NCBI GenBank assembly: GCA_015143295.1
Contig: CM026560.1
Location: forward strand, 3,598,501-3,662,500
Direction: 5' to 3'
DNA from: Tetracentron sinense
Lineage: Eukaryota > Streptophyta > Magnoliopsida > Trochodendrales > Trochodendraceae
Length of the DNA: 64,000 bases
The notes beneath the pieces were generated by a model. That model was not told the DNA's origin, ran no database searches, and worked only from the letters and a program-made list of their open reading frames with translations. Positions within the stretch are counted from its first letter, which is position 1. Each line of letters starts with the position of its first letter. Made by a program: the position numbers and the translations under genes. Shown piece after piece: positions 1-64,000 of this stretch.

Positions 1-542
1 AGTCTGGCAGCATCTATGGTGTCTATTTGATTGTGAAATGTAGCTACCACCTCTTCAAATTCTCTAATGAGCACATATGGGTTTTCATTATTTAAACCAT
101 GAAAAGTGGGGAGGAGTTGAATCATCCCTGGTTTAAAATCAAAATTTGGCACATTAGGGGGAAATATAATGCAAGAAGGTGTGGCAGACCGTGTAGGATG
201 TAAATGCTCATGAAGAGTTTTAACTTAATGATCCCCGTGTTCACTCATTGTGTTATGTGTAGAGTCAAGTGAAACAGAATCAAATTCCAGGGGTGTATCA
301 AATAAATTTGTAAAGAGAGTTTCAGATTCTTCCGGTCTCTTCGCAAATCTACCTAATTTGTTCTAGTATCGATGCATGCACAAAGCAAAAATAAGATAAT
401 CAATTAAACTACTAAATCAAAAAGGAAAAAGGAATGAGATTACCGCTTCGACGAGTCAATTGAGCAAACCTCCTCCGGAAAAATAAAAAAATATATATGC
501 TCCTTAGCTTTCGCCTTGCTCCCCGGCAGCAGCACTAAAATT
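1..542 (-). mobile_element. Athila-like Ty3/gypsy element: start of gag and leader
   Basis: Reading the minus strand of about 1-215 gives an open stretch with the gag hallmark FKPGMIQLLPTFHGL followed by NENPY and REFEEV, as in plant Ty3/gypsy gag proteins. It runs off the left edge of the window. The leader between gag and the LTR (about 330-520) is AT-rich and noncoding. The primer binding site next to the LTR resembles the tRNA-Asp type used by Athila elements, which is why I call it Athila-like; no pol domain is visible to confirm the lineage. The element continues outside the window, so whether it is whole cannot be judged. Confidence 0.7.
521..538 (-). other. Primer binding site of the Athila-like element
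   Basis: The minus strand reads TAGTGCTGCTGCCGGGG immediately inside the LTR end at 543. This is close to the tRNA-Asp type site (TGGCGCCGTTGCCGGGG) of Athila-type elements. It fixes the orientation: the LTR at 543-1794 is the 5' LTR and the element reads leftward. Confidence 0.65.
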
Positions 543-1794
543 TGATGTCGCTCAAAGATACGCGGTACTTTGCAGTACAATAAAGGGGGTTGTCGAACCA
601 CAAAGAGCAGTGAAGATAAGGAACAATAATGGAGAAGAGGTTTGTAGGATCTTTGGTAGAGAATGTTTAACTAAATTGAGGAAGATATCAGTGAGAAAAA
701 GCGTCAAGGCATCAGGTTTCCTCCCCTTAATTGTGTAATGTCAATTTGATTATCCAAGGTATTACTTAATTGAGGATTTCACATCCCAAACCCTCAATCG
801 GAAGATTTTAGAAATTAAGATTATAAAAAAAAAAGTTAAAATAAATTTCTAGTCAATTATTCAAAACAAATTTTAACCAAAGCCTGCACTTTATCGGAAA
901 AACTCAAGAACGACGATATACCCAGAGGCAATACCGCAGCAAAGAGTAATGTTCGCTAAGATGAAGGTTCTTCGTTTGAGAAATCAAGAATTATTACCCA
1001 ACTACGAGAAAAGCCTGACTGAACTTGTGAAAAGGTTTAAATCCTAGAGATTCAATTGAAAGAAATCAAACAAATAGAATAACCAACATAGAAATCATAG
1101 ACGTTAAAAACACTAATTGGATTAACTCAAACTAACATTACCTCATCAAGAGAATTCCACCCTAGCCAAGGCTAGGGTTTTAGCAATCCATACAGAGAGA
1201 AAAACTAAACTAATAAGAGAAGAGAGATGATTCCAGAGTCAGAGGTTCAGAGATATCCTCCCCACACTCTCTATGAGTTTAAATAACTAAAAGGGAAAAA
1301 GAAGAATGAAAACTCAGCAAAAGGGAAAGTTCCTAATACAAAATCTCGCCCTAAATAGTCAATTCACGGCCAAAAACACTAGTCCCGTAACCACCGATCG
1401 ATCGGGCAAGGGTGCCGATCGATCGGGCCAAGGTGCCGATTGATCGGGCCTTCAATCGCAAAAATCCGGAAAAAATCACCGCCTTCCGATCGATTGGCGA
1501 TTTTGGCCTATCAATCGGCACTCCGATCGATCGCCGGGGATCGCCAATCAATCGCCCAGATCGCCGTTTCGCCACCTTGCCTATTTTTTCATCTTTTTTA
1601 ACTCTTTTCTTTTTATTGATTTCCACGAGACTTCTTTACTCGAATTCCCTACATAAAAAATCATTGAAAATTTGCAATTAATAAATGGGGGAAACAAATT
1701 TAGAATGTAAGCTTTAAATCAAGGATTCGGACTAAAAGGGGCTTTAAAGGGTTACAAAATAACTGGTTTTGAGTATACTTTTGCACACTCATCA
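543..1794 (-). repeat. 5' LTR of the Athila-like element
   Basis: This 1252-bp LTR has the ends TGATG...CATCA on the minus strand. It abuts the primer binding site at its left edge, and flanking DNA (GGCAT, possible target duplication) follows at 1795. A TATA-like TTATTTAAAC lies near 1279-1290 on the minus strand. A cluster of CCGATCGATCGG words sits just upstream of it. Short open frames with RSIG/PIDR repeats here are only translations of those DNA words. Confidence 0.7.
1279..1560 (-). promoter_or_regulatory. TCGA-centred palindrome cluster upstream of an LTR TATA box
   Basis: About seven copies or variants of the palindrome CCGATCGATCGG lie between 1393 and 1560 (clear ones at 1393, 1414, 1435, 1489 and 1523). 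They are about 105-270 nt upstream of the TATA-like box at 1279-1290 in the reading direction of the LTR. Position and symmetry suggest binding sites for a dimeric factor in U3; this is inference. Confidence 0.5.
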
Positions 1795-3531
1795 GGCATC
1801 CACTTTTTGGGGAGTATATCCTTGGGGTTTCAAAAGAGAAACCCTATATTTATAAACCTTAGTGGAGATCTCCTATTCAAATAGGGTTTCCTAGTTTGAC
1901 TCTAACACATACTAATCTAATTAGATGTGTTTAAAGACAAATAGAAAGCATTCCTAATCAAATTAGGATTCCCTATTCTAATCCAATTCATAATTAGATT
2001 AGGTTTCCTCTTTAGTCTAGGATTATAATTCTTAATTAGAATCCTTTCCCTTATCTAATTTCTAATTAGATTAGGTTTCCTCTTTCCAATCTAATTCCTA
2101 ATTAGATTAGGAGACTTTCCTTTATCTAGGATTCCTTTCTAATTATAATTAAAGTAGGATTCTTTTCCAATTCCAAATTAGAAATAGGATTCCTTTCTAA
2201 TTCTAATTAGGCTAGGATTCCTTTTTATCTACTAACCAATTCCAAATTAGTAAGCAATAAAATTAGGAAAGAAGAGAGAGAGTGGACGTCGCACCCTAGG
2301 TGGGTCCCACTCCCATACACCCATGTTCATTATTTAATTCTTACTTAAATAATATTAAGAAAGGGAGAGGAGTGGGCACCCCACCCTAGTAAGGTCCCAC
2401 TCTTATACACCCTAATCCTCTTGGATTATTCATATTGTATATAAATAAGAGCTTTGCTATACCATATAACACCATCATTAATCATAGAGAAAATTAATTA
2501 ATTTAATTCATAAATAAATTAAATACCTTTAGAAGATTCTTGTGTGTAGGATCTAAAGGGATCTCATATCTCCAATTGTGGGACCCACTAGTTTCCATAA
2601 GCTGGAATCCTAGTGTAACTTGGAAACAATTTTCCAATTACTCCATTATTGGGGTAAATGAATTTTATCAAAATCACTAGACTTCCATAAATCATAAATT
2701 CAGACATCACCCTATTACGATGTAGCCATCGGAGATTAGAGAATTGCTTGCAAGTCCTTTCTCACAATATATTTACAAATAAATCCTTCCACAATCTAGA
2801 ATCACATACAAGCTTTCAAGATTGGAACAAGTCCACTGTCTAGTCCCTAGCTTATATATAAAACTCTTTCTCATGATACTTTTCATCGAACTGAACTTCC
2901 AAAACACTTTCGACTAAACATTAGAAAAGAACTGACATATATATACTTTTCTATATTGAAAAATATCAATTTCGATAAAGACCATTTTATCGAAAAGCAG
3001 CAGTACTGGATTTTTGAGTCAGCTCAACAAGTACCATCTTGATATCAATATCTCCAATTAAAGAGTAATGTAGTCATTATTGAGCATCTACACATTTCTT
3101 CAAACACTGTGTACATGACCCAACATACCCGGAGTTTTCCTGTGTATTGGACATCACCGATTGGCACATCAAAGCTATATAGACAAATGTTTGAGAAGAT
3201 GTTAACCTCTCAGGTCTAAGGATAATTTGTCGAATGGATTTAACCCTAATAGAATCTGACAGTGTATTCCATAGGGTATCCACTAGTGACCTTGTTCAGT
3301 ATTATGTACTTACTACATATACTCACATGTTAGTCAAGAGTCACCACTCTCTGTGAATGAGATTCATCACACTATCTTATAGAACTACACATGTGCAAGC
3401 CATGATGAAGTACGACTCTCAATCTGTACTCTAGAGGCTTAGCACATTATTAGATTTACAAAGAACTGGAAAATTATATCTCCTCGCAATCTTAGCATGA
3501 TTTTCCTACAATGTTACCTAAGGAACCTTAT
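1795..3531. other. AT-rich, LTR-like stretch with no gene
   Basis: No coding region is recognisable. The left part (1840-2260) has a minus-strand TATA-like GGTTTATAAATATAGGG near 1845-1862, preceded by a cluster of CTAATTAG-type words. A duplicated GTGGGACC-type segment occurs near 2290-2410. A second TATA-like TATATAAATAAG on the plus strand lies near 2438. The composition and the TATA/word layout suggest an old copia-type LTR cut by the Athila-like insertion, but ends and internal domains were not found. Confidence 0.3.
1880..2260. repeat. Cryptically simple CTAATTAGATTAGG word cluster
   Basis: At least ten near-copies of the words CTAATTAGATTAGG and TAGGATTCC or GGTTTCC recur with irregular 15-40-nt spacing. 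The core CTAATTAG is a perfect palindrome. The spacing is too irregular for a simple tandem repeat. Confidence 0.6.
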
Positions 3532-4600
3532 TGTTGCCCCAGTATTCGACCCTAGATGGGGATGAATAGGGTCTTGGCAAATTTAAGATTCTCCCTATTC
3601 CCTATTTACGGAATTTAAATTATACTAATTAAAGGAAACATAAATTTAGTTATTCTACCAATTATGTAAAGCAATAAAGTAAAGAAAAGGTAAGAGAATG
3701 CAAACACAATGAATTTGTTCTCAAGGTTTAGTAACCCGCCTACGTCCCCGCCTTAAGCTTCCCGTTTCAAGGATTTACCACGATTTACTAATTGCCGATC
3801 TTCTTACGAGTAAAAACCAAACCTTTTATAATCCCCTTATAGGTGAGGATCAGACCTGACTTGCAAGAGAACAATCCTCTCTTGACTTTCCGAAGCTTCC
3901 CACTTCAATACAAGAATCCACTGATTCTTGATTTCTCAATACAATGTATTTGAAAATGGATTCAATCCAGAAATTTGCTCCATAAATGAGCTGAAATGAT
4001 TGACTTGAAGCACTCTAAAAATCTCTCAATGATAGGAGTTGAGTAGCTCAATAAATGAGATTTGGGATTTCTAGGTTTTAATCAATGAATGAATCAATGA
4101 GGCTTGATGAGAATTGATGAGAGTTGATGCTTTGATGAATAGTTGTTCAAAAGTTGTTTGTAGTTCATAAATGAACTCAATTTATAGCTCTCAGATGATT
4201 ATAGCCATTGGTGAAGCATTAAATGCGAAAGTAGCCATTTAAAAACTAGTCGTTTCTCGCTTGATTTCATCGACGAGATTGGGGTGCCCCAATAATTTTG
4301 TCACCAAAATTCAGTCCAGAACACAGATAGTGTCTCTGCGCCTGATTTCTTCGCCTGAATTTCAATGTGCCTAAGATTTTGTCGACGAGATTAGTTCATT
4401 TTTTCTTTAATCTCATCTTTGAATGATCTAAATGATGGGGAACTTTTCCAAGGTCATTTGGTCTTGACGTTACCATGATTTTCATCATTTTTATGATATC
4501 CTAGGGCCTTAGAATAAATATGAATTATGGTCTTAGGCTCCTATGGTCAATCTAAGTATTTGAGTAATTCAACTTTCTAGTTTTGAGGACTTTTTACATA
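3532..4600 (-). repeat. Sirevirus (Ty1/copia) LTR, interrupted by a Tekay insertion
   Basis: The left end reads TGTTGCCCCAGTATTCGACCC on the plus strand. This matches the ends of the LTRs at 53497 and (inverted) at 60028, including the run GATGAATAGGGTCTTGG. The middle carries the family signature AGCCATTGGTGAAGCATTAAATGC also present in the solo LTR at 58496-60028. At 4600 the LTR stops in the middle of a stretch still alignable with 54780-54830, exactly where the Tekay LTR begins, so this is a nested insertion. Confidence 0.75.
4181..4400 (-). promoter_or_regulatory. GTCGAC-type palindrome cluster and TATA box in sirevirus LTR
   Basis: Near-palindromes such as GATTTTGTCGACGAGATT (about 4376) and ATTTCATCGACGAGATT (about 4264) lie 75-215 nt upstream, on the minus strand, of GAGCTATAAATTG at 4181-4193. 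Confidence 0.5.
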
Positions 4601-6886
4601 TGTAGAACCACGGATCCTAGAATCACTATTTTAATGAATAGTGCTTTTGCACTAAGCTTGTTTGAGCCAGGGTCTTATATGTGACCTTGGTATTTGATTT
4701 ATGGAATGAGGTTTTTCACATTACCCAAGGTGTGATTGGTGTTGGGTGTTTAAAGCATTTGTGTAAGGTACCCTAGTTGAGTTATGAGTTCAAGCTCAAA
4801 GTATGTGAAATACTCTAAGTGTAAGAAATGAGGAAAACAGGCAAAAACAAGGCATGCCGGTCGACCGATTTCCTTACCGGTTAACCAAATGCCTGCTCAA
4901 CTGATAGTCCTACCAGTCGACCAGTTCCTCAAAAATTCGTACGAGAAAATTTTCCAGAGTGAGTTTTTGACCGGTCAACCAGTGCTCCATACCGGGACCG
5001 CTCCTTCACATTTTGCCTTGTTTGGTCATTTTAAGCCACTCATTAAAGGTTATCGGTCTTTGACCACCCCAATTGCCTAAAAATACCCTAAATTCGTGGG
5101 GCAGGGTTTCACAAACACTCTAAGCCAAGAATTGGGGATTTTAGAAGGAGAAGGAAGGGGAGAGCTAGGGTTTTGTTCCAAGATCAAGGGTGGAGCTTGG
5201 ATTGCCTTCCAAAGTGAGATTTTACTCCTTCAAGTCTTCTCAATTCTTCTCAAACTCTATACTAAAAAGATTCAAGCTTTACAATGTAAGTATCTTCTAC
5301 TACCTAGCTTTGCGATGATCTAAACATTGAAAGGTGAAATTCCAAGTATGACTTTTGAGTAAAAATTGTAAGGACACCTTACTAGTTGATTTAGTGATAA
5401 CCTAGATCCAAAACCTAGATCTTGAGCGTGAATGTTTAGAGTTATATACAAATGGTTCCTATTTCCTAAATTGATCATGTTTCCCTAAATTGTATGAACT
5501 ATGAAACATGTTATGAATGTAATAGACTAAGTACTCATGATTTATGCAATGTATGCTATATCAATAATGCCCTATGACTATGAATGCATGTTTAAAGGTA
5601 TTTCTTGAATATTCAAATGTTTTCATGCCTACCATGTGTTTACTTTAAGTTTTCCTATGCTATCATGATGCTTACAAATTCCGTATGCACAAGCATGTAT
5701 TGCATGACCGAGATTTTTTAAATACAAGTAATTGAAAGTAAACCAAACCACAAGACAAGTGATTCCACGAATGAATGATAATGTCAAACTTTGGGTTGGT
5801 CAAGGATATGCCATATCTGGCTTCAAGTACAACACAAGCAAAAATGATAATGCCAAGCTCTAGGTTGGTCAAGGATGTTAGTGTGCTTTTTTCCATTTCG
5901 ATGAATGGTGTTTACAAACTCGGCTTCAAGTTGCTTCAAGTATTTTTCAATGAGGGATATTTACATACCCAACTTCAAATAGTTTCAAGGGCACTAACAT
6001 CTGGCTCACAAGCAAGTTTTACAAATCAAGCAAGACAAGAGAAACATGATTCTCACATGACAAGAACAAGAACAAAACAAGACAAGCATAGTTCTCACGT
6101 GACAAGAACAAGACAAGAAAGATGTTTTAAGCACGACAAACAAGTTTTGAAAACACGAAAAGTTAATTTCAATTATGATCTATGTAGTATGCACATGTGA
6201 TTTAAATAAAGATTTTGCACTTGGGTTTCTTGCATACACATGAATGTATTGTTTAAATTTCTGGTATACTATGAATTGTATCATGTCACTGTTAGCTAGT
6301 AACTTGTACTCACTGAGTGTTTCAATACTCAACCATACATTTTGATGTCGGTAGGTACACCGTTCGACATTTGTACTCCTAGTCCATGGGTAGATGAGGA
6401 TTATGGTGAGGAGGAGCCTCTAGTGGAGTCTGTAGTAGAGCCTTAGGTGGAGCTAGAGACTTAGATAGTTGGCTCTATTAGGGTGACTACTGAGAGAGAG
6501 AGAGAGAGAGTGTATGTTACATTTTGTATTTTAATAGATGGGCATGTCCACTCTTACACTTAGTCATGTAATTGTACAAAACTTAGAATACTGTATATGT
6601 ATAGAGAAGAAATTTTTAGTTTACGCTTCCGCAATTTGATTTACAATTCCACTATGTTTATGCATTGTACACCTTGCAGGATGGTTTGTCAGGATTGATA
6701 GTCAAGTCTAAAGTCTCACATAACTCCTAGGGGGATTTTAGGCTGCGACAGAGTTGGTATCAGAGCCAAGGCATTAGGTTCTTTAGGATCACTTAGAATT
6801 TGATACCATGATTGAAACAAGGCATTAGGTCCAAGAGAAGAGTCGTATTCCAGTATAGACTAACATGTTAGTCTTAGTCAAAACCA
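4601..6886 (+). mobile_element. Tekay-type chromovirus remnant: 5' LTR, PBS and leader
   Basis: The LTR spans 4601-6750 (2150 bp), from TGTAGAACCACGG to GGCTGCGACA. Four bases on lies TGGTATCAGAGC (6755-6766), the initiator tRNA-Met primer site, so this is a 5' LTR on the plus strand. Start and end match the LTR at 60606-63074 (TGTAGCGCC at the start, and GGATGGTTTGTCAG near the end), which is tied to a chromodomain-type integrase. About 130 nt of leader follow. No coding part of this copy is visible. Confidence 0.8.
4857..5092 (+). promoter_or_regulatory. CCGGTCGACCGG-type palindromes and TATA-like box in Tekay LTR
   Basis: CCGGTCGACCGA (4857), ACCGGTTAACC (4876), CCAGTCGACCAG (about 4912) and ACCGGTCAACCAG (about 4970) precede a TATA-like TAAAAATACCCTAAA at 5078-5092 by about 90-220 nt. 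Confidence 0.5.
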
Positions 6887-7258
6887 ATGTTACTTAGTTC
6901 ATCAGTTCGAATTCGGGTTAGCAATTCGTAATTCGCCACCCTAGAGTGAACCCGGTTCGCCAGGATTAGGATGAGATAGTTCGTTTCTCGGTTCGCTTAA
7001 TTCTTTAGTTTGGTTTGCTAGCTTGGTTCGCTTATATATATATATCGTGTAAATAAATATTTATTTAAAAAAACATTAAAAAGATAGGTTATTTAAAAAA
7101 AATAGGTTTTATGGCCGGTTCGCGAATCTAGAAAACAAATTCGCCAAACACAAACTATAAGTTCACCGAACTTAAATAACAAATTCGCCGATCCCAAGCA
7201 AAAAGTTTGCCGAACCCGAATAAAAAGTTCGCACTAGTAGGTAGCGAACTAGGTAACA
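6887..7258. mobile_element. MITE-like element with GTTAC(C/T)TAGTTC termini
   Basis: Inverted ends ATGTTACTTAGTTC (6887-6900) and GAACTAGGTAACACT (7246-7260) bracket about 370 bp rich in GGTTCGC and GCGAACC words. There is no open frame. The target duplication is unclear. The structure suggests a non-autonomous DNA transposon, possibly hAT-like. Confidence 0.5.
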
Positions 7259-7412
7259 CTAGTAATAAAAGGTTAGGATTATGGAGTATATTTGGGAGTA
7301 CCCATAGATTGAATCTTAAAATTTACATCACAAAAATTCCAAAAGCTACTCTCACAGTGTAGAGGAAAGAAAAAGGAGAGTTAGATGATCTTCTTCACCA
7401 AGAGAAATATGC

Positions 7413-8070
7413 CTGTTGTGTCATTTTTTTCAACTCCAAATGCTCCTTTTCCAAACAAGTCAACTGTAAAAGAGAGAAAACCAGGCTTCATAAGATGAAA
7501 GAAAAAGGAGAGTTAGATGATCTTCACCATTAGGAGGAGGAAATATACCTGTTGTTCCTTTGCTTTCAACTCCAAATTAACCACTTCCAAAACCTTTCTA
7601 TACTCAACATTCTGATTGAATCCCACAAAGCAAAAGATAATAACAAATTAAATTTATGATAGAAACCCACCAGCTTTCGCTGTCAATTAAATTCCGATAA
7701 AACTTCCATTATTTCATTTTCCTCACTATACGCGAAAAAAATCGCCGTTTTATGTTTGGTTGCTGAGAAAATAAGTGAAAACTTGGAAAAGAAAAGAAAA
7801 TTGGACAACACACAACTAAAAATTGTATCAGAAATCCAAAATTTTCTTTTTTTTTCCATGTTTTCACCTATTTTCTTGGCAACCAAACATTGAGAAGAAA
7901 AAGGAAATCCCTTCAAGGCATTCAAGAAAACCAATAACCAGAATCAAATAAATCCCATAGAGGAAAAACACTAAACTAGGATTCTAAATGAAAAGAAACA
8001 AAGATATCACCATTTTCTTGGGACTTCTTCTCTTTGAGATCTTCGGCTTTTCATCACCGCGATTCTTCAT
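7413..8070 (-). CDS. 5' part of an unrecognised host gene (three small exons)
   Basis: An ATG at 8070 opens 20 codons (MKNRGDEKPKISKRRSPKKM, basic) to 8011, followed by GTGATA. A second candidate exon, 7611-7549 (21 codons, NVEYRKVLEVVNLELKAKEQQ), has CAG before it and GTATAT after it. A third, 7463-7413 (17 codons, LTCLEKEHLELKKMTQQ), has TTTTACAG before it and a possible GC-type donor after it. All three are in phase 0 and open, and the last two resemble a coiled coil. Exons 2 and 3 and their downstream intron starts are clearly related, so a 130-140-nt unit was duplicated in tandem. No continuation is found below 7413, where a MITE and Tekay LTR follow. I do not recognise the family. The gene is either cut off here or continues across the insertions outside the window. 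Confidence 0.4.
7752..7890. repeat. Fold-back sequence inside intron 1 of the gene fragment
   Basis: ATGTTTGGTTGCTGAGAAAAT (7752-7772) is matched inversely by ATTTTCTTGGCAACCAAACAT (7870-7890), giving a 139-nt hairpin-capable unit. It could be a tiny MITE or a structured intron part. Confidence 0.5.
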
Positions 8071-8242
8071 GTTTGTGTGGAATCTATGTGTGCTTGCAGA
8101 GGAGTTGGAGCAGAGAAGAGGAATCTTCGTGTGACTATTTATTTACGAGTGTATGAGAAAGAGAGATGGAGATAGAGAGGGATTCGTAACTTCTAATTTC
8201 ACACGGATTCTAATTCATTTTTGTTTGGTTGATTAAGCTTAA
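8071..8242 (-). promoter_or_regulatory. Likely 5' UTR and promoter of the gene fragment
   Basis: The stretch upstream of the ATG at 8070 is purine/pyrimidine-rich (GAGAAAGAGAGATGGAGATAGAGAGG on the plus strand, i.e. a CT-rich leader on the coding strand), typical of plant 5' leaders. No clear TATA box was identified. Confidence 0.25.
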
Positions 8243-8590
8243 CTAGCCACCATATATCCCTTTTAACACCGTGGTTAAGATTCACTCACCCTAGAGTTCA
8301 TCCATCTATTCTTGGTTTCTAAAAGTAAAAAATATTAACTTTAGGTGGATTAAGTTTAACTACAGTTAGTGACCAAAAAAAAAAAAGTTTAACTACAGTT
8401 AAAGGGGGTTCTACAAGTCACCACATGTCCCTTTTAACACTGAAGAAAAAATTTAATCCTAATGGTTAAAAGTTTTTAACCAGTTAAATATTTTTTTTTT
8501 TCTTAAAACTAAGGTTAGATTACTAAACCTTAAGAGTTATTGAATCTTAACCACAGTTAATAGGGGTTAACAGGGACATGTGTTGACCTG
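8243..8590. mobile_element. Inverted-repeat element (MITE-like)
   Basis: The left arm near 8243-8290 (CCCTTTTAACACCGTGGTTAAGATTCA) is matched inversely near 8540-8590 (TTGAATCTTAACCACAGTTAATAGGGG). A further partial copy of the arm lies near 8415-8445. Related half-copies occur near 43340-43400. There is no open frame. Confidence 0.45.
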
Positions 8591-9381
8591 TGGTTGCGAT
8601 TAAACTCTCCCCAAGTTCAATCACAATTGGCTAGAGTTCAATTGCAATTGGCAGTGATTCGATCCCAATCGAAATCCCTATTATTATGAACACTTAATTT
8701 GGTCGATAGTTGGTTACCAAAATAAAAATAAAAATTTGGTCGATAATTTGAAAATTCAGCAAGAATTTCTTTTAAAATAATCCAATTTTTTTTTCTTAAA
8801 TATGAATGGATTTAATTTAAGGGAATAGTTTTCAAATTTTTGTAGACTTTCAAAATTTTAACTAAAATTTCAGGATTTTTCTCAACAAAACTTTTTATTT
8901 GAGTGAATAGTTCTAAAATTTCAGGAAATTCCAAGAATCTCAACTAAATTTATCCTGATTTTTTTCAGGATTTAACTTTTAAAACTTGTTTTATTTAAAA
9001 ATAAAACATTTAAATAAATAATCTTTTCTCTCTAAGAGTTTAATTATATAATTATCTATTACTTAAAAAATAGATCCGATTAAACAAGAACACTTAATAA
9101 ATGAAGACCTTTTACACGAGGACACTTAATGACTTAATAAATCAGTAACGTTTTGAACTAGAATACTTAAATTAGGATACTAACCTACTTAAATTAGGAA
9201 ACTTAATCGAGCCCAGCTCTTAACCTATTTAAACTAGACAATCCAAAGATTATGATACTTATAATAAATATAAATCTTTAATTTTTATAGACAATCTTGA
9301 GTTTTAAATCTAAAATAATGTGGTGATCTTAATAAATTTAATAAGTTTTATTGTGCTAACAAATATAAATTATATATTATC

Positions 9382-9384
<3 letters not shown>
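8591..9384. other. AT-rich intergenic DNA, nothing recognised
   Basis: Low-GC sequence with degenerate CAATTG words near 8620-8670 and no credible open frame or repeat termini. Confidence 0.5.

Positions 9385-9416
<32 letters not shown>
9385..9416. repeat. (AT)n microsatellite
   Basis: About 16 uninterrupted AT dinucleotides, directly at the 3'-end side of the Helitron array. Helitrons insert at A|T, so AT runs are preferred targets. Confidence 0.9.
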
Positions 9417-9418
<2 letters not shown>

Positions 9419-11520
9419 TGCAAAAACCCGGTGCAATGCACAGGTGTGAATAAAAAAATAAATCTTTAAACTATTTCTCTATCCCTCTTATCACAATTTC
9501 CTAAAATTTCTCTCTACATTTTCTCTCTATCCTTCTTATCTTTCTTTTGTCCCTCTTATCACAATCCTCTAAAATCTCCCTCTACATTCCCTCTCTATCC
9601 TTCTTATCTCTATCCCTCTTATCACAATCTCCTAAAATCCTTCCCAAGGTGAGAGAGAGAGAGATAACGGTTAAGATTAGAAATAGAGCGGTGGAGAGAA
9701 CAATTCCCTAAAATCCCTTTAATGGCTTTTGAATTGAGAGGGAGACGTCAAAGAGAGTTTAACGGTTGAGATTAAAGAAGGGTGCCACATGGCATCCTTA
9801 AAATAGAACTCATAGAATTCTTAGGATTGAAGATTAGAGAGAGAGGGGTTAGGTGGCACTTATTTCTTTATATTATAGTGTACTAGCAGAGACCCCGTGC
9901 GATGCACGGTAATAATTAAGAATATCTAAAATTAAATAATTTTATTTATTTGATATACATTATTATTTGTATTAATTAATTAATTTTATAATAATAATAA
10001 TTTATTATTATTTTAATAACATTTATAGGAAAATCATAAGTTTCTTAGTATTAAACTTAAATTATACACCCAAGAGTTGGAAATAAGAGAGAACTCTAGA
10101 ACATAGGGCTCTAGGATGAGATAGTGGGTCCCAAACTTGTAAGATGTGGAGATAAGAAAGGAGTCTACAATAGTGGAGATAGAGAGGGCTCCAGGATGAA
10201 ATAGTAGGTCCCAAATTTGAACCGTGAAGATTAAAGAGAAAAGCCACATGTTATCTCTAAAATAAAACTTATGAGACTGGAGGGATTGAAGTTTGGAGAG
10301 CAAAGAGAAAAGTCTTATTTCTTTATATTATAGTAGTAGATTATAATAATTTATTATTATTTTAATAATATTTAATAGAAAATCATAAGTGTTTTAGTAT
10401 TAAGCTTAAATTAATACACCTAGAGTAGAAGATAAGAGAAGACTCTACAATAGTGGAGATAGTGAGGGCTCTAGGATGAGATAGTGGGTCCCAAATCTAC
10501 TTATAAGAGTTGAAGATAATAGAGGACTCTACAATAGTGGAGATAGAGAGGACTTTAGGATGAGATAGTGGGTCCCAAACCTGAACGGTGGAGATTAAAG
10601 AGAAAAACCACATGTCATTTCTAAAATAGAACTTATAAGAATGAAGGGATGGGAGTTTAGAGAGCAAAGGGAGAAAGTCTTATTTCTTTATAGTACTAGC
10701 AGAGACCCGTGCGATGCATGGTAATAATTAAGAATATCTAAAATTAAATAATATTATTTATTTATTTAAATATCAAGGAATATATTTTAAGAATATTTCA
10801 TAAATTTTATTTTTAATAGTATTAGTTTTTTATTATTTGATATACATTATTATTTATATTAATTAATTAACTTTATAATAATAATTTATTATTATTTTAA
10901 TAACATTTATAGGAAAATCATAAGTTATTTAGTATTAAACTTAAATTAATATACCCAAAAGTTGGAGATAAGAGAGAACTCTATTAATAGTGGAGATAGA
11001 TAGGACTCTAGGATAAAATAGTGGGCCCCAAACTGTAAGAGTTGGAGATAAGAGAGGAGTTTATAATAGTGGAGATAGAGAAGACTCTAGGATGAAATAG
11101 TGGGTCCTAAATTTGAATGGTGGAGATTAAAGAAAAAAGCCACATGTCATCTCTAAAATAGAACTTATGAGATTGGAGGGATTGAAGTTTGGAGAGCAAA
11201 GAGTTTGATAACTGATGACTTAAATCAAACAGTGGAGATTTAAGAGGGAAGCCACATGGCATCCCTAGGATTGAACGTATAAATAAGTGTTTTGGGAGAT
11301 AGAGATGTGTGAGAAAATTTATGAGAGGTTAAAGGTTATTTTGTTTGATGTCAGTTTGTAAAGACGTATTGTTTGATAACTGATGACCTAAATCAAACGG
11401 TGGAGATTAAAGAGGGAAGCCACGTGGCATCCCTAGGATTAAACATATAGGATTCGAGAGATTGGAGTTTGGAGAGCAAGGAGAAAGTCTTATTTCTTTA
11501 TATTATAGTATAGATAAAGT
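9417..11520 (-). mobile_element. Head-to-tail array of non-autonomous Helitrons
   Basis: Three Helitron-type 3' ends read leftward. Each has a GC-rich hairpin (CCGTGCGATGCACGG at 9895-9909, a close copy at about 10706-10721, and a diverged one at about 9428-9441). In the first two a CTAG is separated from the hairpin by a few bases (9883-9886 and 10696-10699). Matching 5' ends on the minus strand begin CTATAATATAAAGAAATAAG (about 9861-9879, 10316-10333, 10681-10693 and 11491-11510). Bodies share blocks such as AGTGGGTCCCAAA and GCCACATGTCAT. Inside the last unit a block starting TTTGATAACTGATGAC is duplicated (about 11205 and 11370). There are no coding parts, so all copies are non-autonomous. 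Confidence 0.65.
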
Positions 11521-12449
11521 ATAGATATATAAATTATAAAGTTTAAAATTAAACGAATTATAAGGGATTAAAATATAAATATTAATAACTATGTAGTGTG
11601 TTTTTGTAATCTTAATTTTGTAATTATTGTATACCTAATTACTATGTAAAATATTGAAAAAAAATAGGAAAGAGGTCAATTTACTTCGGCCAGAATTCCA
11701 AAATTTTGAGAATTTTTTTTTTATTATTTTAAAGAAACACTTGAAATTTCAAAATCTTACAAAATTTTGGTTCAGATTAATTTCCCAAAAATTACACATC
11801 TTCAAACCTGGAGTTGCATAGTTGACGACTGCAACAAATGAGGTAATGGAGAGGGGAGCAACATATATAGCCTATAGGGCTAAGGGATAGCACACCTCCC
11901 ACATAGGTTTTAAACTTGAGACTGGGGCTAGCAATTCTAAAAAAAAATTCATGCATAATAATGAAGAGTTTTGCTAGCCTTACTTGGCTACGCTAAGCCA
12001 AATACCAACACGTGTCCTTGCTTTCTACCAAAAAAACGACAGATGTTGGTTTTCGGTTGAGAGTAGGGCTAGCACACCCCGTATAGTGAAATTATCATTA
12101 AACAAACAAAAAATTTAGAGGGTGGCAATTTAAAAAAAACTCATCTTTGGATTGGAGTTTTAATTCAGTGGTGTAATTACAACAGGACCCCGGTCACTGT
12201 GGTCCCTGATGCATTATTTTGGTGTTTGGTTTTAAAGGTAGGAGGATGTTGATTGGGGTTTTGAATGGTTGGTGGAGGTGATAAAAACTACTGGGCCTAA
12301 TTTGAAGAATGGGCCGGCCTTGATTGCTGGGCTGCTAGGATAGACACTGAAATGACACCCATCTTCGTAGAAAGAGCTGCCCTTTACCTCTCAATGGTGT
12401 TCTTCTCCAATCCCCACTATAAATGCCCCCCCCTATATGTAAGTAAAAA
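11521..12449. other. Intergenic DNA, nothing recognised
   Basis: No open frame or transposon ends were identified. A plus-strand ACTATAAATGC at about 12415 could be a TATA box but has no gene downstream that I can support. Confidence 0.4.
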
Positions 12450-12701
12450 TAGAAAGTTGCCAAAAACTCCCTAATTTTTATCATCTTATAATAATGTTCT
12501 TAACAAGAGAGAGAAAGGCAAGTAGTAGTAGTCACAAATTCTTCAAATCAAACTCAGTCAAACAGTTTCATGAAATCAAGCTAATTTCCTTGCGTATTAT
12601 CAGCACCAAGTTAAGAGCCAAATGGATCAGATTCTATGTCAAGGTTTAGCATAAAAACTCTCAAGTTCAGAATATATGTACGGTCCAAGACATACCGAGA
12701 C
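12450..12701 (-). other. Probable 3' UTR of the DIM1/YLS8 gene
   Basis: This lies directly downstream of the stop codon on the coding strand and is AT-rich, with no competing open frame. The polyadenylation point cannot be fixed from sequence alone. Confidence 0.4.
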
Positions 12702-13010
12702 TTAGTAACGATACTTGGTGGAGTAGTCTTTGGGGGCAATAACCAGACCCCGACCCTTCCTAGCCCCACGGTAGACAGTCTCAACAATGTCAATGAACTC
12801 CTGTTTGTCCTTGAGGGCCCAGTTGATCTTGTTGTTGTTTCCCGTGCCCAAGTCAATCATAATATGCTTGTTCCGGAAGAAGAACATGATCGTTGATGGG
12901 TCATACAGCTCATACATGGTGTTAAAGTCAGGCACCTCCGTGATGTCCACCAGGTAGATCACTGCAAAGTTCTTTATTGTCTCCGCAACTGAAGCCAGAA
13001 CCTCGTCCAT
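12702..13010 (-). CDS. YLS8: DIM1/YLS8 exon 2 (residues 41-142 and stop)
   Basis: The acceptor reads TGTCAAATGCAG just before ATGGACGAGG at 13010. The open frame continues upstream of the acceptor to 13097, but that extension has no resemblance to the family and is intron. The exon is 309 nt including the stop. A plus-strand frame at 12636-12896 is its antisense shadow. Confidence 0.95.
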   Translation of the reverse strand: MDEVLASVAETIKNFAVIYLVDITEVPDFNTMYELYDPSTIMFFFRNKHIMIDLGTGNNNKINWALKDKQEFIDIVETVYRGARKGRGLVIAPKDYSTKYRY

Positions 13011-15423
13011 CTGCATTTGACAACAGAACATCATAAATTTGCCATCTGACAATGTCAGACTCAATGGCCGGAATTTGAGATCAAGAAGGGAAGACAACTA
13101 CACAATCTAGTTCATGTAACTAACTTCAATAGGGACTCCAAACAATTTGTAAAGGCAGATGGTGTGTGGATGGATGGATCTCACAATCTAGTTCTAATCA
13201 ATTTCTTCATACAGGTAATTTATTATATTATGTGGTTTATAAAGTGACATGTTTTGTGCAAGTGCTTTGTAGTTTGTACACACATGCTAACGTTCATGTT
13301 TCGTATGGATTATAATAGAGTGCAAACATGTATTATGGAGGTGATTTTCACAACACGTGATGCGTAGGTTTTGTTGTTGGTAAAATTTACAGGAGACGTG
13401 AATTTAAGGAAGAGAAAGAACAAATCTATTTTAAAATTTGTTGGTGCATGTGTTTTGCTGGTGCTACTCCATGAACCATGGGATCTTAGAGAAGTGAAAC
13501 TCTTTTCTATATTATATCAGGCGAAGTAGAGTGACTCTAATTCAGAGAAGGGTGCTACTCATGAGAATCCTTTATCCTATTGCTAGACCAAATGATCCAG
13601 ACTATTATTATTTCCATCCCTCAGTCAATCTTTTCTAGTTCTGTTTTCTAATTGTTGTTACTGTCCGGAATCAGATATATACTGATATGGAGTCTGACCA
13701 TCAGAATGTACAACAGATATGAAAATAAAGTACATGAGTTTAACAAAGTGACATTGGTGCACCCAGCAAAAAATACATATAGATTTTAGAGCCTGTTACA
13801 ACCATTTAAACGACATTACATCATTCACTGGACAGAAGCCAACTCAATTGAACCATCAAAGATGAAATGACATGATCTCCATGAGTACCAAGTGGCTCAT
13901 TAGTACAAGAGAATAATGACTGCATGTCCATATTCATGGTGTTTGCTGCTCCAGTTCCTCAATAGTTGCCTAGATTTGTCTATGGGACTACCAGAGACAC
14001 CTCAGTAGTTGAAAGCTCGATAAATCAAGAAATATGCTGATAAAAAAAATACTGATTGAATGGACAGAATAAAAATAAACACTTTCACAGGAGCTAGGGT
14101 GGGCTGCTCGCTTCCTATGAAGCTCGTTTCTCTGACTCAAGCTCATTTCCATCACGTTCCATTTAGTGGTTGAAGGAAGTTATGTATGTGGGAAGTTATG
14201 GGATATACCCTAGTCTACATCCTAAGGTGTGACCCTAAACAAGTATCGTTGGAGTGGAACATAAAGCACCTACTCCACAAATATATCATGTAAGATAAAA
14301 CTAAGGTATGGCAGTACATACCAATGTAATAGAAATGAGAGGCCAAGTCTCATTTCTTACTTCTCGTTTCCAAGGATTTTTTGAGACTAGCTTCTCGCTT
14401 TTTCTTTACTTCTCATTTTCGCTTCTCGCTCTAATAACTATGTAGCAACTAGCAGTATAACAATTAAAATTACCCATCAATTGTTAGACAACATTCCGCA
14501 ACCATAATACCCTAGAGCACAGTTTATGAGCAAGAATCTCCACTTGGAAGGAGATTAGTCCTTTGATGAGGAGAACAATAAGTATCCATGGTCCTGGAAC
14601 CCCACTTTCTGAAAGGGAGCAGTGCAGATGAACATTTACGTAACAAACATCCATTATGCCTTATTATTTGATTTCCACATGGCACATTGTGATTTTGTTA
14701 CCAAAACCGTTATGTAACACCGAAAAGACCATTACGTAACTCTAAATCTAAATTTGGTTGTGCAAGAGGCTTCTAGCCCAAACCGTTCCGTGATGGGCAT
14801 TACATAACAAATGTCCATTATGCTTTACTAAATGATTTCTATGTGGCACATTGCTTTGTTGTCACCGAAACCGTTGCGTAATGCAGAAATGACCACACGT
14901 AACACTGAAATCATTGCATTACGGCCATTACACAACACCGAAACCATTATGTACGGTAAAACTTTTAAGTAACCATTTTTATGCCCATTACAATGAAACA
15001 CGTAAATATCATGTTACCACTAGTAATGGTTCAGGTACTGACGAAACCGATACATAATGGTTTTGACGTTTTTTAAACCATGTAAAATACTGAGACATTA
15101 AGATAATTTTTCGTTTTATATTTGGTTAAAGTAACCCTTCATTTATTATGTTTAATATATTTAGGGTTTTAAAACCTCTTTGAACCTCTAATTTACGAGG
15201 ATTTCCCTAATAGACGTGAAAGGATTAAGAGTCATTGGCCTATAATGTTGTTTTTCATGACTTCTTCTCAATTGTATGTTGTAAACAAAGATTTTCCATT
15301 TGATGGGCGAATATCATATGTTTTTATATATGATATGCACAAAGCAATGCATCCAAATTGCACTTTGCCTGCCTTTTTAATTAATATTTTGATATCATGG
15401 ATAAAGCATTACTATAAATATAA

Positions 15424-15464
<41 letters not shown>

Positions 15465-18400
15465 TGTGTGTGTGTGCAAATTAGAGACTTTAAAATTAAC
15501 CATTTAAAAAAAAGAACTGTGAGGCCTCACCTCATGCCTCAAGCGGCCACACCTCACACACACCTTCACATTTATAAACACTGGTTGCACAAGCAAGCTT
15601 TCGACCTTGAGTTTCCACAACTCAAAATTTTTGTCCCATTGAATCTCAGCTATGTGCGATAAGATTTGATAACACATTCTTAGGTTTGAGGTTAAGGCTT
15701 TCAAGAAATAGAAAACATAACTCTAGTTGTAAGTACCCAAGTTTTACACCCCATCCCTAACTATAGTTAATGGCCTTAACCATGGTTAGCCTACCCTACC
15801 CTAGGTCTAACCCTAGACCTAACCCTAGGCCTAACCCCAGACCTAACCCTAGGCCTAACCCTAGGATTAACCCTAGGATTAGCCCTAGAACAAACCCTTT
15901 TCAATGACCCAAGACCCTTAATCCAAATCCCTACCCAGATTCCCTAAAGTCATAGGCTAAAATCCTAGGCCTAACCCTAGGATTAACCCTAGACCTAACC
16001 CTAGGATTAGCCCTAGACCAAACCTTTTTCAATGACCCAAGACCCTCAATCCAAATCCCTACCCAGATTCCCTAAAGTCCATAGGCTAAAATCCTAGTCT
16101 AAGCCCAAGATGATTTCATTTTTAAAAGACTAGGCCCAAGCCCTTAGCCCTGTCCCAATTCCTTAACCAAGTCATATTGCCTTAGTCCAATCCCAAGGCA
16201 AAAGGGCCCATAACTCTACAAAACCAAAGGCCCAGGGTTCAAGTCCAACACCCATGGCCCAAACTAAACAAAGCCAGTGCACAGCCCAAGGACCCAGCTT
16301 GTTTCTTCTCTTGTGTAAAACCCAACAAAACACCTTTCTGGTGTTAAAACCAGACCCTACAAGAGCCCCAGATCTGCCCATATCCATTTTTAGTGTAAAA
16401 ATTTGAATTCAAAACAAAATCTGCACTAACCTGTAATGCCCAGGTTGACCCTCTAATAGGTCTCCATTCCCTCACCTACCTCCCCCATATTACACCCATG
16501 CCACCACCTTCACTCTTGACCCATAAATATAGCCTTCAAAAGCCTATTTGAGGAGGAAAAAAAAAAGAGAAAAAATCCCAGCAATCCACTTGCAAAAGCC
16601 CACACCCAGGTTATCAAACCTTGTTTTTTTCTTGACCCTTTAGAGGTTTTGAGTTGAACCTGGGGAGAAGCTTTGGCTTCCCCCATCATGTGGTCACTCA
16701 CCTCTTGGGTGTTAGCCACCACCTACTTCAAAAACCTTGAGAGAAAGTTTGGTGGTAAGAGGGTAGGTCTTTTCCCACCATTTCTAATCTTTGCTTTTCT
16801 GTTATAGGATCCTAGTCCATTTATAGGTCCTTCTGTGCTTCTCTCCCCTTTACAGATTAGTGAAAGCCTCCCTATTCCATTGTCAATGAGATAGGGAGGC
16901 ACTTATGAAGGAGAGTGGTTTTCTTTTCTTTTTTTTAGAAGTATACATTTGTTTTGCTTGGTGAGCATGAGCAAGCCTTGGGATAACCCAAGAAGCCCAG
17001 ATAAAGCACTGGTCTAGTTTCCAATTCTTTGCAAATACTCCTGAAGTAATTCATGGAGTCCCTTGGCCTCCCCTAGATCATTGGATTCTTGTTGGGGAAT
17101 CATCTGAATTGTGCTACCCATTTGCGGTTTGCTCTCTTAAACCCCAGTCCAGAATTTTGGAATTCTAGACTATGCTAAGCTTGGAATGCACCTCTTTATG
17201 GCTTATACCAGGTTCGGTTAACCCTTGTCCCTAGTCCATCTTGCTTTGTAGGTTTAGAGGATCATTTGGATCTCTGGCCGTGCCAAGCATGTTACCATTT
17301 CAGTATGTCCAGAATCATGATTTGTTTTAAGGTGGCTGGTCACTTGGTCCATTTGGCATACCCGAGCAAGACCCAGGTCCCGACCTGAGTGTTAGTGTAT
17401 TTGGGCCAAATCCTTGTTCTAAAACCGCACCCCAAGGACCTGGTCACCCTCCTTTTAGCTCGTCCCTTGCGCCTAAAGCAATGCTGAAATGAGCACTATC
17501 ATGTGAGATGGGTTGCTCTATCTTTCATTTGGGCCCTGAAACTTGGCCTTAAACCAATGGAAATCACCTAGAACTGCTAGCTATCCGGAAAGGACTCAAG
17601 TTGGCAATTGGCTAGATATCACAGCCACACTAAGGTCTACATTTACTCAGATTCAAAATTCGTCATTGACCTACTCTCCTCAAGTAAAGAGCCACCCTGG
17701 AAGATGCGTAATGAAGTCAGGAAAGTTAAAGATCTTTCTTCTCTTTTTCAATCCTGCGTCCCCTTTCAAGTTTGGAGGGAATCCAATAGGGCAGTTGATT
17801 GGCTCGCCAACCTATGTAATTCAATTTCTTCTTTTTTGTTTGCTCTGCCTCCACGGGATATCCCGCCTGAGCTTGTTACCATCCTACATGATGATGGGTC
17901 GCGTATACCCTAGATTGTAAATTCCCCTTTTGATCTTATATATTTTGGTACGGGTCTGCCTAACCCCAGCTTACCTTCCCCAAAAAAAAAAGGCTGAGAT
18001 GTGTTTTAGACCATATGCCTTTGAATTTTCACCTCAATTTATTTTATTCTCTATTAGATTATGAGTAATTAGCAAAAAAACATGATTGATTTTGTAAAGT
18101 TCAAATCTGTATTGGTGAATTCTGAGACCAACATGTAAACGCATAAATTTACCGCCTTTCCTCCCCTCTCAACTCTAGGTATCGGAAATAGGTCCGAGAG
18201 TAGAGGAATGACGCTAAACTTATTTTTATGAGTCGCCACCTACTTAGGGGAAGTAGGATCCCGAGATAGCCCAAATGAGGGGGGGTCTACGGTCCAAAAT
18301 AGTCTAGGTAAGGGATCCCTTTAGGTCCTGGGGAAGGGGTTAGGCACCCCAGGACCTCCATCTGATGACGGTAACCTACTCATTAGGTCTAAATCAAACA

Positions 18401-21400
18401 TAAAAAAATCACTTAACATTTCCTAAAATTTATTAATTTTGCTAATCGAAATCAAAAAGGGAGTGTAAAAAAGTTTATTTTGGTTGGGGTCGAACCCTGA
18501 TTGGGCTGCCTACTTATCCGGTTAGTCGGAATCAGACCCTCAATAGTAGTTCGGGGTCCGTGACTGTTTTTATACTCGTTTCGGAGTGTAGTCACTTCCA
18601 ACTCGTGTTTGAGTTGGGGAGGGGAAGTGGAATGAGATTTATGAATCTCACTCCGGGAGATGGCAGCGCAGCTAGGTGCTCGTGGGGGAGCTCTAGGGGG
18701 CGTTCATTTATTAGGGTAAGTCTTTTTTTTACATTTTGTGGGTTTTTTAAATGTTTTTGTTATTTTGTATTTTTTTGATTTTTTTTGTATTTTAATTTTG
18801 GCAAGTTAACTAGTCAAGAACTAAACTAAATGCCCAAGGTAGGCAAAAGGGAAAACAAAGCCTAAATGACTTAATTAACTTAAAGGCAAAGAGCAGGGCG
18901 GATCGAGCGGCCTTAAACCAAAAGAGGCTATGGTTTAAATACGGACCCTGCTCTAGGTCCCAAGGGAGGATAGACCAGTACCTTTAATTTATTTTGATCT
19001 TTTTTTATTTTTTTTTGATTTTTTTTGTAGGGCTAACTAACGGGGTGGGCCACTTATTTAAGGTTAAGAAAGGAAAACTATCTAAGTGCCCAATGTAGGC
19101 AAAATAGGAAAAGAAAAATCGCGGCCTATCCCTATTGCACATACACGGATAATATATACATACACAACAAAGTAGAAGGGCCCCAAGGGATAGTTAATGG
19201 GCCAAGGCCCATTGACCACTAATGGTCAATTGGCTTTGGTCCACCATCATTCTATACCAAAATGGTTCTAGGGGCTTCTAATTCTATCGCCCAAGCTTTG
19301 AACAATCCAAAGAAATATTATACTACAATAAATGAAAGGTATTAAATGAAAATGGGGGTAAAGATATACCTGCGAGGGCTGGTAGGAGAGTTGATGACGG
19401 TTGAGAAGTAGAAGGACTATGGTGAGACACCCTATCTCACAAACACTCAACCCACAGAACAATGGGTTTACCCACAAAAAATAGAAGAAGTAATAAATAA
19501 ATAAATAAAACAAGAATAGCCACTGATCTGGGCCAAATTCTTCTCCTGTAAAGGTAAAATGATGAAAGTAAGATGACATATGATGAAAATAATAGCTCTA
19601 TCAATCTAAATCTAGACTAAAGGCAATCTGGATTGGAGAAATAAGGTTTGACAAAAAAATAAAGAATAAATAAATAAATAAATAGAAGAAAAAAAACGAA
19701 AATTAAAATGGTAGAAGAATTGGATACCTGAGATGGGAGAAATAGGAGAATAGGCGTCGGAGCTCTTCAGTAGATCGAATCTACAGAAGGGACCTGCGAT
19801 CGGGCAAGAGGTAAAAAAAAAAAAGAACTAAAAGAAATAAAATCTCGAGAAGGAAGATAACGCACAGATCTATATCATGAGATTTAGATCTAGATGGAAA
19901 TCTAAGAAATTATTCTAGATCTAAAAGAAAAGAGACCTGGACCGAAGTGGATCTGATCTTGATGAGCAGCGATGGCTGTAGACCTCGTGAAGGATCAGGA
20001 GATTTGGATATGCGGGACTGGTGTAGCTTGTCGGAGGTGTTGTTGGTGGCGATGGAATGGCCGTAGTTTAGATCGGAGATGGCCGAAAATGGTAGTAGAA
20101 CTCCCCGGGTGTGAAGCTAGAGAAATGGGTGAAAGGGAAGAACTCACGAACTGGATCTGCTGGCCAGAGAGGAGCTGGGGATGATCGGCGCAGGCGACCT
20201 ACTGAAAAGAGAAGATCTAAAGAAATTAGATCTGGAATTTTAAGATCTAAAACTAAAGAATCTGAATAAGGGAGAGTGAGGGTTCGAATTGTTACCCGAG
20301 AGGTGTTGGCTGGTGAAGACTTGGGCTGGAGAGGTGGACGGTGGCGACTAGTCTGCAACTCGCCCAAAAGGAAAAACCGCTGGAGATGAAGACGCCGGAG
20401 ATAGGAAGATGATCGGAGCAACTGAGATGAAAAAAAACTAATGTAGATGAGCAAAAACACAAAATAAAGGAGAAAAAGAACGTTTCAGATTTGGATTTCT
20501 AGATCTAAGGTTTAGATCTAGAAAGTTCAGATCTAAAAAAAGAACGGGAAATCAAAGAAGTGGAGCACCACTTACCTGAGAAAAAAAATGGTGGAGTAAA
20601 GAGCTAGTTGGTCGGAGTGGGTGATCGGAGCTCGACTTAGGAGAAATTCCTGGTTCTGTACAAATGAAATCAACCAAGCAAAAATCCGAATTAAATCTAG
20701 ACCTAGATCTAGAGAGAAATCAGATCAAGAGCTGACCAAACAAAACAACAAACAAAAAAAATGAGGAAAAGAAGAGGGCGGGGGAGTTACCGGAACTTGA
20801 GTGAGATGGCGTCTGCAAGGAAATGCTCCGGTGATGACGAGAGGTGTGGCTGATCAGTTGAGTAACAGAGTTGTTGCTGTTACAAATAGCACAAGAAAGA
20901 AGAAATGGGGAAGAGGAAGAACGGGAGAGAGATGAGAGCTGCTGCTCTCCTACGAATGAGATTTCGTTTTTCTTATTAAACCCTATCTCCTCCCTTATAT
21001 AAGCAACAGTGAAGGGCTTTGGGGGTTTTTGGGCCTGGGTTTAGGCCCTTGTTCTTTGGGCCTGCGTTATGTATGTGGCTTATGTATACATGGGCTTTAG
21101 AGTCTTGGCTTGGAGTAGGGAGAGATGGGTTTTGAGCAAAAGATTGGGACCTCTCTCCAACTCTCTCAATCTCTCTCTCGAGACCTTGAGACCAAAAAAA
21201 ACATTACAAAGCGAAATAAAAATAAATCAAATTAAAGAAATAAACAAAAATAGTTAATTAAATTAAATTAAAAGGGGGAATTTAGGGGTGTAAAAATGGG
21301 GTGTTCACAGTTGCCCCTCTTTGTCGGAAAGTGCTGGCAATTGATCGACAAAGATTGAAAAACCCGTCATTTTTACACACCTAAAACCTGTGAAAACTTG

Positions 21401-24400
21401 TGAAAATCTAAGATGAGAAAAAGAGAAAGCCTAGTTAAACTTGCCAAGAACAAAAAGATAGGGTGAAGGATAGTTTATAGCCTCATTACGGAGGACTGCT
21501 GGGGAAAATGGGTGTACATGGACCATGGATTGATGGATTGAAGGGAGCCCATGAACACTACTGCCTGGAGACTGATACAGTGTTTAGAACACTGGGAGTG
21601 CTATAGCATGAAAGTTGAGGTGTGCATGGAGCATTGAGAGTGCTCACGGAGAGCTGAGATGCGCACGGAGCGCTGGATGAGGGTGACATCACATTTTAAT
21701 GACAACCAGAATTGAAATGATGGGTGACAACACATTTCGATGTCAGCCAGAGATTGAATTAGTTGATGACAATACATTTCGACGCCAACCAAGAAGAGAT
21801 TGAATTGATGGGTGACAACACATTCCGATGTCAGCCAGGATTGGATGAATGACAACCCATTTCGATGTCAAACATACTGAATTGATGGGTGACAACACAT
21901 TTCGATGTCAACCGAGAAGAGATTGAATGACAACACATTTCGATGTCAAACAGAAGAGATGAAGTGGATGACAACACATTTCGATGTCAACCGGGATTGG
22001 ATGAATGACAACACATTTCGATGTCAACCACCCTGAACTGAATGACAACACATTCCGATGTCAAACAGGGGAGATGAATGCATGACAAAACATTCCGATG
22101 TCAAGCATGCTGAACTGAGTGACAACACATTCCGATGTCAGACAGGAGAGATGGATGCATGACAACACATTCCGATGTCAAGCAAACGAGATGGATGCAT
22201 GACAACACATTCCGATGTCAAGCAGAAGAGATGAATGACAGCACATTCCGATGTCAAACAAAAGAGATAAACTGAATGACAACACATTCCGATGTCAAAC
22301 AGGTGGAAATGAATGCAAGACAACACATTCCGATGTCAAGCAAACGAGATGGATGCATGACAACACATTCCGATGTCAAGCAGAAGAGATGAATGACAAC
22401 ACATTCCGATGTCAAACAAAAGAGATAAACTGAATAACAACACATTCCGATGTCAAACAGGTGGAAATGAATGCAAGACAACACATTCCGATGTCAAGCA
22501 AACGAGATGGATGCATGACAACACATTCCGATGTCAAGCAGAAGAGATGAAGTGGATGACAACACATTTCGATGTCAAACAAAAGAGATAAACTGAATGA
22601 CAACACATTCCGATGTCAAACAGGTCGAGATGAATGCAGGACAACACATTCCGATGTCAAGCAAACGAGATGAACTGGATGACAACACATTCCGATGTCA
22701 GCCAAACTGAACTGAATGACAACACATTCCGATGTCAAACAGGTCGAGATGAATGCAGGACAACACATTCCGATGTCAAGCAAACGAGATGAACTGGATG
22801 ACAACACATTCCGATGTCAGCCAAACTGAACTGAATGACAACACATTCCGATGTCAAACAGGTCGAGATGTGGTAAGTTGCTGGAAATGTACTTGCTTCC
22901 TTGCTAATCCGCGATCGCAAGAGACGTTGCTCGCCACGAGCGAGAGAGAACTGTCCTAGTCAGACCATGAAACCCAAATTTGAACAAAAATTTAGAATTT
23001 CTTTTTCTTTTGAGATTTGTAGATTTTATTTTGAAAAATGGCTTTTGAAACCATGCGAAACACTATACTCTGCTTTCGAGTTTGCAAGGGAATTGCCTTT
23101 TAGATATAGCATCTGGAGATCATGAAAACATTTGATGTTTTCGGACCGTACAGTATGACCAAGAGAAAACAAGACTTTATTGATCATTATTGTCCAGGAT
23201 AAGTAAAACTAAGGTTGGTCTCACCCTGTGCTAGATTGGCAATACAAAGAGTCTTGTGGACAAATGGATTGTTATGACAAATGTGTTTGCTTGAGAGGTG
23301 AAGCGCGAATGGTCTTCTACAAATTTCACCATCAACTTTTTCCCTCTTTTGCCCTTGGAATGACCAAGTCACGGGTTGCGCAATTTTTGCGCGATGAGGC
23401 CATTGCTGGTTTTCGCTCATGCCTGCGAAGTTGATCAGGTCTATTTCTTTTCTCCCTTTTTTGCCCCTAGTCACAAGACCAGGACTGGGATTCGCGTAAT
23501 TTTTGCGCATGGAGGCCGTTTCCGGTTTTCACTCATGCCCGCGATTTATTTGAAGTACGATTCTGCTCTGATTGCCTGAAAAAAAAACTGATGCACAAAA
23601 GATTTTTGACAAAATTCGCTGTTTGAACCACTTTAAAAATTTTTTCCTTTTTTTTTTTTTTTTTTGGAATGACCAAGTCACAGGGTTCGCATTATTTTTG
23701 CGCGATGAGGCCGTTTTCGGTTTTCACTCATGCCTGCGAAATTGATCAGATTATTTTCCCTTTTTTGCCCCTAGTCACAAGACTAGAGCTGGGGTTCGCG
23801 TAATTTTTGCGCAGTGAGGCCGTTTCCGGTTTTCACTCATGCCCGCGATTTATTTCATATGGAGGCTTCTACTCCCTTCATTGCCTTGAATGCCAGTGTT
23901 CTACCTCGGATACTATTCTGATAACTGCTTGTACTCTTAGTCTCTAAGGGATCTAGGAGGACTTGAGATGGGACGATACATTGGCTGAGGGGACTGAAAG
24001 TTTGGGACACCCTTTCTGTTTATCGGAATTCTGTCTTTTCTTAAACACATCTTGATTGATTCTTTTTCTTTTTCTTTCAATCAACCTTTCTATTCCCCCT
24101 TTTTTTTCTTTTTTCTTTTTTTTCTTTTTGTTGGATTTTTTTTTTGTTTTTTTTTTTGAATGTTTTTGAATTGGAGCTACTTTGTCCAAATGGTTTGAAA
24201 TTTGGACCGCACCTGATTTCCAGGTTGCCTACGTACCTTTTTCAGGATCAGGTCATGACGTAGTTCATAGCAGACTAAGTGCAAGGTGTCCCGATAGAAG
24301 GTTTTTTGAAAAAGAGGTTATTAGGCTCGAAGGGTTAACTAACGAATTTTATTGATATACTGTAGGTGTTACATGATTTATAGGGAAAACAGGTGCCAAA

Positions 24401-27400
24401 TACGGCCTCCTATCATGTCCCAAAGAAGCTAAGAGTACAAGCAATTCTCAAATAGGACCCTAGGCATAATACTTCTTAACTTTATCTACGTTGATTGGCT
24501 CAGGAAGGTCCTCATCATCCATACGTCCAAGTCGAAGGGCACCTCCCGAGAACTTTTCCCTGACAATGTATGGGCCTTCGTAGTTTGGTGTAAATTTCCC
24601 TCTCGGATCTGGACGATTTGGCAACAATTTCCGGAGAACAAGGTCACCAACCTCAATATCTCTGGGCCTGACTTTCTTATTGAACGCCCTGGCCATACGC
24701 CTCTGATAGGCTTGAGAGTGATCTATGGCTTTCAGTCGCTTTTCTTCGATCAGATGCAATTGTTCATATCTAGCTTGTGCCCATTCTGATTCTTCAATTT
24801 CTGCTTCCATTAGCACTCGCAATGATGGAATTTCTACCTCAATAGGCAAGACAGCTTCCATACCGTACGCTAAGGAGAATGGTGTCGCACCAGTCGAAGT
24901 GCGAATCGATGTTCTGTAGGCCATGAGTGCGTATGGGAGCATTTCATGCCAGGCAGAATACCTAATTGCCATTTTCTCGATGATTCGCTTCATGTTTTTG
25001 TTTGCGGCTTCGACTGCACCATTGGCTTGTGGTCTGTACGGTGTAGAATTATGATGCTGGATTTTGAATCTCTGGCAGAGTTCAGTCATACCCTTGTTGC
25101 AGAAATTGAGAGCATTATCTGTGACGATCTCATACGGAACCCCATATCTGCAAATGATATCTTTCTTGAAAAATCGCTGAACAACTGAGGCTGTGACATT
25201 AGCAAAAGAGGCCGCTTCAACCCATTTTGTGAAATAATCAATCGCAACAAGAATAAACCGATGGCCGTTTGATGCTTTCGGCGTGATAGGCCCAATGACG
25301 TCTATGCCCCAAGCTGAGAAAGGCCAAGGTGCAGTAAGATTGTGCAACGTAGTAGGTGGTGCATTGATTCGGTCTGCGTAAATCTGGCATTGATGGCATT
25401 TCTGAACATGACGACAGCAATCAGATTCCATAGTAGTCCAATAATACCCCAATCTAAGAATCTTCTTTGACAGCATTAACCCGTTCATGTGGGGACCGCA
25501 AACTCCTCCGTGAACTTCCTCAACCACTTGTGCTGCTTCCTTTTTATCAAGGCATCTCAACCAAATCAAATTAGGTGACCTCTTATATAACACCCCTCTT
25601 GAGAGAACAAACTGGATAGAGAGTCTTCTGATTGCTCGACGATCTGTTTTGGTGGCATCCAGAGGAAAAGTACCGTCATCCAAGTATTGCTTGATATCTG
25701 TGTACCATGGCTTGTCATCTGGTCGCTCTTCTATAACTAGACAATATGCTGGTTGGTCTTGTTGCTGAATCTCAATAGGCCAAATTAGACTTCCTTTAGG
25801 AAATTTTACCATCGCAGCTAGGGTTGCAAGAGCATCGGCAAATCTGTTATGCGTCCTGCACCTGTGATTGAAAGTGATCCTCCTGAACTTAGTGATCATG
25901 ACATTAAGGCATGCCAGATACGGAATCAACTTTTCTTCCTTGATTGCCCATGACTCATTAGCTTGACAAATTACCAGTGATGAATCACCATAAACATCAA
26001 TCTCTTCTATGCCAATACAATGCGCTTCTCTGAGCCCAGCTATACATGCCTCATATTCTGTAGCATTATTTGAACATCTGAACTTTAGCTTGACTGATAT
26101 AGGAAGATGAGCTCCTCTTGGCGAGATTAAAACTGCTCCTGCCCCATTCCCATGCTGGTTTGCGGCTCCATCGAAGTACATCTCCCATCCAATATAATCA
26201 GGATCTTCTGGTTCTAAACTTAGAATAGCTTCATCCGGAAATTGGTCATGCACTGAAACATAGTCGGACGATGGGTTATATGCCAAATGATCAGCAATTG
26301 CTTGCCCCTTGATTGATTTCTGCGTCATGTATGTGATGTCAAATTCTGATAACATCATGAGCCATCTGGCTGTTCTTCCTGAAGTAGCAGGCTTTTCCAG
26401 TAAGTACTTGAGTGGATCCATTCTTGATACCAAAATCACAGGATAGGACAATAAGTAATGTCGTAATCGCTGGGTGGCCCAAACCAATACTAGACAAGTC
26501 CTTTCTAAAGCATTGTACTTCTCTTCGTATTCATGTAAACGTTTACTGATATAATAAATGGCCTGTTCTTTTCTGCCTGACTCGTCATGCTGAGCCAGCA
26601 CACAACCCATTGAAGTCTTTTGGATGGAGATGTACATTAAAAGTGGACGTCCGGGTGTTGGAGGAACCAGCACGGGTGGATTGAGAAGATACTGCTTGAT
26701 CTTATCAAAGGCTTGTTGACATTCATCTGACCAGACTGTCGGCACATTCTTTCTAAGCAATTTGAAGATCGGCTCACAGATCGGAGTAAGCTGTGCAATA
26801 AAACGGCTGATATACTGAATCCTGCCCAGAAATCCTCGAATTTCCTTTTCTGTCTGAGGTGCAGGCATCTCGATGATAGCTCTTGCTTTAGCTGGATCGA
26901 CTTCAATTCCTCTTTTACTGACAATGAAACCAAGAAGTTTTCCTGACGTTGTTCCGAACACGCATTTTGCTGGATTTAACCTTAAACCAAAGCCTCTGAG
27001 CCTGTCACATAACCTTTTCAAATCTTCTGGGTGATCTTTAGCCAATGGGGATTTGACAATCATGTCATCTACATAAACCTCCGTACTCTTGTGCATCATA
27101 TCATGAAATAATGCTGTCATTGCTCTTTGATATGTTGCCCCTGCATTCTTGAGCCCAAATGGCATGACCTTGTAACAGAAGGTGCCCCATGGGGTAATGA
27201 ACGCGGTCTTTTCCATATCCTCTTCGGCCATTTTGATCTGATTGTATCCTGAGAACCCATCCATAAAAGATAAGGTTTCATGTCCAGCTGTATTGTCGAC
27301 AAGGATATCTATGTGAGGAAGTGGAAAATTATCTTTTGGACTAGCCTTATTCAAGTTCCTATAATCAATGCACATTCTGACTTTGCCATCTTTCTTAGGC

Positions 27401-30400
27401 ACTGGTACAATATTGGCCAGCCATTCTGGGTAAGTTGCCACTGCTAGAAACCCTGCACTTATTTGCTTTTCGATCTCCTCTTTAACCTTCTGAGACCATT
27501 CTGGCCTCAACCGCCTGAGCTTCTGCTTAACTGGTTTTACCTCTGGGTTCAATGGCAATCTGTGGACTACTAATTCTGGATCAAGGCCGGGCATGTCCGC
27601 ATATGACCAAGCAAATACATCAATGTAACTTTTGAGGAAGTCAATCATAGCGCTCCTTTGCTCAGGATTCATTGTAGTGCCAATCTTCACACACTTAGGA
27701 TCATCTTTGGATCCGAGATTTATGGTCTCGGTGTCCTCCTCATTAGTTTTACATATCCCTTCATACTGTTCAAGGAGGTCGAGGATCTCTTGTGGAGGTT
27801 CCCCTTCTTCCTCTTCGTCATACTCTACTTCCAAAAGTTCAAGATTGATTTCATGATTTGAGTTAGCTTTATCTTGGGTAATTCCCTGGCAAACCAAAGC
27901 TCGGTCTTAGTATTTTGAGTGTTATTTTTTTTGTTTTTTATTTTTTATTTTTGGTGGCTTCAGATCACTAAGCCTTTTTTGGAGACTTAGGTCATACCAT
28001 CATGAGCCAATATTTTATGTATATACAAAAGGAAACACGAAAGGAAACAAGTCTTGAGACAAGGAAAATGAATTTTATTGATTTTCTGATGTTTTGTAAT
28101 ATTTACAAAGACGCGTAAAGCAAAAGACTTGACTATTTTGAAATGACTGACAAAGCCGCCTAAAAAATAAAATTTTGGTTTTTCTCTTTTTGACCTAAAG
28201 ATGAAAAGAACAAATAAAGAAAAGAAACTGGGTCATGGTCTGACTATTCCGACCTTCTTTCCCTGCCTTCCTCTGGCTGCCTCAATCGTGATGGGATCAG
28301 TCCACCATACGAGAGGAGAAGAACTGACTCGTATGAGCGGAGCAGAACTGGATGATGCTTGCGATGCACTGGAGAGGGTGCACACTTGTTCCTCTGCCAC
28401 ACAATCAATCCGGACTGCATCTTCAACAGCGAGTTCTTCAAACAATTGAGCCACTTCGAACATTTCAAGAAACCTTGCAGGATCGTCCCTTGGCGGGGGT
28501 TTAGGTGTAGGGTTGACAGTTGGCTCTGGGTCTGTTTCCTCAAACGGAAGGTTTTCATAGATTTCGAAATCAGATGGTCTGGGAATACTGGTAGGAAAGG
28601 TAACAGATAGGGGAGGTGGGGGCACCGACTTTACTGACGATTTTCCTTTTGTCAGCTTGTTCAAGAAATCTTCTAGCTCTGGTTTGTACCCTATTCCGAA
28701 ACGAGGTGTGTAGCGAGGTGCTACATACCGTTTCTTCAATCCTTGGTGGTGGGCGCCCAAACCCAAACCAGGTCTGTACTTCATTTTAGCCATGATCCTC
28801 ACCGCTGCCGGTATATATTCACTTTTCTTGCTTTCCAGCTGAGCAATACAAGTAACCTCCTCAAACTGATAAGTCATAAAAGCTGCCCCTTGTCCCAATT
28901 CTTGGACATCCCCAAAGGAATTTGCCAAAGACTCCGTCGGAATCACAATCAGTTGATCACCTTGAATGAACTTAATCCTCTGATGAAGTGATGACGGGAT
29001 GGCTCCGGCCATGTGGATCCACGGCCTTCCAAGAAGAAGAGTGAAAGAAGCTGGCACATTAACTACTTGAAAATTTGTCAAGAATTCTGATGGTCCAATG
29101 GAAATGTTTAAGTCGACATCTCCCAAATTTTGTCGAGTTGAATTGTCGAAAGCTCTAATTGTCATAGGCCTTTTCTTGACATGACTGATGTCCATTCCCA
29201 AACCTTCCAAAGTAGTTAATGTACAGACATTCAAACCCGACCCATTATCTACCAGAACTGCCGAAAGTGTTTTACCCCTGCACTGCACTGAGATGTAAAG
29301 AGCTCTGGTATGTTCCTTATCACTGTCCGGGATTTCCTCTTCACTGAAGGTAATGGTCTTTGGTTCCAGAATCTGACCTACCAGTTGCCCCAAACGTTCA
29401 GGTGTTATATCCTTTGTGACATGAGCATTGTTAAACACCCTAAGCAATTGCTCCCGATGGTGTTCTGAAGTTAAGAGCAATCCCATCACTGAAATTTGAG
29501 CTGGGAGCCTTGTGAGTTGATGGGCAATGTTATATTCCTTTGCTTTCTCCAAAATTTTCAATAGCGTAGCATCCTCCTCTATTTGTTGCTCAGAACTCTG
29601 ACATTGCTCTTTACCCTTGGACTTAGGCAGCTCAACCTCTGGTTGCTGGTAAACTCTTCCTGACCTGGTTATTGCAGTGATGTTTTCATTGTCCAGAATG
29701 AGAGACGGAGGGGCCGGTAAACGATTAAGGGGATGGATTGGTGCTGGAATGTATGGAATTTGAACTGGACCTTTACCGAAGGGTCGTGGAGATGATATAA
29801 CTGGGGTTGTAGGCCAATCAACAGGGCATGGGATGGTATAAACGATCTTCTCTTCTTCAACAGGAATAAAAGGGATTTGTATAGGGCGCTGAATGGATTG
29901 AATAGTAGATGAGTGGACTGGCAACATGTGGGGTATTTGGATGGGTTGAATAATAGGGGATTCGGGAGATGACAAAGACTGAGGATATGGGATTCGAACA
30001 GGGACTCGGTACGAAGGACGGATAGCATCATCTGTCTCTGACAACCCATCAATCTCTACTATACTACCATCAGACGCGTCCCCGCTCAGGAAATTAATCT
30101 GCCCTTGATGTGGGGGAAGAGGAGCTTGGATGATACTAGTATTCCCAGGGGCGAATTCAACTTTGCCTTGCTCTAAAAGATCTTGAATATCATGTCTAAG
30201 AGTGTAACATACATCTGTGGCATGACCCGGGCCTCGATGATATGCACAATAATGATCTGCATGATAATTTCGATTTTGCTTCTCAACTGGGATGAGAGGA
30301 GTCGGCCCCTTCAAAGTTACAAGATCCTTTTTGAGGAGGAAAGTCAGAAGCTGGCTTAAAGAGTAAGGTAAGGGAGTGAAATTTCTCTGAGGGTTTCTCA

Positions 30401-33400
30401 CTGGCTGACGCGCCTGTTGATACTGATTTTGCCTTACCGGCTGAGGATTTTGAGGTTGAGGAGGTTGTCGAATCGGTGGAGCAGGCAACATCAAGGGTGC
30501 ACTGGGTGCAATCCAATTAACTTCTTCTCTTTTCCTGGTATCCTTTTGCCCATTATTCCTGTTAAATGGGGCACTTGACCTTGGAGGTGTATGGCTAAGA
30601 CTGGCATGTATGGTACCATTTTTTACAGCTGTTTCAATTCTTGCCCCTGTCTCGACAATTACCTTGAAATCAGTGGCCGGTAGAGTTATCATCAATGTTG
30701 AATATGGTTGCTTTAGGGTTCTCAAAAAGGTAGAAGCCATTTCTTCCTTTGATAACTGCACTGATAGTCTTGATGCCATTTCTCTCCACCTAGCAGCATA
30801 CTCGATAAATGATTCATTATTCCTCTGGGACAGTTGCTCTAGATCGCTCTTTTGAGGGAGCACCTCCAAGTTAAAAGAAAACTGATTGATGAAGAGATCG
30901 ATCACATCCTGCCAACTGGTAATTTGCTTCTTGTCAATTGCAAGCCACCACCTGAGAGCGGCATCTTTCAGACTTTTCTGGAAATATTGGATAAGATATG
31001 ATGGTTTATCTCTGTAGGCCATCATATCCCCCACATACAACTGTAAATGCTCTTTCGGACATCCTTTGCCCCCGTATTTAGTGAATTCTGGAACTCGAAA
31101 GTCAGAGGGAACCAAAGTATCAGAAGAGAAGAGTAGGTCATCCAGAGTTATCCCTGTAGAGGAGGATGATGCCCCTTGCATTTTTTTCATCATCTCTTTC
31201 AGCTGACGAATTTCTTCTTGTTGGTTCTTGAGAGACACCAACAACTCAGAATCCTGTGGCATTTTCGGGTTGTGATGGTCGCAATGCACAGCCTCACCAG
31301 TTTTTCCATCAAATCGGGTGTAGTCAAAATCACCATCCTCACCCGGCTGATCATGAAGAGGGTTGATAAAGGTAAAGTTTGGAGCAGGAATTTCAACCCT
31401 AGGTTGATCCGGTTGGAAAGGTCTAAACCCTGAATGGTCTGGTTGATGTCGAAAGGTTCCAATTCCGGGTGGGTCTGGTTGGAAACTTTCTGGTTGAAAT
31501 GAAGTTCTAGGCTGTTCGGGTTGAAATGGCCCGGCTTCTGGTTGGTGAGTAGGTTTGTTAAGCTGTAAAGCCATCAAAGCCTGCAAGGTTTCTTGAATAT
31601 TGTCCAATTGGGCTTTCATCCCATGTATCTCCTGGTCATGTGCTTGTACAAGCTGGTCTGTACTTGAATCCAAACGATTGTTGGGAGCAGCCATGTCTGC
31701 TGAGCTTTGAGATGACCAGTCTGCGACTTCAGGACTGTCCAGATCTATTATCGCAGCTTGGGCAAGGGCACGGGATACGGAACGAGTAACAATTCGCTGT
31801 TTCATGCAACACTGAGAAAGATGTAGCGATTAAACATGAATGCACGATTTGACAGTAAAAAGATGAAAATCACTTCTTTATATATGCATGTGTTTGTGTG
31901 ATTCTAAGACAACACTAAACCAAAAGAAAAATAATAAAAAGCAACAAAGGACAAATAGAAAGACAAAAAGAAAAAATGACCCAACCCTATACAGGTCTCT
32001 CAGGAATAACAAAGTCGGAAGGCAAGGGGTTGCCCCCGAGGTCTATCACTTGTTGATGAAGGATAGCAATCTCATTTTCTAGCCTGTCCACCGTGCCTGA
32101 TGCGCATTGAATTCTGTAGTCGAACTCTAGAGCCTCGACCTGAGCATGATGTCTGACTGCTTTCAACTGTTCTTGATTCTGACGGAACTGGATTTCAAAC
32201 TGGAAAGACTCCTCAGCATCATCTCTTTTCCTCTTTTGAAACTCTCGGAGTGCTTGCTCTAGCTGATGTTCCTTATCACGGGCAAACTGACGTCGATTCC
32301 CCAGGTCACTTTCTTGTTGTCGGAGGATCTGTTGCGCTCTCTCCAATTCCTCGGTATCTCTCAGAATCTTGAGTTGGATCTGTTCTAACTGTTCCTCCTT
32401 CCTGCGGACTGCCTGATATTCCCTTTTCAACTCAGCTTCATGTTGCCGGTGTGCCTGTTGCGCCGACTTGAGCTTCTTAGTATCCCTTAATATCTTCAGA
32501 CGATTTCCTAGGAAAGTATCTTTCCACGGCACCACCACCTCAGAAAGGGGAAGGCTTCCTCTGGACGGTGCTGTAACTGGGGTGAGCAATTCTGCTGGCT
32601 TTGGCATTTCTGATTGTATGTCCGGGTTCTCCAACCATAAATCATATTCTTCTTCAGTCAACGGTTCCCCGGGTCCAGGTTCTACTATGTCATTCTGGAA
32701 ATTTTTCCCTTTTACATCGTCTCCATTCAGTTTGGAAACGCCTTTCTAGAAGTTCAGCTGCAGTAGAGAAAACACAATAGTCTTCTGCTAAATCATCGAC
32801 CACTGGGATAAACTGTCGGTATCCAAACTGTCGGAGTACTCTGAGTGGAATGTAGGGCGACGATCCAGTTAGGCCAGCAAGAATTATGCATCTTCTTCCA
32901 AAGGTAGTTAAAAGAGGAAGCCTTCGTTTGTTGATTACGAGCCAGCGACACTTCCAAATTATCTCGTCTTCTGATAACTGCTGAAGCTCTCTGTAACAGT
33001 CTTCCATTTTTTTACACACAAGCTTGGATTGGGACTGGCTAAATTTTCGCACTATGTTCCGAACATCATAAGCAAATTCTGAGGGCACAGTAACCATTGA
33101 TGGTAAATGCTCGATCAACCATAACTGTAAAAGAGATACACTGGCGTTGAATGTCCCTTTCCTTTTTTCACTGCTATATTTAAGACTCCTAAGAAGCTCT
33201 CCCAGGATCATCGGGACGACTGACCCTCCGCTACGCATGTCTTTGACTACCCCTACCAATACAGATTCAGCAATACTGAGGTTTTTTGGGAAGATGAGCT
33301 GAGCTAGAACAATCCATGTAAGAACATTAAGTGCTGACTCAGATTCAGCTTCAGGTGCACTAGGGTCCCACGAAGGTCTATACATATCCCACAACTTGTT

Positions 33401-36400
33401 CATTTCAACCCTTGAGTAAGTACCCTTGGCATTGTTGGGTAATCGGTCAGGCTTGATATGTAAAAACTGCGCAAGTTCAAGCTGGTAATTTGTTCTGTAA
33501 TGGGGTAGAATAGCAGGACCATCAATATCCAGCCCTAAGATGCGTTCGACTTCTTCGATTGTCGGACACATTTCATTTTTTCCAAAACGGAAAACTACAC
33601 TTTTAGGATCCCAACAAAGAATCGCCGCCCTGACTAAACGCCAATCAGGATCGATCAAAGCAAGGTCTAAAATATTTCCCACATGGTATCTCTGCATCCA
33701 AACTAGTCGACGGGCAGAATTAAGGCCTTGAGCTGAACCTAAAATTGTAGCTGTGTCTCTGAGTTTGGCATCACAAATAGCACGCATCTCCAATTTGAGT
33801 GAAGGCCCTAGGCCTCCCGGCCTAATTATTCCTGAAGGGCCTGCCATCTAAACAATAGTGCACAAGTGAGATCCTACGCAGGTGCTACATGATGATGCAA
33901 AACTTTTGAGAATGTTTTCGTTTTTTCTCTTTTTTTTTTTTTTTTTTTTATTTTTATTTTTATTTTTTTTTTTATGTGACATTACATATGTAAACTAACA
34001 GGGTGGGTGGACAAAAGCCCAGTCCACTAACTTGGGTTTCCAAGACCTATTAGATTAAGGTAATAAATGAATAAGGGGATATCCATTTATATCTGAATTC
34101 GGAAATTTTTATTATATATTTTTTTTTAGTTTTTTATTTTTTTATTTTTATTCTTAGTCAAGACATACGTAAACCAATGGGGTAGGTATAGAAGTCCAAC
34201 CTACTACCTTGGGTTATTGGAAACCAAAGCCCATTAAGTTTAAAATAAAAAGGGATAAGTGAATACCCATTTATTATTTGAGGTTAGGACCCCCATATGT
34301 AATGATTTAAAGAAGCTGGTAAGGGGTTTATTCAATCACACATGGCTCATCAAACATGGTTCACACATGCCCTCTTTCTTGAATGAACATATGGGTACAA
34401 AAAGATACCCTAATATACAACCAAAAAGGAGGGCGGGTATAGGTTATAAGCAGGATAGGATTGGGAGAAACCATCCTAATCTACTGCTTATAAACTATAT
34501 CACAACCTAATCTATATGCGTATGCCGGGGTAATGCAAGGTGTTCCTAAGGTGGTTGGGGGACGCTTGGCCGTATATGCGACTCCCAAAATGGGACGATT
34601 GGCGCAAGTGGGAGAAACCGAATCCGTTTCTACGGGTACAACCCATAAGGCGTGATCCAGCTGAACTCCACAGATCAGGAAGCCCCTGGCGCTGAAGATA
34701 CGTATCAAACAGCCGTAGGCCCCATAGATCCAACTAATGGGTTATAAGGTGATTACACTAAAATGCAATGAATATGATATGCACAAGAAAGAGAAAATAA
34801 GAACATACCCACAAAAGAAAGAATTAGCAAAAAGAATAATCGTTTTTAGGAAATGATTAGGGATTTAAAAAATGTTTGGCTTTTACCTAATTTTCAGGTT
34901 GGATCCTACATATCCCCAGCAGAGTCGCCAAAGCTGTGAACGCCAAAATTTACCGCCCTTCCTCCCCTCTCAACTCTAAGTATCGGAATAAGGTCCGAGA
35001 GTAGAGGAATGACGCTAAACTTATTTTAAGAGTCGCCACCTACTTAGGGGAAGTAGGATCCCGAAATAATCCAAATGAGGGGGTCTATGGTCCAAAATAG
35101 TCTAGGTAAGGGATCCCTTTAGGTCCTGGGGAAGGGGTTAGGCACCCCAGGACCTCCATCTGATGACGGTAACCTACTCATTAGGTCTAAATCAAACATA
35201 AAAAAATCACTTAACATTTCCTAAAATTTATTAATTTTGCTAATCGAAATCAAAAAGGGAGTGTAAAAAAGTTTATTTTGGTTGGGGTCGAACCCTGATT
35301 GGGCTGCCTACTTATCCGGTTAGTCGGAATCAGACCCTCAATAGTAGTTCGGGGTCCGTGACTGTTTTTATACTCGTTTCGGAGTGTAGTCACTTCCAAC
35401 TCGTGTTTGAGTTGGGGAGGGGAAGTGGAATGAGATTTATGAATCTCACTCCGGGAGATGGCAGCGCAGCTAGGTGCTCGTGGGGGAGCTCTAGGGGGCG
35501 TTCATTTATTAGGGTAAGTCTTTTTTTTACATTTTGTGGGTTTTTTAAATGTTTTTGTTATTTTGTATTTTTTTGATTTTTTTTGTATTTTAATTTTGGC
35601 AAGTTAACTAGTCAAGAACTAAACTAAATGCCCAAGGTAGGCAAAAGGGAAAACAAAGCCTAAATGACTTAATTAACTTAAAGGCAAAGAGCAGGGCGGA
35701 TCGAGCGGCCTTAAACCAAAAGAGGCTATGGTTTAAATACGGACCCTGCTCTAGGTCCCAAGGGAGGATAGACCAGTACCTTTAATTTATTTTGATCTTT
35801 TTTTATTTTTTTTGATTTTTTTTGTAGGGCTAACTAACGGGGTGGGCCACTTATTTAAGGTTAAGAAAGGAAAACTATCTAAGTGCCCAATGTAGGCAAA
35901 ATAGGAAAAGAAAAATCGCGGCCTATCCCTATTGCACATACACGGATAATATATACATACACAACAAAGTAGAAGGGCCCCAAGGGATAGTTAATGGGCC
36001 AAGGCCCATTGACCACTAATGGTCAATTGGCTTTGGTCCACCATCATTCTATACCAAAATGGTTCTAGGGGCTTCTAATTCTATCGCCCAAGCTTTGAAC
36101 AATCCAAAGAAATATTATACTACAATAAATGAAAGGTATTAAATGAAAATGGGGGTAAAGATATACCTGCGAGGGCTGGTAGGAGAGTTGATGACGGTTG
36201 AGAAGTAGAAGGACTATGGTGAGACACCCTATCTCACAAACACTCAACCCACAGAACAATGGGTTTACCCACAAAAAATAGAAGAAGTAATAAATAAATA
36301 AATAAAACAAGAATAGCCACTGATCTGGGCCAAATTCTTCTCCTGTAAAGGTAAAATGATGAAAGTAAGATGACATATGATGAAAATAATAGCTCTATCA

Positions 36401-39400
36401 ATCTAAATCTAGACTAAAGGCAATCTGGATTGGAGAAATAAGGTTTGACAAAAAAATAAAGAATAAATAAATAAATAAATAGAAGAAAAAAAACGAAAAT
36501 TAAAATGGTAGAAGAATTGGATACCTGAGATGGGAGAAATAGGAGAATAGGCGTCGGAGCTCTTCAGTAGATCGAATCTACAGAAGGGACCTGCGATCGG
36601 GCAAGAGGTAAAAAAAAAAAGAACTAAAAGAAATAAAATCTCGAGAAGGAAGATAACGCACAGATCTATATCATGAGATTTAGATCTAGATGGAAATCTA
36701 AGAAATTATTCTAGATCTAAAAGAAAAGAGACCTGGACCGAAGTGGATCTGATCTTGATGAGCAGCGATGGCTGTAGACCTCGTGAAGGATCAGGAGATT
36801 TGGATATGCGGGACTGGTGTAGCTTGTCGGAGGTGTTGTTGGTGGCGATGGAATGGCCGTAGTTTAGATCGGAGATGGCCGAAAATGGTAGTAGAACTCC
36901 CCGGGTGTGAAGCTAGAGAAATGGGTGAAAGGGAAGAACTCACGAACTGGATCTGCTGGCCAGAGAGGAGCTGGGGATGATCGGCGCAGGCGACCTACTG
37001 AAAAGAGAAGATCTAAAGAAATTAGATCTGGAATTTTAAGATCTAAAACTAAAGAATCTGAATAAGGGAGAGTGAGGGTTCGAATTGTTACCCGAGAGGT
37101 GTTGGCTGGTGAAGACTTGGGCTGGAGAGGTGGACGGTGGCGACTAGTCTGCAACTCGCCCAAAAGGAAAAACCGCTGGAGATGAAGACGCCGGAGATAG
37201 GAAGATGATCGGAGCAACTGAGATGAAAAAAAACTAATGTAGATGAGCAAAAACACAAAATAAAGGAGAAAAAGAACGTTTCAGATTTGGATTTCTAGAT
37301 CTAAGGTTTAGATCTAGAAAGTTCAGATCTAAAAAAAGAACGGGAAATCAAAGAAGTGGAGCACCACTTACCTGAGAAAAAAAATGGTGGAGTAAAGAGC
37401 TAGTTGGTCGGAGTGGGTGATCGGAGCTCGACTTAGGAGAAATTCCTGGTTCTGTACAAATGAAATCAACCAAGCAAAAATCCGAATTAAATCTAGACCT
37501 AGATCTAGAGAGAAATCAGATCAAGAGCTGACCAAACAAAACAACAAACAAAAAAATGAGGAAAAGAAGAGGGCGGGGGAGTTACCGGAACTTGAGTGAG
37601 ATGGCGTCTGCAAGGAAATGCTCCGGTGATGACGAGAGGTGTGGCTGATCAGTTGAGTAACAGAGTTGTTGCTGTTACAAATAGCACAAGAAAGAAGAAA
37701 TGGGGAAGAGGAAGAACGGGAGAGAGATGAGAGCTGCTGCTCTCCTACGAATGAGATTTCGTTTTTCTTATTAAACCCTATCTCCTCCCTTATATAAGCA
37801 ACAGTGAAGGGCTTTGGGGGTTTTTGGGCCTGGGTTTAGGCCCTTGTTCTTTGGGCCTGCGTTATGTATGTGGCTTATGTATACATGGGCTTTAGAGTCT
37901 TGGCTTGGAGTAGGGAGAGATGGGTTTTGAGCAAAAGATTGGGACCTCTCTCCAACTCTCTCAATCTCTCTCTCGAGACCTTGAGACCAAAAAAAACATT
38001 ACAAAGCGAAATAAAAATAAATCAAATTAAAGAAATAAACAAAAATAGTTAATTAAATTAAATTAAAAGGGGGAATTTAGGGGTGTAAAAATGGGGTGTT
38101 CACACAACACACGTGTCTATTATGTCTTAAGTCCCTTGTCCTGCTGTTCAAAGCTCAGTGAAGATAAAGTCTGGAGATTTCGCGATCAAGCTTCGCTCCC
38201 GTATTAGGATGGTAAGTGAGACTTAGATACTTAGTTCTTCCTCGTTCAAATTGTCTTAGATCACTTTTATGGACCCTAGGTGACCAGACTATAGAGTAGC
38301 ACATGTTCAAATGTCGGATCCTCAAAAAATAGTGAAACTGGGAAATCCGGTCAACCATGTGCTGAAAAATTTTGTATGGGAAAATTTTTCAAAAAGAGTA
38401 TTTTTGCCCGGTCGACTGAGTTTGCATATTCGGTCGACCGACCTGCCCAATGCAGTCGACTGACATTAGACTGGGTCGACCAGATTGCGTGATCTTGCAA
38501 AATTTTGAATTTCCTATTATGTTTTTAGTTGGTCTATATAAACACACTTTTCCTAATTCGAGATAAGGGTTTTTAGGAGTGAGAGTTGAGACTACCAAGC
38601 CTATTCTAAGGTTTCCCAATCTTCTTGGATGATCCCTTGTTGATCTCTCCTCCCTCATCTCTCTCGAGATGCAAGCCTAAAGTTCTTCATTGTTGAAACT
38701 TGCATTGTGTGAACTTGATGATTTCGAGATTCCTCTAGAGGTAGTTTTTGTTTGAACCAAATTAAAACCCCTTGACACTTGAGAGTGTTTGGTTGGCATG
38801 GAGCAAAAGACGTTGCGACGGAGATCAGTCTTGCGAGGTCATGGACGAAGAAGTTGTAACATGTCGAAGCCACCTCGACATGGAGATCGGATTGTGATCC
38901 ATGGTTATCAAGACGAAGAAACTGTTGTCAAGGAGATACCGTGTTGAGTTGCGTCCTATTGGGTAAAGTTTTCTAAGTCTTGTCTTTGTAGGTCGATTTT
39001 TCTTATAGTGTATTCAAAACTGGACGAGATCCCGTGGTTTTTCCCGGAAGGGTTTTCACGTAAAAATCTTGTGTTCATGGTGTAATTGTTTATTTATTTC
39101 TGCCTTATTTAAATTGTTAATTTAAAATTGGTAGAAATAGGTAGACCTATTTCACACCCCCCCCCCCCCCCCCTTCCCTCCCTCTAGGTCTCAGGATTCA
39201 TTGATCAAGGATATTTCAAATTTGAACCATGTAGACCAAGTTCTGGCTAGTAGCTTAGTCCAGTGTGCTGTGAAGCACAGATCAATGACTTTAACTGGCG
39301 CTACTATAAACACTGACAACCATAGTTCAAAAACCCGAAAACTCGACTCAAAAGTTAGGCGAGTCAAGTCACTCGGAATACTCGAAAAAAACTTGATTCG

Positions 39401-40281
39401 TTCCAACTCGGAATATATGTAATAACTTGAAAAATCTGGGTTAAAAGAACTCAAAGTATTCTGGTTTTACAGTCTCAAACATATAAACTACGTTTAACAA
39501 AACCCATAGTTATTGCTATTATAGTGATTCTTGCTACTTTTGGTAGTTTCCTTTTCCAGAATAGCATGTCACTATTTTGTGTAAATATTGCATAAACTGT
39601 CATTACATGTTTCCATTTATGATTTATTTCCAATTCTAGGCTTCTAGCATGATATCCTTAATAGCTTTTTAATTGAAATCCGTTACTTACAACAACCAAA
39701 GAAAAGAAAATGTACATTCAAATACAGCTTAAAGAATATTCATAAATTCACATATTATTATTTTTTGTCACTATTTGGGATCGACAATATGAATCTCTCC
39801 ATATTCGTCCTTTTCGGGCTTCTCCTCCTCACCCGGGATTTAACTTGCACCACCTCCGCCTAGTCATTAATTTTCATTCAACGTTTCCAAAAGACCATCT
39901 AATACTTTTATCACATAGTAGAGCTATCCCTGATTTCTATATCTATTAATTCACATAAATTCAAATAACCCCCCCCCCCCCCCAAAAAAAAAGGGGGGGG
40001 GAAAGGAAGTAAAAATAGAAAGATGTTAAGGTTTGATGGAAAATTCAGTAGAAGGGATGAGAACATGTTTTTGGAAGACAACAAATCAAATTCAAAAGAA
40101 GAAGAACCAATATGTACCAAAAACTGAGGAGAAAGACGGAGACAAAATCTAGAAAGAGTACCTGCATGCAGGTTTCGTCCCAGTCGTGGCCGAATCGAAT
40201 GAGAACGAGCCGTTCTTCCTCGGCGAGGATGGCTTGATCAACGGCCCAGCCCGAGTGCAGGTGAGGGAGAAGATACGACAT
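12702..40281 (-). CDS. YLS8: DIM1/YLS8, U5 snRNP thioredoxin-fold protein (two exons, giant intron)
   Basis: The product is the 15-kDa thioredoxin-like protein of the U4/U6.U5 tri-snRNP (human TXNL4A, yeast Dib1, plant YLS8/DIM1), a core nuclear pre-mRNA splicing factor. Exon 1 (40281-40162) encodes MSYLLPHLHSGWAVDQAI through GHDWDETCMQ. Exon 2 (13010-12702) starts MDEVLASVAETIKNF and ends PKDYSTKYRY with a stop. The sum is 142 residues, exactly the usual family length, with the conserved FGHDWDETC, DITEVPDFNTMYELYDP and NNNKINWALKDKQEF blocks and no missing part. The ATG at 40281 is the family start; an in-frame ATG 10 codons upstream gives a non-conserved extension. The only unusual feature is the 27.2-kb intron. 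Both exons are on the same strand, in the correct order, with complementary splice borders in phase 0. Plants often carry two paralogues, so YLS8 versus DIM1B is not settled. Confidence 0.92.
13014..14629. other. Unassigned intron sequence
   Basis: No exon-like open frame, transposon terminus or tandem repeat stands out. A loose inverted similarity of GCTCGCTTC and TTCTCGC words near 14105-14150 and 14380-14440 may be a decayed MITE. Confidence 0.4.
14630..15065. repeat. GTTACGTAAC-word-rich repeat (decayed transposon?)
   Basis: More than ten variants of the words CCGTTACGTAAC, CATTATGTAAC and CCATTACAT occur in both orientations over 430 bp, ending CATAATGGTTTTGACG near 15053-15070. Two half-units share CATGGCACATTG and GTGGCACATTGC segments about 160-170 nt apart. 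There is no open frame. It resembles a fold-back or MULE-type non-autonomous element built from palindromic words. Confidence 0.4.
15421..15478. repeat. (TA)n(TG)n compound microsatellite
   Basis: An alternating TA run of about 18 units followed by GCATGTGTGTGTGTG inside the DIM1 intron. It is potentially polymorphic. Confidence 0.9.
15728..17480 (+). repeat. Ogre/Tat-type LTR, partial or solo
   Basis: The start TGTAAGTACCCAAGTTTTACACC followed by AACCATGGTTAG matches the start of the plus-strand Tat LTR at 51357 (TGTAAGCATCC, TTTTTACACC, AACCATGGTTAA). Both then carry a field of CCCTAGG/TAACCCTAG words (15780-16100 here) and a TATA box (CCCATAAATATAGCC near 16520). Two 150-nt stretches starting CCCTAGGATTAACCC and continuing with TTTTCAATGACCCAAGACCC are duplicated near 15860-15960 and 15985-16090. 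The right end was not recognised; the limit given is where LINE sequence takes over. Confidence 0.5.
17490..17991 (+). mobile_element. L1-type LINE 3' end with RNase H domain (5'-truncated)
   Basis: The frame 17608-17913 encodes the C-terminal RNase H domain typical of plant L1-type LINEs: VYIYSDSKFVIDLL, then NRAVDWLANL, ending PPELVTILHDDGSRIP. A short 3' UTR ends in A10 at about 17981-17990, the expected LINE tail. Reverse transcriptase is absent, so this is a 5'-truncated insertion. Upstream residues of the domain lie in another frame, so it is decayed. It lies on the plus strand, antisense to DIM1. Confidence 0.7.
18134..21309 (-). repeat. 3' LTR of the Ogre element
   Basis: 3176 bp, bounded on the right by the polypurine tract and on the left by the target duplication. 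It carries the same TAGATCTA-rich and GA-rich blocks as the 5' LTR. Open frames inside (for example near 19268-19579 and 20068-20460) recur identically in the other LTR and have no codon or domain signal; I treat them as noncoding. Confidence 0.93.
21310..21323 (-). other. Polypurine tract of the Ogre element
   Basis: The minus strand reads AAAGAGGGGCAAC directly before the LTR start TGTGAAC. It is the plus-strand DNA primer site and matches the tract before the second Tat-type LTR (AAGAGGGGCAGC at 51345-51356). Confidence 0.8.
21690..22870. repeat. Ogre 3' minisatellite, about 30 copies of a 39-nt unit
   Basis: The conserved part of each unit is TGACAACACATTCCGATGTCA, itself ending in the inverted pair TGACA/TGTCA; the rest is a variable 15-20-nt spacer. 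Higher-order repeats are present: a 158-nt period (copies starting 22181, 22339, 22497) and a 119-nt period (22621, 22740, 22859), i.e. four and three units. Units nearest the LTR (left end) are the most diverged, those near 22300-22860 almost identical. Cys-rich repetitive open frames here are translations of the array. Confidence 0.92.
22871..23360. other. Ogre 3' region without a gene
   Basis: Noncoding sequence between the minisatellite and the hairpin-repeat block, with a CGCGATCGCAAG stretch near 22910. No function is recognised. Confidence 0.5.
23361..23870. repeat. Duplicated block with four GCGCAATTTTTGCGC-type hairpins
   Basis: A unit of about 210 nt starting GAATGACCAAGTCAC is present near 23359-23573 and again near 23667-23870. 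Each unit has two related motifs, the first GCGCAATTTTTGCGC (23378-23392), a perfect 6-bp stem with a 3-nt loop, each followed by GAGGCC and CTCATGCC. The same motif recurs in the second Ogre copy near 49613-49760. It lies between integrase and the minisatellite, i.e. in the element's 3' untranslated region. Confidence 0.75.
23871..24459. other. Ogre 3' region, T-rich low-complexity DNA
   Basis: T-rich tracts (24060-24165) and the sequence up to the end of the integrase frame. A Lys-rich open frame on the minus strand at 23953-24189 is a by-product of the T-tracts. Confidence 0.5.
24460..27897 (-). CDS. Ogre pol: RT, RNase H, second RNase H, integrase
   Basis: This 1145-residue frame copies and inserts the element. 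In order: reverse transcriptase (about residues 130-330) with YPEWLANIVPVPKKDGKVRM, SFMDGFSGYNQIKM and the catalytic YVDDMIVKS; the element's own RNase H (about 390-530); a linker; a second, archaeal-type RNase H (about 575-700) with MYFDGAANQHGNGAGAVL and YGDSSLVICQ; and integrase (about 800-1060) with an HHCC-type zinc finger (HGGVCGPHMNG to CCRHVQKCHQC) and the catalytic WGIDVIGP, VTDNALNF, NGAVEAANK series. The C-end has the GPY-type module KFTPNYEGPYIV. The double RNase H is diagnostic of the Tat/Ogre lineage. Confidence 0.95.
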   Translation of the reverse strand: MVCQGITQDKANSNHEINLELLEVEYDEEEEGEPPQEILDLLEQYEGICKTNEEDTETINLGSKDDPKCVKIGTTMNPEQRSAMIDFLKSYIDVFAWSYADMPGLDPELVVHRLPLNPEVKPVKQKLRRLRPEWSQKVKEEIEKQISAGFLAVATYPEWLANIVPVPKKDGKVRMCIDYRNLNKASPKDNFPLPHIDILVDNTAGHETLSFMDGFSGYNQIKMAEEDMEKTAFITPWGTFCYKVMPFGLKNAGATYQRAMTALFHDMMHKSTEVYVDDMIVKSPLAKDHPEDLKRLCDRLRGFGLRLNPAKCVFGTTSGKLLGFIVSKRGIEVDPAKARAIIEMPAPQTEKEIRGFLGRIQYISRFIAQLTPICEPIFKLLRKNVPTVWSDECQQAFDKIKQYLLNPPVLVPPTPGRPLLMYISIQKTSMGCVLAQHDESGRKEQAIYYISKRLHEYEEKYNALERTCLVLVWATQRLRHYLLSYPVILVSRMDPLKYLLEKPATSGRTARWLMMLSEFDITYMTQKSIKGQAIADHLAYNPSSDYVSVHDQFPDEAILSLEPEDPDYIGWEMYFDGAANQHGNGAGAVLISPRGAHLPISVKLKFRCSNNATEYEACIAGLREAHCIGIEEIDVYGDSSLVICQANESWAIKEEKLIPYLACLNVMITKFRRITFNHRCRTHNRFADALATLAAMVKFPKGSLIWPIEIQQQDQPAYCLVIEERPDDKPWYTDIKQYLDDGTFPLDATKTDRRAIRRLSIQFVLSRGVLYKRSPNLIWLRCLDKKEAAQVVEEVHGGVCGPHMNGLMLSKKILRLGYYWTTMESDCCRHVQKCHQCQIYADRINAPPTTLHNLTAPWPFSAWGIDVIGPITPKASNGHRFILVAIDYFTKWVEAASFANVTASVVQRFFKKDIICRYGVPYEIVTDNALNFCNKGMTELCQRFKIQHHNSTPYRPQANGAVEAANKNMKRIIEKMAIRYSAWHEMLPYALMAYRTSIRTSTGATPFSLAYGMEAVLPIEVEIPSLRVLMEAEIEESEWAQARYEQLHLIEEKRLKAIDHSQAYQRRMARAFNKKVRPRDIEVGDLVLRKLLPNRPDPRGKFTPNYEGPYIVREKFSGGALRLGRMDDEDLPEPINVDKVKKYYA
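27898..28232 (-). other. Spacer between Ogre gag-protease and RT, likely spliced intron region
   Basis: 335 nt of T/A-rich noncoding sequence separates the protease frame from the RT frame. In described Ogre elements an intron between protease and RT is removed from part of the transcripts so that gag-protease and pol products differ in amount. The last part (CTGAAGCCACCAAAAA on the minus strand) is conserved in the second copy near 45357-45372. I did not fix exact splice sites. Confidence 0.6.
28233..31805 (-). CDS. Ogre gag-protease polyprotein
   Basis: 1190 residues. After a Pro/Gln-rich N-part (residues 1-170, repeated FQPDQPR and FQPEQPR words), a retrotransposon gag domain covers about residues 230-410 (VPEFTKYGGKGCPKEHL, ALRWWLAIDKKQITSW, LFINQFSFN, FIEYAARWREMASRL). 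A zinc-knuckle-like CAYHRGPGHATDVC follows near 525. The aspartic protease region (about 840-960) carries AVLVDNGSGLNVCTL and the closing LLLGRPWIHMAGAIPS. A G-patch-like stretch follows near residue 1040 (MKYRPGLGLGAHHQG). A Pro-rich tail leads to the spacer before RT. The product would form the particle and process it. Confidence 0.9.
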   Translation of the reverse strand: MKQRIVTRSVSRALAQAAIIDLDSPEVADWSSQSSADMAAPNNRLDSSTDQLVQAHDQEIHGMKAQLDNIQETLQALMALQLNKPTHQPEAGPFQPEQPRTSFQPESFQPDPPGIGTFRHQPDHSGFRPFQPDQPRVEIPAPNFTFINPLHDQPGEDGDFDYTRFDGKTGEAVHCDHHNPKMPQDSELLVSLKNQQEEIRQLKEMMKKMQGASSSSTGITLDDLLFSSDTLVPSDFRVPEFTKYGGKGCPKEHLQLYVGDMMAYRDKPSYLIQYFQKSLKDAALRWWLAIDKKQITSWQDVIDLFINQFSFNLEVLPQKSDLEQLSQRNNESFIEYAARWREMASRLSVQLSKEEMASTFLRTLKQPYSTLMITLPATDFKVIVETGARIETAVKNGTIHASLSHTPPRSSAPFNRNNGQKDTRKREEVNWIAPSAPLMLPAPPIRQPPQPQNPQPVRQNQYQQARQPVRNPQRNFTPLPYSLSQLLTFLLKKDLVTLKGPTPLIPVEKQNRNYHADHYCAYHRGPGHATDVCYTLRHDIQDLLEQGKVEFAPGNTSIIQAPLPPHQGQINFLSGDASDGSIVEIDGLSETDDAIRPSYRVPVRIPYPQSLSSPESPIIQPIQIPHMLPVHSSTIQSIQRPIQIPFIPVEEEKIVYTIPCPVDWPTTPVISSPRPFGKGPVQIPYIPAPIHPLNRLPAPPSLILDNENITAITRSGRVYQQPEVELPKSKGKEQCQSSEQQIEEDATLLKILEKAKEYNIAHQLTRLPAQISVMGLLLTSEHHREQLLRVFNNAHVTKDITPERLGQLVGQILEPKTITFSEEEIPDSDKEHTRALYISVQCRGKTLSAVLVDNGSGLNVCTLTTLEGLGMDISHVKKRPMTIRAFDNSTRQNLGDVDLNISIGPSEFLTNFQVVNVPASFTLLLGRPWIHMAGAIPSSLHQRIKFIQGDQLIVIPTESLANSFGDVQELGQGAAFMTYQFEEVTCIAQLESKKSEYIPAAVRIMAKMKYRPGLGLGAHHQGLKKRYVAPRYTPRFGIGYKPELEDFLNKLTKGKSSVKSVPPPPLSVTFPTSIPRPSDFEIYENLPFEETDPEPTVNPTPKPPPRDDPARFLEMFEVAQLFEELAVEDAVRIDCVAEEQVCTLSSASQASSSSAPLIRVSSSPLVWWTDPITIEAARGRQGKKVGIVRP
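31987..32661 (-). CDS. Ogre accessory frame, coiled-coil protein
   Basis: 224 residues. After about 45 residues comes a long Glu/Lys/Arg/Gln-rich helix with two near-copies of LKILRDTEELERAQQ separated by about 55 residues, typical of a coiled coil, ending in a short LENEIAILHQQVIDL segment and a PSDFVIPERPV tail. It lies between the PMD-like frame (28 nt away) and gag. Ogre elements carry an extra 5' frame of unknown role here; the coiled-coil nature is seen, the function is not known. Confidence 0.65.
   Translation of the reverse strand: MTEEEYDLWLENPDIQSEMPKPAELLTPVTAPSRGSLPLSEVVVPWKDTFLGNRLKILRDTKKLKSAQQAHRQHEAELKREYQAVRRKEEQLEQIQLKILRDTEELERAQQILRQQESDLGNRRQFARDKEHQLEQALREFQKRKRDDAEESFQFEIQFRQNQEQLKAVRHHAQVEALEFDYRIQCASGTVDRLENEIAILHQQVIDLGGNPLPSDFVIPERPV
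32690..33847 (-). CDS. Ogre ORF1-like protein with plant-mobile-domain similarity
   Basis: 385 residues. The core (about 45-270: RLVWMQRYHVGNILDLALIDPDW, FRFGKNEMCPTIEEVERILGL, LNVLTWIVLAQLIFP) resembles the helical domain found in plant aminotransferase-like 'plant mobile domain' or DUF7745-type proteins, known both from transposons and from host silencing factors of the MAIL1 family. It starts about 1.09 kb inside the primer binding site, where Ogre elements carry ORF1. Family assignment rests on motif resemblance only. It may act in evading or recruiting host silencing; that is speculation. Confidence 0.7.
   Translation of the reverse strand: MAGPSGIIRPGGLGPSLKLEMRAICDAKLRDTATILGSAQGLNSARRLVWMQRYHVGNILDLALIDPDWRLVRAAILCWDPKSVVFRFGKNEMCPTIEEVERILGLDIDGPAILPHYRTNYQLELAQFLHIKPDRLPNNAKGTYSRVEMNKLWDMYRPSWDPSAPEAESESALNVLTWIVLAQLIFPKNLSIAESVLVGVVKDMRSGGSVVPMILGELLRSLKYSSEKRKGTFNASVSLLQLWLIEHLPSMVTVPSEFAYDVRNIVRKFSQSQSKLVCKKMEDCYRELQQLSEDEIIWKCRWLVINKRRLPLLTTFGRRCIILAGLTGSSPYIPLRVLRQFGYRQFIPVVDDLAEDYCVFSTAAELLERRFQTEWRRCKREKFPE
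33848..34913 (-). other. Ogre untranslated leader
   Basis: About 1.07 kb from primer site to the first frame. T-rich tracts on the plus strand (33928-33976, 34110-34155) flank two diverged copies of a roughly 175-nt unit (33985-34090 and 34160-34270, both with GGGT(G)GGT and ATACCCATTTAT/ATATCCATTTAT words). No open frame of note. Confidence 0.6.
34914..34930 (-). other. Primer binding site of the Ogre element
   Basis: The minus strand reads TGGCGACTCTGCTGGGG, four bases from the LTR end at 34935. This is the tRNA-Arg type site characteristic of Ogre/Tat elements. Confidence 0.85.
34935..38104 (-). repeat. 5' LTR of the Ogre element
   Basis: 3170 bp with the 7-bp terminal inverted pair TGTGAAC...GTTCACA. 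On the minus strand a TATA box (GCTTATATAAGGGAGG, 37785-37802) sits about 300 nt from the LTR start, so most of the LTR is transcribed R-U5. That part is rich in TAGATCTA/TCTAGATC words (36660-36725, 37010-37055, 37290-37330, 37490-37515). Almost all base differences from the 3' LTR fall in its first 165 nt. Confidence 0.93.
38110..39195 (+). repeat. Copia-type LTR, split by the Ogre insertion
   Basis: The stretch has a TATA box (CTATATAAACAC, 38534-38545) preceded by TCGA-centred palindromes. Its end resembles those of the sirevirus LTRs (ACCTATTTCACACCCCC followed by CCCTCTAGGTCTCA). The Ogre sits at its left side with target duplication CAACA, so the beginning of this LTR should lie just left of 18129; I could not mark its exact start. 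No internal copia coding region follows, so it may be a solo LTR. It includes a C17 run at 39157-39173. Confidence 0.5.
38349..38545 (+). promoter_or_regulatory. GGTCGACC palindrome cluster and TATA box in copia-type LTR
   Basis: Words CCGGTCAACC (38347), CCGGTCGACTG (38408), CGGTCGACCGA (about 38431), CAGTCGACTGAC (about 38453) and GGGTCGACCAG (about 38475) lie 45-190 nt upstream of the TATA box at 38535. The spacer TGGGAAAATTTTTCAAAAAGAGT resembles one in the Tekay LTR at 4942-4965, although the LTRs otherwise differ. Confidence 0.5.
39196..40161. other. First part of the DIM1 intron, unassigned
   Basis: No exon, gene or clear transposon terminus was seen apart from a homopolymer block at 39969-40001. 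This may be remaining original intron sequence. Confidence 0.4.
39969..40001. repeat. C15-A9-G9 homopolymer block
   Basis: A run of 15 C, nine A and nine G in direct succession, about 160-190 nt inside the intron from the DIM1 donor. It could fold as a C:G hairpin. Run lengths are error-prone in sequencing. Confidence 0.85.
40162..40281 (-). CDS. YLS8: DIM1/YLS8 exon 1 (residues 1-40)
   Basis: 120 nt from ATG to CAG|GTACTC. It encodes the highly conserved N-part ending GHDWDETCMQ. The frame stays open into the intron but loses all similarity after the donor, and the expected next residues (MDEVL) are found 27 kb away. Confidence 0.95.
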
Positions 40282-40450
40282 CCCCTGTCTCTCTAAAAGC
40301 CCTAGAAACCACAAGACGAAGAACAGAGAAAAGCTCTGAGCTAAATTCGTTCGATTGCTTTGGGGCGAACAGAGACAGATAAAGGCTTTGCTTTTTCTTC
40401 CCTACTGGACTGGGCATCTTTCATTCGATTGGTAATTTGGTAGGACCGTC
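40282..40450 (-). promoter_or_regulatory. DIM1/YLS8 5' UTR and core promoter
   Basis: The coding strand has a CT-rich leader with TTCTAGGGCTTTTAGAGAG shortly before the ATG, close to the telo-box type (AAACCCTAG in inverse) found in promoters of plant translation and housekeeping genes. No TATA box is obvious, as expected for a housekeeping gene. Confidence 0.5.
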
Positions 40451-40699
40451 ACTGGACTCGGCAAATCCGATCTATCAAGACTGGACCCAAACTCAGCCCA
40501 AACCATTATTTTTGGGAAAAGAAAGCCGGGGTTTGGTGGACCCTACCTGCATTGCACAGAAACACGCTAATTACATTCTGAAAAACTGATGCCCTTGCTT
40601 ATCATCCTGAACAATTTACAAAGGGCGGCCGGGAATTGGGTTGGCTCAAGACTAATCTCAGCAACAATATTACACATTTTAGACAAAAACATCAGCTAC
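40451..40699 (-). promoter_or_regulatory. Upstream promoter of DIM1, bordered by a LINE
   Basis: About 250 nt between the core promoter and recognisable LINE coding sequence. Part of it is likely the LINE 3' untranslated end, so the gene-specific promoter appears short. Confidence 0.3.
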
Positions 40700-41745
40700 C
40701 CTAAAGCCTCTCTAAGGGACAAAATGAAATTCAACGACGACAAGCATCCTTGACTAGGAATAAATTTGGCATCTCCTTCCACAACCACGTATACTTGTTA
40801 TTGATACACCTCACCGCCCATTTAGAGTCAGATTCCATCCGCACTCGCCTGCTGAATTGCCACCTCAAAACGCATACATAGCCACCAAAATCTGAACGCC
40901 ACGATCTTAATAACCTCACCATCAGGGCTTCCACGTCACCCACCTCTTGGCCTAGAGTCCCAAACTACCAAGCTTCTATTAGTTGGGTTGTCCCCTATAG
41001 GATCCTTCCAATCAACTCTTAAGAAGACGTCTTCTTTTATGCGAGAGTAATAATATTCATGGGGGTGCAACAGGAGTGAGAGAAACTCCTATTGTTCCTC
41101 TCCGCCCACAGGTGATAAATGAAAGCACAGAAGGAAAGTTTGCACAATTTTGCTCTAAAATCAATACCTTTACTCTTACGCGTAAACCACGCAACGGTCT
41201 CACTCCACAGAGCAAAAGATCGCCCTTGGAGATGGAGGGAATCAAGGATGCGAAACCAAACTTCCTTCGTGAACGAGCAAGAACAAAGCAAATGATCTAT
41301 GTCCTCCATGGGCCCATTGCATAACACGCAGCCCGCCGAATGAAGCATACCCCATTGAACCAGCTTATCTTGGGTCACTAAGGCTGACCTTAATGCCATC
41401 TAGGTAACAAAAGAATGCCGAGGGATATTGTTGGGGAACCAAGCTAGGTGGTACCACCTCACCTCAGGCCGACGCTGCCTATTCGCTTTCCAAGTTGAGC
41501 TTATGCTAAACTTACCATTTGCATTTGCAGTCCACACCACTCTGTCATCGTGGGCCTCGCCAATAGTTCTCACAAGACGGAACTCTTCCCACAACCCGTG
41601 CAAACTCTGGTCAGCAGGCATCAAAACACTCCACTCATTGTTAACTCTAGCTCTAGAGACGGTATCCAACCGGTGCATACAAGCTCAACTCAGCCCCTCA
41701 TAGTTTTTGTGAGCCCAAAATTCAGCCCTATAAAAACTTCTTACT
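40700..41745 (-). mobile_element. L1-type LINE remnant: zinc-binding RT-associated and RNase H regions
   Basis: On the minus strand, in LINE order, 41678-41037 encodes the zf-RVT region (FSISSTWKANRQRRPEVRWYH, then CVLCNGPMEDIDHLLCSCSFTKEVWF and LWAERNNRSF). 40943-40731 encodes part of an RNase H domain (GDVEALMVRLLRSW, MESDSKWAVRCI). The two zf-RVT parts are separated by a stop at 41400 on the minus strand and the RNase H is incomplete, so the copy is dead. The RT itself is absent (5'-truncated). It reads toward the DIM1 promoter. Confidence 0.75.
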
Positions 41746-41759
41746 TCATTTGTTTGAAC

Positions 41760-42023
41760 CACTGTTTTTAGAACCGACCGGGCATTGAACTGGTAGAGTG
41801 ATTGGTTCCCGGTTCCACCGGTTTAATCAGTCCGATTTGATCGTGTACTTTTTTGTAAAAAAAACCTATTTTCTTCCCATTTTCCCAGTTCTAGCCGATT
41901 CTGACCGGTTCCCAACCGGTTCTTAAAGAGTTCCAGTTTTGGTGGTTTTGGGACCTGGTGAGGAGAGCAGTTCCCAGTTTTTCCGGTTCGACCAGCCGGT
42001 CTGGTCCGGTTTTGATAACACTG
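41760..42023. mobile_element. hAT-like MITE (264 bp)
   Basis: Termini CACTGTTTTTAGAACCGACC and, inverted, CAGTGTTATCAAAACCGGACC. Flanks GTTTGAAC and GTTTAACG are similar enough to be a decayed 8-bp target duplication, the hAT size. The interior is full of ACCGGTT/AACCGGT words. No coding capacity. Confidence 0.65.
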
Positions 42024-42905
42024 GTTTAACGTTCTCACAAACAGACAGTTGTTGGCCATTCCGGCCATGGATGTGCAAGAGTGGAGAGTTCGTCAAGATC
42101 TTGTGAAATGGAAAATTTATTCTCAGTGTTTTTAATCAATATAAATCCAGAACTTATATTTGTAGTGCCCTAATCACATGGGGCACACAAGATCTATGTG
42201 TCGAGTTGCACACACAAAATGGACTCCAAAGACAAACAACTTTATTAAGTACGGGAGTGCTAGTCTTAATCGTGTCAATAATTAATCGCTCATAAGGATT
42301 TCACGGACAAATATTAACACTATTGACACTTGGATTGTACCAAAAAAAAAATTGCACAAGTCCTTGTCAGAAAGCTATTTAACTCTTCCCTGCACTTAAC
42401 GATCGATGTGATTGGGCTATCGTGTTCTTAACAATATAAGTATTTTTTTTTAAATTAAAAACAACTTATTTTATAATAAAAAAAAATTTACTAGACATTG
42501 TTAGTCACATACTATATATATTCTATATTGTCTTAATATATATGATAATATACATATTAAAGTCATCCATAAGGGATATAGCACACAAATGTGAATATGC
42601 TGTTGTTCTCGATTAGCCAATCTAAGGTGGTGTTTGGATAAACTTTTCAAAGAAGAAAAATACTTCCTAGGAGTTACTTCTAAGGAAGTAATTCTTGAGG
42701 AAGTTTGACAAAGTTATTTGGGGGATAAAATAATGTTTGGTTTGCACATCTAAAAAATGAATTTTAAAAATCCAAAAGTCAAATTAGTGTTTGTTTGCAT
42801 TTACAAAAAAAATTTTGAAAATTTTATATATGGTATGAAATTGATACCATATAAAAAAAATATTTTCCACTTATGCATGCGCTAGCAGGTAATATAGAAA
42901 TTACT
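42024..42905. other. Intergenic DNA, nothing firm
   Basis: AT-rich sequence. TGGTGTTTGGATAAAC near 42629 and TTAGTGTTTGTTTGC near 42785 hint at a decayed MITE, but the ends do not pair convincingly. Confidence 0.4.
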
Positions 42906-43063
42906 ACAGACCATGTGCCTAGCCCAGTGGTAGTTTATCCCCTTACTAGTAGGGAGGTTCTGGGATTGATCCTAAGGGGTGCGTCGTAACCCTTAGCCAA
43001 GCTTCAATTGTTAGGAATTAACCCACTAACCTTCCCCCCCCCCCGCAAAAAAAAAAAAAAAAA
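42906..43063 (+). mobile_element. tRNA-derived SINE
   Basis: A pol III A box (TAGCCCAGTGG, 42920-42930) and a B-box-like GGTTCTGGGATTGATCC (42956-42972) are 26 nt apart. They are followed by a tRNA-unrelated body and a C11GC-A17 tail (43034-43063). Size (about 160 nt) and layout fit plant SINEs. Confidence 0.65.
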
Positions 43064-43984
43064 GTTGAGATGTACCCAAAAAAAAATGTTACACCTAGTT
43101 TTCATGATTTTTTTAATATGTTGGTGTTGGTTCTTTGTAACCTTAGCATACAAAGATCTTTGTTGTTGAGTTTCACTCAATAGCTCCTAACCTAATTCCT
43201 TAACACTTAAAACAAGTGCACCCTCTCCGCCTAACCATTTGAAAGTGCAAGCCCTAGATACTCCAAAAACCAAATTATATATAAACTTGTAATGCTCTAC
43301 GGTTATTATCGGACTTTGGGAGTCCAATTACGTCCCTGAGGTCGCCATGTGTGCCTTTTGACACCCCTTAACTGTGGTTAAGATTCACCCACCCTTAAGG
43401 TTCACTTGTGTTAGGGGTTAGGAAATTGAAATTGAACCCACTTGTGTTAAATTATTTAGAATTTTAATATAGGTTTTATGCAATGGTTTTAATATATCGA
43501 GAGATTAAATCCTAAGATATCTTATACTAAGGGAAGACGAGTGATTACACAACCGTAGTTTAGTGTGTATCATTCGTGCTAACCGAAGATATAACTTACC
43601 TAAGGTTTGATCCCTTGTATCTTTCTTGATCAGTTGAGAGGGGATGTGCTGTCACTCTAGCTGTAATGTTTGCAAATCAAGATATTTGAATAAATTCATA
43701 ATGGGATTGGTTATGAGGTTAGTGGTGGATTCAACACCCTAAATCTTTTCTCCAAATGATTTAAAAACCCAATAGTTGATAATTTAATTAGAAGTCTTCA
43801 TTAGTTTAAATAATGGTTTTAGTTTAATTCATCAAAAATCAACTCTTCTCACTCATTAGTTTAAAATTAATCTTGATAAAAAGGCAACAAAACCAGTGCA
43901 GTCCTCAGAGGTTCGACACCCTTACTAGTACTATTCTACCGAATTATTACTATAAGGAATAATTTAAATTGCATAACGACCACT
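43064..43984. other. Mixed remnants: half MITE and LTR-like end
   Basis: CACCCCTTAACTGTGGTTAAGATTCACCC near 43360-43390 matches an arm of the inverted-repeat element at 8243. From about 43860 the sequence GTCCTCAGAGGTTCGACACCC resembles the U5 part of the Athila-like LTR (inverse of 583-600), so a plus-strand LTR end may lie here. Bounds are uncertain. Confidence 0.3.
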
Positions 43985-45013
43985 GCCTCAGGGGAACAGT
44001 ATCCCAGTTCGACAGACTTCTAAGTAGGGATCTTCACAGACTTTTGCTTCTACGCCCTCACAGCCTACACAACCCATACCACCGCCTCGCAAGGTGAACT
44101 AGGGTCGGGTCTTTGCCTTGACTGAAAGGGACACACAGTAATCTGACGATTTGTGCAAGGTACGCTAAAGTTGAAAATTCTTCAAGTTATAAATGATTAT
44201 TTTAGATGCTATGTTTGCTTATGTGTAAAACGTGCTACCTATACTCTATGTGTGTCTTTCTTGAAATTTATTGATGTGACTTAATTATAATGCACATACG
44301 CTTTACTAGTGAACGAGTGTTTAGCCCATGTATTGATCGACACAAGATGCACTCATTCTTTTGTTTCACTTAGCTTTACCAAAGGCTTTTCTTCGGAGCC
44401 GAGTAGACTACGGCAGGAGTTGTCCATTTTGACTCCGCTCGGCAAGTCAGTTGTTGTGGATCGAGGGTACCGGGATTGTATAGTTCAAGTTGGACAGCAT
44501 GAGTTGCCAGCCGATCTGATCATCCTAGACTTCCAGGACTTCGATGTCATCTTGGGGATGGATTGACTTTTGACTCATCACAGACACGTGACTTGCTTTG
44601 AAAAGATGGTAAATTTTAAGCTAGAGGGTGTCAAGCCATTCCACTTCCGTGGACTAAAGAAGAGGAGAGATATCGCTCGTTTAGCGGCTTTGAGTCTTTC
44701 AAATCCGGTAGCACGAGACTCCTTAGCCATCCTGATTATGAGTGAGTATTTGGATGTGTTTCCCGAGGACTTGCTGGGGTTGCCTTCAAATAGGGAGATA
44801 GAGTTTGCTATAGAGCTCGCTCTAGGCATTACTCCGATTATAGGGCTCCATATAGGATGGCCCCAGTTGAACTTAAGGATTTGAAGGAGTAGATAAAAGA
44901 GTTGCAGCAACTCGGTTTCATCCAACCGAGTGTGTCATCATGGGAAGATCCAGTGCTCTTCGTAAAGAAGAAGGATAGGTCGATGAGGATGTGCATCGAC
45001 TATAGGCAGAGCG
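43985..45013 (+). mobile_element. Tekay-type chromovirus remnant: gag end, protease, RT start
   Basis: Parts in element order: gag tail near 44100-44160 (GRVFALTERDTQ), protease region 44309-44566 (HSFVSLSF, LIILDFQDFDVILGMD), and the pol start to about 45010 (EYLDVFPEDLLGLP, then [19 protein letters not shown]). This is the typical chromovirus series. The copy is broken at several points (about half a dozen) and ends abruptly where Ogre/Tat sequence begins. Confidence 0.75.
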
Positions 45014-45402
45014 TCATCCAGTCGCCAGCCACTAATCCGTTGGTGGACTGAGGCTCTCAAGGTCGAGGCTAGCTAGGGCCAGGGCAGCAACAATGCAGGA
45101 AAGGTCGGTCAAACCAAGCAGTGAAGAAGCATCACCATTCTCCTCCCTCTATTTTCTCTTTGCTCCCATTTGCAAAATCCAAATGTCAGGCCACTGTCGG
45201 CCTCTTTCTTTTTGTTTAAGTTAATCTTTTGTAACCAATCATACTGTTTTATAAATGAAATCTGACTTTGGACTCAAAATCATGTTTTGCATCAAAACAT
45301 TTTGGCTGATGACGAAAATCACACGGACTCTTCCCTTGGAAGGCCTAGTGTCCTGAAGCCACCAAAAACAAAAAAAAACATAAGCATGCTAAACTTAGCT
45401 AA

Positions 45403-48400
45403 ATGTTTTGCCAGGAAATTGCCTGCACTAAGGCTACCCCTAAAACCCTTCTAGAACTGACGGAAGCGAAATATGACTCAAAGCAGGAAGAGGAACCACC
45501 TCAGGAAATCCTGGACCTCCTGGAACGCAGTGAAGGGCTTCGGCAGTCTAACATTGAGGATACTGAGACCATTAACCTTGGATCCGAAGACAGTCCTCGG
45601 CTCGTCAAGATTGTACAACCATGAGCCCGCAACAAATGACAGATATGATCAGCTTCCTGAAAAGGTACAGTGATATTTTCACCTGGTCGTACGTAGACAT
45701 GCCCGACCTAGACCCGGCACTGGTGGTGCACAGACTGCCCTTGAACCCCAACGTCAGACTAGTTAAACGAAAACTAAGACGGATAAGGTTCGAATGGTCG
45801 CAGAAAGTCAAAGAGGAAGTAGAAAAGCAGATTAATGCAGGCTTCCTGGCAGTAGCAACCTATCCTGAATGGTTGGCCAACATCGTGCCCGTACTTAAGA
45901 AAGATGGCAAAGTCCGGATGTGCATTGACTACCGGAATCTGAACAAGGCTAGCCCCAAAGGCAACTTCCCCCTTCTACACATCGACATCCTGGTCGACAA
46001 CACTGTATGGTACAACTCTCTCATTCATAGATGGTTTCTCCGGATACAACCAGATCAGAATAGCAGAAGAAGACATGGAGAAAACCTCCTTCATTACGCC
46101 TTGAGGCACATTCTGCTACAAGGTCATGCCCTTCAGACTCAAGAATGCAGGGGCAACCTATCAGAGGGCCATGACGGCACTATTTCATGACATGATCCAC
46201 AAGTCAACTAAAGTCTATATGGACGACATGATCGTCAAATCGCCTACTGCCGAGCAACACCCGGAAGACCTGAAAAGACTCTCTGACAGACTCAGAGAAT
46301 TCAGTCGGAGATTGAATCCGCCCAAATGCGTCTTTGGAGCTTCATCAGGGAAGCTCCTCGTCTTCATTGTTAGCAAAAGACGTATTGAGATTGATCCAAC
46401 CAAAGCTAAGGCTATCATCGAAATGCCGATTCCCCATACTGAAAAGGAGATCTATGGTTTCCTGGGCAGAATTCAATACATCAGCCGGTTCATCTCTTAG
46501 CTCACTCTGATCTGCGAACTGATCTTCAAGCTTCTCCGGAAGAACACACCGACAGTCTGGACAGACGAGTGTCAAGAAGTCTTTGGTAGAATAAAGCAGT
46601 ACATGGTCAACCCTCCAGTACTTGTGCCCCCTACGCCGAGGCGGCCCCTACTACTCTACATCTCAGTGCAAGAAACTTTCATGGGGTGCATCCTAGCATA
46701 GCACGACGAGACAGACAGAACAAAGCAAGCTATTTATTACATCAGTAAACGCCTACTGGAGTATAAGGAAAGGTATAGCCCTCTTGAAAAGACTTGTCTG
46801 GCACTGGTTTGGGCAACTCAGCATCTTCGGCATTATCTGCTTTCATATCCGGTAATTCTGATCTCCCGGATGGACCCACTCAAGTATCTCCTTGAAAAGC
46901 CAACCCCCACCGGAAGGACTACCCGATGGCTTATGATGTTATCTGAATTCGACATCACATACATGACACAGAAGTCAATCAAGGGATAGGCGATAGCAAA
47001 TCACTTGGCCCACAGTCCAGCAAAGGACTATGTCTCAGTATATGATCAGTTTGCAGACGAAACCATCTTATACGCAGAAGCAGAAGAACAAGAATACTCC
47101 GGCTGGGAATTATACTTTGACGGAGCCGCCAACAGTCATGGGCACGAGACAGGAGCAGTCCTAATCTCACCCAAGGGAGCAAACCTCCCTATCTCAGTCT
47201 AGCTGATATTCAGATGCTCCAACAACGAAGCAGAATATGAGGCATGCATTACCAGGCTGAAAGAAGCCCTGGGCACAGGATTAAAGAGATAGACGTCTAC
47301 GGTGACTCGTCTTTTAGTAATCTGTCAGGCAAACGAATCTTGGGCCATCCGAGAAGCAAAGCTAGTCCCATACCTGACCTATCTTAACTTGCTGATTACT
47401 CAATTCAGGAAGATCACATTCAGCTATAGATCCAGGAACCATAACAAATTTGCTGATGCACTGGCTACTCTCCCTCCATGGTTCAGATCTCCAAAGGCAT
47501 CATGCTTTGGCCAATTGAGATTCAACAACAAGAGTAGCCTACCTACTGCCTCGAGCTAGACACAGTATCAGACAATAAGCCTTGGTATACAGACATCAAG
47601 CAATACCTCGAGGACGGGACCTTCACACTCAATGCCATTAAAACAGACCAGCGGGCAATCAGAAGACTGGCTATCCAGTTTGTCCTCTCAAGAGGAGTCC
47701 TATACAAAAGATCGCCAAACCTGATCTGGCTCAGATGCCTTGACACTAGTGAAGTAGTGTAGATAGTTAAAGAAGTTCACGGAGGAGCTTGTGGATCACA
47801 CATGAACGATTTAATGCTCTCCAAAAAGATTCTCAGATTGGGTTATTACTGGTCTACAATGGAAGCTGACTGTTGTAAGCACGTACAGAAATGCCACCAG
47901 TGCCAGATCTACGCTGATAGGATCAATGCATCGCCGATAAGGCTGCACAATCTGATTGCTCCTTGGCCATTCTCAGCTTAGGGCATCGACGTTATCGGTC
48001 TCATAACACCGAAGGCATCTGATGGACATCGATTCATCCTAGTTGTAATCGATTACTTTACAAAATGGGTTAAGACAGCCTCTTATGCCAACGTCACAGC
48101 CTCGGTGGTGCAACGCTTTCTGAAAAGGGATATCATCTGTCGGTACAGAGTCCCATATGAGATTGTGACAGACAATGCTCTTAATTTCTGTAACAAGGGG
48201 ATGACTGATCTCTGTCAGAAATTCAAAATACAGCATCACAACTCTACACCATACAGGCCTCAGACTAATGGTACAGTGGAAGCAACCAACAAAAACCTGA
48301 AGAAGATCATTGAGAAGATGGCAACCAACTACTCTGTCTGGCATGTGATGCTCCCCAATGCACTCATGGCCTACATAACGTCCATCAGAACCTCAACTGA

Positions 48401-48827
48401 GGCAACACCATTTTTCCTGACTTATAGTATGGAAGCAGTCCTCCCCATTGAAGTACAAATTCCATCACTCCGAGTGCTAATGGAAGCAGAGATCTCAGAA
48501 GTAGAATGGGCTCAAACCCGATATAACCAACTAAATCTGATTGAAGAGCGACGACTAAAAGCCATCAACCACTCTCAGGCCTATTAGAGGCATATGGTTA
48601 GGGCATTCGACAAGAAATTCAAACCTCATAGCATCGAAGTTAGTGACTTGGTTCTCCGGAAAGTGTTGTCAAACCGCCCTGACCCGAGGGGCAAGTTCAC
48701 ACCTAACTATGAAGGCCCATACATTGTCCGAGATAAATTCTCAGGCAGTGCCCTTCAGTTGGGATGCATAGATGACGAAGACCTCCCAGAGTCCGTCAAC
48801 ATGAACAAAGTCAAGAGATACGCTTAG
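45403..48827 (+). pseudogene. Ogre/Tat pol remnant (RT, two RNase H, integrase)
   Basis: Collinear with the pol of the intact element: RT (about 45800-46260, including AVATYPEWLANIVPVLKKDGK and the YMDDMIVKS region), RNase H (about 46550-46980), archaeal-type RNase H (about 47100-47500), and integrase (about 47760-48590, with VTDNALNFCNKGM and STPYRPQTNG). The C-end module KFTPNYEGPYIV lies near 48690. It is a fossil with about ten breaks. Confidence 0.85.
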
Positions 48828-49612
48828 GGTCTAGATCTGATAGGCGCTTTGCACTCTTAATTTCTTTGGGAAATGACAGGAGGCCATCTTTGGCACACTC
48901 CTTTTCCCCAACATTATAAAAACCCTTTTTACAAAATCAATTAAATCCGCTAGTTAGCCCCTCGAGCCTAACAGCCTTTCTTTCACAAAACCTTGTCAGG
49001 GACACCCTCCCTTGCCAACCTATGACATTTGCCTGAACTACGTCATGACCTGATCCTGCGAAGGGTATGTAGGCAACCTGACAAATCAGGTGCGGTCACT
49101 AAAAGGGAAAATCCTCCCTATTTCTCCAAATAGAGTCAAAATCTCTCCCAACTTCCTCGGCGGAGTCGACATCAAAGTGTACAAAATTTCCATCAAAAGA
49201 AATCTCAAAATAGAAGTCGAAACATTTTCAAGAGTCAGATTCTCCCCACAGAGATAAAATTCTCTAGTCTCTTCCTCCCAGGAGAGACAACCTCTCTCAC
49301 ACTCTCCGACAAAGACAACCTCTCTCAAACTCCCGAGCAAAAAAAAAAGCCTTCAAGGGAGTGCTAATCAACTACATCCAACGGTGTACCAAACTTTGGT
49401 CCCCGAGCCTACGTTTCGTCTTACTCTAAGTCCTTCTAGATCCCCTAGGAACTGCGAGTGCAAGCACAATATCACATCTATATCCACGACGGAAAAATCA
49501 TCCATAATCCCCAAAGGAACGCTATTCAGGGCAATGAAGAGAGAAGAATATTTTCTCCAATAAGTCACGGGCATCCCCAACCAGTCATGGACATGAGTGA
49601 AAACCAAAAACG
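48828..49612 (+). other. 3' region of the second Ogre copy, no gene
   Basis: The stretch contains GACATTTGCCTGAACTACGTCATGACCTGATCCTG near 49020, the same as the segment downstream of pol in the intact copy (24230-24260 inverted). The rest is diverged. A direct TCTCTC-type repetition lies near 49200-49330. Confidence 0.5.
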
Positions 49613-49770
49613 ACCTCATTGCGCAAAAATTACACGGTTCCCAGACCTAGTCTTCCGACTAGGGGTAAAAAATGGACAAAAATAAGTCAGCTTCGCTTAC
49701 ATAAAGAAAACCAGCAATGGCCTCATTGCGCAAAATTTATGCGAACCCCATGACTTGGTCATTCCAAAGG
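49613..49770 (+). repeat. Conserved 3' hairpin motif block of the second Ogre copy
   Basis: Two copies of CCTCATTGCGCAAAA(A)TTA near 49616 and 49711, the second followed by ATGCGAACCCC and GACTTGGTCATTCC. They correspond, inverted, to the hairpin block at 23361-23870 of the intact element, so the motif has survived in two diverged subfamilies. Confidence 0.65.
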
Positions 49771-50624
49771 TAAAAAAAGGAGAAAAAGCTCAAAATCAGT
49801 GCAAATCATCAACACTCGGCAGCAATCAAGCTCACCGGATTCCCCAGTTATCCTCAGCAGCTAGCAACTCTTAACAGACAGGTATCCCTAGCAAGAGATT
49901 CCAACAAGGAATATCCCCCAACAGATGTTTTATTCACAAGCATTCCCCAGCAAAGAATTTTTCAGAAAACATCCATCCAACATATGAGCAAACATCGAGA
50001 AATCCCCAACAACCAGAAGTGTCTAGCAATGGCCTACAATAGAAGCCCACTGCCCAGTAAAGCCTTGGCAACAAAGCAATCTCCAATCCCCAGCGGATCC
50101 CTAGTGGAAACCTCTGACAGCTCACAACAGTACTCTTCCCTAACAAGAGTCCAGAAGCTTACGAAGCCCATTAGAAAGCTTCTCCTCATCTGACAAGCTT
50201 GTTAATCCCCGGCAGCATCTTGCTTTGAATCATACTCTTCTCTTCAAAAGTGAAAGGCGATTCACAAACCACATTAAGCCCTAATCTAGGAGATTTACTG
50301 GCATATCTAAAAGCTAACTAAGCATTTGTTGTTGTCAAAACTAAAATCTTTGCAAAAGTCTCCTACACTTTTTCTGAAAAAAGATTTTCAAAACGTAAAC
50401 TTTTGGTATCAAGATCCGTTTGTACCAACCTGCAGAAAGCAGCCCTGTCCAGCAAGTAGAGGAAGCCGACACCGCGCATCTCCGCCAATTGGAAATCGCC
50501 ACAGAGTCATGGGATTGCATCCTCATCTTTATCCCTGCATGACAGCATAGCATCATACCCCGTATAATCAAAATCCAGTCCCTCATGGGCAATTCCAATG
50601 ACAATCATCATGCCTCAAAACACT
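49771..50624 (+). other. 3' region of the second Ogre copy, no gene
   Basis: Noncoding. CCCCAGCA(A) and CCCCAGCGG words recur near 49900-50110 (a loose repeat of CCCAGCAAAG type). Nothing else is recognised. Confidence 0.4.
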
Positions 50625-51065
50625 CCTATGTGTTTTAAACGTCTTGTGTGCTCTGTGAAAATCTCGTCACACCGCAGTCTCACCAGCATGTCCCCCTTTT
50701 TTCGAAACCCCCGTGTGTCTCAAACGTCCTGTGTGCTCCGTGACAACCTCGTCACACTGCAGTCTCACCATTATATCCCCCTTTTTTGACACCCCTGTGT
50801 ATCTTTAACATCCTCTGTGCTCCGTGACAACCTCGTCACACCGCAGTCTCACCAGTATGTCCCCATTTTCGACACCCCCGTGCGTCTTTGACATTTTGTG
50901 TTCTCCGTGACAACCTCGCCACACCGCAATCTCACCAGCATGCCCCCTTTTGACACTGTCATGTGTCCTTGACATCTTGTGTGCTCCGTGAGTCACAATG
51001 CAGTCTCACCAGTATGTCTCCCCTCTTAACACCCTGTGTGTTCCTGAAATCCCGTGTATCCTCCG
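50625..51065 (+). repeat. 84-nt tandem repeat, about five copies, before the 3' LTR
   Basis: Units carry CTCCGTGACAACCTCGTCAC and GCAGTCTCACCAG. The CTCCG marker recurs at 50651 (variant), 50736, 50820, 50903 and 50984, a period of 81-85 nt. The array ends about 290 nt before the LTR, the same relative place as the unrelated 39-nt array of the intact Ogre. Confidence 0.85.
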
Positions 51066-51344
51066 ATCGTTCTAATTAATATCCCTCGAAAAACACCATT
51101 TTGATTCGAACCCCCACCACTTCCAAGCGACACGCTCTTTCGGCTAAGCGCCTCTGGGCTATGCCTGCATCGTTATCTTCCCTAGCTACTCGCTATCCCC
51201 TAACAGTAGTCCTGATCACTTCACAAGCACTCACCACTTGCACAGCACACATCCTGTTACATTTCCCCAAACCCAATCTTGGTGTAAAAATCGGATGATT
51301 CCAGTCTTTGTCGTTTAAATCGCCAATCTCAGCATTCTCCGAAT

Positions 51345-51356
51345 AAGAGGGGCAGC
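51345..51356 (+). other. Polypurine tract of the second Ogre copy
   Basis: AAGAGGGGCAGC immediately before the LTR start TGTAAGC; it matches the tract of the intact copy. Confidence 0.75.
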
Positions 51357-53165
51357 TGTAAGCATCCAATTTTTACACCTCCAGCTAATCATGGTTAAGT
51401 CTCTCAACCATGGTTAATCCCCAGCCCAATCCCTTAACCCTAGGACATGCCCAAGTAGACTTAAGGAACACTCTAGGAAAACATTAGGTGTATCCCTAGC
51501 GAACCCTAGGTATAACCCTAGTAGACCCTAGCAAATCATAGGTTTCAACACTAGTCAAACCCTAGGTAAACCCTAGCCTTACCCCAGCCTAGCCCTAGTC
51601 TAACCCTAGGACCAAACCCTAGTTCAAAACCTAGGAAAGTTAAGCCCTAGAAAACCAAGCCCAAGTTAAGTCCTAGGCCCCTAGGGCTTAACCCTCAAAG
51701 CCCAAAACCCCAAAGAGTCAAAGCCTCAGCTTAGGCCCATGAAAATTCAAATTTAGACCCCAGTACCGCATGCGTGCCTAGGCCGAAGGCCTGATGGTTA
51801 AAAACCAACAGTGTCGGTAATGAAATTACCGACCCCCTGTTTTTCAAAGGCTTAGGGGTGTCAGTAATCCCATTACCGACACCTTTTGTTTTTTCTTCTG
51901 CAGCGCAACCACCCCCTTGTGGGTTCAGTGCACGCCTGTACCGCCCCTCTCCGATTGCAGGAGACCACTCCACTCCATCATGCCCCCTCCTACCCTCATC
52001 CTAATGTCAGGGGTGTCCCTAAGGGACTCCCCTATAAATGGCAGACCACCCCTCCACCAAAAACAACCAGTAAATCCCCCCCTTTCGACTCCCTGTCCAT
52101 TTTTTAGTGCTAAATCCTGTCCTCCAAACTCCTCTAAACTCCCAGGGACCTGCCCAGCTCACCCTCAGCTCCACGCAGCAGCCCAACACCCGCCCCAACC
52201 GTGCTCCACCACCACAGCACCGCCACAGCACCACCAGGCCGCCACCCTGTCTGGAAGTAGAGCAGCAGGGTAGGGCTTCCCCTACCCCTATTTATTCCCA
52301 TTTTGCATTCATTGTGAGCCTGTGGTCCATTTCAGGGGACTATTACTCTCCCTTTTTGCAGAAAACCCACTAAAGGGGCTCCCCCATCTTCACCATAGGC
52401 GTGGGGAACCCTCTAAGGGTAGAACACCACAAAAGGTAGCCTCAGGGGGCTCTGGGGGTCCCTTTACTCATGAGGGAACCCCTAGAGGCCCCCCCATATA
52501 AACCCCGTAAGTGGATTTTCATTTCTGGAAAGTTTACAGGGTGTCGGTAAACTCAGTGTCGACACCCCTGATGCTCTTTGTTTGAGGGCCTTTGGACCCC
52601 ACCTGAGGACCTTTTGGGCCATTTCAAGACCAGGGTTAGGACCCCCTGGGTCTCCCCTACATTTCATCAGAAGGCCTCGAGACCCATGGTTAGCCTTAAC
52701 CAGGATTAAAATCCAAAAAACCAAAATTTGTCTAAGTGTCGGCAATCAGATTGCAGACATCTATGATTTTATGTGCATACTAACCAGTGCCACTTTGACA
52801 CACTGTGGGGCCTACACCAGGCCACCCCTGGGGTCCACCTTAGGCTCATTTTATTCTCCTCATAGCCCTCTTCAAAACCAGGAGTCAAGCACCCCCTAAC
52901 TCATCTCCTAACCATAATTATGGGGGGAAAAGTTGGGAAAAAACAGTTGAACTATCGGTTAGTAGGTAGGGAACCGTTGTAAAATGGAAGTGTCGGGGTG
53001 CCTAACACCTTCCCCGAGCTTAACCGAATCTCTTACCTAGAACTCTAAGTAGACTCAGACCTTATCCATTACCATGAGACTTATTCCCACCGAATTAATA
53101 AATGGCGACTCTGAACATAACTTAATCACCACCAAAAATGTGGGTAACCGGAATCCGTGCTCACA
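51357..53165 (+). repeat. 3' LTR of the second Ogre/Tat copy
   Basis: 1809 bp from TGTAAGCATCC to CCGTGCTCACA. A field of CCTAGG/ACCCTAG words (51430-51680) precedes a TATA box (CCCCTATAAATGGCAG, 52028-52043). Four TGTCGGTAAT-type motifs (51803-51815, 51857-51877 and relatives near 52543 and 52735) recur. The U5 end keeps GGGGTGCCTAACACCTTCCCC, shared with the LTR of the intact copy (inverted GGGGTTAGGCACCCC). Confidence 0.75.
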
Positions 53166-53496
53166 ATTAACCTAGGTCAAATGGGGTTCTAGAAAATCCA
53201 TGGGGAAAATGAAGAACCAAAGGGGTTGCCCAAAATGACTCATTTATACTCGAGTTTATGGGAAAAGGGGGGAGAATGCATGGGAAAATGGTGGAGGTTC
53301 CTAACCCTTCTCCAAGGTAGTGAAGGAGAACACTACCCTTTTTTTCCTTGTCCTCCTCACTTTATCATAATTAGGAGGACGGTCCTAGGGTTTGAGATGG
53401 TATCCTAGAGTTTATGAATGATTCTAAGGGTTTCGAAATGCCCATAGAGTATGTAAATGAGGGTCCTAAGGTTTAGATGGTGGATCCTACGAAGGT
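53166..53496. other. Short spacer between two retroelements
   Basis: No gene. GTCCTAGGGTTTGAG and GTCCTAAGGTTTAGATGG words repeat loosely near 53380-53480. Confidence 0.4.
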
Positions 53497-55211
53497 TGCT
53501 GCCCAAGAATTGACCTTAGAGGGGGGTGAATAGGGTCTTGGAAAATTTAAAGTTCTCTGTCTATTCTTTGTGCGGAATTAAAATGATCAAAGAATTAGCA
53601 ACTAACAGTTTTAACTAAACCAATTAGAGAGAAATAGAGGAAAGAGTTAGAGAGTGAAAACACTGAGAATTTGTTCTCGAGGTTCGGCAACTTGCCTACG
53701 TCCCCGCCTTAGGTTTCCAGCTTCAAGGGTTCACCACGATTTTACTCGTACAGACTTCTTCCAGGTGAAGTCTAAACCATTTACAATTCTTTTACAAGCG
53801 ATAATCACACCTCTTACAATCCTTTTCCCAGGTAAGGACCAGACCACTACAATCTCACTTCCTGGTGAGGATCAAACCTTTCTTGCAAGAGCATAACCCT
53901 CTCTTGTCTTCTTTAAAGCTTTCTAATTTTGTGCAAGAATCCACCAGTTCTTGACTTTACACTATAGGATTTTGATAATGGATTTGAATCCGAAAATAGC
54001 TCATTGATTGAGTTGGATAAACTCTCTTTAAAGCACTAATAAAATCTCCCAAGAGTTGGAGTTAAATAGCTCAAAAACAGAGAATTGGGGATTTTCTTGT
54101 TTTTTACTAAGAATGTGTGATATTCAGCTTATGGTGAATGATAATGGTTTATCAATTGATCATTAATTATTTTTCATTCATAAGAGAGCTCCTTTTATAG
54201 CTCATAAGGATTTATAGCCGTTGGTGAAGTAATATAAGCAAAATAGTCGTTTGAATCTAGCCGTTGCAGAGCATCTATTGTGCCACTCGAGTCATCTAGT
54301 CGACTGGATGGGTAATCTAGTTGGCTGGATGATCACAGTGGCCAGATGAATACTCTGGCCTTCATCTAGTTGGCTGGATGCCTCATTTTCTGCACTGAAT
54401 CCATTTTTTAAGACCTTTATGATAGGATTTGATTCCAAGGTCTTCTACTTTATCTTTATCAAGATAATTAGCATGTTTTTATAATTTTTAAAATGATCTA
54501 GAATGAATTTCAAATGATCTTCAGTTTGATCATAAGGTACAAAGGTCGGATTCATTTCTGGCTTTTATCTAGTCGGTTGGATGCCTTCATCCAGTTAACT
54601 GGATGGACTAAATTCTGTCAGAATTTCTCTTCTTATAACCTAACCGATATGATTAAATTTCAAGGTTTTGTACCTTATCTTAATTAAGATAATTAAGTTA
54701 TTTTTAGGTCCTTTAAGTGATTTTCAATTTGGGTTTAAGGTACCTATGGTCCTTCTAGGTTTGTGAGCTTTCCAACACTAACTTATGAAGACTTTTTACG
54801 TTTGTCCTAAACACTCTCAAAGACTAAAAACTAATCTCTTAAACCTTCTTGAGAGTCGTCAACCTTGATTCTTGGATCTTTAATAATAGTTCCTTCTTGA
54901 AATCTTCACAAGACTGTTGTTCTTCATCTTTTGTGGATTTTGGCATGATCTTCAACTTTGGTCTTCTATTAAGATTGAAGCTTTTTTATGTTGAATATTA
55001 TTTGGTTCCACACTTTGACTTGTATGCTTCTTTTAGCAACTTGGATGGCAATTCCATGTCATTGAGTTGAATGGTTGGCTTATGCTTTTGTACATGCATT
55101 GTTATTCATAAATACTTTAAAGTAGACATTAGCAATACAGAAGTCATTTCATTATTTAAGTTATCATCAAAATTAATATGGTTACCCAAGGTTGTGATCT
55201 TGAGGCTAACA
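53497..55211 (-). repeat. 3' LTR of the sirevirus
   Basis: 1715 bp with ends TGTTAGCC...GGGCAGCA on the minus strand. It is bounded internally by the polypurine tract and shares its terminal 100 nt on both sides with the LTRs at 3532 and 58496. TATA box GAGCTATAAAAGGAG at 54190-54204. Five CATCTAGTCGACTGGATG-type words lie upstream of it. Confidence 0.85.
54193..54605 (-). promoter_or_regulatory. CATCCAGTCGACTGGATG word cluster and TATA box in sirevirus LTR
   Basis: Words at 54293-54310, 54314-54331, 54363-54380, 54566-54583 and 54588-54605, in two close pairs plus one single. The consensus is a perfect 18-nt palindrome centred on GTCGAC. They start about 95 nt upstream of the TATA box at 54193-54199 and reach to about 405 nt. 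Confidence 0.65.
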
Positions 55212-55226
55212 ATCTCCCCATTTTTT
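55212..55226 (-). other. Polypurine tract of the sirevirus
   Basis: The minus strand reads AAAAAATGGGGAGAT next to the LTR start TGTTAG, the usual sirevirus junction. Confidence 0.8.
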
Positions 55227-55599
55227 ATGATGACAAAAATAATGGAATAAAATGGGATTAAGCTTCCCCTCAATATGTAATTTCTTTTAAATTTTTGAGG
55301 AAAGCTCCCCCTAAACATATGCATTATAAAAATAAGTCATTCATATCATTCTTTTTGCATATTGTTTAGAAACCATTCAATTCAAGAGATATTCTAATAG
55401 ATAAGTTGTATAACAATTAAGTATAAAGAGTCAAAATTAGTCATGTCATATATATGTTCAATAAAAATACAAGAGATTCATGACATACCAAAAACAAATA
55501 AAATTACATTTCATTTTCTCAATCATTTTCATTCTATTTTACTACCCCTAGCATCATCAAAAGAAATATAAAAATTACATAAAAAATCTACTACTTCTT

Positions 55600-56923
55600 C
55601 TTCTTCTTCAGCTCCTTTGGTGTGACAAAAAGAGTATCCTTAGAGGAGGAACTAGAGAAACTGGAGTCACTAGAGCCAATGGAAGTGATTATGTGTATCT
55701 TGGATGCCTTGGGTTCATTTGATGAAGAGGGTGTCTTAGGTTTAACCACTTGAAAGGTTTGATTCTTCACATTTGAAACCTCAATGCTAGCTCAATCACT
55801 TGAGTGGAAATCTGGTGAACAAAAGGTGTTTGAGCCCCAATCAAGGAAGCCATTTGCTGAACCATAGGGCCCTGTGCCCTGAGATGTTGATCTGAAGAGT
55901 CAGTCCTGCCTCTGATGTGAGAAATCCCACTACCCAATCTGTCAAACTGCTCTGCAATGTCTATAGCTTTCCTTTCTATAATAGAGGTGGTGGCATCCAC
56001 TCTATTTTCACTATCTCCATCTTAACACTTAAGTCCTTAAGCCTAGCATCTGTAGCCTCAGACCTAGCTCTGTTGTCTGATTGGATTCCTGCTACCTAGG
56101 TCTCTAGTGATGCTAGTCTCTTTCTGACCTCTGACTGAAAGCTGAGCATGCTCGAGCTGAGTGAGTCAATCTTCCCCATCATGAGACCGAGGAGATCACT
56201 ATCAAAAGATGATCTGGAAGGAAGCTCGTGATGGCTAGAAGATACTCCTGTCTCAAACTAATGTGGAGGTACTCTGGGAGGTGAAGGTAGAGGAGATGGC
56301 GCTGGAGAATGAGCTGGAGACTGAACTAAATGCTCAGGAGAGTGAGTCTTTGTTGCTGCTGCTACTAAGGTCTCAATAGGAATGTCAAAAGCTGAGGGAC
56401 CAGGAGCATTAGAAGTATGAATGGGAGGCTCACTGGTGGGGGCAGACTCAAGAATAAGAGGAATGAAAAGCTGACTGGCGGAGGGTTTTGATATCCATAC
56501 CTTCTTGAATTTATGTCGTTGGTACCCCATCCTCATAATAGTTGAGGGACCAACAGGAAAATGTAATTTCCTAGCCACAAAGGTAGGAAGAGATTTGATG
56601 GGTTGAGGAATCATACTCAAAGTGAGTATAGAAGAGCTTGATAGCTCTGGATACATTGACACACTAGATTGAAGAAATGACAGTCATTTTAGAGCCCTGA
56701 AGAACTCTGTGATTTTCCCTAAACCCCAAAGCTCTAGAGATACTGGGTCAAGGAACTTACCATATACTACTACTATCCTTTGGCTGAAATTTTCTCTGAA
56801 CTTCTTCTCCGTCTTGAAGTTCGAGGTTCTTTCTCTTGAAGATGAAGAGGCTACGACCTTTCCTTTTGCAGATTTATGCCTTTTAGGGTCTAGTTCCTCA
56901 CTAGGATTCTTGGTTTTAGCCAT
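55600..56923 (-). pseudogene. Sirevirus env-like region (fossil)
   Basis: Minus-strand frames within this region read MAKTKNPSEELDPKRHK with a basic, Ser-rich start (from 56923), then a Pro/Ser-rich middle (to about 56258) and a helical stretch (about 56000-55767). The position between RNase H and 3' LTR and the composition fit the env-like or plant-transposon-protein frame of sireviruses. Its role is unknown even in intact relatives. Several breaks are present. Confidence 0.6.
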
Positions 56924-57068
56924 TTAGGGTTGGATTGAATGAAATTAAAGAGGTTTTGAAGGATTAATGGAGGTTTGGAAAGAATGGAAGAGTTTTGGAG
57001 GGAAGAAAAACACTTGGATTAGGAATGGGGAATGTTTGAAATGATCGAGCAAATTGAGATTTTTTTAT

Positions 57069-57296
57069 TTATATTTATAGCCCAGTCCATTTAGTCGGCT
57101 AGCTGAACCATCTAGTCGGCTGGATGGACAAAATATGACATTTCCTTAATTTCAACTATCTAGTCGACTAGATGCTCCATTTAGTAGGCTGGATAGAAGA
57201 AAAGTCCTGAAAATTTTACGTTTTGTTCTAAATTCAACTACAGCTTAATTTTCCTCTTATCTAGTCGACTGGATGCATCATCTAGTCAGTCGGATA
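57069..57296 (-). promoter_or_regulatory. Internal promoter-like module ahead of the env-like frame
   Basis: Six CATCTAGTCGACTGGATG-type words (57088, 57109, 57157, 57178, 57258, 57279; three pairs with 21-nt spacing) stand directly upstream, on the minus strand, of GGGCTATAAATATAAATAA (57066-57084). About 145 nt further on is the start codon of the env-like frame at 56923. The 3' LTR of the same element has the same words and a GAGCTATAAAAG TATA box in the same order. This is seen directly; promoter activity is inference. Confidence 0.55.
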
Positions 57297-57576
57297 GAAG
57301 AAAAACTGAAAATTTGAAGTTTTCTTCTAAATCCATACTCCTACTCATTTTTCATTAATTAATCATTCTGCTAATTCTTTTAAGCATCAATAATCATTAT
57401 TAAACGCTCAAATAAATATTTAGCATTTTTTATTATTATTTTAAATGAAATGAATAAATAGAATTATTGACCACTTAATTTGCTTTTTAATGAATATTGG
57501 GCATCACTAGGCATCATAAATGATCATTTGGCTTTCCAATCCCTAGTTCTCTTCTCAAGACATTAAATCGATCATG

Positions 57577-58495
57577 TTAGAGGGGTTTTGTAAATATTTC
57601 AACCAGTTGGTTATTTGTATCAACAAATTCCAACACAACATCCTCATTTTGAACATGATCCCTTATAAAGTGATATCTTATCTCAATGTGTTTAGTTTTT
57701 GAGTATTGAATAAGATTTTTAGTCATACAAATAGCACTTGTGCTATCACATTTAATTGAAATTTTTGTATAGAAAAGTTTAAAGTCTTCCAATTGTTGTT
57801 TCATGTATAGAGTTTGAGCACAACAACTTCCAGCAGCTACATACTCAGCCTCAGCTATAGATGGAGCTACTAAATTTTGTTTCTTTCTAAACCATGAAAC
57901 AAGTGATTGTCCTAAGAAGTGATAAGTGTCACTTGTGCTTTTCCTATCAACTTTGCACCCTGCAAATTCATCATCAGAATAACTAACTAATTCAAGTAAT
58001 CTGTTCTTTGGATACCACGATACTAAATCTATTGTTCCTAGTAAGTATCTAAAAATTCTTTTGACTGCCACAATATGTGATTCTTTTGGACAGGATTGGA
58101 ATCTAGCACATATGCAGATACTAAACATTATGCCTGGCCTACTTGCCGTCAGATATAGGAAACTTCCTATCATGCCCTAATACTTTTTCTCAACAATATT
58201 TTTGTCTTTTTCATCTATATCAAGTTTGATTGAAGGACTCATAGGAGTATCCATTTCTTTAGTATTTTCCATACCAAATTTCTTAAGTAACACTCCAGTA
58301 TCCTTGGCTTGGTTAATGAAAGTTCCTTGATTAGTTTGCTTAATTTGAAGCCCAAGGAAGAAAGTCAATTCTCCCATCATACTCATTTCAAATTCTTCTT
58401 GCATAATTTTTGCAAACTCTTGACATAGAGATTCATTGTAGATCTGAAAATGATATCATCTACATATATTTGTATAATTAGCATAATGTCATTTT
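57577..58495 (-). pseudogene. Sirevirus RNase H and end of RT (fossil)
   Basis: The minus strand encodes copia RNase H (SRPGIMFSICICARFQSCP, LGTIDLVSWYPK, SYSDDEFAGCKVDRKSTSDT, APSIAEAEYVAAG, ending HVQNEDVVLEFVDTNNQLVEIFTKPL). Upstream of it comes the RT thumb (FFLGLQIKQTNQGTFINQAK) and the YVDD region near 58455. It ends where the solo LTR begins. Confidence 0.85.
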
Positions 58496-60028
58496 TGTTA
58501 ACCTCAAGGTTGCAACCTTAGGTACCCTTATTAATTTTGATGATTACATAATAATGGAATGTCCATTGTGGTACTAATGTGTCTACTAAGTGTTTTATCA
58601 AATTCAGATTATAAGAACATTAGCACATTACTCATGGCATGAAACATAGAAATTATTCAAGTCAAATCAAATGGATCTACACAAGCAAGTCATTCAATCA
58701 TATCCAAGCCATAAAAAAGAATGCTCAACTCAAGCTATTGGACTTAAGTGACAAATGAAGATATCAAGATTGTACCCAAAGTCCAAGACGGATCACAAAC
58801 AAGAAGAGGGGTTCTTGTAATCAAAGTCAAATCTGAAGATCCAAGATCAAGTTAAAGACCAAATCTCAAAAAGCCTAAGAGTCTATTTTTCATTTTACGA
58901 GAGTGTCTAGGACTTATGTAAGAAGTCCTCAAAGAATGGTTAAGTTGAATGCTTAAATACTTAGAATTAACATAGGAGCTTAAGACTATATTGAACATCA
59001 TTCTAAGGCACTAGGAAATCATGAAAATTATACTAAAGAAAAGTCAAAAGACCTAGGATATTCATTCTCATCATTAAGGTCATAATCTAGGGTGAAAATC
59101 AGAGTTTTTACTCTGATTTCATCGACGAATTCACAGGGTATCCTGGAATTCGGCGATGAAATTAAGACAGGAAAATTCCTGAGCTTACTGTTATTGATTT
59201 CGGTGACAAAATGAGTTGGGCATCCCAATCTCGTGGACAAAATCATGCGGGTTACTGAAAAAGCTGTAACGGCTAGTTTTCAACGGCCTTATTTGCATTT
59301 AATGTTTCACTAACGACCATTTTAGATGAAGAGCTATAAAAGAAGTTCATTTATAAACAAAAACAACTCTTGATCAGTGCAATAACTCATATCATCTACT
59401 CTAACACTCACATTGATTTCTACATTGATCATACCTTAGAAATACCCAAAATCTCATATTGAGCTATTCAACTCCTATCTTTAAGAGATTTCATTAGAGA
59501 GTTATTCCAATATTATCTAGCTCATTTAAGGAGTTTGTATTTCGGATTGCAAATCCAAACTCTTGTAAAGAAAGTCAAGAATCGGTAGATTCTTGCAATT
59601 GAAGTGCAGCTTTGGGGAACTCAAGAGAGGGATGTGCTCTTGTAATGAAAGATTCCATCTTGACCTAAAGAGGGATTGTAAATGTTCCATCCTGACCTGT
59701 AAGAGAGATTGTGAAGGTTTGGTTTCAACTGATAAGAGAGATTGTAACGGTTTGGGCTTCACCTGGGAAGAAGTCCGTACAAGTAAAATCGTGGGGAATC
59801 CTTGAAGCTGGAAGTTGAAAGGCGGGGACGTAGACAAGTTGCGAAACCTTGAGAACAAATTCTCGTATTTGCATTCTCTAACTCTCTACCTTAATTTATT
59901 TATTGCTGAAATTTAGAATTACTAAGTTGCATTTCCTAGTTTATTTTAAATCCGCAAAAAGGGATAACTAGAATTTAAATTTGTCAAGACACTAATCACC
60001 CCCCTCTAGGGTCAATACTTGGGCAACA
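58496..60028 (+). repeat. Solo sirevirus LTR nested in the sirevirus RT region
   Basis: 1533 bp, TGTTAACC...GGGCAACA, flanked by the perfect 5-bp target duplication ATTTT (58491-58495 and 60029-60033). RT sequence of the host element continues on both sides, so only one LTR is present. TATA box GCTATAAAAG at 59334-59343. GTCGAC/GGTGAC-type near-palindromes (59104-59240) lie 95-235 nt upstream. Its words match those of the LTR at 3532, not those of its host element. Confidence 0.88.
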
Positions 60029-60605
60029 ATTTTCAGCTTTCACAAGCAAAGTTGTATCGATTTTTCCTCTTATGAATTTATTGTCAAGCAAGAACCCACT
60101 TAACCTATCATACCAAGCTCTAGGAGCTTGTTTTAGTCCATATAAGGCTATTGTCAATTTAAAGACATGATTAAGAAATTCTTGATCTTCAAAGCAAGGA
60201 GGTTGTTCTACATACAGTATCTCTGAAATATAATCATTCAAGAATATACTCTTTACATCTCTTTGGAAGTATTTGAAGTCTTTATGACTTACAAAGGCAA
60301 GTAGCATTCTTATGGCTTAAAGTCTAGCAACCAGGACAAAAGTTTCTTCATAGCCTATACCATTTTCTTGGTTATAACCTTGAGCTACCAACTTTGCCAT
60401 ATTTTTTATTATATTTCTAGATTCATAATTTTTATTTCTAAAGATCCATTCATTATCAATAATAGATTCATCCATTGGCCTAGGGACTAAATCTCAAACT
60501 TGGTTTCTCTAAAATTGGTTTAATTCCACTTGCATTGCAATGCCTTATGATTCATCCTTAATGACTTTAAGGGCATTTTTAGGCTTAATTTAAGATAGGA
60601 AAGTT
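60029..60605 (-). pseudogene. Sirevirus RT N-part (fossil)
   Basis: Minus-strand RT signature DVKSIFLNDYISEILYVEQPP and LYGLKQAPRAWYDRLSGF at 60280-60060. Upstream, NEWIFRNK and KLVAQGYNQENG lie at about 60440-60360, all typical of copia RT. It ends at the Tekay LTR. Confidence 0.8.
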
Positions 60606-63074
60606 GTCACGCCCCAAAATACCCCCTATGAGTTAAGGGATACTTTAGAGGTGACTATTCGTATCTGACAAACCATCCTGTAATGAACAAGGTAAACATA
60701 ATACCATAACTACAATAATCAGAGTGCGGAAGCTAAAACATGAGTGTGGAAGCGTGAACTAACTTTTTCTTTTCTATATAAGGTGGTCTGTATTCCAAGT
60801 GAATATATACAAAACATATCAAGTCAAAGGTGGACATGCCCACCTATCAAAATGTTAAAATACAAAAGAACTACTGAGCCCACTATGCTCAACAGAATCT
60901 AAGTAAAGCCAAACGTCGCGGTCTCTATCCTCTTGCGACTATATCGGGATAGGAAGCTCTCTCTCCTCTATATACTCTTCCTCAACCCAAGGCTTAGGGT
61001 TGAGAGCTTCCTCGGTACCTGCCGACATAAACGTACAGTTGAGTATGGAATACTCAGCGAGTACAAGCTACTAGCTAACAATAGCAATCACACTCGCAAC
61101 AAAAGCAACATGATATAATTCATCACATCAATTGAAACAATAATAGCAATATATGACACTCATAGCATTGAAAGTGAAGCAAAGTGATGATCTTGACATG
61201 CTTGAATGAATGCGAAAAACTCCGATAAAACTCATACTTTAAAGTCATGTCTTATACTTGGAAATAGTCTCTTATGTTTCTTTCAAAACTTGTTCGTCAT
61301 ATTTGAAAACTTGTTTCTTGTCTTGGTCTTGTTCATGAGAATCATACATGTTTGTCTTGTCTTGCTTAGAATCACTTGTCTTGCTTGTTCTTATCATGTT
61401 CTTGACTTGTTCTTTACTTGACTTACTTGTATACTTGTGAGCTAGAGGTTAGTGCCCTTGAAGCGACTTATGAGCCTGGAACGTAAGTTCCCTTCAACGA
61501 AATATATATATAGAAAAGGGTACACCAACCTCCTTGTCTTGTTTTCTTGTGAGCCAGGTATGGCATATCTTGCGATATACCCTACCCTTGACCGGCCCAA
61601 TGTCTGGCTTTATCATTCATGCTTGTTTTACTTGTGAGCCAAGTATGACATATCCTAGGGATATGCCCTACCCTTGATCAGCCCGACGTCCGGCTTTATC
61701 GTGCGTATCGTGTATCACAATTCCTGTTCTTGTTTAGTTGATCACATACATATACTTTTTGAAAACTGGACCATGCATACATGTATATGTGTGTGTAGCA
61801 ATTGTAGTAATCATGTAGACATATATGTCATGAGGGATGGTGCATGGCATATCAATTTCTAACCTAAGCATGTGAGAATTTAGATAACATACATATAACA
61901 TTTGATCAAGGTTACGAATTTGGAGGAAACTAAACATATTCAAGCTTTTATATTCTTCATTGATTGATGAACTTCTCATTTAGTCATTTAATCAATCACA
62001 TGGCATGCAACATTTCATAGTCATTTCATTTCCTCTTTTTAGTGCATACATTCTATCAAAACATCAAGGTGTATTCATTATTTGTAGGACACGCTGTGTT
62101 ATTAAGTTGCATCACACACATCACACCACATCCACACGGCATCCAATCGCCTCATCCACGTCCATCCATACATTTCACACCTATTATTTCTCTTGTTTAT
62201 ATTTAGGGGAAAATAACATATTTCAAAGAAAAGGGAAGAACACAAGATTTACATCATCATTTTTGAAAGGAAATCCTAAGTTACTGCTACGTGAGTTAGT
62301 AGAGTGTACTAACCTTTGAGATCAAGCTTGATCTTGAAGGAAACCCTTGTTTTGGAATTTCCTTGCTTGAGGAAGAACACCACTTGACGATAGGGGAGTC
62401 CTTGCTAGGTGAGGATGATCCACCTTGATTTGGGCTCCACTTGATCTCAATCCCCAAAAACCCTCTTGGATTTTTCCCCAATTTCTCTTCTCCTCCCCTT
62501 TTAGTTTAGAAAATCCCCAAAATGAGGACCCTCAATAGATCAAGGATTTAAAAAACTCAATTTCGGCATCAGTTACCGCATGCGATCGATCGCACACTTA
62601 ACTGCGATCGATCGCGGGTCGGTGAGATCGATCGCACATTGATGCGATCTGTCGCACATGAACCCAAGAGTTTTGGTATAATTTTCACTTGCATGCGATC
62701 GATCGCACACTCTTCCGATCTATCGTAGATCCCTGCGATCTGTCGCACCTGGCGTCCCATTTATCGCATATGGTCTAGAAGCTTTGGAACCCATTTTGCC
62801 TGCATGCGATCGATCGCACCTAACTTGCGATCGATTGCACTTCCCAGATTTTGTTGTTTTCCCTCATTATTCTCCACTTTGGTATTTCGGCCATAACTTT
62901 TCACTCATTCGTCGGATTTTGACAATTCAACTTGCGTTGGACTTGTCATTCGAAAAGGAACATTTCCGGTGTTTTAGAATTTCCAATTTCTTCTTCATTT
63001 ATTAATTGGACTACGTGACAAGCCAATTGGCTAAAACACTGTTCATTAGGTACGAAAAGTTCCGAGGCGCTACA
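60606..63074 (-). repeat. 3' LTR of the Tekay element
   Basis: 2469 bp, ends TGTAGCGCC...GGCGTGACA on the minus strand. The U5 part has CAGGATGGTTTGTCAG and TAACTCATAGGGGGTATTTTGGGG, matching 6675-6750 of the other copy. A chain of CTTGTCTTG words (61290-61420) lies in the transcribed part, mirrored by the AAGACAAG words near 6020-6110 of the other copy. Confidence 0.85.
62578..62840 (-). repeat. Three 112-nt modules of GCATGCGATCGATCGCAC words in the Tekay LTR
   Basis: The 18-nt word starts at 62578, 62691 and 62802 (spacing 113 and 111). Shorter variants lie between (TGCGATCGATCGCGG, GATGCGATCTGTCGCAC and others), about ten in all. TGCGATCGATCGCA is a perfect palindrome centred on TCGA. 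The cluster lies 235-500 nt from the LTR start, as in the other LTRs. A weak TATA-like TTTTTTAAATCC follows near 62546-62557. Confidence 0.75.
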
Positions 63075-63085
63075 TTCTCCTCCTT
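63075..63085 (-). other. Polypurine tract of the Tekay element
   Basis: The minus strand reads AAGGAGGAGAA directly before TGTAGCGCC. Confidence 0.8.
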
Positions 63086-64000
63086 ATAAAAATTTTGTCC
63101 TCGAAATTTGGACGGGCATACATGTACAAAACAACAAGAAAGTACAAAAGAGTGCCAAAGTCCTAAACAAACAATTGAGGATATTTTTCTTTTACTTCGG
63201 TCTCACGCTCCCATGTAGCATCTTCTACTGAGTGGTGTTGCCATCTTACAAGGACCAAAGGGATGGTCTTGTTGCGCAAGACTTGATCTCGCCTGTCCAA
63301 GACCTGCACTGGTTTCTCAATTAGTGTGAGATCCTCCCGGATTTCTACCGGATTAAGTTCGATGACATGGGAAGGATTCAGGATCTACTTTCAGAGTATA
63401 GAGACATGGAACACATTGTGGACTGCTGCCAAATGAGCGGGCAAGGCAACACGGTAAGCCACCTCACTGACTCTAGTGATGATCTCGAACGAACCCACGT
63501 ATCTTGGACTGTGCTTGCCTCTTTTCCCAAATCTCATAACACCCTTGGTTGGTGAAATCTTGACAAAAACCAAGTTACCAACTCGAAATTCAAGATCTCT
63601 TCTTCAGTTGTCAGCGTAGCTCTTTTGTCGATCTTGTGCGATCTTTAATCTTTCCCGGATAAGTTTGACCCTGTCTGCGGTCTATCAATCAATTCTGGGT
63701 CCAACACTTTTCTTTCTCTGACTTCATCCCAATACAACGGGGATCTACAACTTCTCCCATACAAAGCCTTAAAAGGCGTCATTTGAATGCTCGCTTGATA
63801 ACTGTTGTTATAAGCGAAATCAACCAATGGCAAGTGGTCTTCCCAACTTCCCTTGAAGTCCAGCATACATGCTCGGAGCACGTCATCGATGATTTGGTTC
63901 ATCCGTTCTGTTTGCCCACCCATCTGTGGATGAAAAGCCGTGCTAAAGTCTAGTCGGGAACCCATGGCACTCTGGAAGCTTTTCCAAAAACTGGAAGTAA
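63086..64000 (-). pseudogene. Tekay pol end: integrase and chromodomain region
   Basis: The minus strand encodes the integrase C-part (LDFSTAFHPQMGGQTERMNQ, GSWEDHLPLVDFAYNNSYQ, ALYGRSCRSPLYWDEV; 63965-63645). Next comes the GPY-type and linker stretch RFGKRGKHSPRYVGSFEI through AVHNVFHVSIL (63555-63391). A chromodomain-type stretch (PLVLVRWQHHSVEDATWE) lies near 63270-63200. The chromodomain places it among chromoviruses of the Tekay/Del type. Confidence 0.85.

Follow-up and report, generated by a model that had tools for sequence, protein, structure and literature searches.

A 20-kb Ogre/Tat-type retrotransposon accounts for most of a 27.2-kb intron in a DIM1/YLS8 gene of Tetracentron sinense

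The 27.2-kb intron of a DIM1/YLS8 gene in Tetracentron sinense consists of one retrotransposon of about 20 kb lying within an intron that is otherwise about 7.2 kb long. The gene, here called copy B, is located on the minus strand of the 64,000-bp stretch of DNA that was analysed as a whole and that we refer to as the window (C10:3598501-3662500). Our account, which we hold with good though not full confidence, is that a normal DIM1 gene received an Ogre/Tat-type element in its intron after a duplication and that this intron is still spliced.

Judged by its sequence, copy B is a normal DIM1/YLS8 gene of the U5 15-kDa/TXNL4A family, its coding region being interrupted once, by an intron that follows codon 40. 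The coding part of exon 1 (40162..40281, minus strand) provides codons 1-40, and exon 2 (12702..13010, minus strand) provides codons 41-142 and the stop codon. Their translations, of 40 and 102 residues, add up to 142 residues, the length of the DIM1 family (DIM1/YLS8/TXNL4A/U5-15kD), to which rice OsDim1, human hDim1 and yeast DIB1 belong; two exons have also been reported for rice OsDim1 (PMC6897961). The intron (13011..40161, minus strand) has GT-AG borders in phase 0, with the donor CAG/GTACTC and the acceptor TGCAG/ATG, and is single within the coding region, which is the part examined. The sequence-only reading had placed the two exons 27,151 bp apart on the same strand, with these borders, this phase and a 142-residue product, and all of this was reproduced. 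The window contains no N, and an assembly gap was therefore rejected as the source of the intron size. Both exons exceed the 27-bit cut-off of the PF02966 (DIM1) profile, exon 2 with 166.1 bits and exon 1 with 48.3 bits, and together they cover positions 1-38 and 36-133 of its 133 positions. The best PDB match of exon 2 is human hDim1/U5-15kD (E 1.4e-59, 201.4 bits), so that it is nearer to TXNL4A/hDim1 than to TXNL4B (66.1 bits). Given that both exons pass the cut-off and that exon 2 matches hDim1, we judge these matches not to be due to chance, and the DIM1/YLS8 identity first proposed for the gene is confirmed. The two halves belong together, since a paralogue, copy A, located 436 kb from copy B, has both exons and the adjoining intron sequence in collinear order. 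The idea that the exons come from two different genes or are pseudogene halves was likewise rejected, given that paralogue A is one collinear unit and that the frame and splice sites are intact.

Searching the genome (1.16 Gb in 1,479 contigs) with the PF02966 profile gave nine matches, with 12 of 12 candidates scored. Apart from copy B, they comprise paralogue A (C10, minus strand, exon 1 at 3175172-3175053 and exon 2 at 3161588-3161280), copy C (C18, exon 1 at 2523571-2523690 and exon 2 at 2530487-2530795), a lone DIM1 exon 1 on contig C1360 (75.8 kb long), and a TXNL4B-type DIM1-like gene with two matched exons about 2.4 kb apart (C20:17252785-17255502). The one exon of the latter gene that was compared with the PDB matched only TXNL4B-type chains (3 of the 3 sequences listed). 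The protein of paralogue A is identical to that of copy B, and the protein of copy C differs at two residues. Copy C was considered as a pseudogene and rejected as such: the TAG seen within the search match belongs to the acceptor site that precedes exon 2, and all 142 codons are open. With these two further intact copies free of the insertion, the earlier claim that the splicing machinery depends on removal of the copy B intron does not stand. The suggestion to look for a second, compact DIM1/YLS8 gene was borne out as regards the existence of intact copies but not as regards their compactness, the intron after codon 40 measuring 13,464 bp in A and 6,796 bp in C, compared with 27,151 bp in B.

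Long introns at the codon-40 site recur in all three copies, and the sequences that lengthen them appear not to be detectably conserved, as no same-strand blastn match was found at E 1e-3 between the intron of A or B and that of C. The size of the intron in copy C and that of the copy B intron minus its element suggest that the intron of the lineage probably already measured several kb before the insertion. Coding differences between A and B are synonymous in 14 of 14 cases (dS 0.171, dN 0; for comparison, dS is 0.68 for B/C and 0.87 for A/C), which indicates that both copies were under constraint during most of the period after they split. When polarised by copy C, nine of these differences fall on the A branch and two on the B branch, with three unpolarised; the purifying selection that they record spans the time since the duplication, most of it possibly preceding the insertion, and says nothing on copy B after that event.

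The element occupies positions 18134..38104 (19,971 bp, minus strand), in the same orientation as the gene. It is bounded by a 5' LTR of 3,170 bp (34935..38104, minus strand) and a 3' LTR of 3,176 bp (18134..21309, minus strand), with TG...CA ends. A 5-bp target-site duplication, CAACA, adjoins the 5' LTR at 38105..38109, where the haplotig described below has the same junction, and the 3' LTR at 18129..18133. In that paralogue the undisturbed target site reads GAGACCAGCACATGTG, and when the element and one target-site duplication are removed from copy B, the alignment with A runs on through the insertion point for 1,456 columns, at 90.6%. The insertion, its target duplication and the empty site in the paralogue are, like the intact reading frame of the gene, direct observations. 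The element makes up 74% of the copy B intron, the remainder without it and one target-site duplication being 7,175 bp.

Scans for open reading frames and domains show, in the direction of transcription, an extra ORF upstream of gag with a plant mobile domain (PF10536, E 8.7e-22) and DUF7745 (32690..33847, minus strand), a gag ORF with PF03732 (28233..31805, minus strand) and a pol ORF (24460..27897, minus strand) encoding reverse transcriptase, RNase H, a second RNase H and integrase. In the latter, RT_RNaseH (414-518) is followed by RVT_3, the second RNase H (574-692), the integrase zinc-binding domain (783-839) and rve (858-955). The gag and pol ORFs are 335 bp apart, and repeat comparison revealed a tandem-repeat stretch in the interval between pol and the 3' LTR (21795..22862, minus strand). 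The sequence TGGCGACTCTGCTGGGGA, located 4 bp past the 5' LTR, is a candidate primer-binding site that may match tRNA-Arg. The assignment to Ogre/Tat is based on domain order and ORF features. Ogre elements are reported to share with Retand a further RNase H, placed between the usual one and integrase; 57% of Ogre elements are reported to carry a plant mobile domain within their extra ORF, and two ORFs to be separated by a mean of about 274 bp (PMC6317226). The element thus resembles the Ogre lineage, within Ty3/gypsy Tat, in the position of the second RNase H, the ORF with the plant mobile domain, the spaced gag and pol ORFs, the large size and the tandem repeats.

On both sides of the element, the host intron aligns piecewise with the intron of paralogue A, from 38110 to 40161 (minus strand) on the exon 1 side and from 13011 to 18128 (minus strand) on the exon 2 side, about 1.8 kb of the latter being unaligned. 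The intron of A carries two additions of its own, a stretch of about 3.4 kb that is absent from B and one of 2.4 kb. The ends of the 3.4-kb stretch (about C10:3170309-3173690) form an LTR-like pair of 463-bp direct repeats, 92% identical, and this addition was inserted independently of the copy B element. Outside the intron, beginning about 236 bp upstream of the ATG, copy B has some 1.2-1.5 kb that is extra with respect to A (40518-42062). This upstream insertion contains a zf-RVT reading frame (41037-41399, minus strand), presumably of LINE type, and the alignment with the haplotig continues through it. Farther upstream of the gene, decayed Ty3/gypsy-like remains with reverse transcriptase and integrase pieces are present on the plus strand (45621-48587), and the equivalent part of the haplotig shares 73.7% identity with pol of the intronic element.

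We propose that the gene was duplicated on the chromosome and that the 20-kb Ogre/Tat-type element then entered the intron of copy B in sense orientation, which would have raised its length from 7.2 to 27.2 kb. The intron would still be transcribed and removed in most transcripts, so that splicing would operate across 27 kb. By analogy with other plant genes, the element would be silenced by heterochromatin, and its polyadenylation signals would be bypassed via an IBM2/EDM2-type route. Some loss of output from copy B should be tolerable, given the two other intact DIM1 genes, A and C. In Arabidopsis and rice, genes with transposon-bearing heterochromatic introns are reported to require IBM2-type factors for full-length mRNA, their transcripts being polyadenylated prematurely close to the transposon in mutants (PMC4417168, PMC7145194, PMC11265718, PMC10241880). 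In rice, transcription is reported for many genes whose introns carry heterochromatin, and lower expression, with a small effect, for genes of this kind (PMC7145194); lower expression of heterochromatic-intron genes is also reported for Arabidopsis (PMC11265718). In Chloranthus, long-intron genes are described as having higher expression, falling above 40 kb (PMC8626473). The introns handled by IBM2/ASI1-EDM2 (those of Arabidopsis IBM1 and RPP7 and of rice OsIBM2 targets) are like that of copy B in having a transposable element or repeat inside a long intron, a likeness at the level of the nucleotide sequence; IBM1 differs in being a histone demethylase and not a splicing factor.

A sense-oriented element makes truncation a real risk for copy B transcripts, and copy B may instead have been disabled recently, the element and the promoter-proximal insertion stopping or truncating the majority of its transcripts, with the function left to A and C. 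The element's own transcription and polyadenylation signals point the gene's way, with AATAAA hexamers numbering five per LTR and 17 in the interior (raw counts, without a chance control), and read-through from exon 1 meets a stop after 38 intron codons. The insertion so close to the ATG fits such a loss as well, and its LINE-like piece near the promoter may weaken copy B further. Arabidopsis mutants in intronic heterochromatin factors are reported to show premature polyadenylation around intronic transposable elements at four selected loci (PMC4417168), and large-intron genes of grapevine to have fewer ESTs (46.0% vs 32.8% singletons; PMC3058033). However, copy B has kept an intact coding sequence, intact splice sites and an intact acceptor region, all close to their counterparts in A, genes with introns of such size are reported to be expressed in other plants (PMC8626473, PMC10246380), and copy B has accumulated fewer changes on its branch than A, though these mostly predate the insertion. 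On balance, we regard the loss of copy B as unlikely and favour continued splicing of its intron.

The haplotig on contig C1360 bears on the integrity of the assembly. It matches the window from 30.4 to 54.7 kb in opposite orientation, in four long pieces at 89-97.5%, and ends inside the element. Exon 1 shows no difference in 120 positions, the 5' junction with CAACA is identical, and no exon 2 match was found in the 75.8 kb of this contig in the PF02966 search. We infer that C1360 represents the other allele, in which case the insertion would be present on both haplotypes. Over 38-54 kb of the window, divergence from C1360 increases away from the element, from 0-1.3% per bin at 38-40 kb to 3-8% at 46-50 kb, and is 1-6% farther out. 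Within the element the pattern is a mosaic. The LTR stretches of window and haplotig have 0 mismatches in 2,182 bp, compared with 12 in 2,040 for the host intron beside them, and the binned interior differs by 0 to 13%, parts of it by 9-13%. The two LTRs of the element have 0 mismatches in 2,973 bp, yet 12 in 197 in the U5 end. Over about 3.17 kb, the 5' LTR of the window has no mismatch with an LTR on C851 (C851:2689-5859), and its U5 end (34935-35131) matches C851 but neither the haplotig nor the 3' LTR; the 3' LTR matches the haplotig (C1360:70001-71021) at its own U5 end (18134-18333). As the C851 flank showed no match to the copy B intron in the 10 kb of 27 kb compared, C851 is taken as another locus. 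A 1.5-kb LTR query was found in full length at 100% (rounded) in at least six places, namely twice in the window and on C66, C851, C1360 and C13; this search gave at least 77 matches, with the best 40 of 810 candidates scored, and the counts are lower bounds.

Such identical LTR stretches, the affinity of the 5' U5 end to C851 and the divergent parts of the interior would all be expected if the assembly were wrong inside the element or had joined pieces of different elements, in which case the true intron length would differ. We consider this very unlikely, given that the two outer junctions carry the same target-site duplication, that both flanks match paralogue A and that C1360 has the same 5' junction, while interlocus gene conversion would yield the same mosaic. 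Gene conversion among young copies and assembly chimaerism would explain the mosaic alike. Dating the insertion by LTR divergence was rejected as untrustworthy, given the contrast between the body of the LTR pair and its U5 end and the identity of LTR stretches also between contigs. With LTR stretches too alike and a mosaic interior, we withhold an age and give the 20-kb length as approximate; the position of the element is more certain than its exact length, which depends on a single assembly of a young repeat family.

It is highly improbable that the long intron has been retained for autoregulation, with splicing load or intronic silencing feeding back on the DIM1 level. In its favour, all three copies have introns of at least 6.8 kb at the codon-40 site, and IBM1, a chromatin regulator, is reported to be regulated by way of a heterochromatic intron of its own (PMC11265718). 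Against it, the intron of A or B shows no detectable conservation with that of C, A and B received their insertions independently and A lacks the element, so that nothing specific is seen to be maintained and, apart from the gene's name, nothing found in the sequence points to autoregulation. It would be just as far-fetched to see copy B as a sensor in which faltering splicing of long or heterochromatic introns ends transcripts inside the Ogre-filled intron; if true, this would lower a core tri-snRNP protein and couple spliceosome supply to transposon silencing.

As splicing biology, copy B with its Ogre/Tat-type insertion is an ordinary finding. Its interest lies in the natural comparison that it offers, with identical proteins encoded 436 kb apart and a 20-kb sense element present at one intron site in B and absent from it in A. 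The 14 synonymous differences between A and B would allow reads to be assigned to either copy, so that one could measure what a very long intron costs a housekeeping gene.

Judged by one control family, an intron of 27 kb lies in the tail of the size distribution in this genome, and multi-kb introns are not rare. Among 18 adjacent exon pairs of that family, Adaptin_N, the median distance was 174 bp, with five pairs over 1 kb, two over 5 kb and one over 10 kb; some of these pairs may represent a single gene on its two haplotypes (170 bp on both C10 and C105), and the search gave at least 72 matches, with the best 82 of 128 candidates scored. Ten more Adaptin_N pairs, with 4-30 residues missing between the exons, had distances of up to 11.1 kb, and a search with PF03810 gave no usable intron lengths. 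The sequence-only reading had ranked the intron among the largest that a plant gene can have, which is too strong in view of reports of introns over 100 kb in 23 genes of Sapria (PMC10246380) and of an intron-size bin over 20 kb in grapevine (PMC3058033). Within a set of 2,184 orthologues, 876 Chloranthus genes are reported to be longer than 20 kb (PMC8626473). At the other end, the longest intron reported in a Siberian larch annotation is 10,153 bp, which its authors describe as a possible underestimate by the pipeline (PMC9370799). A giant DIM1/YLS8 intron is not described in the titles or opening abstracts of the papers among the matches listed.

Retrotransposon insertion is a well-known route of intron growth in plants, and the case of copy B is ordinary in this respect. 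Repeats are reported to make up more than 80% of the large introns of grapevine, where LTR insertions are recent (PMC3058033), and LTR elements are reported as a major contributor to the long introns of Chloranthus (PMC8626473). Copy B resembles these inflated introns of grapevine (PMC3058033) and of Chloranthus and magnoliids (PMC8626473) in being a conserved gene with an intron enlarged mainly by an LTR retrotransposon; in grapevine, the enlarged intron is reported to be often 5' and the insertions to be often recent (PMC3058033). From such introns that of copy B does not differ in kind, the single 20-kb element here making up its 74% share of the intron.
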